From Chitinophaga niabensis (GTDB lineage: Bacteria > Bacteroidota > Bacteroidia > Chitinophagales > Chitinophagaceae): a stretch of 34,217 nucleotides of DNA. The position numbers and the translations under genes are program-made. Each line of letters starts with the position of its first letter. The stretch's first letter is position 1. The stretch is taken from positions 1 through 34,217 of the forward strand of contig JAFIGY010000001.1 in NCBI GenBank assembly GCA_017849435.1, written 5' to 3'. The notes under the pieces are model-generated. The model had not been told where the DNA came from. It saw only the letters and a program-made list of their open reading frames with translations, and made no database searches. Shown here in pieces: positions 1 to 34,217 of the stretch.

Positions 1-3
1 AAC

Positions 4-44
4 AAAAAAATGGACAATGCCCATTAGAAACTGGGGCATTGTCC
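4..44 (-). terminator. Intrinsic terminator, minus strand
   Basis: A perfect 11-bp inverted repeat (GGACAATGCCC at 12-22, GGGCATTGTCC at 34-44) encloses an 11-base loop. On the minus strand the stem is followed by A and seven U residues (plus-strand A run at 4-10). This is a textbook Rho-independent terminator pointing left. It could end the RHS/immunity transcript that starts near 9.0 kb, or a transcript of the IS remnant. Nothing between the immunity-like gene and this site looks like a better stop. Confidence 0.8.
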
Positions 45-115
45 TGGATCAGTTTTTAACTATTTTTGAAAACAGGATCAAGATATAGATCCTGCTACGA
101 ACTCCGTTTTTTGAA

Positions 116-139
116 ACTTACACAGTTAGTGAGATAGTC
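116..139 (-). repeat. 24-base repeat copy 1 flanking the IS remnant
   Basis: The plus-strand segment ACTTACACAGTTAGTGAGAT plus AGTC matches 455-478 at 18 of 24 positions in the same orientation. The shared blocks are ACT, ACACA and ATAGTC. It directly abuts the end of the transposase C-terminal fragment. Confidence 0.4.
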
Positions 140-141
140 CC

Positions 142-425
142 CTGTCGGTGGAAGCCTTCGATAATGTTGGTGGTATACATAATCCTGCGTACGTCCTTAT
201 TGTACTGAAAACAGCACCAATAGGGGTTTTTACCTGTTTGCGGCCTTTACCATTCTTTCTATTGGCCTCGCCCTCGTCTTCAATATGTGCCTCCAGTTCG
301 CCTTCCAGAAACTCTTTCAATAATGGCGTCAGCACTCCATCCTTCCCAAGCAGTGTGTCGCCCTTCTTCAAACGGCTCGCCGCCTGCTTCTTAAATGCTT
401 CAAAATCGAAATTCTGTTTGTCCAT
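142..425 (-). pseudogene. IS256-family transposase, internally deleted and frameshifted
   Basis: The start at 425 opens with about 70 residues typical of the IS256-family N-terminus: LLGKDGVLTPLLKEFLEG, then NRKNGKGRKQVKTPIG. Around 207-220 the sequence jumps to another frame that reads FQYNKDVRRIMYTTNIIEGF followed by HRQ, the conserved block near the C-terminus of this family. Some 250-300 residues, including most of the DDE catalytic domain, are therefore missing, and the two pieces are out of frame. The second piece stops right after HRQ, where the 24-base segment at 116-139 begins. The open frame running to 126 continues past the junction in the wrong frame. No active transposase can be made. 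Confidence 0.8.
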
Positions 426-454
426 ATGTCTAGTTTAAAGTTATGCAACTTTTT

Positions 455-478
455 ACTGACACACTTTTTGTAATAGTC
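455..478 (-). repeat. 24-base repeat copy 2 flanking the IS remnant
   Basis: The plus-strand segment ACTGACACACTTTTTGTAAT plus AGTC is the partner of 116-139. It lies 30 bases upstream of the transposase start codon, where the terminal repeat of an IS256 element is expected. Confidence 0.4.
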
Positions 479-518
479 TCGGAATAAATATCTTTTCACT
501 TTGATTGGCTGTTCTACC

Positions 519-656
519 TTAAAACCTTAACCTAAATATTGCATTATCAACTGTCCGTCAAGAACCTGTTTCTGCTTCAAAACTTTCTAAAATTTGTTTT
601 CGATAAGATCTCTGAACACCTTGTTCTCGAAGATATTTAGACGCAGCCAAACTCCA
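519..656 (-). pseudogene. Relic of a polymorphic-toxin C-terminal domain
   Basis: One minus-strand frame reads LAASKYLREQGVQRSYRKQI then LESFEAETGS, a TGA stop, RTVDNAIFRLRF, and a TAA stop. There is no start codon, and a TGA stop sits just upstream at 657-659. The pattern KYLREQG..R..R..ILESFE..T followed by RT..N..F.LRF resembles tails I recall from RHS and other polymorphic toxins, with a stop replacing one or two residues. The fragment lies downstream of an RHS gene, where displaced toxin cassettes commonly accumulate, and appears cut by the IS remnant beginning near 478. The family match is from memory and was not searched. The rest of 440-698 shows no gene. Confidence 0.5.
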
Positions 657-698
657 TCATACGTGTCCCCCCTCCTTAGTGGGACTTTCAAAAATGGA

Positions 699-1058
699 CT
701 AATTATACTTTATGAGTACAGATTTAAAGCCAGCTTTAATATCGTTACTAAATTCTATTCTTCCCCAAGAATATACATTCTCTCCTCCTAATTTTTCCAA
801 AAGAAGTGAAACTTCATTTCCATTGTTTTCAGCTATGGGAAAGATATTAATCATCTTCAATACATCATCCTGAAAATACAATATGAAAATAAAATATTTT
901 GATATACTCAGCCGATAAGACCTCCAATTTTGATTAGAAGTCCAAAGCTCTATTTCGGTAGAATGAAAAAGATCTATAAAATAATCTAATTTTTTCTTTG
1001 GTAAAAAAATCCATTCCTCATATTTCAATTCTCCGTTTATTAAATTAATATCTATCAT
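699..1058 (-). CDS. Small immunity-like protein of the RHS toxin
   Basis: This 119-residue protein has no signal peptide or membrane segment and should be cytoplasmic. It is rich in aromatic and acidic residues and ends in WGRIEFSNDIKAGFKSVLIK plus YN. Its ATG at 1056-1058 overlaps the TGA stop of the RHS gene at 1055-1057 (ATGA), so the two are probably translationally coupled. A small cytosolic protein directly after the variable tail of a secreted RHS protein is the standard position for an immunity protein that neutralises the cognate toxin. The gene is visibly more AT-rich than the biosynthetic genes in this window, consistent with horizontal exchange of toxin/immunity cassettes. No family name is assigned; the role is inferred from position. 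Confidence 0.65.
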   Translation of the reverse strand: MIDINLINGELKYEEWIFLPKKKLDYFIDLFHSTEIELWTSNQNWRSYRLSISKYFIFILYFQDDVLKMINIFPIAENNGNEVSLLLEKLGGENVYSWGRIEFSNDIKAGFKSVLIKYN

Positions 1059-4000
1059 TTTAAAGGAATTGTTTTTATCAATTGTAAGCCAGAATAATCT
1101 GGAATAAAAACCTGTGGTAGTCCCCCTGCTCCAAATTGAGGGTTAGCATATGTAGTCCCAAATGCTGCTGAAGTATTTCCTGTTACTTTATAGATACCAA
1201 CCTGTCCTCTATAGCCAAATTGAGGATGTTTCGCTACCTGTAACCCTTCAAATAACGAGGTTTTATTCAACCCAGAACGGTTAAGCCCACTCAATGTTGT
1301 ATAATAATTCGATTGACCAGGCAGCCCCCCAACAACAAATTTTCCTTCCCCTATTGTTATATTTCGCCAGTTGTCCACCCCCGTATACAAACCCTTCCCT
1401 TGCCAACCGGCGGCTAAATCTGCAGCTCCCCCCTTAGCAGCTGAAGCATACGAGTTAAGATTCACCCCACGACTTGAACTCACTGCCTCCAGACTTGATC
1501 CTCGACTAGCTCCCACTGTCTTTACTCCTCCCAATACCGCAACCCCCTCGGTAAACGCAAAAGCCGCATGAAGTATTGCCCCTTTCTTATCCCCGTGTTG
1601 CAGCGCAACAAGTGATCGAACGGTAGAGCCCAGCACTGGAACAAACCCTACTAAAGTACTAACGATTCCTGTAAACATCTTCACCCCGGGACTCATACCA
1701 CTAAGTACGGAGTAGTTGCTTGTTTTGTCCGATATATACGGTTGTAGGTTTTCTCTTACTTTGTCCAGATACCGTCTCGCATATTGTCGTTCGCTCTCGT
1801 ACCATCTCCCTTCTTGCGTATTGGCCACCCAATTATCATACGCCAGTTTATTCTGCCAAGCAGCACCTACCGCTTTCTCTACATTTATCTCTGGCCAGGG
1901 AATACTCTGCGGAAAATACCTATTCCCATCAACGTCCTTATTCGTTATAGGATTATTATTACTATAGTGGTAAGGAGATAAGCTAAGGTATTCCTCACTC
2001 GCTGCATCCACCGCATGCCAGCGGTTCACTTGGGGATCATACATCCTCGCTCCATAATCATACCAATCCAGTCCAAATCCATCAGAAAACTCCTTCGTCT
2101 GCAACTCCTTCCCATTGTACTTGATCTGGTTTATCGGGTAAGAAGCTGCTGTAATGGCGGTTGAGCTGAGTCCGGACATCACCAGTCCAAACGGATAGTA
2201 ATGCGTTTCCTCCAGCAAGCGGCCCGTCCCCAAAGTTACTATCAGATCATCAAAAAACACATCTCTCGGACTCTCATTACTGGTATATACATATAAGTAT
2301 CCATTCCTGGTTATTTTCATTCTGCTTCCAACTATATCCTGTTGAACATCCGGACTGTTCTGTACCTGCTTCACTCCGCTATTCTCCTCCACCAGGTTCA
2401 TTTGCTCATCAAATAATACGTAGTTCAGATAAGCCTCGGGACGATCAGATTGTTGTTCCTCCTGCTGCTGCTCCCTGAGCTTGTTGAGTACAGCAGACGA
2501 GAATCCATTCTTCAAGGGGATATTATCAAACGTATTTCCTGCTGTTTTCCCACCAGCAGAGCCATTACCATTGCTAAAGGCCTGCAAAAGCGGCGTAAGC
2601 ATGTCCGGAACCGGGTCCACCGGAACTTTCTTTTGCAGGCCCTGAGACTTAAAGAAGGCACTTACCCTTGTTTGTATGGTATCGTTCGCCATAACTTTCA
2701 GCACCAGGGATGGCCCGATCCGTTTATCCGGATATTTGGCGTTCAGTTTGGCGGCATATTGCTTCTCAGCCCCCGTTTTATTGCCAAAACCTGCGGGTTT
2801 TAACGCTCGGGAACTCTCAATATTGGAAAACAGCATGCTTTCCTTTGCTGCTACCGGAAGTTCCATTGTTGCGTTATAGGAACTAAAGTCTGATTGCTCC
2901 GTATAAACAATCCTTACATTCCCAAGGTGGTCCTTAATAAAGTAGTCGTAGTAATATGCCAGAGGCGTTCCCGTTTTATTCACCACCCTTATCCGTCCCT
3001 CATTGTGCGCTATGTATTTCAGCACATCATCCATATATACAAGACCTTCAATATAGTCGACCTTCGTCTCTTTGGAAGGCGAAGCGGTATTATCTACAAT
3101 ACGTTTACCTAGCTTTGTACCTTGTGCGTCATATTTGTAAGTAATAATTCCTTTGCCTCTAATACTTATCTGCTCTGGTAAATTCAGTTCGTTATATACG
3201 ATACCTGAAATCCCTTTATTTTCGTCTGATATTACATTCCCATTAGGATCATAGGTATAGTCAGTTGCTTGTCCAGAGGTTATCTCCTTGAAATCTCCAA
3301 GTGTGGAAGAAGGATCATTCTGCGCATCTGTTACACTTTTCAATCTGTTGCTATAAGGATAATATTGGTACGTAAGCGCATCAATCTCGCCGGATGCGGT
3401 TCCCTTCAGTCCCTTCTGATTATATTGCAGGATATTCCCGTTGGCATCATAAAGAATGCGGTTACTATTACTGGATGGACCATAAACGGAGTAATCTACC
3501 GAAGCATTCCCCCAATTACCGCTGCCATCCCTTTGACTGAAGTCTGCCTTCGTCATTCTTCCAGCCGGATCGTACTCATACCCGTACGCCCTCATAGGGC
3601 CATCACCTCGCCATACAATACCAGCTACTTCACCATTAAACCGATTCGTTGTAAAGCCATAGTCATAGTATAATTCTTCACCAAATGATGCCACATCACT
3701 CCCTTGAACATATGCGCCGTTGATACTTTTTAAATGACCGGACAGGTAATAATCATACGCAACATCTTTCAGTCCTCCCAAGTTTCTATTCTGAAGCTCC
3801 CCCGTCTCATAATAGGTATTGTTCAAAACGGTTCGTTCCAGAGATGGATTATCATTTAATCTTGCCACAACGCTTTTGAGCCTGCCGGCATGATCGAAAT
3901 TGTTGACACTTAAAATCCTGGTTTCCGGTGTAACTACATTTCCGGGTTTCTTATGATGCAGATAGGTACTGATAAGTCTGTCATTGAAATCGTACAGATT

Positions 4001-5677
4001 AGTCAGGATGTCCTCCCCTCCTCCAATATTGTCCTTTATTGTCTGAATGACCCTGTCCTTGGTATCGTAATAAATGGTTGTGTTCAACCATTGATCTGTT
4101 CCCAGCACTCTTACCTTCGTTCCTGTATGTTTACCGCTGATGAAGTCTGTTTTGACAATATCTTCCTTATATAGATTCGCTCCCTTCTCTGGCTTAGTGA
4201 CATAAGAAGCATTGAATGGTACGCTTCCTGACCAGGTATAATCATCGTAATACTGATACACCAGGGGAATAACATTCGCCTGAACAAGGTTGGGTAACGG
4301 ATTGGTAACAGTGGTTGATATTGTAGTAGTAACACTTTTTAATGTCGGATCAATCACCGTTTCAAATTCATCGTTACCATTAACAGATTCGAAACCCTCC
4401 TCAAACGTGATACTATTGGATGCCTTATACTCTCTCACATAGCTGTCCCGACCATTAACAATCAAATCAGCGGTCGTTAAAATATTGTATGTAATATTTA
4501 TCTGACTGGCAGGTGCAGCATTCATCTGGCCCTGTAGCGTGCTCCGGGTTTCCTCGGATCTGTACAATCCTTCTAAAACCGGCCGATTTAAGTTATCATA
4601 ACAAGCTATCTTCCAAAGTCCTTTTGCACGCTGATTCCCATCTCTTGAAAACACCAGGCGATCCCTGTTATCATACACCATTTCAACAACTCCTGCCCCC
4701 GATATTTTTTTGAGTATCATACGACCGTACTGATCATACTCATAGTAAAAACATAGCCCGTCTATCAAATCCTGCTTTCCGGTAAAACTCCAGTTACCGA
4801 CGAGAAGTTCTGTCGCCATAGGTGGTATCACAAATCGCAGTAATCCGAAATCATCATAAATGAAATAAGTGGAAAGCCATCCACCATACCCCGGCTGGCC
4901 ATTTTCCACCTCTTCTTTCTTTAAAATGATACGGCCTTCAAAATCTTTAAAAACGATGCTCCTCTTCTGCTGTGCATCTGTAGAAACAGTTTTGGTCAGT
5001 CTTCCCTCCGGATAGTACCCTGCTGATACAGGGACACTGCCAGGCGCATTATCAATGGACCAGACCACTACCTGATCCGAGGCCGTATTCAATAAATTTG
5101 AAGTAGAAGTTCCTCTGTCGCTACCAGTCCAGCTATTCCCTACAGGCATCTCCTTAGCTGCCCTGTTCAATGGAGATTGCTCAAATACGTTTTCGCTATA
5201 ATAGACTTTCTCCCCTGTAAATCTGTTGCCATTTATAACCGGACTGCTGTAGTATAATTTCTGTTCCCCGAATGCATCAGCTCTAAAACTTCCTGTTGCC
5301 TGAGAGGAAGGATAAGGCAAATACATATAATGTTCTTTCCCATCCAGCTCAAACACTTTAGGCATAATAATATCCTTGCCGCTGGCGGTAACACCTTTTT
5401 TCACTTTCTGCACTTCCCTGCCCATTCTGTCAAAATAAGAGGTTTCCTGCCGCACTTCGTTGTTACTCTTCATCTCCATGGCAGCATCGCTGGCATCTGT
5501 CATAGGCACGAGGGGGCTCCAGATCCTTAGAGCATTCAACTTAATAATATTATAGGCAGGAGGAACCGGCTGCACTATTCCTGTAGGGTCGGGAGCGCCT
5601 GCAACCACTGGTCTGTTCTGAGCATGTACTTCAGCAACAAAAAAAAGAAGGGTTATATAGATGAATATTTTGCGCAT
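1055..5677 (-). CDS. RHS-repeat polymorphic toxin, DUF6443 type
   Basis: This 1540-residue exported RHS protein has an N-terminal signal peptide (MRKIFIYITLLFFVAEVHAQ), a DUF6443-like N-terminal region (about 30-200), many YD/RHS repeats (YDANGNILQYN, YKYDAQGTKLGKRIVD), and an RHS-core end with DHLGNVRIVY, HYYPFGLVMSG and YDYGARMYDPQVNRWHAVD, closing at NNNPITNKDVDGN near residue 1252. The remaining 288 residues form a variable tail. A hydrophobic glycine/valine-rich pre-toxin stretch lies around 1333-1385, and a compact domain around 1423-1540 holds GLPGQSNYYTT, LFEGLQVAKHP and ANPQFGAGGLPQVFIPDY. I do not recognise the catalytic fold of that domain; an ADP-ribosyltransferase-like role is only a guess. 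The gene lies 16 bases after the SpvB-like gene and overlaps the immunity-like gene by 4 bases. No type IX sorting domain is visible, so the export route beyond the inner membrane is unknown. Confidence 0.85.
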   Translation of the reverse strand: MRKIFIYITLLFFVAEVHAQNRPVVAGAPDPTGIVQPVPPAYNIIKLNALRIWSPLVPMTDASDAAMEMKSNNEVRQETSYFDRMGREVQKVKKGVTASGKDIIMPKVFELDGKEHYMYLPYPSSQATGSFRADAFGEQKLYYSSPVINGNRFTGEKVYYSENVFEQSPLNRAAKEMPVGNSWTGSDRGTSTSNLLNTASDQVVVWSIDNAPGSVPVSAGYYPEGRLTKTVSTDAQQKRSIVFKDFEGRIILKKEEVENGQPGYGGWLSTYFIYDDFGLLRFVIPPMATELLVGNWSFTGKQDLIDGLCFYYEYDQYGRMILKKISGAGVVEMVYDNRDRLVFSRDGNQRAKGLWKIACYDNLNRPVLEGLYRSEETRSTLQGQMNAAPASQINITYNILTTADLIVNGRDSYVREYKASNSITFEEGFESVNGNDEFETVIDPTLKSVTTTISTTVTNPLPNLVQANVIPLVYQYYDDYTWSGSVPFNASYVTKPEKGANLYKEDIVKTDFISGKHTGTKVRVLGTDQWLNTTIYYDTKDRVIQTIKDNIGGGEDILTNLYDFNDRLISTYLHHKKPGNVVTPETRILSVNNFDHAGRLKSVVARLNDNPSLERTVLNNTYYETGELQNRNLGGLKDVAYDYYLSGHLKSINGAYVQGSDVASFGEELYYDYGFTTNRFNGEVAGIVWRGDGPMRAYGYEYDPAGRMTKADFSQRDGSGNWGNASVDYSVYGPSSNSNRILYDANGNILQYNQKGLKGTASGEIDALTYQYYPYSNRLKSVTDAQNDPSSTLGDFKEITSGQATDYTYDPNGNVISDENKGISGIVYNELNLPEQISIRGKGIITYKYDAQGTKLGKRIVDNTASPSKETKVDYIEGLVYMDDVLKYIAHNEGRIRVVNKTGTPLAYYYDYFIKDHLGNVRIVYTEQSDFSSYNATMELPVAAKESMLFSNIESSRALKPAGFGNKTGAEKQYAAKLNAKYPDKRIGPSLVLKVMANDTIQTRVSAFFKSQGLQKKVPVDPVPDMLTPLLQAFSNGNGSAGGKTAGNTFDNIPLKNGFSSAVLNKLREQQQEEQQSDRPEAYLNYVLFDEQMNLVEENSGVKQVQNSPDVQQDIVGSRMKITRNGYLYVYTSNESPRDVFFDDLIVTLGTGRLLEETHYYPFGLVMSGLSSTAITAASYPINQIKYNGKELQTKEFSDGFGLDWYDYGARMYDPQVNRWHAVDAASEEYLSLSPYHYSNNNPITNKDVDGNRYFPQSIPWPEINVEKAVGAAWQNKLAYDNWVANTQEGRWYESERQYARRYLDKVRENLQPYISDKTSNYSVLSGMSPGVKMFTGIVSTLVGFVPVLGSTVRSLVALQHGDKKGAILHAAFAFTEGVAVLGGVKTVGASRGSSLEAVSSSRGVNLNSYASAAKGGAADLAAGWQGKGLYTGVDNWRNITIGEGKFVVGGLPGQSNYYTTLSGLNRSGLNKTSLFEGLQVAKHPQFGYRGQVGIYKVTGNTSAAFGTTYANPQFGAGGLPQVFIPDYSGLQLIKTIPLK

Positions 5678-5693
5678 AAAAAGCTTTTAAAAT

Positions 5694-8600
5694 CTACCAA
5701 ACAATATATCCTATGCCACTGGCTATTACATAATCTGTATAAGCATATCTATAAATCTCCCCATTGGGACCAAGGTCTTCTGTCTTCAGCTGCATTCTCC
5801 CCAAAAAACCCTCGGATCCATTAATCGTGATTGTCAGATTGCGGGTACTGTTCACTCCATTTGCATTCTTCAACTCTGAAACATTTATCGTCAGATCTTC
5901 CACGCTAACAGGATTATTATTTGCGTCCTTTAGAACAACATATACATCCGCATCTTCAAAACGATTCTCGGCAAACTGATATGACGAAACATTTCTGTAC
6001 TGAATCGTTGCGTATGCCACAGGAAGCGGGCAATCACAGGCGGACTGGTAATTATATTTTGTCAGAATGAAATTCTCCCTGTTTCGGACAGTTTTTATCC
6101 TTTGAAAATTATCATACTCGTAGTACGTCAATTGGTTCCCTGGCGCACATTGGGCCGTTGATCCAACCAGTGGAAAATGTGCGTAAGTGGAAAAGAAGGT
6201 GCCTTCCGGATAAACCATAATGTCATCCACCGGATAGGGTTCATTTAATACCAGATTATCCGTTGTATAATCTCTTTGTACGAGCTCCCATTTATTATTT
6301 ATCAGACGACTGTAAGCAAGCTTATACTTCTTCTGATTCGGCCTGGTAAAATTGATAGAATACATCTGCGATCCCGGATAATATTTTGTACCCATGTGCG
6401 CCGCACCTTCTATTGCAGACGGAGAATGCTCAAAGTTCTCATAAAAAATCTCAGCATTGGAAGCATTGGTTGCTGATCCGATCAGTAAGTTGTCACTATC
6501 GTACAAATAACTTTTAGGTATGCCGTCTTTGCCCTGTTCGAATATCTGGTTGCCGCTATTAAAGTCATAGCCTAAAGTTTTTTCTTCCCACAAAAGTGAA
6601 CCGTTCTTTGATTTTAGCACCTTACTGGGAAATATCCGGATCAAAGGGTTGCTGCCACTTCCCTGTACTTTTTTATACGAGGTATGCTCAATTATCTTGT
6701 TCCCCTTGATAGAAGTTTCTTCCTCCCTCACAAGAAGCACGAGCTTATCCATATAAGCATAAGCGTCTATATCCTCTTGCTGTAAACCTGTAATTTCATT
6801 ACGATTGGAAGGGTAGTAGTATTTTTTTGAATACGTAGCTCCATCCGAAGTATTATATACGACCCTTCTAAGCAATATCCCGTCAGGGCTATACTCATAG
6901 CTTTTCTCCTTTCTCAATCCGATATTTTCATTACCCGCATCATCATAAGTACTCTCAGTCTCCTTTGTCAAGCGGTAATTGTCTTTAACGTGGTAATAAA
7001 TATTCTGATACCAACGGGAAACCGTTGTTCCGGAGAGCGAAAATTCAAGTGTAACGCTTACTCCTCTTGATTTTAATTGTTCAGCGGACAAAGAAGCATA
7101 ATCGTAAATCGTCTCATACACCTTCTTTCCCATAGCATTCAGGAAAGTCTTACTGGCCATCAGCCCCCTCTTGTAAGCATAAGAAGTTGGGTATCCAAAC
7201 TGCCTGAAATTATCGATAGAATAAATAGTTCCAAGGGAGGCATTTACGATTGTGAATTGATCGGGGAAAGTACTCAGGTCCTTAAAAGCATATATTTCAG
7301 CTCCACCGTCAGGATTTGTTACTTTAACCCTTGAGTAGCCAATGGATGCTCCATTCAAATCGCCGGTATGAAACTGTACATTATTATAGATACTTTCGCC
7401 TGTAATAGTGCAGGAGGTCAAAGGGAAAGATAATTTTGACTCCTTGTTATAAACGAAGCTCTTAACGTATTGCAGGCCGGATGATCGGCCACTGGCAAGT
7501 TTATATTCATACTGCTTGACAAGCGACTTCCCGGCATTGTCTATTTCTATGATCTTTTTGACCCTGAGTCCCCCGGAGTTCTTATCAACACCAGTTACGT
7601 TATCATAGTACGTATTCAATTCATATTCGAAAGTTGTTTTCCCTCCCAATCCAAACTCAATCTCCGAAAGTGTATACTGTAAGGTTTTATTAAGATCAGG
7701 CTCTTTTGTTGCTAATGGAGGAAATGGCGTGGAGCTCACGTTGTTGTTGTAGTACCCCCAATGATCAAATGAAACGCTGTTGCGGGTCGGAAATTTATTG
7801 GCCGGATCATTGAAATACCTGAACCCATATAATTTCAGGGAAGAGTATCCGTCTTTTCCAATCAAATAAATGTCTTTCAGGTATAATCTGTTTAACTCTG
7901 GGTTGGGATCAGGCGGATGATAATAATCATGATGCAGTACAAAACGCTTCAGGAATTGGGAGCCACTATAAACATCCATCGAAGTTAACCGGTTGGCACC
8001 CGGAAGGTCCAAACGTCCTCCGGAATAGTTAAATACAACCTTCCCAATGTTTGTGGAAATCCTTGAAAGATATTTCGGGGATTTATAGGTGATAGGGTTG
8101 TCATTGTCGTAAACCTGTTCTGCCGGGCCGGAACATCCTGTGTAAGAGAAGATCAATTTTACCTTACTATATTTTTTTGTCGTTATATTAGCCCCGGCGA
8201 TATACTCGAAAGTCACCTCATCTGTTTGGTTGAAGTTATTCATCTTGGTTAAAAACCAGGTGGACACGTAGGAAACAGGCGTATTGCTGTCGCTTTCCAC
8301 AATTTCTCTTGACAAATCGCTGTTTCCGAATACATAACTATTACCTTTCGCGTCTGTTACGTTCCAGCAGATACTAAGATTATCATCAGGCCCATTTAAC
8401 CTCACAAGGGAGATAGACAGCTGCGTGGGCTGGTTGAATACCGGCACCTTATTCTCATCAAAAACAAAGGGAACAGATTCAAAAGGAGTAGTTAATATAA
8501 AAAGATCAGGCTCTCCGTCCCATTCTCCATTCGCTATTTTATTCGCACGATTCGGATCCGACGGGTCACTTGAATTAATCTGCACTCCAACATTATTCTT

Positions 8601-8963
8601 ACCAATGTAGCCATTCTCTGATTCATCAGGCAAGCCTCTCACAACTCTTGTAACAGAGCCACCAGCCTGAAGGCTCCAATTCATACCAACGGTAGAAGCA
8701 TACTCGTGTAACTTAACCCCGGAGGCTTTATAAGCCAAGTCTATGGGAATAGACGTACCAGCAGCTGATTCGAGAGAAAAGAGAGGAATGGAAATTTTCG
8801 GCACCCCTTGATAATAGTCAACATTCACGCTTTGATATTGTGCAGAGCTAATATTATTGGGGGATGGTAAAGAAACTTTTACTTTGTCCTCATGCTGGGT
8901 AAAAGCATCTAAAAAGCAAAACAGGTGCGCTGCACACAGGATTAAAAACTTGGAATATTTCAT
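5694..8963 (-). CDS. SpvB/TcdB-N-like RHS-associated secreted protein
   Basis: This 1089-residue exported protein has a signal peptide (about residues 1-22, ending FLDAFTQ). The N-terminal part resembles the SpvB/TcdB N-terminal shell region: YYQGVPKISIPLF, IPIDLAYKASGVKLHEYAST and GMNWSLQAGGSVTRVVRGLP. The middle holds degenerate YD-type strands (YEYSPDGILLRRVVYN, YLYDSDNLLIGSA, YYEYDNFQRIKTVRNRENF). A CDCPLP motif follows, then a beta-rich tail that ends at a bare VW with no toxin-like module. It is the first gene of the RHS operon, 16 bases before the toxin gene, so the two may form one shell or complex in which only the second protein carries the effector tail. A role in encapsulating or presenting the effector is inferred; the similarity to SpvB/TcdB is by motif reading. 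Confidence 0.75.
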   Translation of the reverse strand: MKYSKFLILCAAHLFCFLDAFTQHEDKVKVSLPSPNNISSAQYQSVNVDYYQGVPKISIPLFSLESAAGTSIPIDLAYKASGVKLHEYASTVGMNWSLQAGGSVTRVVRGLPDESENGYIGKNNVGVQINSSDPSDPNRANKIANGEWDGEPDLFILTTPFESVPFVFDENKVPVFNQPTQLSISLVRLNGPDDNLSICWNVTDAKGNSYVFGNSDLSREIVESDSNTPVSYVSTWFLTKMNNFNQTDEVTFEYIAGANITTKKYSKVKLIFSYTGCSGPAEQVYDNDNPITYKSPKYLSRISTNIGKVVFNYSGGRLDLPGANRLTSMDVYSGSQFLKRFVLHHDYYHPPDPNPELNRLYLKDIYLIGKDGYSSLKLYGFRYFNDPANKFPTRNSVSFDHWGYYNNNVSSTPFPPLATKEPDLNKTLQYTLSEIEFGLGGKTTFEYELNTYYDNVTGVDKNSGGLRVKKIIEIDNAGKSLVKQYEYKLASGRSSGLQYVKSFVYNKESKLSFPLTSCTITGESIYNNVQFHTGDLNGASIGYSRVKVTNPDGGAEIYAFKDLSTFPDQFTIVNASLGTIYSIDNFRQFGYPTSYAYKRGLMASKTFLNAMGKKVYETIYDYASLSAEQLKSRGVSVTLEFSLSGTTVSRWYQNIYYHVKDNYRLTKETESTYDDAGNENIGLRKEKSYEYSPDGILLRRVVYNTSDGATYSKKYYYPSNRNEITGLQQEDIDAYAYMDKLVLLVREEETSIKGNKIIEHTSYKKVQGSGSNPLIRIFPSKVLKSKNGSLLWEEKTLGYDFNSGNQIFEQGKDGIPKSYLYDSDNLLIGSATNASNAEIFYENFEHSPSAIEGAAHMGTKYYPGSQMYSINFTRPNQKKYKLAYSRLINNKWELVQRDYTTDNLVLNEPYPVDDIMVYPEGTFFSTYAHFPLVGSTAQCAPGNQLTYYEYDNFQRIKTVRNRENFILTKYNYQSACDCPLPVAYATIQYRNVSSYQFAENRFEDADVYVVLKDANNNPVSVEDLTINVSELKNANGVNSTRNLTITINGSEGFLGRMQLKTEDLGPNGEIYRYAYTDYVIASGIGYIVW

Positions 8964-9032
8964 GGTACAAGAAAATATAGAGAAAATGCCCTAGGTTTCC
9001 TTAAATCTATCAGGTTAAGGTCAAACAGGTAA

Positions 9033-9059
9033 CAAACATACATAACAATTTTTAATTGT
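9033..9059 (-). promoter_or_regulatory. Candidate promoter of the RHS operon with adjacent palindrome
   Basis: The minus strand has TATGTTTG at 9033-9040, a match to the Bacteroidota -7 consensus TAnnTTTG, about 70 bases before the SpvB-like start codon. No well-spaced -33 TTTG is evident; the nearest TTG is about 24 bases away. A perfect palindrome ACAATT-TTT-AATTGT at 9045-9059 overlaps the spacer and could be an operator. A further inverted repeat, GATCAC...GTGATC (9087-9092, 9105-9110), is of unknown role. No gene is seen in 8964-9114. Confidence 0.35.
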
Positions 9060-9114
9060 GAAGGCAATTTTAAGTTCCTAAAAAACGATCACTAAAATCA
9101 TCCTGTGATCTATT

Positions 9115-9156
9115 AAAAAACCCTCACCCCAACAACCCTAATTGTTAGGATGAGGG
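9115..9156 (-). terminator. Intrinsic terminator ending the his-trp supraoperon
   Basis: On the minus strand a 14-bp stem (12 of 14 paired; arms at 9143-9156 and 9121-9134, loop of 8) is followed by UUUUUU (plus A run 9115-9120). It begins 26 bases after the stop codon of the last tlpA gene. It is the first strong terminator met after the trp leader and so probably ends the long biosynthetic transcript. Confidence 0.8.
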
Positions 9157-9182
9157 CCTCAACCCCAGGCTCGGGGGAAATA

Positions 9183-10298
9183 TCATTTCAACAACTCCGC
9201 CAGCTTCGCATCCAGCGCCTCGGCGCGGAGATTCTTCGCCACGATCTTCCCCTGCGGGTCCAGCAGCACATTTTGCGGAATGGCACGGATACCATAGAGC
9301 TTCCCTACTTCATTGCTCCAACCTTTAAGATCGGACACGTGCGTCCAGGCAAGACCATCCTGCTGAATGGCCTGCTCCCATTTTTCTTTCTTCTCGTCGA
9401 AAGAAACACCGAGAATAGTAAATCCTTTGTCTTTATACTTATTGTAAGCCTTTACCACATTGGGATTCTCCGCTCTGCAAGGACCGCACCAGCTGGCCCA
9501 GAAATCGACCAGCACATATTTTCCGCGGAAAGAAGAAAGACTCACAGGTTTGCCGGATGCATCATTTTGACTGAATTCAATAGCAGGATTGCCCACAGTG
9601 AGTTTCTTCGCGATCTCGAGACGTTCCGCAAACTGTTTCCCGGAAGGATAACGGCGGATCTTTTTGGGCAGGGATTTGAAAATGGGCTCAATGTCGGTCG
9701 CATTCAGTTCGTATCCCGCCACCTGATTGAGCAGGTACATGCCGATGGGCGTAGAAGGATTGTCTGTGAGGTATTTGCGGATAACGGCGGTACGACTGGC
9801 ATCCACTTCGTCCATGCGGGTTTCCGCTTTCTTTTGCGCAGCCTCATCTTTGGCTTCCGCTGCTTTGCGGTAATCCCTGATCAGGTCATCCATCTCTTTG
9901 GAGAAGGGCTTTGTGAGTGCATTCAACTGGTTGAAGGCATCCTGTTCCTTTGTGCCTTCAGCGGTGCCTTTCAGAAAAACATCCGTGATCGCTACTTTAG
10001 TAGTGCCTTTACCGAGGAAAAGGGATGTTGCTTCCTTCTTGCCAGGTGCCGCAGTCACCAACTGGGCGATCTGGGGCTCAGGAACCTTTCCGTCAAAGCT
10101 GAATTTGCCGTCTGTAGTAACGGCGCTGTCTGTAATGGTCTTCCCATCTATTCTGTAACGGAGATAAAACTTAGCCGGTTGTTCCTGTCTGGCTACGCTT
10201 CCTTCGATGTGAAAGGGAACTTTATGCCCCTTCTTCTCCTGCGCAAACAGGGCCGCAGCCGGACTGAAAAGTACCGCTGCAACAATTAATCTCTTCAT
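9183..10298 (-). CDS. TlpA-family thiol-disulfide oxidoreductase (distal copy)
   Basis: This is an exported thioredoxin-fold protein of the DUF4369-TlpA type common in Bacteroidota. I take the ATG at 10298 (371 residues, MKRLIVAAVLFSPAAALFAQ signal peptide); the 20 extra residues of the longer frame to 10358 would place a signal peptide internally. A DUF4369-like beta domain spans about 30-110, a helical linker follows to about 235, and the C-terminal thioredoxin domain has VDFWASWCGPCRAENPNVV (Cys at about 271 and 274) and the cis-proline motif AIPQN. It should act in the periplasm as a disulfide reductant; partners are unknown. It follows its paralogue by 72 bases and is the last gene before the terminator. 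A 59-base block around CGPC is almost identical to the paralogue. Confidence 0.85.
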   Translation of the reverse strand: MKRLIVAAVLFSPAAALFAQEKKGHKVPFHIEGSVARQEQPAKFYLRYRIDGKTITDSAVTTDGKFSFDGKVPEPQIAQLVTAAPGKKEATSLFLGKGTTKVAITDVFLKGTAEGTKEQDAFNQLNALTKPFSKEMDDLIRDYRKAAEAKDEAAQKKAETRMDEVDASRTAVIRKYLTDNPSTPIGMYLLNQVAGYELNATDIEPIFKSLPKKIRRYPSGKQFAERLEIAKKLTVGNPAIEFSQNDASGKPVSLSSFRGKYVLVDFWASWCGPCRAENPNVVKAYNKYKDKGFTILGVSFDEKKEKWEQAIQQDGLAWTHVSDLKGWSNEVGKLYGIRAIPQNVLLDPQGKIVAKNLRAEALDAKLAELLK

Positions 10299-10370
10299 GT
10301 GCCTGTTTAGATTAGTTTCAACAAAATTGGAGATTCCATAAAGGAAAAGCAACCCCAAATTGATAAGCGG

Positions 10371-11462
10371 TTATTGCAATACCTCCACCAGCTTTTGCTC
10401 CAGCTGTTCCCCACGGAGATTACTGCCGATGACCTTTCCGGAAGGATCGATCAGGAAATTCTGCGGAATGCCGGTTACGCCGTACAGCCTGGCCGCTTCG
10501 TTGGCCCAGCCTTTGAGATCGGATACGTGCGTCCAGGTAAGTTTATCTTGTGTGATGGCCTCCAGCCAGTCTCTCCGGTTTTTGTCGAGGGACACTCCAA
10601 GAACGGTGAAGTTCTTGTCTTTGAATTTTTTATAAGTGGCCACTACGTTCGGGTTCTCGGCCCGGCAGGGACCGCACCAGCTGGCCCAGAAATCGACCAG
10701 CACATATTTCCCGCGGAAAGAAGAAAGCTTTACGGATTTGCCATCCGGGTCTTTCTGCTCAAAATCTATCGCCAGCCCTTCATCCGTCATCCCTTTCGTC
10801 ATTTCTGCCATTTGCGCAGCCATGGCTTTTCCCAGCCTCGTATTCCTCACAGCGGCATCCAGGGATTTGTAAAGACTGCCCAGTTCCACCGGTGAAATGC
10901 GGTTCTGCAATTCCCCCACCAGCAGGAAGAGGCTGGCCTGGGCTTTGGGATGGGTTTTGATAAACGACTGACCTGTTTTCACCACTTCGTTCCCAAAGGC
11001 TTCCGCTTTCACCCTGAACGCAGCTTTCGCCGCTTCATCGTCCGCGGATATTTTTGCCGCTTCTTCGTTGAGCGCCACTACCTTATCAAACACGGGTTTC
11101 ATGGCCAGATGATATTCCTGCATCCATTTCGTTTGCTGACCACCTTTGGTGATATGAGCGACGGGAAAACGGTTCATGTCGCTTTCGAGGACGATCTCGC
11201 TGTTATCCGCCACCAGCAGCATCGGGAATCGACGGCCGGACAGGAACAGCGCGAACATGTCATCCGCTGCAGGTTTCAACCTGGTGGAAAAAGAGAACGC
11301 CCCTCCTTTCATGGTCACGGAATCGCGGGTATTGCCGTCTTCACTCACAAAATGGATCACCTGGCCTTCCGGTGCACCGGTGATCCTGCCACTCACTTTC
11401 AGCTGCGCCTGTGTTGTTACCGTTACGAAACAAGCAGCCAGAATCGATACAAACTTTTTCAT
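10371..11462 (-). CDS. TlpA-family thiol-disulfide oxidoreductase (proximal copy)
   Basis: This 363-residue protein has a signal peptide (MKKFVSILAACFVTVTTQAQ), a DUF4369-like N-terminal domain (VSGRITGAPEGQVIHFVS onwards), a charged helical middle and a C-terminal thioredoxin domain with WCGPC (Cys263, Cys266) and the cis-proline motif GIPQN. It is predicted to be a periplasmic thiol-disulfide oxidoreductase and is a tandem paralogue of the next gene. Its ATG overlaps the TGA of hisIE (ATGA at 11459-11462), so its translation is coupled to a cytoplasmic histidine enzyme, an odd pairing with no obvious metabolic logic. It may simply exploit a constitutively needed transcript. Confidence 0.85.
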   Translation of the reverse strand: MKKFVSILAACFVTVTTQAQLKVSGRITGAPEGQVIHFVSEDGNTRDSVTMKGGAFSFSTRLKPAADDMFALFLSGRRFPMLLVADNSEIVLESDMNRFPVAHITKGGQQTKWMQEYHLAMKPVFDKVVALNEEAAKISADDEAAKAAFRVKAEAFGNEVVKTGQSFIKTHPKAQASLFLLVGELQNRISPVELGSLYKSLDAAVRNTRLGKAMAAQMAEMTKGMTDEGLAIDFEQKDPDGKSVKLSSFRGKYVLVDFWASWCGPCRAENPNVVATYKKFKDKNFTVLGVSLDKNRRDWLEAITQDKLTWTHVSDLKGWANEAARLYGVTGIPQNFLIDPSGKVIGSNLRGEQLEQKLVEVLQ

Positions 11463-12061
11463 TTATGCCGGTCTTTTAAGATAGTCACCACATCGTCCAA
11501 TGTAAAATCCTTGGCCTGCAGGAGAATAAGATAATGAAACAGCAGGTCCGCTGCTTCATTCAAAAACAGGTCCTTATTATCATCTTTCGCTTCAATCACC
11601 AGCTCCACGGCCTCTTCTCCCACTTTCTGCGCCACTTTATTGATGCCTTTCGCGAACAGCGAAGCAGTGTAGGATTTCTCCGTTGGGTTTTCCCTGCGCT
11701 GCCGTATCACCTGCTCCAGTGTGGCCAGGAAAGCATGCGTATCCTTGTTCTGCTCGTTCCAGCAGGTATCCGCTCCTGTATGACAAACGGGACCAGCCGG
11801 ATGTACTTTCAGCAGAAGCGTATCCTGATCGCAATCCACAGCAGCATGTTGCAGGTGCAGAAAATTCCCGCTCTCCTCTCCTTTTGTCCATAGTCTGTTC
11901 TTCGAACGGCTGAAGAAAGTTACCTTTCCCTCCGCCAGCGTTTTATCCAGCGCTTCCCGGTTCATGTAACCCAGCATCAACACCTTGTTGGTGATAGCAT
12001 CCTGGATGATGGCGGGTACCAGGCCGTCAGGGGACTTTGAAAAATTTACCTGCATCTGCAA
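11459..12061 (-). CDS. hisIE: HisIE: phosphoribosyl-AMP cyclohydrolase / phosphoribosyl-ATP pyrophosphatase
   Basis: This bifunctional cytoplasmic enzyme performs steps 2 and 3 of histidine synthesis: PR-ATP to PR-AMP (HisE), then ring opening to ProFAR (HisI). The 200 residues show HisI first, with FFSRSKNRLWTKGEESGNFL, the metal-binding DCDQD and the cysteines of GPVCHTGADTCW. HisE follows, with KSYTASLFAKGINKVAQKVG and EEAVELVIEAKDD. The length fits the fused form. A second ATG two codons downstream (MQMQ) could also be the start. It lies 27 bases after hisF and overlaps tlpA by 4 bases. Confidence 0.95.
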   Translation of the reverse strand: MQMQVNFSKSPDGLVPAIIQDAITNKVLMLGYMNREALDKTLAEGKVTFFSRSKNRLWTKGEESGNFLHLQHAAVDCDQDTLLLKVHPAGPVCHTGADTCWNEQNKDTHAFLATLEQVIRQRRENPTEKSYTASLFAKGINKVAQKVGEEAVELVIEAKDDNKDLFLNEAADLLFHYLILLQAKDFTLDDVVTILKDRHK

Positions 12062-12088
12062 AACACTTTAAATATAAAAAATAATTAT

Positions 12089-12844
12089 CTAAAATCTAAT
12101 TTGTATTCCTCTCTGGTAGAGGTAGTTTTTTAATTCCGGAATGCCGATCTCCTTGTAATGGAAGATGCTGGCGGCCAGCGCGGCATCCGCATGCGCCTTT
12201 TCAAAAACATCGGCAAAATGCTCCATCGTACCGGCTCCACCGGATGCGATCACCGGTACGTGCAGGTCCTGCGACAAGCGGGAGGTGATATCCAGTGCAA
12301 AGCCTTGTTTGGTGCCATCGTTATTCATGGAGGTGAGCAATATCTCACCTGCTCCGCGATCCACCGCTTCCTTTGCCCAGTCCACCGTACGGGTATCCGT
12401 TTTCACACGGCCGCCGTTCAGGTACACATACCAGTCACCATCCTCAAACCGCGTATCGATGGCGAGCACGATGCACTGGCTGCCGAACTCGCGGGAAAGC
12501 GAATTGAGCAGACCCGGGTCCCTGAATGCCGCAGTGTTCACAGAAACCTTATCTGCACCGGCGTTGAGCAGTACGTTCACATCCTCCACAGAGGCAATAC
12601 CGCCGCCAACCGTGAAGGGGATATTAACGTGACGGGCAATGCGGGTGACCAGCTCGGAAAGGGTCTTTCTTCGTTCATTCGTTGCCGTTATATCCAGGAA
12701 TACCAGCTCATCCGCACCCTGTTGCGCATACAATGCTCCCAGTTCTATCGGGTCTCCGGCATCGCGGATGTTCTCGAAATTCACGCCCTTTACAGTGCGT
12801 CCGTCCTTAATATCCAGGCAGGGTATGATCCGTTTTGTCAGCAT
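12089..12844 (-). CDS. hisF: HisF: imidazole glycerol phosphate synthase, cyclase subunit
   Basis: This TIM-barrel subunit uses ammonia delivered from HisH to convert PRFAR into imidazole glycerol phosphate and AICAR. Its 251 residues match the usual length. The catalytic aspartates are visible as D11 ([15 protein letters not shown]) and D130 ([10 protein letters not shown]). Phosphate-binding loops FTVGGGI and VIASGGAG and the motif [15 protein letters not shown] are present. Its start touches the stop of the GNAT-HisA gene at 12844. It works as a heterodimer with the product of hisH, two genes upstream. Confidence 0.97.
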
Positions 12845-13983
12845 TATAAAAATTTCTTTAGTTCGTTCAGGGTGATACGTCCTTCGTAAATGGCTTTGCC
12901 GATGATCACACCGGCGAGGCCTGCGGCCTGCAGCTCCTCCACGTCACCGATATGGCTGACCCCGCCGCTGGCAGTGAGCCGGAGGCCGGGGAGCGCTTCC
13001 AGTATCTTGCGGTAGAGCGCGGTGGAAGGGCCCTGCAATAGTCCGTCTTTCGCAATATCTGTACAGAAAACTTCTTTTACGCCATGTGCAAGATGATTGC
13101 GCAGGAAATCGTAGATGCTGAGTTCGGTGGTTTCCAGCCATCCGCCTACGGCAATCTTTTCTTCTTTTACATCCGCACCGAGAAACATCCTGCCTGCTCC
13201 ATACTGTCGTAACCAGCTGTGAAATAGTTCAGGTTGCTTTACAGCTACGCTTCCGATGGTGGCCAAGGCCGCGCCGGATTGGAATACGATCTCCACATCC
13301 GCGCCGCTTTTGATCCCACCGCCAAAATCTATGACCAGTCCGGTTTTACCGGCGATGGTCTCCAGTACTTTCCAGTTCACCACGGCACCTTTCTTTGCTC
13401 CGTCCAGGTCAACGAGGTGCAGGCGCTTTACGCCATTATCCTCGAACTCCTTTGCTACTTCCAGCGGATGCTCGTTATATACTTTCTGCTGCGCATAATC
13501 GCCCTGTGTGAGGCGTACGCATTTCCCCCCGATGATGTCGATAGCGGGGATGATGCTGAAGCTTTGTGCCGCGGGGGCGTCAAGGCCGATATCCATTTTA
13601 TAGTAGGTTACATCTTCTATGTAAAACAATTCGCTTCTTCTCGCAAAGCCGAGCTCCAGGTAGAACGTTTCCGCCGTGCTGCGCGCATTGCACCAAAGGC
13701 GCCGTACGCCTTTATGACGGCAAACATCCATGATATGCTGCAGGAGTTTCCGCGCATATCCTTTTCCCCGATGATGCGGTGCTGTAGCCAGTTTCCGGAA
13801 CTGCGCAGCGTCTCCTGTGATGAACAGGGAAACAACTGTGGCCAGTTCCCGGCCTTCATATACGCCGAAGTGAATGCCCTCCGCATCATGATCCATCCTC
13901 ATTTCGTGGATGCCCTTTTGCGGATAGAGTACATCCCGGCGCAAGGGCAATGTATCTTCTGTGATGATATTCCTGATCTGCAC
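12844..13983 (-). CDS. hisA: GNAT acetyltransferase-HisA fusion (ProFAR isomerase)
   Basis: A single 379-residue frame holds two domains. Residues 1 to about 130 form a GNAT N-acetyltransferase domain: [20 protein letters not shown] with acetyl-CoA-binding R72-G-K-G75, then [16 protein letters not shown]. Residues about 142-379 are a full HisA barrel: [20 protein letters not shown] (catalytic Asp about 149), [24 protein letters not shown] (Asp about 271), [14 protein letters not shown] and TASGGVS. HisA isomerises ProFAR to PRFAR in histidine synthesis. The linker [12 protein letters not shown] is in frame with no stop. An internal ATG at residue 130 (13594-13596) could also yield stand-alone HisA. 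The GNAT substrate is unknown. The gene starts 2 bases after hisH. HisA is usually about 240 residues without this extension. Confidence 0.92.
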
Positions 13984-13985
13984 GT

Positions 13986-14579
13986 CTAGAGTTTCAAAAA
14001 GCTTTCAATGATCCGTTGGCCTGCTTCGGCAGACTTTTCGGGATGGAACTGCACGGCATAGAAATTATCTTTCTGCAGGGCAGCGCTATAGTTGATCACA
14101 TAATTGGCGATAGCCGTGGTTTCTGCGCCCAGCGCGGCATAGTAGCTGTGCACAAAATACATGTAAGCATTCTGCGGCACATGTTCGAAGATGACGCTGT
14201 GCAAACCGGTGATGTTGTTCCAGCCGATCTGCGGGATCTTCAGCAGGTTCTCCACAGGCGATTCAAACTTCTTCACGGGGAGATCAAAAATGCCAATGCA
14301 GTCGGTATTGTTCTCCTCGGAATGTTTGCAAAGCAGCTGCATCCCCAGGCAAATACCCAGCACGGGCTGCTGCAGATCCCGGATGAGCCGGTCCAGCTTA
14401 CGTTCCCGCAGGTATTGCATAGCTGTGCTGGCTTCTCCCACCCCGGGAAAGATCACTTTGTCCGCGGATATCAGCGTTTCCGGATCGTCCGTCACGGTCG
14501 CTTCCACGCCCAGGCGTTCCAGGGCGAAGAGCACGGAGCGGATATTACCGGCGTTGTATTTGATGATGGCTGTTTTCAT
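13986..14579 (-). CDS. hisH: HisH: imidazole glycerol phosphate synthase, glutaminase subunit
   Basis: This class I glutamine amidotransferase (197 residues) supplies ammonia to HisF. The catalytic triad is visible: Cys77 in LGICLGMQLL, and His179 and Glu181 in VQFHPEKS. The oxyanion region VIFPGVGEAS is present. Its ATG overlaps the TGA of trpA by 4 bases (14576-14579), so the histidine half of the operon is translationally coupled to the last trp gene. This tight junction shows that the trp and his genes form one transcription unit and are not merely neighbours. Confidence 0.96.
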   Translation of the reverse strand: MKTAIIKYNAGNIRSVLFALERLGVEATVTDDPETLISADKVIFPGVGEASTAMQYLRERKLDRLIRDLQQPVLGICLGMQLLCKHSEENNTDCIGIFDLPVKKFESPVENLLKIPQIGWNNITGLHSVIFEHVPQNAYMYFVHSYYAALGAETTAIANYVINYSAALQKDNFYAVQFHPEKSAEAGQRIIESFLKL

Positions 14580-15346
14580 GCTTTGATCTTTTCTACGAAC
14601 TCCTGGATCGTCTGCTGCAAGTTAGCACTGTTTTCAATGGCTTTCACAAAAGCGCTGCCGATAATGGCGCCGTTGCTATGTGCGCAGGCGGCTTCAAAAG
14701 TGGCTTTATCCCTGATCCCGAACCCGATCAGCACGGGATTCTTCAGCTTCATGGCCTGCAACCGGGCGAAATAAGCCTGCTGCCCGCTCATGTCTTTGTC
14801 CTTGCCCGTGGTGGACGAAGAGGAAACTGCGTATACAAATCCTTTACTAAGACTGTCGATCTTCCGGATGCGGGCCTCGCTGGTTTCCGGCGTTACCAGG
14901 AAAATGAAATGCAATCCGTATTTATCGAAGATCTGCCTGTATTCGTTTTCATATTCATCCATGGGCAGATCCGGCAGGATGAGGCCGTCGATGCCGGTTT
15001 CCGCGCATTTTTTACAAAACTCCTCCACCCCGAACTGCAATACAGGGTTCAGATATCCCATCAACACAACAGGGAGGGACACCCGCTCCCGGAATCCTTT
15101 CAGTTGCTCGAACAACACGCTGATGCGCATGCCATTGGCGATGGCGCGGGTGCTGCTGTCCTGGATCACAGGACCGTCCGCAAGGGGATCGGAGAAAGGC
15201 ATGCCCAGCTCCACCATGTCCGCGCCGCTTTTCTGCAGCGTTTCCACGATTGTGAGGGTGTCGTTAAGTGCGGGAAACCCGGCTGTGCAGTATATGTTGA
15301 GTATATGTCCCGGTTTATCCCGGAATAACTGGTCGATGCGGTTCAT
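14576..15346 (-). CDS. trpA: TrpA: tryptophan synthase alpha subunit
   Basis: This TIM-barrel subunit cleaves indole-3-glycerol phosphate to indole and glyceraldehyde 3-phosphate and channels indole to TrpB. Its 256 residues match the family. The catalytic residues are Glu46 (DMVELGMPFSDPLADGP) and Asp57. The flexible loop with VSSSSTTGKDK and the phosphate-binding IGFGIRDKAT are present. It starts 5 bases after trpB and overlaps hisH by 4 bases. Confidence 0.97.
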   Translation of the reverse strand: MNRIDQLFRDKPGHILNIYCTAGFPALNDTLTIVETLQKSGADMVELGMPFSDPLADGPVIQDSSTRAIANGMRISVLFEQLKGFRERVSLPVVLMGYLNPVLQFGVEEFCKKCAETGIDGLILPDLPMDEYENEYRQIFDKYGLHFIFLVTPETSEARIRKIDSLSKGFVYAVSSSSTTGKDKDMSGQQAYFARLQAMKLKNPVLIGFGIRDKATFEAACAHSNGAIIGSAFVKAIENSANLQQTIQEFVEKIKA

Positions 15347-15351
15347 AACTT

Positions 15352-16557
15352 TTACTTTAAATGTTTGATATAGGTTTCCATATCCTTATCCCCCCTCCCG
15401 CTTAAACATACCACCACTACCTGGCCCGGTTGCAGGGAAAGGTCTTTCAGCTTAGCGATGGCGTGAGCGGATTCCAGCGCAGGGATGATGCCTTCCAGCC
15501 GGCTGAGTTCGTACGCAGCTTCGAGGGCTTCATCGTCCGTAGCGCTGAGGAATGTAGCGCGACCGGTTTCAAACAGATGCGCATGCAGCGGGCCAACCCC
15601 GGGATAATCGAGGCCGGCGGAAATGGAATGCGGTTCTACGATCTGTCCGTCTTCTGTTTGCATCAGCAGCGTTTTACTGGCATGGATTACCCCCATCCTG
15701 CCCAGCTGTGAGGTGGCGGCGGAATATCCGCTGTGCACGCCTTTACCAGCCGCCTCTACCGCTATCAGCCGCACATCCTCCTCATCCACGAAGTGGAAAA
15801 AAGTACCGGCCGCATTGCTGCCTCCGCCTACGCAGGCCATCACGTAATCCGGGTTGCTTTTCCCGGTTTTCTCTTTCAACTGTCTGCGGATCTCTTCGCT
15901 GATCACGGATTGGAAACGCGCCACCATATCCGGGTAGGGATGCGGACCTACCACGGAACCGATGATATAATGCGTATCCACAGGATTGTTAATCCAGTCG
16001 CGGATCGCTTCATTGGTAGCATCTTTTAGCGTTTTGCTGCCGCTGGTGGCCGGCACCACGGTTGCGCCCAGCATTTTCATACGGGCCACGTTGGGCGCCT
16101 GGCGCTGGATATCCACGCTGCCCATATACACCACGCATTCCATACCCATCAGCGCGCAGACGGTGGCAGTGGCTACGCCGTGCTGCCCCGCGCCTGTTTC
16201 AGCGATGATGCGTTTTTTACCGAGACGTTTGGCCAGCAGTATCTGGCCGATCGTATTGTTGATCTTATGCGCACCGGTATGATTGAGGTCTTCCCGCTTC
16301 AGATAAATGTCAACACCGTATTTTTCAGACAGGCGTTTGGCCAGATATAAAGGAGAAGGCCGCCCTACGTAATCCTTCAGCAATTGCTCGAATGCTGACA
16401 GAAAAGCCGGATCGCGCATGATCTCCAGGTACTTCTCCTGCAGTTCCGCTACATTCGGATAGAGCATTTCAGGGATGTAAGCGCCCCCGAAATGGCCATA
16501 GTAACCCTTCTTATTGACGTGATATTTGGAATGAGATGTATCGATGGTAATATCCAT
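15352..16557 (-). CDS. trpB: TrpB: tryptophan synthase beta subunit
   Basis: This PLP enzyme condenses indole with serine to give tryptophan. It has 401 residues, the usual size. The PLP lysine is Lys98 in [15 protein letters not shown]. The substrate loop [14 protein letters not shown] and the PLP phosphate loop [12 protein letters not shown] are intact. The N-terminal [12 protein letters not shown] is typical of the canonical TrpB1 type that pairs with TrpA. It lies 14 bases after trpF and 5 before trpA. Confidence 0.98.
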
Positions 16558-16571
16558 GATGTGATAATTTT

Positions 16572-17195
16572 TTAACTGTTCTTTTTAATTGCTTTGATGA
16601 ACTCCTCCACCTTCAGCATATCTTTCACCCCCGGCGAAACCTCGAACCGGCTGTTGACATCCAGTGCGAACAACCGTTCGTGCCGCCACCGCTCAAAACC
16701 GGCAGCATCATCCGGGCCGATCCCGCCACTGAGGAAGAAAGGAACATCCTCACGGTAATCTTTCAGCAGCTCCCAATTGAACTGCCGGCCGGTACCGCCG
16801 TAAGCCTTATCGGCCGTATCAAAAAGGAAATAATCGCTGTTCTTCAGGTAGGGTTTTATCTTCCCATATCCCTTATCATCCACATGAAAAACCTTTATAA
16901 CGGGAACGGACAAACGTAATTTTCCGCATATCTCCGGCGATTCTTCTCCATGCAATTGCACCATATCCAGTCCGTAATCCCTGACGGTCTGCAATATCTG
17001 CTGTACGTCCGCATTCACGAATACGCCCACTTTCCCGATATGCCGGCCTGTTTCCCGTACCGTGCGCCCGTCCAGCCTGTTACCGGCGAAGCGGGGCGAC
17101 TTCCCGTAAAAAATGAAGCCTGCATAATCCGCGCCCAGCTGTACCAGCGCATCCAGATCATCGGCCCTGGTGATGCCACATACTTTTATCTTCAT
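16572..17195 (-). CDS. trpF: TrpF: phosphoribosylanthranilate isomerase
   Basis: This barrel enzyme performs the Amadori rearrangement of phosphoribosylanthranilate to CdRP, the reaction chemically parallel to that of HisA, encoded in the same operon. Its 207 residues carry Cys6 in [19 protein letters not shown], Asp126 in [23 protein letters not shown] and [16 protein letters not shown]. It overlaps trpC by 4 bases (17192-17195). It is a separate gene here, not fused to trpC as in enteric bacteria. Confidence 0.95.
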
Positions 17196-17995
17196 ATGGC
17201 CGCCAGTTTTTGTTTCAGCGTTTGGCTGAAGGATTCGAATGCACTACCGGGATTCTCTGCTTTCATAAAGTGTTCCCCGATGAGGAACCCGTCAAAACCC
17301 GCCTTGTGCAGTGTGATGATCGTATCCGGATCGTCCATACCGCTTTCGGCCACCTTGCTGTAACTGTCGGGTATTTGTTTAAGGAGTTCCATCGAACGGT
17401 AAATATCCACTTTGAATGTTTTCAGATCGCGGTTATTGATGCCGATCAGATGAGTATGCGGCGTGATCTTCTCCAGTTGCTCACCGCTGTGCATTTCCAG
17501 CAGCACCTCCAGCCCGAGGTTATCCGCGAAAGATGACAGGTATTTGACCTCTTCTTTCGTCAGACATTCGGCGATCAGCAGGATCACATCAGCGCCGATC
17601 GCTTTGGCTTCGGCGATCTGGTAGGCGTCTATCACGAAATCTTTCCGGAGGATGGGAATGTTGTTCACGGCCCGCGCCTGCTGCAGGTCGTCCATGGAAC
17701 CACCAAAGAACTCCTGATCCGTGAGCACGCTCAGGCCGGAAGCGCCGTTCCGCGCATAGGCCGTGGTAACGTCCTGCACGCCGGCAGTGCCGTTGATCAG
17801 ACCCCTGGAGGGCGAACGCCGCTTGAACTCGGCGATGATGCCGGTACGGCCGGGCTGCCTGAGGAAGCTGCGGAGGGAGAACACATCACGACCGAACATG
17901 GGCGAGCGTTCCAGCTCTTCCATGCTGCGCACTTTCTTTCGCGCGGCCACTTCCGATATTTTGTGCTGTACGATCTCTGCGAGAATATCCTTCAT
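17192..17995 (-). CDS. trpC: TrpC: indole-3-glycerol phosphate synthase
   Basis: This enzyme closes CdRP to indole-3-glycerol phosphate. The 267-residue protein has the catalytic lysine motif IIAEFKRRSPSRG (Lys58), PILRKDFVID (Lys118), LIGINNRDLKTF and VAESGMDDPD. An N-terminal helical extension (KDILAEIVQHKISEVAARKK) is typical of the family. It begins 4 bases after the stop of trpD and overlaps trpF by 4 bases. Confidence 0.97.
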   Translation of the reverse strand: MKDILAEIVQHKISEVAARKKVRSMEELERSPMFGRDVFSLRSFLRQPGRTGIIAEFKRRSPSRGLINGTAGVQDVTTAYARNGASGLSVLTDQEFFGGSMDDLQQARAVNNIPILRKDFVIDAYQIAEAKAIGADVILLIAECLTKEEVKYLSSFADNLGLEVLLEMHSGEQLEKITPHTHLIGINNRDLKTFKVDIYRSMELLKQIPDSYSKVAESGMDDPDTIITLHKAGFDGFLIGEHFMKAENPGSAFESFSQTLKQKLAAI

Positions 17996-17999
17996 ATGC

Positions 18000-18992
18000 T
18001 TATTGTAATGCGATCAGTTTTTGGAAAGATTTGTAAGCGGCGCCGGATTCCAGCGATTCCACGGCCGCCTGGAAACACGCGTCATACGTCGGGTATTTCT
18101 CAAGGCAATACAATCCCATGGCGGCGTTGGCCATCACTACGGAATGCTGGGCCCAGGTCCCCTCTCCCTTCAGCACCTTCACGAATATCTTCGCGGCATC
18201 TTCCGGGGAATTACCGCCGTAAATGTCCTCTGCATGCACTTTCCGCTTGCCGAGCGCTTCGGGCGTCCAGTCCTGCTCGCCTTCATTAGTGATGATGCGG
18301 GTATCTCCGGTGAGGGAGATCTCGTCATATCCGTCCAGGCCATGCACGATAGCGAATTTCTTATCCGTTTGCTGGAAAAGATAGTTATAAATCCGCGCCA
18401 TTTCAAGGCTGTACACGCCGATCAGCTGATGATCCGCAAAAGCGGGGTTTACCAGCGGGCCCAGCATGTTGAAGAACGTGCGCACGCCCAGCTGGCGGCG
18501 AACGGAGGCTACATTCTTCAGTGCCGGATGAAAGAGCGGAGCATGCAGGAAGCAGATCCCCGCTTCTTCGATCTCCTGTTTCAGCTTGCCGGTATCGTTC
18601 TTGAACTTGTATCCTACGGACTCCATCACATTGGATGCGCCACTGATCGAAGAAACGCCGTAGTTCCCGTGTTTGGCTACCTTGCCACCCGCGCCTGCCA
18701 CGATGAAGCAGGACAGTGTGGAGATGTTGAAAGTGTTCTTGCCATCGCCGCCGGTACCTACAATGTCCAGCACCTTATGCCCGTTCAGGTCCACCGGTAC
18801 GCAGAGTTCCAGCAGTGCATCCCGGAAGCCGAGCAGCTCTTCAATGGTGATGCTGCGCATCAGGAAAACCGTCATGAATGCAGCCAGTTCGCTTTCGTTG
18901 TAGACGCCTTTGGAAATGCTGGTTAGGATCTCTTTGGCCGCTTCCCGACTGAAGGATTTATGTTCGAAAAGGTAGTTTAATATCTTCTTCAT
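18000..18992 (-). CDS. trpD: TrpD: anthranilate phosphoribosyltransferase
   Basis: This enzyme transfers ribose phosphate from PRPP to anthranilate. The 330 residues include the PRPP loop GTGGDGKNTFNIST (79 onward), KHGNYGVSSISGASNVME and VRRQLGVRTFFNMLGPLVNP. PRPP is also the substrate of HisG, so both pathways in this transcript draw on one metabolite. It is stand-alone and not fused to the glutaminase. It lies 19 bases after trpG and 4 before trpC. Confidence 0.97.
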   Translation of the reverse strand: MKKILNYLFEHKSFSREAAKEILTSISKGVYNESELAAFMTVFLMRSITIEELLGFRDALLELCVPVDLNGHKVLDIVGTGGDGKNTFNISTLSCFIVAGAGGKVAKHGNYGVSSISGASNVMESVGYKFKNDTGKLKQEIEEAGICFLHAPLFHPALKNVASVRRQLGVRTFFNMLGPLVNPAFADHQLIGVYSLEMARIYNYLFQQTDKKFAIVHGLDGYDEISLTGDTRIITNEGEQDWTPEALGKRKVHAEDIYGGNSPEDAAKIFVKVLKGEGTWAQHSVVMANAAMGLYCLEKYPTYDACFQAAVESLESGAAYKSFQKLIALQ

Positions 18993-19011
18993 TTCGATGA
19001 GATTTAAAAAA

Positions 19012-19581
19012 TTAAAGCGCTAACCAGTTACGCAGGATGGCTTCTCCCTGCGGCGTAAGCACACTTTCCGGGTGAAACTGTACGCCGCTGACATCATACT
19101 TCTTATGCTGCAATGCCATGATATAGCCGTTACTGTCCCGCGCCGTTACTTCCAGTTCGGCGGGAAGCGTTTTCTCGTCTACTACCCAGGAATGATAGCG
19201 CCCTACTTCCAGCTGATCCGGCAGATTGTTGAACAAACGGCCGCTGCGGGAAGTGATACTAACGGGGGTGGCTACACCGTGATACACTTCTTTCAGATTG
19301 ATCAGCTTTGCCCCGAAAGCCTCGCCGATGGCCTGCTGGCCAAGACATACACCAAAGATCGATTTGGTGGCGGCATATTGTTTGATCAGCGGGAGCAGGA
19401 GGCCTGCTTCCTCAGGGATACCGGGGCCGGGTGACAGGATGATCTTGTCAAACGGCGCCACGTCTTCCATTTTAATTTCATCATTCCGCACCACCGTTAC
19501 CTTTCCGCCGATGATCTTCTCCACGAGGTGTACGAGGTTATAAGTAAATGAATCGTAATTGTCAAACACCAGGATATTCAT
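19012..19581 (-). CDS. trpG: TrpG: anthranilate synthase, glutaminase component
   Basis: This class I amidotransferase (189 residues) provides ammonia to TrpE. The triad is Cys79 (FGVCLGQQAIGEAFG), His170 and Glu172 (VQFHPESVLTPQG). The N-terminal VFDNYDSFTYNLVHLVE and ILSPGPGIPEEAG are classic for TrpG/PabA. PabA-type proteins look alike, and it may also serve p-aminobenzoate synthesis; the trpE neighbour supports the Trp role. It starts 1 base after the trpE stop. Confidence 0.94.
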   Translation of the reverse strand: MNILVFDNYDSFTYNLVHLVEKIIGGKVTVVRNDEIKMEDVAPFDKIILSPGPGIPEEAGLLLPLIKQYAATKSIFGVCLGQQAIGEAFGAKLINLKEVYHGVATPVSITSRSGRLFNNLPDQLEVGRYHSWVVDEKTLPAELEVTARDSNGYIMALQHKKYDVSGVQFHPESVLTPQGEAILRNWLAL

Positions 19582-19582
19582 G

Positions 19583-20992
19583 TCAGATATTTTGCGCCAG
19601 GATAATGGCCTGTTTTAATGCGTTTAGTTTGTTGTTCACTTCATCCAATTCGGAACTGGCCACTGATTTCGCTACGATCCCGGCCCCTGCCTGATAGTAC
19701 AGGGTGTTGTTCCTGCTCAGGAGAGAACGGATCATGATAGCGTGATTGAAATTGCCATTGAATCCCACAAAGCCCACACATCCGCCGTAGAACCCACGTG
19801 CCGTGGGTTCGTTCGTATCGATCAGCTCCATGGCCTTGTATTTGGGCGCTCCGGAAAGGGTGCCTGCGGGGAAAGTGGCGGCCAGGATGTCAAAAGGACT
19901 GCTGCCATCGTGCAATTTGCCGGTCACTTCGCTCACCAGGTGGATCACGTGGGAGTAATATTTGATCTGGCGGTAGGTTTCTACCTGTACGTTTTTCGCA
20001 TAACGACTGAGGTCGTTCCGGGCCAGATCTACCAGCATCACATGTTCTGCGTTCTCTTTCGGGTCTTCCAGCAGGCGGGCGGCAAGCTCCTTGTCCTGCT
20101 CATCATTTCCCGTGCGCCGGAAAGTGCCGGCGATCGGGTGTATCACGGCTTTACCGTCTTTGATGATCAGCTGTGCTTCCGGGGAAGAGCCCATCAGTTT
20201 ATAATCGCCGTAATCGAAATAAAAAAGGTAAGGAGAGGGATTGATAGAGCGGAGAGCGCGATAAACATTGAACTCATCACCGGAAAAGCTGCGCTGGAAG
20301 GCGCGGGAAAGCACGATCTGAAAAACGTCTCCGCGGAAGCAGTGCTGTTTACCTTTTTCCACCATCTCCATATAAGCCGCATCCGTCATATTGCTTTCTT
20401 CTTCGCCCTTAACAGTGAAGGGATAGCTGGGGAAATCCTTGTTGCGGATCAGCGACTCCACAAAGTCGAACTCACTTTCCTGTCCATCTGCAAGGTTTTC
20501 TATCAGGTGCATTTCATCTTTAAAATGATTGATGGCGATCACGTATTGATAAAAGCGGTAGCGCATCAGCGGGATCGTGTTCCCGGTTTTAGGGCGTTTC
20601 CTGAACGCGATTTTCTCGAAGAACTGCACGGAGTCGTAAGTACTGTATCCGAAAAGCCCTTCGGCAAAGGGTACCGGTGATTTCTCGCTGAATGAAAAAC
20701 TTTGCAGGAAAGCGTCCATTTCCTTCAATACCTCCTGGCGGCTTTTCAGTTGCTTGTGCTCAACGGGCTGACCGGGATATTTGAATTCAAAAACATCCGT
20801 GGAGGTCACTTCAATTCCCGCGACGGGCTTGATGCCGATGAAGGAAAAGCTGTTCTCTCCGGCATGGGAGTCCGTACTTTCCAGGAGAATGGAACCCGGG
20901 AATTTATCCCGGATGCGGAGATAGATGCTCACCGGGGTGAATACATCCGCCAGCATTTGTTTGGATCGTGTTTTTACCTGAACTTTTTTCAT
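19583..20992 (-). CDS. trpE: TrpE: anthranilate synthase component I
   Basis: This 469-residue enzyme makes anthranilate from chorismate and is the first committed step of tryptophan synthesis. The LLEST motif at 36-40 matches the tryptophan feedback site of TrpE proteins, suggesting allosteric inhibition by Trp. The chorismate-binding domain is complete: YKLMGSSPEAQL, HPIAGTFRRTG, EHVMLVDLARNDLSRYAKNV, AGTLSGAPKYKAMELI and GGCVGFVGFNGN. It is the first structural trp gene, and its start lies 37 bases after the attenuator hairpin. Confidence 0.96.
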   Translation of the reverse strand: MKKVQVKTRSKQMLADVFTPVSIYLRIRDKFPGSILLESTDSHAGENSFSFIGIKPVAGIEVTSTDVFEFKYPGQPVEHKQLKSRQEVLKEMDAFLQSFSFSEKSPVPFAEGLFGYSTYDSVQFFEKIAFRKRPKTGNTIPLMRYRFYQYVIAINHFKDEMHLIENLADGQESEFDFVESLIRNKDFPSYPFTVKGEEESNMTDAAYMEMVEKGKQHCFRGDVFQIVLSRAFQRSFSGDEFNVYRALRSINPSPYLFYFDYGDYKLMGSSPEAQLIIKDGKAVIHPIAGTFRRTGNDEQDKELAARLLEDPKENAEHVMLVDLARNDLSRYAKNVQVETYRQIKYYSHVIHLVSEVTGKLHDGSSPFDILAATFPAGTLSGAPKYKAMELIDTNEPTARGFYGGCVGFVGFNGNFNHAIMIRSLLSRNNTLYYQAGAGIVAKSVASSELDEVNNKLNALKQAIILAQNI

Positions 20993-21029
20993 TTGTTGCT
21001 GTTTCTGTTTACCGCTTGGCTGAAAACGA

Positions 21030-21059
21030 AGAAGGCCCGCTGTGTACAGCGAGCCTTCT
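21030..21059 (-). terminator. trp attenuator terminator hairpin
   Basis: In the transcript AGAAGGCUCGCUG pairs with CAGCGGGCCUUCU (13 pairs, one G-U) around a UACA loop, followed by UCGUUUU. It lies between trpL and trpE. The leader segment at 21082-21099 (CCGCUGUGUAACAGUGCC) can instead pair across both terminator arms (21037-21055): ten contiguous pairs (CCGCUGUGUA with UACACAGCGG) and then a further imperfect helix. This alternative would destroy the terminator and act as antiterminator. The trpL stop codon falls in the middle of the antiterminator strand, so a ribosome that finishes the peptide would mask it. Confidence 0.8.
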
Positions 21060-21088
21060 CAAGTATCTATAATACAAACATGGCACTG

Positions 21089-21148
21089 TTACACAGCGGA
21101 AAGACCTTGTGCGTGCCACCAATGTTTGTATGTAAAATTCTTTTGCAT
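21089..21148 (-). CDS. trpL: trp operon leader peptide (TrpL)
   Basis: This 19-codon ORF reads MQKNFTYKHWWHAQGLSAV and ends in TAA. Tandem TGG codons occupy positions 10-11, strikingly enriched for so short an ORF upstream of trpE. It lies between hisB (stop 57 bases upstream) and the attenuator hairpin. By the classical attenuation model, scarcity of charged tRNA-Trp stalls the ribosome at the tandem Trp codons and leaves the downstream segment at 21082-21099 free to pair with the terminator, so trpE and all later genes are transcribed. When Trp is ample the ribosome reaches the stop and termination follows. The peptide itself probably has no function. Confidence 0.85.
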   Translation of the reverse strand: MQKNFTYKHWWHAQGLSAV

Positions 21149-21156
21149 TGCGAAAG

Positions 21157-21188
21157 CAAATATGGGGTGATTTCTCCAGAAATGCAAA
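21157..21188 (-). promoter_or_regulatory. Possible internal trp promoter
   Basis: The minus strand has TTTG (21185-21188), a 20-base spacer and CATATTTG (21157-21164), one mismatch from the Bacteroidota TAnnTTTG element. A start here would leave almost no untranslated leader before trpL, which weakens the call. If real, it would let the trp genes be transcribed independently of the his promoter. Confidence 0.3.
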
Positions 21189-21205
21189 TATTATTTTTTC
21201 GCATA

Positions 21206-22339
21206 TCACAGCACCCCTTTTGTACTTGGCAGTTGCATGTTCTCCGGATTGCGCTTCACGGCCATTTTCACAGCTTTTGCAAAGGCTTTGAAGATGGCTT
21301 CGATCTTGTGGTGTTCGTTCTCTCCTTCCGCCTTGATGTTCAGATTACACCGGGCCGCGTCGGAAAAGGACTTGAAGAAATGGAAGAACATTTCCGTTGG
21401 CATCTCCCCGATCTTCTCCCGCTTGAATTCCGCATCCCAAACGATCCAGTTCCGGCCTCCGAAATCAATGGCCACCCGGGCGAGACAGTCGTCCATCGGC
21501 AGGCAGAAGCCATAGCGCTCCATGCCCTTTTTATCGGCCAGTCCCATCGCAAAGGCCTCTCCCAGCGCAATACCGGTGTCTTCGATAGTGTGATGCTCAT
21601 CGATATGAAGATCTCCTTTGGCGGTAATGGCCAGGTCGATGCTGCCGTGGCGGGCGATCTGGTCCAGCATATGATCGAAAAAGCCGAGGCCGGTATGGAT
21701 GCTGGCTTTGCCGGTACCGTCCAGGTTCAGGTCTATTTTGATATCGGTTTCTTTGGTGGTGCGGGTATGGCTGACCTTACGAAGCCCGATCTTCAGGAAC
21801 TCGTAAATCCTCTCCCAGTCTGTGCTTTCCAGTGCAATCACATCCTCCAGGCTGTCCTGATCCGTTACTTCCGCGGCGCCAAGCGCAGTGCCTTCGTTAA
21901 GCCAGATGGCTTTGGCGCCAAGGTTCCGGGCCAGTTTCACATCCGTGATCCGGTCGCCGATGACGAAGGAATGCTGCAGATCGTATTCCGGGGAAAAGTA
22001 CTTTGTAAGCATGCCGGTGCCGGGTTTGCGGGTAGGTGCATTGTCCGCCGGAAAGCTCCGGTCGATATACACGGCTGCAAACTTTATCCCTTCATTCTCG
22101 AAGGACTGCATGATATGCCGGTGCGGGGCGATGAAGGTTTCTTCGGGAAAGGACGCTGTACCAAGCCCGTCCTGATTGGTCACCATCACCAGCTCATAAT
22201 CCAGTTCCGCGGCTATTTTCCCGAGCCAGGTGAAAACCTTCGGATAGAATTCCACTTTCTCCAGGCTGTCGATCTGGTAAGTGGGCGGTACTTCTTTGAT
22301 CAGTGTTCCGTCCCGGTCAATGAATAATACTCTCTTCAT
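21206..22339 (-). CDS. hisB: HisB: histidinol-phosphatase / imidazoleglycerol-phosphate dehydratase
   Basis: This bifunctional 377-residue enzyme has an N-terminal HAD phosphatase ([11 protein letters not shown] with Asp8 and Asp10, [27 protein letters not shown]) and a C-terminal dehydratase from about residue 186 ([53 protein letters not shown]). It catalyses steps 6 and 8 of histidine synthesis. The zinc-binding Cys/His loop of the E. coli phosphatase domain is absent; the equivalent region reads [20 protein letters not shown]. It overlaps hisC by 4 bases. In a normal his operon hisH would follow; here the trp leader does. Confidence 0.95.
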
Positions 22340-23403
22340 AACGTCATATTTTTCAAAGCGTTCAGCAATGTGATGTTTTCTTCAGGCGTGCCAATGGTGA
22401 TACGCAGGCATCCGGCGCAAAGCTCCACCCTGGAACGGTCCCGCACGATGATCCCCTGTTCCACCAGTTTGTTATAGATCCCTTTGGCATCCACGGTTTT
22501 CACCAGCAAAAAGTTCGCATCGCTGGGATATACCTGTTGCACGATGGGCAGCTGTTGTAAAGTCTGTTCCAGCTTTCCGCGCTCCTGCACGGTTTCCCTG
22601 ATCCAGCCATTCACCTGATCGATGTTATTCAGGGCTTCCAGCGCCAGCTCCTGCGATGCCTGGTTGATATTGTACGGCGGTTTGATCTTGTTGAAGATAT
22701 CGATGATATCCTCGCCCGCAAAAGCCATCCCTACCCGCAAAGCCGCCAGCCCCCATGCTTTGGAGAGCGTTTGCAGGATCACGAGATTCGGGTATTCGGT
22801 CAGTTCCTGTATGAGCGTTTTCTGCCGGGAAAAGTTGATATAAGCTTCATCCACCACCACGATCCCTTCAAAATTATTCAGGATCACTTCGATATCTTCT
22901 TTCCGGATGGCGTTGGCGGTGGGGTTATTGGGCGAACAGATGAAGATCAGTTTGGTATTCTCATCGATCGCTGCCTGTATGGCATCGAGATCCAGCTGAA
23001 AATCCGCCGTGAGTGTGGCTTTTCGCACGGTCACATCGTTGATGTTGGCACTCACTTCGTACATGCCATAGGTAGGCGGGCATAACACTACATTGTCGAT
23101 GCCCGGCCGGCAGAACGCGCGGAAAAGGATATCGATGGCTTCATCACTGCCATTACCGAGGAAAATATTCTGCGGCGGTACGCCCTTGATATCCGCAAGG
23201 CGGTATTTTACTTTCCACTGCAAGGGATCCGGATAGCGATGATAGGCCCTGGGCAAGGGAGAGCCGAAGCTGTTCTCATTGGCGTCCAGGAATATGGAGG
23301 CTTCGCCTTTGAACTCGTCGCGGGCGGAGGAGTAAGGAACGAGGCGTTTGATATTGTCTCTTAAAAGATTATTCAGATCGAACATCGGATGTTGAATTGT
23401 CAA
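22336..23403 (-). CDS. hisC: HisC: histidinol-phosphate aminotransferase
   Basis: This class II PLP aminotransferase (355 residues) converts imidazole acetol phosphate to histidinol phosphate. [51 protein letters not shown] and the PLP lysine Lys215 in [14 protein letters not shown] are clear, and so is the C-terminal [10 protein letters not shown]. The start may instead be the ATG at codon 7 ([11 protein letters not shown]). It lies 79 bases after the hisD stop, the only sizeable gap between his genes here, and that gap is filled by an AT-rich repeat. Confidence 0.95.
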
Positions 23404-23412
23404 TTATCAATT

Positions 23413-23475
23413 ACGAATTATCAATTTATCAGTCACGAATTATCAACTACTCGTAATGCGTAATTGATAATTCGT
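23413..23475. repeat. AT-rich palindromic repeat cluster between hisD and hisC
   Basis: The 12-mer ACGAATTATCAA occurs at 23413-23424 and 23435-23446 and inverted (TTGATAATTCGT) at 23464-23475, with further partial copies of AATTATCAATT in between and on either side. The second and third copies can form a 12-bp hairpin with a 17-base loop in the transcript. The block is much more AT-rich than the flanking genes. It may be an intergenic repeat family or an mRNA processing/stability hairpin; which one is unknown. Confidence 0.6.
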
Positions 23476-23482
23476 CATTGCT

Positions 23483-24760
23483 TTATCCCTTCACTCTAAT
23501 GGCCACGGCATTTCTGTGCGCTTCCAGCCCTTCTGCGCCGGCCATGGCCTCGATTGCGGGGGCGAGGGCCTGCAGGCCTTCTCTGGTGAGCCGCTGGAAG
23601 GTGATCTTTTTCACGAAGCTGTCTACGCTTACGCCGCTGTAAGCGGTGGCATAGCCGTTCGTAGGCAGCGTGTGATTGGTACCGGAAGCGTAATCTCCGG
23701 CGCTTTCCGGGGAGTAATTGCCGAGGAAAACGGAGCCGGCGTTGATAACCCTGGTGGCGAGGGCTTCATCGTTCTCACAAGCCATGATCAAATGCTCAGG
23801 CGCATATTCATTGAGCATGTCCATGGCTTCGTCCCGGTCTTTTACCAGGATGAGCTTGCTGTGTTCCAGTGCTTTCGCGGCGAGGGCCACTCTCGGCAGC
23901 TTCGCAAGCTGTTCGTTCACGGCCTGCTCTACGGCGGCGATCACCTGTTCCGAAGTGCTGACCAGCAACACCTGACTGTCTACCCCATGCTCCGCCTGCG
24001 ACAACAAATCCGCCGCCACAAAGTCCGGCACACAGGAATCATCCGCAAAAACGGCTACTTCAGAAGGTCCGGCCGGCATATCGATAGCCACACCATTGCT
24101 GTTCACCAGCTGTTTGGCGCAGGTCACGTACTGGTTACCCGGCCCAAAGATCTTATAGACTTTCGGCACACTTTCCGTTCCGTAGGCCATCGCTCCGATC
24201 GCCTGAACACCGCCGACTTTAAATACCTGCGTGATACCTGTGTACTGCGCCGCCCAAAGTACGGCCGGCGGTAAAAGGCCGTCCCTGCCCGGGGGCGTGC
24301 ACAGCACGATCTCGCTGCAGCCCGCCAGTCTGGCCGGAATGGCCAGCATGAGGATGGTAGAGAACAAGGGCGCCGTTCCGCCGGGAATATACAATCCCAC
24401 TTTGTCGATAGCCACCGGTTTACGCCAGCATTGCACGCCGGGCATGGTTTCTATCATCGTCACCGGCTCCAGCTGTGCCCGGTGGAACACTTCAATATTG
24501 GCGGCAGCCTGCCTGATAGCATCTTTGAGAGCGGCATCCAGTACACCGTCCGCCTGCGCAAATTCTTTGGGAGTAACGCGTATATCCGTTAACGTTACCG
24601 CATCGAATTTCGCTGTGTATTTGTACAAAGCTGCATCACCGGTCGCTTTCACATCAGCAAGCACGGCGGACACGGTGGCTTCCAGCTGTCGGGTATCCAG
24701 CATCGGGCGTTGCAGCAATGTTTTCCATGTATTTCTTTCCGGATAGCGGATGATCTGCAT
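23483..24760 (-). CDS. hisD: HisD: histidinol dehydrogenase
   Basis: This zinc- and NAD-dependent enzyme oxidises histidinol to histidine, the last step. I choose the ATG at 24760 (425 residues, MQIIRYPERNTWKTLLQRP) over the longer frame to 24817, because the extra residues overlap hisG and are unlike the family. Motifs include VGLYIPGGTAPLFSTILMLA, GVQAIGAMAYGTESVPKV, IFGPGNQYVTCAKQ, DMPAGPSEVAVFAD, the zinc region LLSQAEHGVDSQ and the catalytic NEYAPEHL. It starts 10 bases after the hisG stop. Confidence 0.96.
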   Translation of the reverse strand: MQIIRYPERNTWKTLLQRPMLDTRQLEATVSAVLADVKATGDAALYKYTAKFDAVTLTDIRVTPKEFAQADGVLDAALKDAIRQAAANIEVFHRAQLEPVTMIETMPGVQCWRKPVAIDKVGLYIPGGTAPLFSTILMLAIPARLAGCSEIVLCTPPGRDGLLPPAVLWAAQYTGITQVFKVGGVQAIGAMAYGTESVPKVYKIFGPGNQYVTCAKQLVNSNGVAIDMPAGPSEVAVFADDSCVPDFVAADLLSQAEHGVDSQVLLVSTSEQVIAAVEQAVNEQLAKLPRVALAAKALEHSKLILVKDRDEAMDMLNEYAPEHLIMACENDEALATRVINAGSVFLGNYSPESAGDYASGTNHTLPTNGYATAYSGVSVDSFVKKITFQRLTREGLQALAPAIEAMAGAEGLEAHRNAVAIRVKG

Positions 24761-24770
24761 AAATCTCTTT

Positions 24771-25625
24771 TTAAACAACCATTTTTTCGATCGGAACCAC
24801 CAGTATGCCTTGTGCACCGGCGGCTTTCAGACTTTCGATGATATCCCAGAAATCATTTTCATTCAGTACGGAGTGCACAGAACTCCATCCGGCTTCGGCG
24901 AGGGGCAGTACGGTAGGACTTTTCATCCCCGGCAACAGCCCGATGATCTCCGGCAGCTTGTCATTCGGGGCGTTTAGCAGGATGTATTTGTTGTTCTTTG
25001 CTTTCTTCACCGCCTGTATGCGGAACACCAGTTTATTCAGCAACTGCTGCTGTTCCGGTGTAAGATTACCGCTGCACACCAGTACTGCTTCGGAGCGCAG
25101 CACGGTCTCCACCTCCTTCAATCCGTTCATAAACAGGGTGGAACCGCTGCTCACCAGGTCGCAGATAGCATCTGCCAGACCAATCCCCGGTGCAATCTCC
25201 ACGGAACCGCTGATCTCATGGATCTCCGCCTGGATGTTGTTCTTCTGCAGGAAATCATTCACGATCACGGGATAGCTGGTAGCGATGCGTTGCCCTTGCA
25301 GGTCCTGCACGGAATTGTACTGCACGGCCCTTGGCACGGCCATGGCTAAACGACATTTGCCAAATCCCAGTTTTTCCACGGTCTGCAGGGGACGTTTCTT
25401 TTCCAATACCACATTCTCGCCTACAATACCGATGTCTGCCACCCGGTCTTCCACATATTGCGGAATATCGTCGTCCCGGAGGAAAAATACTTCCAGCGGG
25501 AAGTTGGAGGCTTCTGTTTTGAGTTTGTTGACGCCGTTATTGATATCTATCCCGCATTCCTTGAGCAGTTTGATAGAATCTTCGTGCAGGCGGCCCGATT
25601 TCTGAATAGCGATGCGTAATTTCAT
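24771..25625 (-). CDS. hisG: HisG: ATP phosphoribosyltransferase, long form
   Basis: The first enzyme of histidine synthesis joins ATP and PRPP. The 284-residue length and the C-terminal domain (KYILLNAPNDKLPEIIGLLP, then GWSSVHSVLNENDFWDIIE) mark the long HisG_L type, whose C-terminal domain binds histidine for feedback inhibition and which does not need HisZ. The PRPP-binding loop SGSVEIAPGIGLADAICDLV is present, as is the N-terminal RIAIQKSGRLHEDS. It is the first structural gene after the his leader; its start lies 21 bases after the attenuator stem. Confidence 0.97.
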   Translation of the reverse strand: MKLRIAIQKSGRLHEDSIKLLKECGIDINNGVNKLKTEASNFPLEVFFLRDDDIPQYVEDRVADIGIVGENVVLEKKRPLQTVEKLGFGKCRLAMAVPRAVQYNSVQDLQGQRIATSYPVIVNDFLQKNNIQAEIHEISGSVEIAPGIGLADAICDLVSSGSTLFMNGLKEVETVLRSEAVLVCSGNLTPEQQQLLNKLVFRIQAVKKAKNNKYILLNAPNDKLPEIIGLLPGMKSPTVLPLAEAGWSSVHSVLNENDFWDIIESLKAAGAQGILVVPIEKMVV

Positions 25626-25643
25626 TTGTAGCTGTTTTGAAAC

Positions 25644-25675
25644 AAAAAAGGCTTACCGGGATGCGGTAAGCCTTT
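25644..25675 (-). terminator. his attenuator terminator hairpin
   Basis: The transcript forms a perfect 12-bp stem (AAAGGCUUACCG with CGGUAAGCCUUU, loop CAUCC) followed by more U residues (plus A run from 25644). Four competing segments are visible: 1 CUUACC (25725-25730), 2 CGGUAGGC (25713-25720), 3 GGCUUACCG (25664-25672) and 4 CGGUAAGCC (25650-25658). Segments 1:2 and 3:4 form in one state and 2:3 in the other (8 pairs, one G-U). Segment 1 begins 2 bases after the last His codon of hisL, the classical layout. Confidence 0.88.
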
Positions 25676-25698
25676 GATGGTAAATATCTGTGTATACA

Positions 25699-25764
25699 TT
25701 ACAGCATCTCCTGCCTACCGGTTGGGTAAGTATGGTGATGATGGGTATGTACGTTGATGATCAT
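25699..25764 (-). CDS. hisL: his operon leader peptide (HisL)
   Basis: This 21-codon ORF begins MIINVHTHHHHTYPTG and ends RQEML before TAA. Five of the six codons at positions 6-11 are His. It lies 73 bases upstream of hisG and directly precedes the attenuator hairpin. A ribosome stalled at the His codons would cover segment 1 and allow the antiterminator (2:3), switching on hisG and the genes behind it. With His plentiful, the ribosome moves to the stop, covers segment 2, and the terminator forms. The peptide is expected to have no other role. Confidence 0.92.
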   Translation of the reverse strand: MIINVHTHHHHTYPTGRQEML

Positions 25765-25779
25765 AATTAAATTCCGGTG

Positions 25780-25809
25780 CAAAAATAGGAAGTAATCCGA
25801 ATAATCAAA
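25780..25809 (-). promoter_or_regulatory. Candidate his operon promoter
   Basis: The minus strand has TTTG (25806-25809), an 18-base spacer and TATTTTTG (25780-25787), an exact match to the Bacteroidota -7 consensus TAnnTTTG. It predicts a transcript start about 10 bases before hisL. No gene lies between here and the TonB-type gene stop at 25887. That gap also holds an inverted repeat CCCCGTTTT/AAACCGGGG (25827-25835, 25852-25860), possibly a weak terminator for the upstream gene although it lacks a U run. Confidence 0.55.
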
Positions 25810-25886
25810 TTAATTTTTAGTCAAATCCCCGTTTTATTGAGAAATATCAGCAAACCGGGGGTTTTGCCGGATATTTTCTAAAATAA

Positions 25887-28298
25887 TCATCGCCGCATGC
25901 CCTTTTTACCAGACAACCGGTTCTCTTCATCAGCGCTATCCTCTTCCTGTTTTCCTCCTTGTCCCCTTCCGAAACGCCAGGTAAGACTCATTTTAAAGAT
26001 GCGGGTCTCGCCCCGGCTGTATGAAAAGTAACTGCCATCCCGGGCAGAGGTTTCCGTTGAAATGTAGCGGGTGGTGCGGAAAACATCTGAAACAGAGCAT
26101 CCGAGGGTAAGCCGCTCATTCAGCAACTGCTTGCTGAAACCTACGCTCAATTCCCCGAGGGGCTTGTATCGCAGGGTACCGTAAAGGCCGCCGCCATCGT
26201 ACCAGCCGTTCACTTCGAGCGTGAATTTCGCGGGCAGGGAGATGGAATTGTTGGAGGAAAAACCCAATGATACCAGCTTCTCCCGGTAGTCCTGCCCTTC
26301 CAGCTGTCCATTATACTTTGTCATGTTCGCGAACAGCACATTATAGTTCTGCCACCATTTCGGCAAAGGCAGCGGGAATGCCAGCGATCCGTAGAAATTG
26401 TTGCGGGGCGGGGCATTGAGCGTGGTGTACTTCGCAATGAGGCTTCCCGGCTCCTGCTGCACATTGTATAGCATGGCGTTCCTGACACGACTGTAGCCCA
26501 GGGAAAGCTGCGCTGTTTTGAAGAAGGTTTGTCCCAGCTCAATGTTATCGGCGTACTGCGGACGCAGTGAGGGATTACCGGTTTCGAGGGTCAGCGGGTC
26601 CAGATACCGGATAGCGGGATTGAGCGTCTGGTAATCCGGCCGTTCAATGCGGCGGTTGTAGCTCAGGCTCAGTTTCCAGTCGTCATACAACTGATACCCC
26701 ACACTGGCATTGGGGAAGAGGGACAAATAGCTTTGGGTGACGAGGGGGTTGGCGGTGGAGGAGTCTCCGCGGTTATCCGTTTGCTCCGCACGCAATCCCA
26801 GGCGGAGATCCCATTTTCCGGCATGCATATCCGTTTGGGCATATAGGGCGTTGATATGTTCCCGGAAGCGGAAACGGTTGCTGTTGGCTGGATCGTGTAC
26901 CCAGCCCTGGGTGTAGGTTTCGGCCCATCTGGTGTAGCGTATTCGGGCGAGGGTGCTTTTAAAGCCCGCTTCCAGCTTACCGATAGACGTACCCATATAT
27001 TTTAATTCATGTGAATAGTCGGCTTTCAGGCTGTAGACCTGCATCGTGCCGGGATAGCCGTTGCGGTTTTGCCTAAGGGAGTTGGGAGTGGTCACATAAA
27101 AGGCATCTTCCCCATTTATCTTCATCTGATCCGTATGGAAAGACGCATTGAAGCGGTCCCGTTGACTGATCGTCCATTTGTACTGTAGTGTGGCGTTGAA
27201 GGCCCGTTGCTCATTCAGCGCCGTATTGGTTTGCGTGAGCATCGAATCGACCAGGGGCGGATGGGAAAAGAAGCGGGTATAGGCATATCCGTTGTATGGC
27301 GACCTGTTCCGGTCGAACCCGAGTTGCAGGCTTAATACCCTGTTACTATCGATCCGGCGGTCGATACCCAGTTTCAGGAGATGACCGTTGATCTTTTCCG
27401 GGATATGCTGGATCTGTTCGAGTGCCTGGGGTTTATCGCGGTATTGCAGGGTACGGTTGAGACTGTCCTGCCACCAGCTCCGGTCAAAAGAATAGGCATA
27501 GCTGGCGGTGAAGCTCCATTTCCGGCCACCATAATTCAAATAAATGCTCTGATCCGTTTTCATGTACCGGCCCCAACCGAGACCGGTGGTGAAGGTGCCG
27601 TTGAATCCCGGACTGATGCGGCGGGAAAGGGTAATGTTGATCACTCCTGCGTTTCCCGCGGCATCCATACTGGCGGGAGGATTATCCATCACTTCGATGG
27701 TCTTCACAGTAGTGGCGGGCGTGGCTTTCAGCAAGGTTTTGAGCTGGGCGGCGCTCAGGTTGACAGGCTCCCCGTCCAGCATCACCGTCACCCCGCTTTT
27801 GCCTTTGATGCTGATCTCCCCGTCTTTACTCACCGTAACGCCGGGCAGGTCTTTCAACAGCTCAAATATGCTTTTGTTTTGGGCCACCACGCTCTTCTCC
27901 ACATTCATCACGGTTTTACCCGGGGAAGCGGATATAACGGGTTTGTATCCTTTCACGGTTACGCCCTTCAGTTTGCCCGAAAGGGGCCGGAGTTGTACGG
28001 TAACGGGTGAGGTCTGTGGCCCAGTGATCCTGGACCAATAAGGATGGTACATGATATAGCTTACCTGCAGGAGGTATTCCCCTTTCAGGATGCTTTCAAA
28101 GGCAAATACCCCTTCTGCATTGGTAAGCGTTGTTTTCAGGATGGCGGAGTCCTTAGCGGACCTCAATAATACGATAGCGCCCGGGAGGGCCTGTTGTTGC
28201 TGGTCTGTGATCTTTCCATGTATCCTTCCCTGCTGGGCATAGGAAGCCAGGAATGTGCACAGGCACAAGTAGATAGTCAGGTTAATATGGCGAAGCAT
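25887..28298 (-). CDS. TonB-dependent-type outer-membrane beta-barrel protein
   Basis: This 803-residue outer-membrane protein has a signal peptide (about 1-21, ending FLASYAQ), a carboxypeptidase-regulatory-like beta domain (about 23-107, GRIHGKITDQQQQALPGAIV), and a plug domain (about 115-230, with NKSIFELLKDLPGVTVSKDG, GKSGVTVMLDGEPVNLS and MDAAGNAGVINITL). A beta-barrel rich in alternating aromatic strands follows to a charged tail. It resembles the outer-membrane beta-barrel family that lacks a SusD partner; no SusD-like gene lies beside it. The substrate is unknown. It is monocistronic here, divergent from the kinase gene at 28461 across 162 bases in which no clear promoter could be picked. 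Confidence 0.85.
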   Translation of the reverse strand: MLRHINLTIYLCLCTFLASYAQQGRIHGKITDQQQQALPGAIVLLRSAKDSAILKTTLTNAEGVFAFESILKGEYLLQVSYIMYHPYWSRITGPQTSPVTVQLRPLSGKLKGVTVKGYKPVISASPGKTVMNVEKSVVAQNKSIFELLKDLPGVTVSKDGEISIKGKSGVTVMLDGEPVNLSAAQLKTLLKATPATTVKTIEVMDNPPASMDAAGNAGVINITLSRRISPGFNGTFTTGLGWGRYMKTDQSIYLNYGGRKWSFTASYAYSFDRSWWQDSLNRTLQYRDKPQALEQIQHIPEKINGHLLKLGIDRRIDSNRVLSLQLGFDRNRSPYNGYAYTRFFSHPPLVDSMLTQTNTALNEQRAFNATLQYKWTISQRDRFNASFHTDQMKINGEDAFYVTTPNSLRQNRNGYPGTMQVYSLKADYSHELKYMGTSIGKLEAGFKSTLARIRYTRWAETYTQGWVHDPANSNRFRFREHINALYAQTDMHAGKWDLRLGLRAEQTDNRGDSSTANPLVTQSYLSLFPNASVGYQLYDDWKLSLSYNRRIERPDYQTLNPAIRYLDPLTLETGNPSLRPQYADNIELGQTFFKTAQLSLGYSRVRNAMLYNVQQEPGSLIAKYTTLNAPPRNNFYGSLAFPLPLPKWWQNYNVLFANMTKYNGQLEGQDYREKLVSLGFSSNNSISLPAKFTLEVNGWYDGGGLYGTLRYKPLGELSVGFSKQLLNERLTLGCSVSDVFRTTRYISTETSARDGSYFSYSRGETRIFKMSLTWRFGRGQGGKQEEDSADEENRLSGKKGMRR

Positions 28299-28460
28299 GG
28301 CGAAAAATTTCCGGATACAAAATTCCTTCCTTCAGGGTATCCGCCAAAATGTAATTGACAAACAGTCCGGGGAAATGACGAATGATGGATATCAGATATT
28401 CATGCCGGAACATGCAAATTTGCGCCCGATATTCGCCGATCGTATTAAATTGCCGGTTGT

Positions 28461-29495
28461 ATGACGCTGAAGAACATTCTCAACAACAGCTGGGTGGTGA
28501 ACATTCTCTTTTTGCTGGTGCTGTTGACGCTGAACACGTTGATCAGCATGCAATATGAGCCTATTACCAACTTCCGCCTGTATAGTTATCAGGGGGCATC
28601 CCTCGCGTTCGTGTATGTGATGGCCGTGCTGCACAACCGGTACATGTTGCAGATGCTGATCGTGAAAGGGCAATACTGGCAATACTTCTGGCTCCTTTGC
28701 GCATGGCTGGGCATCACCACTTTCGTGACCTATACCCTGCGCGTGGATGTTTTCAGAACGGATCTGGATGTACTGTGGACCGGCGATCTGCTGTTTGCAC
28801 TGGCCTGCCTGCTGATCGGCATCGGGCTGTGGTTCCTTTACCGCCAGGCCACTCTGCAAACGATGGAGCTTCGCAATTCGCTGCTGATGCGTGAAAAAGA
28901 ACTACAATATCTGCAAAGCCAGCTTGACCCGCATTTCTTCTTCAATACCCTGAACAATCTTTACGGCGTCAGTCTTCGTTATCCTAATAAAACGCCGGAA
29001 CTGATCCTTAGTATTTCCGAGCTGATGCGCTATCAGCTGGAAAGCTCCCGGAAACAGCTGGTACCGCTGGAAGACGAGCTGCAGTTCATCCGGAACTATG
29101 TGCACCTGGAAAGGGCGCGGGTGCGGCAGCGCTGCCAGGTGAACTTCAAAAAGAAAGGCAATGAAAAAGACCTCCTCATCACACCGCTCATCCTCATCGC
29201 CTTCGTGGAAAACGCCTTCAAATATGCGCCCTCCAGCATGTCCGCCTCCTACATCAAAGTGGAACTGGAGATCAAAGGAGAAACCCTGCACATGAAAATC
29301 CGCAATACCGTTCCAGGCAACAAACAATCCGTATCTTCGACAGGCGTTGGGCTGAACAATGTGAAGCAACGCCTCGCGCTGGCCTATGCCAAAAGGCATA
29401 CGCTCATCACGCATGAAGAGAACAACATTTATTACACCGAACTCCTTTTAACCTTAGATCGCCATGCAAGTACTCCGCTGCCTGATCGTGGATGA
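28461..29495 (+). CDS. LytS-type sensor histidine kinase
   Basis: This membrane kinase of 344 residues has four predicted transmembrane helices in the first 130 residues (about 12-32, 45-60, 72-92, 105-127) and no large periplasmic sensor. A His_kinase domain follows, with LQSQLDPHFFFNTLNNLYG (phosphorylated His158), and a HATPase domain with LILIAFVENAFKYA (N box) and STGVGLNNVKQRL (G box). It overlaps the next gene by 32 bases and should phosphorylate that LytTR regulator. Its signal is unknown. Confidence 0.92.
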   Translation: MTLKNILNNSWVVNILFLLVLLTLNTLISMQYEPITNFRLYSYQGASLAFVYVMAVLHNRYMLQMLIVKGQYWQYFWLLCAWLGITTFVTYTLRVDVFRTDLDVLWTGDLLFALACLLIGIGLWFLYRQATLQTMELRNSLLMREKELQYLQSQLDPHFFFNTLNNLYGVSLRYPNKTPELILSISELMRYQLESSRKQLVPLEDELQFIRNYVHLERARVRQRCQVNFKKKGNEKDLLITPLILIAFVENAFKYAPSSMSASYIKVELEIKGETLHMKIRNTVPGNKQSVSSTGVGLNNVKQRLALAYAKRHTLITHEENNIYYTELLLTLDRHASTPLPDRG

Positions 29496-30153
29496 TGAAC
29501 CCGGTGCACACTACGTGCTGGAAGCACACATCGAAAAAGTACAGGCTCTCCAGATCGTAGGGCACTGCTACAATGCTATGGAAACCGCCAACTTCCTTCA
29601 CCGCGAAAAAGTGGATGTAGTATTCCTGGATATCAATATGCCGGAGCTCAGTGGGCTGGACCTGCTGAAAACATTGAACAATAATCATCCCCGCATCATC
29701 CTCACCACCGCTTACAGCGAATTCGCGCTGGAAAGCTACGAGTACGACGTGGTGGATTACATCCTCAAACCCATCAGCTTCCCCCGCTTCCTGAAAGCCG
29801 TAAACAAGATCCTGCAGCAGGAAGCACCCGTCAGCGCACCGCCCGAAGAACCGCTGGTACTGAAAACCGGCAGTACCCAAACCACGGTGGATCCGCGGGA
29901 TATCTACTATGTACAGAGCATGGGCAATTATGTGAAGGTATATCTCGAAAACAAATGCCTTGTGGTGAACGCTACCACAGCGGAGATGGAGAAACTGTTG
30001 CCCGGCGCTTCCTTCGTACGGATACACAAATCTTATATCATTGCTACGGACAAAGTGGAGGAATGGGGGCCGCGACATGTGATAATCCTTGATGAAAGCC
30101 TGCCGGTAGGCCAGACCTTCAAGATCAATCTCAACAAACTCAAAGAACGGTAA
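29464..30153 (+). CDS. LytTR-family response regulator
   Basis: This 229-residue two-component regulator has an N-terminal receiver with Asp10/Asp11, phospho-acceptor Asp56 (VVFLDINMPELSG), the conserved Thr of ILTTAYSEFALE and Lys of DYILKPISFPRFL. The C-terminal LytTR DNA-binding domain (about 130-229) shows YYVQSMGNYVKVYLENK and FVRIHKSYIIATDKVEEW. It forms a pair with the overlapping LytS-type kinase. Its targets are not evident; the lyase gene that starts 60 bases downstream on the same strand is a natural candidate. Confidence 0.93.
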   Translation: MQVLRCLIVDDEPGAHYVLEAHIEKVQALQIVGHCYNAMETANFLHREKVDVVFLDINMPELSGLDLLKTLNNNHPRIILTTAYSEFALESYEYDVVDYILKPISFPRFLKAVNKILQQEAPVSAPPEEPLVLKTGSTQTTVDPRDIYYVQSMGNYVKVYLENKCLVVNATTAEMEKLLPGASFVRIHKSYIIATDKVEEWGPRHVIILDESLPVGQTFKINLNKLKER

Positions 30154-30213
30154 GCTATTGGATGCTACAGGAAATGATGCTATTTTTATTCCTGTCACGT
30201 TAAAAACTACACC

Positions 30214-32142
30214 TTGAAAAGCATCATTCTCGGGCTGACCTGCCTCCTGTTGTCAACCGGCATCTTTGCACAGGATCATACTGATCTGCTTACACGCAGC
30301 TTTCCTGAACAACAACTGGCCGCCGCGCTCAGCCGCAACCAGGATTGGGTGACGCTTCCCGCGTACCAGCACCGCACCTTCTGGGATGGTCTGCCCGCAG
30401 GCATCCGTGAAACGCTTATCAAACGCGGCGAATCCGCACTCGGATTCAAATGGGATGTAGTGAAAGCCACGGACTACATGGCCTTCACACGTACGGGCAA
30501 CCGGGATATCATGCAAAATCCCAATTCCGCCCGTAAGACGGCCCTGCAAAACCTCGTGCTCGCCGAACTCACTGAGGGCAAAGGCCGCTTCACAGACCAG
30601 ATCATCAACGGCATCTGGGCGATCTGCGAGCAGAGCAGCTGGGTACTGTCCGCACACCTGCCCATTGCAAAAAACACCGACGTGTTGCCGGATATTGCCA
30701 ACCCGGTGGTAGACCTCGGGTCCGCCGATGCCGGCGCCCTGCTGGCCTGGGTGCATTATTTCCTGCGGCCGCAGCTGGATAAGGTAAATCCGGTTATTGC
30801 CGGCCGTATCCGCTACGAAGTGCGCCGCAATATCCTTGAACCTTATTACAAGCGGACCGACTTCTGGTGGATGGGATTCAATGACCGCCCCGTCAACAAC
30901 TGGAATCCCTGGATCAACTACAACGTACTGCAATGCATCCTGCTGCTGGAAGACGATCCGCAACTGCGCGTAAAGAATGTGTATAAAGCGATGCAGTCCA
31001 TCGACAAGTTCACCAACTCTTACAAGGCAGACGGCGCCTGCGATGAAGGTCCCTCCTACTGGAGCCACGCCGGCGGCAAATATTTCGAATGCCTGGAATT
31101 ATTATATCATGCCACGCACGGAAAGGTGGATATCTTTTCACGGCCACTCGTCAGCAACATCGGCAATTACATCTGCAACGCATACATCAACGATCCCTAT
31201 TTCGTGAATTTCGCGGATGCCAGTGCCAAGGGCGGTATTGAACCCGGTATGGTATACCGCTTCGGGCGGGCGATCAAAGACAGTGTGATGAGCGGGTTCG
31301 GGGCCTTTTATGGGCAGAAGGAACATATGGATCAGCAGCCACCCTCCGGCACGATCGAAGCCGTGATCACGGATCTGGTGATCGCGAAAGAAGTGATGGC
31401 GTACCCGGCGAAGGAGCCGCTGATCGATTCCCACTGGTATCCGCAAACGGAAGTGGCTGTGGCCCGGGAATATCCCGGCAGCCAGCGCGGATTCTATTTC
31501 GCAGCCAAAGGAGGCCATAACGCGGAATCTCATAACCATAATGACGTAGGCTCCTTCATCCTCTACTATAACGGCCAGCCCTGCCTTGTAGACGCCGGTG
31601 TAGGCACCTATACGCGGCAAACGTTCAGTGCAGACCGTTACAAGATATGGACCATGCAATCTGCTTACCACAACCTGCCACTGATCAATGGCGTACAGCA
31701 GCAGGACGGTCGTAATTTCAAAGCATCCGGCACTTCCTTCTCCTCCACACCCAAACTGGTCACTTTCAATACCGAGATCGCCGGTGCTTATCCCGCCGCG
31801 GCTAAAGTACAATCCTGGCAACGCGGTTACCGCCTCGCACGCGGCGGTTCTTTCGTCATAACAGATGCATATAAGCTCACCGAAGCCATACAACCGCAAT
31901 CCCTGCATTTTCTCACCGCCTGCAAAGTGACGGAGGTTTCACCGGGACGATTACAATTGGACGAGAAAGGGTTTACGCTGACGATGCAATTCGATCCAAA
32001 GAAACTCAAAGCCACTATCGAACATATCGACAATAACGACCCGCGGCTGGAGAAAAGCTGGCCGGGCGGACTGCAACGGATATTACTGGACGAGGTGGCG
32101 AAGGGAGAGAAAGGGAGTTTGCGGGTGGAGGTGAAACCGTAA
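30214..32142 (+). CDS. Secreted heparinase II/III-family polysaccharide lyase
   Basis: This 642-residue exported protein starts with TTG (KSIILGLTCLLLSTGIFAQ signal peptide). An alpha-helical toroid-like region (about 70-340) includes VNNWNPWINYNVLQCILLLE and ACDEGPSYWSHAGGKYFECL. A beta-sandwich heparinase II/III-like C-terminal part (about 400-640) includes ESHNHNDVGSFILYYNGQPC, VDAGVGTYTR and QSAYHNLPLINGV. The Asn, Tyr and His residues in these motifs are those expected for beta-elimination of uronic-acid polysaccharides. The substrate (glycosaminoglycan, alginate or other) cannot be told. It follows the LytS/LytTR pair by 60 bases and may be co-transcribed or controlled by it. Confidence 0.85.
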   Translation: MKSIILGLTCLLLSTGIFAQDHTDLLTRSFPEQQLAAALSRNQDWVTLPAYQHRTFWDGLPAGIRETLIKRGESALGFKWDVVKATDYMAFTRTGNRDIMQNPNSARKTALQNLVLAELTEGKGRFTDQIINGIWAICEQSSWVLSAHLPIAKNTDVLPDIANPVVDLGSADAGALLAWVHYFLRPQLDKVNPVIAGRIRYEVRRNILEPYYKRTDFWWMGFNDRPVNNWNPWINYNVLQCILLLEDDPQLRVKNVYKAMQSIDKFTNSYKADGACDEGPSYWSHAGGKYFECLELLYHATHGKVDIFSRPLVSNIGNYICNAYINDPYFVNFADASAKGGIEPGMVYRFGRAIKDSVMSGFGAFYGQKEHMDQQPPSGTIEAVITDLVIAKEVMAYPAKEPLIDSHWYPQTEVAVAREYPGSQRGFYFAAKGGHNAESHNHNDVGSFILYYNGQPCLVDAGVGTYTRQTFSADRYKIWTMQSAYHNLPLINGVQQQDGRNFKASGTSFSSTPKLVTFNTEIAGAYPAAAKVQSWQRGYRLARGGSFVITDAYKLTEAIQPQSLHFLTACKVTEVSPGRLQLDEKGFTLTMQFDPKKLKATIEHIDNNDPRLEKSWPGGLQRILLDEVAKGEKGSLRVEVKP

Positions 32143-32391
32143 CGTATTCGTAACAGTTTTCAAAATATGAAAACAGAACTTTCCGGGATCGATGAAAGCA
32201 GCCGTTTCTTGTTTTTCAGAAGGGGCAATAATTTTTAGCGGTAAGAAAAAAAATTTGTAAAGAATATTTTAGTATCTTAACTGTTGTATTCTTCTGGGTT
32301 CCAATATCCCGGGAACCTGGAATGAGGATGTATGATGTGTGTGTAACCCGAAAGTCGCAAATTATTATCCGTACTTTTTTATTCCAGATCG
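32143..32391. other. Intergenic region before the right-edge RHS gene
   Basis: No gene is seen in these 249 bases, which are clearly more AT-rich than the lyase gene. Weak inverted repeats GTTTTC/GAAAAC (near 32157-32175) and GGTTCC/GGAACC (near 32299-32319) are present, but neither has the stem length or U run of a convincing terminator. No confident promoter pair was found. Confidence 0.4.
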
Positions 32392-34217
32392 ATGATGGCC
32401 AGACCTGTCCCTTACCTGTTCATGGCAACCTTTGCGGTGTTGATCTCCTGTTCCCGGGCACACGCCCAAAATATTCTTGGAGAGCCAAAGTTTGAATATG
32501 GCAGCAAAGCGCCAGAAGTTGCGCTGATGCAGAAATTCATTGACATTCCGGTAAGTTACTTTACCGGAACTGCCAATATCAGCATCCCCGTTTATACCGT
32601 CTCGCAAAAGGGTATTTCCGTCCCCATTACACTGGACTATCATTCCGGTGGCATTCCCGCGGATGCGAAACCTACAACTACCGGGTTAGGCTGGTTACTC
32701 ACCATTGGCGGCTCCATTACCAGAAACATTAAAGGCTCTCCGGATGAAGGCATCAACAGGGCCATAACCCCTTATATTAAAATACCCAATCCTCCCCTAA
32801 GCCCTCCGGGCTATACCTACCGCTGGGCCAGCACAACGGACTCCCTCGCAGATGCCTTGCACAGGGAAGGCGGCTATTACGCAGATTATGGATTCCCCTG
32901 GGATCGCGCTTCGTTAAAAACAGCCGTAGAAGACCATAACCAGGCCATCAGGGATGGTTCAACTCCTCCCAATATCTTGAGGGACTTCATGAATGGGGTA
33001 TTGGACAGTGAACCGGATCAGTTTTATTTCAGCTTCGGAGGATATTCGGGAAAATTTGTTTTTGATCAGAACCGGGGTATCATCCTGCAACCTTACCGGC
33101 AGGATCTGCGTATCACTCCAATTTATAAAAGACGAATAGAGACGGAAATCACTCCGGGGGCAGCGTCTGTTATGGATACGGCAATTTATTCCCAATATTA
33201 CTTTGAGTCATTCATCATATCCACACCCGATGCAAAGGACTATTTCTTCGGGGAAACTCCCGCTTCCCGGCTGGAGTCCGCATTGGGAAATAATTTTAAG
33301 GTTTATAACGCATGGATGCTCACAAAGGTGGTGGACCGGAATACGAAGGATAGCATTACTATCAGTTACCTGCCTTCCACTACTATCTATACAGCTATCA
33401 GGAATGTTCAGAAATTTGTTAAACCCTCTGATGTTTCAACGGCCTGTGTGAATACCGCCAATATAACCCAATTGTCTCAATCCAGTACACAACTGATTGT
33501 GGACAAAATTCTCTCGGACAGGGAGGAGCTGAATTTCTTTTATAGTAACGGAAAACTTGACTCCATCTTCCTGAAGAACATCGCCGTAAACGAACTCGTC
33601 CGGAAGATGCAGTTTGACTACAGCACGTTCCAGTCCGGAAGAACCAAGCTTCTCGGTTTTCTGACAAAGGATCTCAAAAAAAATGAATTTTCCCCTTACA
33701 GCTTAAAATATTATGATACAGCTGGCTACGCCGGCCCCACCGCCCAGGATTACTGGGGATATCATAATGGGGCCGCCAACGGTTCCAAACTTCTGCCGTC
33801 TTATCCCGGATGTACTACCAGTGGGGCAGACCGAACGCCTGCCTGGCCAGCCATGAAAATAGATGCACTCATCGAGGTGGATAATCCTACCGGCGGTTAT
33901 TCAAAGCTGGAGTATGAGCCTCATACTGCCTGGTCAGGAAGGCGCCCTGACGATGCTATTGTTGACGGCGACGCTTACTTTGCAGGGAATTATACCAGCT
34001 TCTCGCTTAGCGGTATTATTGGCGGATTGCGGGTCAAAAGTATCGAGAATTACGATCCTGTTGCGAAAGATACCCTGTTCAAACAGCTCTATTATAAGCG
34101 ATTCGGAACAGAAATCTCCAGCGGCCATTTATACATTCCTCCAACATTATCGCTGGATATTTCCTCCTTTGTTTGCAATACCGGTGTTACAAATAATCGT
34201 CCGCTTTATTATATTTC
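32392..34217 (+). CDS. SpvB-like RHS-associated secreted protein, cut by the window edge
   Basis: An open frame runs from ATG at 32392 (or the next codon, ATG at 32395) through 608 codons to the window end without a stop, so the gene is partial only because the window ends. It begins MMARPVPYLFMATFAVLISC plus SRAHAQ, a signal peptide. Then come SYFTGTANISIPVYTVSQKG, ISVPITLDYHSGGIPADAKP and TTGLGWLLTIGGSITRNIKG, the same SpvB/TcdB-N-like opening as the gene at 5694-8963 but clearly diverged. Later parts include DQFYFSFGGYSGKFVFDQ and YWGYHNGAANGSKLLPSYP. It is probably the first gene of a second RHS locus, with an effector gene expected beyond the window. Confidence 0.85.
   Translation, partial: MMARPVPYLFMATFAVLISCSRAHAQNILGEPKFEYGSKAPEVALMQKFIDIPVSYFTGTANISIPVYTVSQKGISVPITLDYHSGGIPADAKPTTTGLGWLLTIGGSITRNIKGSPDEGINRAITPYIKIPNPPLSPPGYTYRWASTTDSLADALHREGGYYADYGFPWDRASLKTAVEDHNQAIRDGSTPPNILRDFMNGVLDSEPDQFYFSFGGYSGKFVFDQNRGIILQPYRQDLRITPIYKRRIETEITPGAASVMDTAIYSQYYFESFIISTPDAKDYFFGETPASRLESALGNNFKVYNAWMLTKVVDRNTKDSITISYLPSTTIYTAIRNVQKFVKPSDVSTACVNTANITQLSQSSTQLIVDKILSDREELNFFYSNGKLDSIFLKNIAVNELVRKMQFDYSTFQSGRTKLLGFLTKDLKKNEFSPYSLKYYDTAGYAGPTAQDYWGYHNGAANGSKLLPSYPGCTTSGADRTPAWPAMKIDALIEVDNPTGGYSKLEYEPHTAWSGRRPDDAIVDGDAYFAGNYTSFSLSGIIGGLRVKSIENYDPVAKDTLFKQLYYKRFGTEISSGHLYIPPTLSLDISSFVCNTGVTNNRPLYYI

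Follow-up and report, generated by a model that had tools for sequence, protein, structure and literature searches.

A nested his-trp-his gene cluster

The window, that is, the whole 34,217-nucleotide stretch of DNA analyzed here, corresponds to one entire contig of its assembly. Its minus strand carries hisGDCB, a trp leader, trpEGDCFBA, hisHAFIE and two tlpA-like genes, all in the same orientation, an order that the first-pass annotation had proposed and that NCBIfam and profile matches bore out. This is the order by which the nested his-trp-his cluster of Chitinophagaceae is defined (hisGDC(N)B, trp, hisHAFIE, on a single strand). All 15 biosynthetic genes were named by NCBIfam, 13 of them passing the curated cut-off; trpE and trpF matched trpE and trpF models with scores below the cut-offs of these models. 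A single trpB match above the family cut-off and a single HisB match were found in the window's genome. In the hisA frame, HisA is fused to a GNAT acetyltransferase domain, and the two genes located 3′ of hisIE encode TlpA/ResA-like proteins of thioredoxin fold that carry a DUF4369 domain at the N terminus. The features of the cluster are as follows:

25780..25809, minus strand: promoter-like element of the his unit (TTTG, 18 nt, TATTTTTG; score 10/10)
25699..25764, minus strand: his leader peptide MIINVHTHHHHTYPTGRQEML, leader ORF 5′ of hisG
25647..25675, minus strand: his attenuator terminator hairpin, 12 pairs and a T tail (leader-region fold z -4.71)
24771..25625, minus strand: hisG (TIGR00070)
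23483..24817, minus strand: hisD (TIGR00069)
22336..23403, minus strand: hisC (TIGR01141)
21206..22339, minus strand: hisB (hisNB), bifunctional (NF003937)
21157..21188, minus strand: promoter-like element of the trp unit, within the hisB-trpE gap (TTTG, 20 nt, CATATTTG; score 9/10)
21089..21148, minus strand: trp leader peptide MQKNFTYKHWWHAQGLSAV, leader ORF
21113..21124, minus strand: regulatory codons His-Trp-Trp-His (CAT TGG TGG CAC), from the leader reading
21030..21059, minus strand: trp attenuator terminator hairpin AGAAGGCTCGCTG-TACA-CAGCGGGCCTTCT (leader-region fold z -6.65)
19583..20992, minus strand: trpE (best model TIGR00564, below its cut-off)
19012..19581, minus strand: trpG (TIGR00566)
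18000..18992, minus strand: trpD (TIGR01245)
17192..17995, minus strand: trpC (NF001377)
16572..17195, minus strand: trpF (best model NF002298, below its cut-off)
15352..16557, minus strand: trpB (TIGR00263)
14576..15346, minus strand: trpA (TIGR00262)
13986..14579, minus strand: hisH, 4-nt overlap with trpA (TIGR01855)
12844..13983, minus strand: GNAT acetyltransferase-HisA fusion (TIGR00007, aa 144-374; PF00583, aa 21-113)
12089..12844, minus strand: hisF (TIGR00735)
11459..12061, minus strand: hisIE (NF002747)
10371..11462, minus strand: tlpA-like gene 1 (DUF4369 and AhpC/TSA)
9183..10358, minus strand: tlpA-like gene 2 (DUF4369 and AhpC/TSA)

The his leader and its terminator, the promoter-like elements preceding both leaders and the GNAT-HisA fusion had not been reported in the first-pass annotation. 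The promoter consensus of Bacteroidota is TTTG-n19-TAnnTTTG. The trp leader that had been placed ahead of trpE was recovered in the 213-nt gap between hisB and trpE, where a short ORF with regulatory codons lies 5′ of the first trp gene and a strong intrinsic hairpin terminator stands between the two. In the leader peptide, the Trp run is flanked by His on both sides (KHWWHA), bringing Trp and His codons together within the presumptive stalling zone, and complementary strands that might form an antiterminator are present (ACAGTG with CGCTGT, score 13.8). A generic scan of the window returned sigma-70 promoters (12 versus a shuffled mean of 15.8) and terminators (20 versus 19.3) at shuffled frequency, and its list included the his terminator and lacked the trp terminator; terminators were therefore judged by folding and by cross-genome comparison. 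Across genomes, a terminator was found between leader and trpE in 99/100 loci versus 1/100 shuffled sequences. At the sequence level, 95 of 99 leaders contained a strand complementary to the 5′ arm of the terminator; its score exceeded the mean of the leader's own 40 shuffles in 94/99, and was reached by no more than 5% of those shuffles in 77/99. Among the 42 leaders from nested or hisB-trpE-adjacent loci, 36 had a promoter-like element scoring 9 or 10, the second promoter box lying 12-20 nt before the leader ATG in 35 of them.

Distribution of the arrangement and transcription units

The comparison of gene order across Chitinophagaceae that the first-pass annotation had called for was run on 147 genomes of this family, that of the window. 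Nested his-trp-his clusters are common in it: they were found in 32 of the 147 genomes, and in a further 26, trp leads into hisA and hisB either lies at another place or gave no match. Besides the window's genome, 31 had hisB, trpE and hisA in line, and trp genes lay between hisB and hisH in all 31 regions fetched for them. Since the same order recurs in 31 other genomes, chance may be excluded as the source of the arrangement. The gene order is not new, contrary to what had first been supposed, and its novelty was rejected as a candidate finding: the portions of a 2021 article consulted here (PMC8305728) describe a his operon interrupted by trp genes in Thermoflavifilum thermophilum and Filimonas lacunae, both Chitinophagaceae. 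As far as these portions go, the published clusters share with the window the trp genes inside a his operon and short intergenic regions from which a single transcript was suggested. In the same main text, the terms 'leader', 'acetyltransferase', 'GNAT', 'tlpA' and 'thioredoxin' were not found, and 'attenuation' occurs once, about the general his attenuator. Unlike what could be seen of that report, the present analysis counts the arrangement family-wide and ties it to the leader code.

The first-pass annotation had regarded the cluster as fully integrated, reading it as one simple 17-gene operon transcribed from the his promoter and co-regulated for PRPP demand. The part of this claim resting on the trpA/hisH junction stood, the two genes sharing a 4-base ATGA overlap, and the same-strand genes, their short gaps and the closeness of the trpA and hisH matches (200 nt apart or less in 57 of 61 loci) all speak for a single operon. 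Against it, a promoter-like element, a Trp leader peptide and a terminator separate hisB from trpE; the gap between these genes exceeds 700 nt in 18 of the 32 nested genomes; and in the 26 genomes with trp then hisA, hisB is not within 6 kb upstream (contig ends leave approximately three of them undecided). Thus weakened, the plain single operon appears very unlikely. Because of the three elements standing in the hisB-trpE gap, the cluster resembles a tandem of two transcription units, in which read-through from the first into the second is possible.

His codons beside the Trp run of trp leaders

TrpE matches were found in 109 of the 147 Chitinophagaceae genomes, and the trpE regions of all but two of these (G143 and G144) were read, 107 in total. 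Leaders were called by rule, those of G053, G139 and G086 being added by hand, and none was called in 4/107 (G112, G013, G075 and G128); of the resulting 103, the 16 without a linkage assignment (13 with His, three with Gln) were excluded from two-by-two tests. Two outside draws, named after the families of their center loci (Carboxylicivirga for the Marinilabiliaceae-type draw, Cecembia for the Cyclobacteriaceae-type draw), yielded TrpE matches in 128 genomes. Leaving out the split or partial matches of G208 and G269, 100 of 126 upstream regions were read (60 loci plus 40 picked for informative linkage); no leader was found in four (G171, G190, G191 and G200), 14 without a linkage assignment, 12 of them His-bearing, were excluded, and the unlinked class was assigned partly by hand from contig positions.

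In Chitinophagaceae, the codon directly following the Trp run encoded His in 59 of 61 hisH-linked leaders versus 12 of 26 unlinked ones, the two linked exceptions having Gln at this position (G018, and G078 which reads WWWQH). In the Marinilabiliaceae-type draw, all 25 linked leaders had His within, or at most two codons from, the Trp run (WWH, WWWRH, WHWHH), versus two of nine unlinked leaders, identical to each other; the remaining unlinked leaders read WWWRK, WWWRT or WWWQ. The Cyclobacteriaceae-type draw taken alone gave no significant difference (18/24 linked versus 12/24 unlinked; p 0.14). Pooled, 104/111 leaders with hisH downstream, versus 30/91 without, had a His residue interrupting the Trp run or no more than two codons away from it. 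One linked record entered as an outgroup in this count (L214) appears to be the same as G108, whose leader it shares. Because 30 of 91 unlinked leaders have it too, His beside the Trp run is not diagnostic of linkage. Of the 20 amino acids, His alone was strongly enriched near the Trp run of linked leaders, Thr being weakly so (p 0.04); His also occurred in the six residues preceding the run in 29/111 linked versus 8/91 unlinked leaders. In the converse case, Trp lay within three residues of the His run in none of the 40 his leaders found.

Likelihood models, run on trees built from trp and his proteins rather than from independent markers, gave a rate of His loss of 2.63 in unlinked versus 0.10 in linked leaders (p 7.5e-5). 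With 231 loci, one of which (L199, apparently the same as G118, where hisH lies approximately 7 kb beyond trpA) was entered as unlinked, the dependence between His and hisH linkage reached p 2.2e-10, and p 7.4e-5 when Chitinophagaceae states were dropped. The data support the view that the presence of the His codon depends statistically on a downstream hisH. Could the codon be an inherited passenger, an ancestral chance WWWH kept in young lineages, such that the association tracks ancestry and the attenuator senses Trp only? The frequent retention of His in unlinked Chitinophagaceae, the occurrence of WWH or WWWH in some unlinked outgroups (4 of 32 named ones) and an uninformative independent-pairs test (approximately 1.6 pairs in favor, none against and 4.4 ties, with few informative pairs; median p 0.5) fit such a scenario. 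Since tree-using likelihood models nevertheless favor linkage-dependent change of His, also without Chitinophagaceae states, and the forms differ between linked groups (WWWH, WWWRH, WHWHH), we consider it unlikely.

Highly improbable, in our estimate, is that the codon was retained for RNA structure, through pairing with a downstream strand, rather than for the amino acid. The leader codons TGGCAC of the window are able to pair with a downstream GTGCCA; against this reading, linked leaders use both CAT (44) and CAC (13) after the Trp run, with CAA in two, and CAA, CAG, CTT or AGC also occur in unlinked leaders. Counting perfect matches of 5 nt or more that cover the third base of this codon, 6 of 59 linked leaders had a pairing partner downstream, so that RNA pairing does not by itself account for the third-base pyrimidine.

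A candidate Trp-or-His sensor

Rather than to the shared use of PRPP and the parallel isomerases HisA and TrpF, which the first-pass annotation had offered as a metabolic rationale, the findings point to an adaptation of regulation, namely the His codons of the trp leader. The fusion of operons probably produced a Trp-or-His sensor in this leader, which we regard as the best explanation. The first unit would consist of a promoter, the his leader with its His codons, a terminator and hisGDCB; the second, starting within the hisB-trpE gap, would have its own promoter, the trp leader, a terminator and trpEGDCFBA-hisHAFIE-tlpA. Provided that no other promoter precedes hisH, as we infer, RNA polymerase bound for hisHAFIE, whether from the trp promoter or by read-through from hisB, would have to cross the trp attenuator. 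With a Trp-only leader, a Trp-replete cell would be unable to raise hisHAFIE during His shortage, and it is because of this block, we propose, that His codons stand beside the Trp run. If either charged tRNA ran short, a ribosome stalled at a His codon, as at a Trp codon, would free the downstream strand for the antiterminator, and the leader would act as a Trp-OR-His sensor releasing transcription upon His shortage. Judging from the leaders compared, it is on balance likely that hisHAFIE came to be located behind trp in two or more families of Bacteroidota (Chitinophagaceae and Marinilabiliaceae-type, possibly also Cyclobacteriaceae), that the leader there became or stayed a Trp-or-His sensor (in the forms listed above), and that His tends to be lost once the link is broken.

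Adaptation of regulation to the merging of operons has mostly been argued from gene order alone. A two-pathway leader peptide made by gene order would, if true, represent a natural, repeated experiment on regulation tracking operon structure, with a regulatory code readable in a peptide of approximately 20 residues and comparable over many lineages with or without the gene link. It would also offer a sequence rule for predicting genes under a shared attenuator, and a one-codon swap would be a cheap and decisive test of gene order selecting regulatory logic.

The apparently new feature is that a Trp attenuator with additional His codons in its leader peptide precedes hisHAFIE. No published trp leader with His codons was recognized in a literature search (most subscription journals were outside its reach), and nothing on a joint Trp/His leader was found in the accessible portions of PMC4833913, PMC9723704 and PMC2965389, the second of which reports clues of leader-peptide attenuation before amino-acid operons in Flavobacterium psychrophilum. 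Searched against Rfam, the whole window gave no match reaching cut-off; membership of its trp leader in RF01692, RF00513 or RF00506 was rejected, each scoring below cut-off. The Bacteroid-trp RNA RF01692, listed in the portion of PMC2864571 consulted, is like the window's leader a trp peptide leader RNA 5′ of trpE in Bacteroidota, but the window reaches 23 bits where the gathering cut-off is 49 bits; at that cut-off, RF01692 matched Flavobacterium frigidarium and Psychroserpens loci and gave no match in the remaining ten loci examined, which included four from Chitinophagaceae. The Rfam Thr_leader scores 25.7 bits on the window's leader RNA, far under its cut-off of 55 bits. In Escherichia coli, thrL reads Thr and Ile, and ilvL reads Ile, Val and Leu. 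Like the leader of the window, each of these attenuators contains codons for more than one amino acid; theirs belong to connected pathways, whereas for Trp and His in the window it is gene order that links two separate pathways.

Gene order of the his-trp-his cluster and its distribution

The window, one complete contig of an assembly of 5.0 Mb, carries on its minus strand hisG, hisD, hisC, a bifunctional hisB, trpE-G-D-C-F-B-A, hisH, hisA, hisF, hisIE and two TlpA-like genes. The trpA and hisH frames overlap by ATGA. Both the gene order and the overlap reported in the first-pass annotation are present; a four-base overlap also joins hisIE to the first tlpA. The closest of the titled records, from an uncultured Chitinophaga (L194; TrpE 81% identical), shows the same nested order, the search being one that may omit records very near the window. 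The novelty claimed for this order could not be upheld, however, as PMC8305728, published in 2021, describes trp nested within his in two genomes of the same family. What seems new is thus the two-pathway leader code that accompanies the gene order.

In the proposed gene-order comparison across Chitinophagaceae, arrangements were classed from the coordinates of HisB, TrpE and HisA matches in 147 family genomes. The genes were nested (hisB, trpE and hisA in line) in 32 genomes, and in 11 others hisB preceded trpE by 6 kb or less with hisA not in line, the matches lying on separate contigs or hisA not being found in 10 of them and hisA lying far off in the last, G067. In 26 genomes hisA came after trpE, hisB lying elsewhere or having no match; 32 had the classical order (hisB directly before hisH/hisA), 17 had other arrangements, and in 29 none of the three proteins had a match above the cuts. 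Of the 32 nested genomes, 14 had a hisB-trpE gap below 500 nt and 18 one of 773-2983 nt, so that additional sequence often occurs between the two genes. In a tree built for 107 genomes, most of the core clade was linked (hisH downstream of the trp leader) apart from several unlinked lineages within it, and the basal branches were all unlinked; parsimony counted 9 changes of linkage. The link thus looks old within the family and repeatedly lost.

Leader peptides, promoter-like sites and terminators

Ahead of hisG are a promoter-like site, a leader peptide containing a His run, and a terminator. A second such set, inside the hisB-trpE gap, consists of a TTTG-20-CATATTTG promoter-like site, an HWWH leader peptide and a 13-pair terminator hairpin, and this trp leader region folds far more strongly than its shuffles (z -6.65). 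Across the family, a terminator was found ahead of trpE in 99 of 100 leaders versus 1 of 100 shuffled sequences, and in 39 of 46 hisG upstream regions. Scored against the generally known consensus of the promoter pattern, leaders in the nested or hisB-trpE-adjacent arrangement reached 9 or 10 of 10 in 36 of 42 cases (mean 8.9 versus 6.5 in shuffles), as did 17/23 and 19/23 leaders in the other two arrangements. In 35 of the 42, the trp leader ATG follows the second box of the promoter-like element at a distance of 12-20 nt (window 21148-21188 and the corresponding position in relatives). Such a spacing would leave almost no 5′ leader, so that translation of the trp leader peptide may start on a nearly leaderless RNA.

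In 95 of 99 leaders, the sequence 3′ of the Trp run contains a strand complementary to the 5′ arm of the terminator. Its score exceeded the average of that leader's own shuffles in 94 of 99, and in 77 of 99 no more than 5% of the shuffles reached it. Over the 81 leaders with a helix score of at least 14, the median distance from the first base of the post-run codon to the start of this candidate antiterminator strand was 14 nt (5-95%: 11-17). Because the ribosome footprint extends some 12-14 nt beyond the A site, that codon would be about the last stall point still freeing the strand. In the window, the strand (ACAGTG) lies further downstream, 26 nt away, with a score of 13.8. Barring an unseen closer promoter, the trp attenuator would be the only route to hisHAFIE on the present map, and a His codon would let it open under His shortage too; what is observed are sequence features and their statistics, whereas stalling, read-through from hisB and the response to His are inferred. 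In an Rfam search, the window leader fell below membership of RF01692, the Bacteroidota trp leader, to which a Flavobacterium and a Psychroserpens leader were assigned. The window leader would therefore work alike, yet is not scored as that family.

Histidine codons in trp leaders

Among Chitinophagaceae, His directly followed the Trp run in 59 of 61 linked leaders, the exceptions being G078 (WWWQH) and G018, in which hisA is distant. The same held for 12 of 26 unlinked leaders (the remainder having Gln, Leu or Ser) and for 13 of 16 of unknown linkage. Beyond the family, hisHAFIE was also found to follow trp in Carboxylicivirga and Cecembia, from whose families 60 and 78 genomes were drawn; here and in the pooled counts, a leader was scored as having His if the residue stood inside the Trp run or no more than two codons from it. 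In the Carboxylicivirga family, such a His was present in all 25 linked leaders read (e.g. NWHWHHS, IWWWRHF) and in 2 of 9 unlinked ones, others reading e.g. IWWWRKS or WWWRTS. The Cecembia family yielded 18/24 linked versus 12/24 unlinked (p 0.14), and the remaining titled records 4/32 unlinked; the pooled counts were 104/111 linked versus 30/91 unlinked. When each amino acid was tested at the two post-run positions, only His was strongly enriched in linked leaders; Thr was weakly enriched (p 0.04), Ser was depleted, and Lys, Asn and Arg were depleted more weakly. His also occurred in the six residues ahead of the run in 29/111 linked versus 8/91 unlinked leaders.

A Pagel-type likelihood analysis on the 107-genome tree estimated the rate of His loss at 2.63 for unlinked and 0.10 for linked lineages (p 7.5e-5), with p 3.0e-4 for the model of full dependence. 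With a 231-locus TrpE tree, the dependence of His and linkage had p 2.2e-10, and 7.4e-5 with Chitinophagaceae states dropped; in a stricter test on independent pairs, too few pairs were informative. As few events underlie these tests and the trees were built from the concerned genes themselves, dependence of the His codon on hisH linkage is likely rather than proven.

With respect to RNA structure, the post-run codons of linked leaders were CAT (44), CAC (13) and CAA (2), those of unlinked leaders including also CAG, CTT and AGC (CAY versus CAR, p 5e-4); 6 of 59 linked leaders had a perfectly matching downstream partner of 5 nt or more that covers the third base of this codon. In none of the 40 his leaders found, 17 of them from linked genomes, did a Trp lie three residues or fewer from the His run. 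The genes of the his leader are not behind a Trp attenuator, and the asymmetry between the his and trp leaders agrees with what this wiring would predict.

Other genes of the window and its relatives

At window 1055-8963, an Rhs core domain protein of 1540 aa adjoins a protein of 1089 aa that had no NCBIfam or Pfam match. Three candidate frames at 28902-31908 (170, 263 and 256 aa) had no Pfam match; long opposite-strand frames overlap them, so that either strand may be the coding one.

The TlpA-like genes (window 9183-11462; also loci L091, L111 and L247) lie 3′ of hisIE in many linked genomes; several unlinked genomes have them 3′ of trpA, and in Carboxylicivirga they occupy the trpA-hisH interval. 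They seem to move together with the trp end of the cluster. In Cecembia rubra (L260, 16741-18930), two genes judged by eye to resemble phenylalanine hydroxylase and DAHP synthase separate trpA from hisH. Relatives such as L034, L044 and L057 have a hisC-hisB gap of ~1.8-2.3 kb, which in these three codes for a beta-propeller dehydrogenase-like protein and a c-type cytochrome (translations named by eye).

The hisA frame at window 12844-13983 starts with a GNAT acetyltransferase domain (PF00583) joined to HisA. The same-genus genome G106 had no GNAT match directly upstream of hisA; other genomes had a distinct GNAT match immediately 5′ of it, and 7 of 147 (G000, G006, G071, G085, G039, G003 and G119) had both in one open frame, perhaps a repeated fusion.
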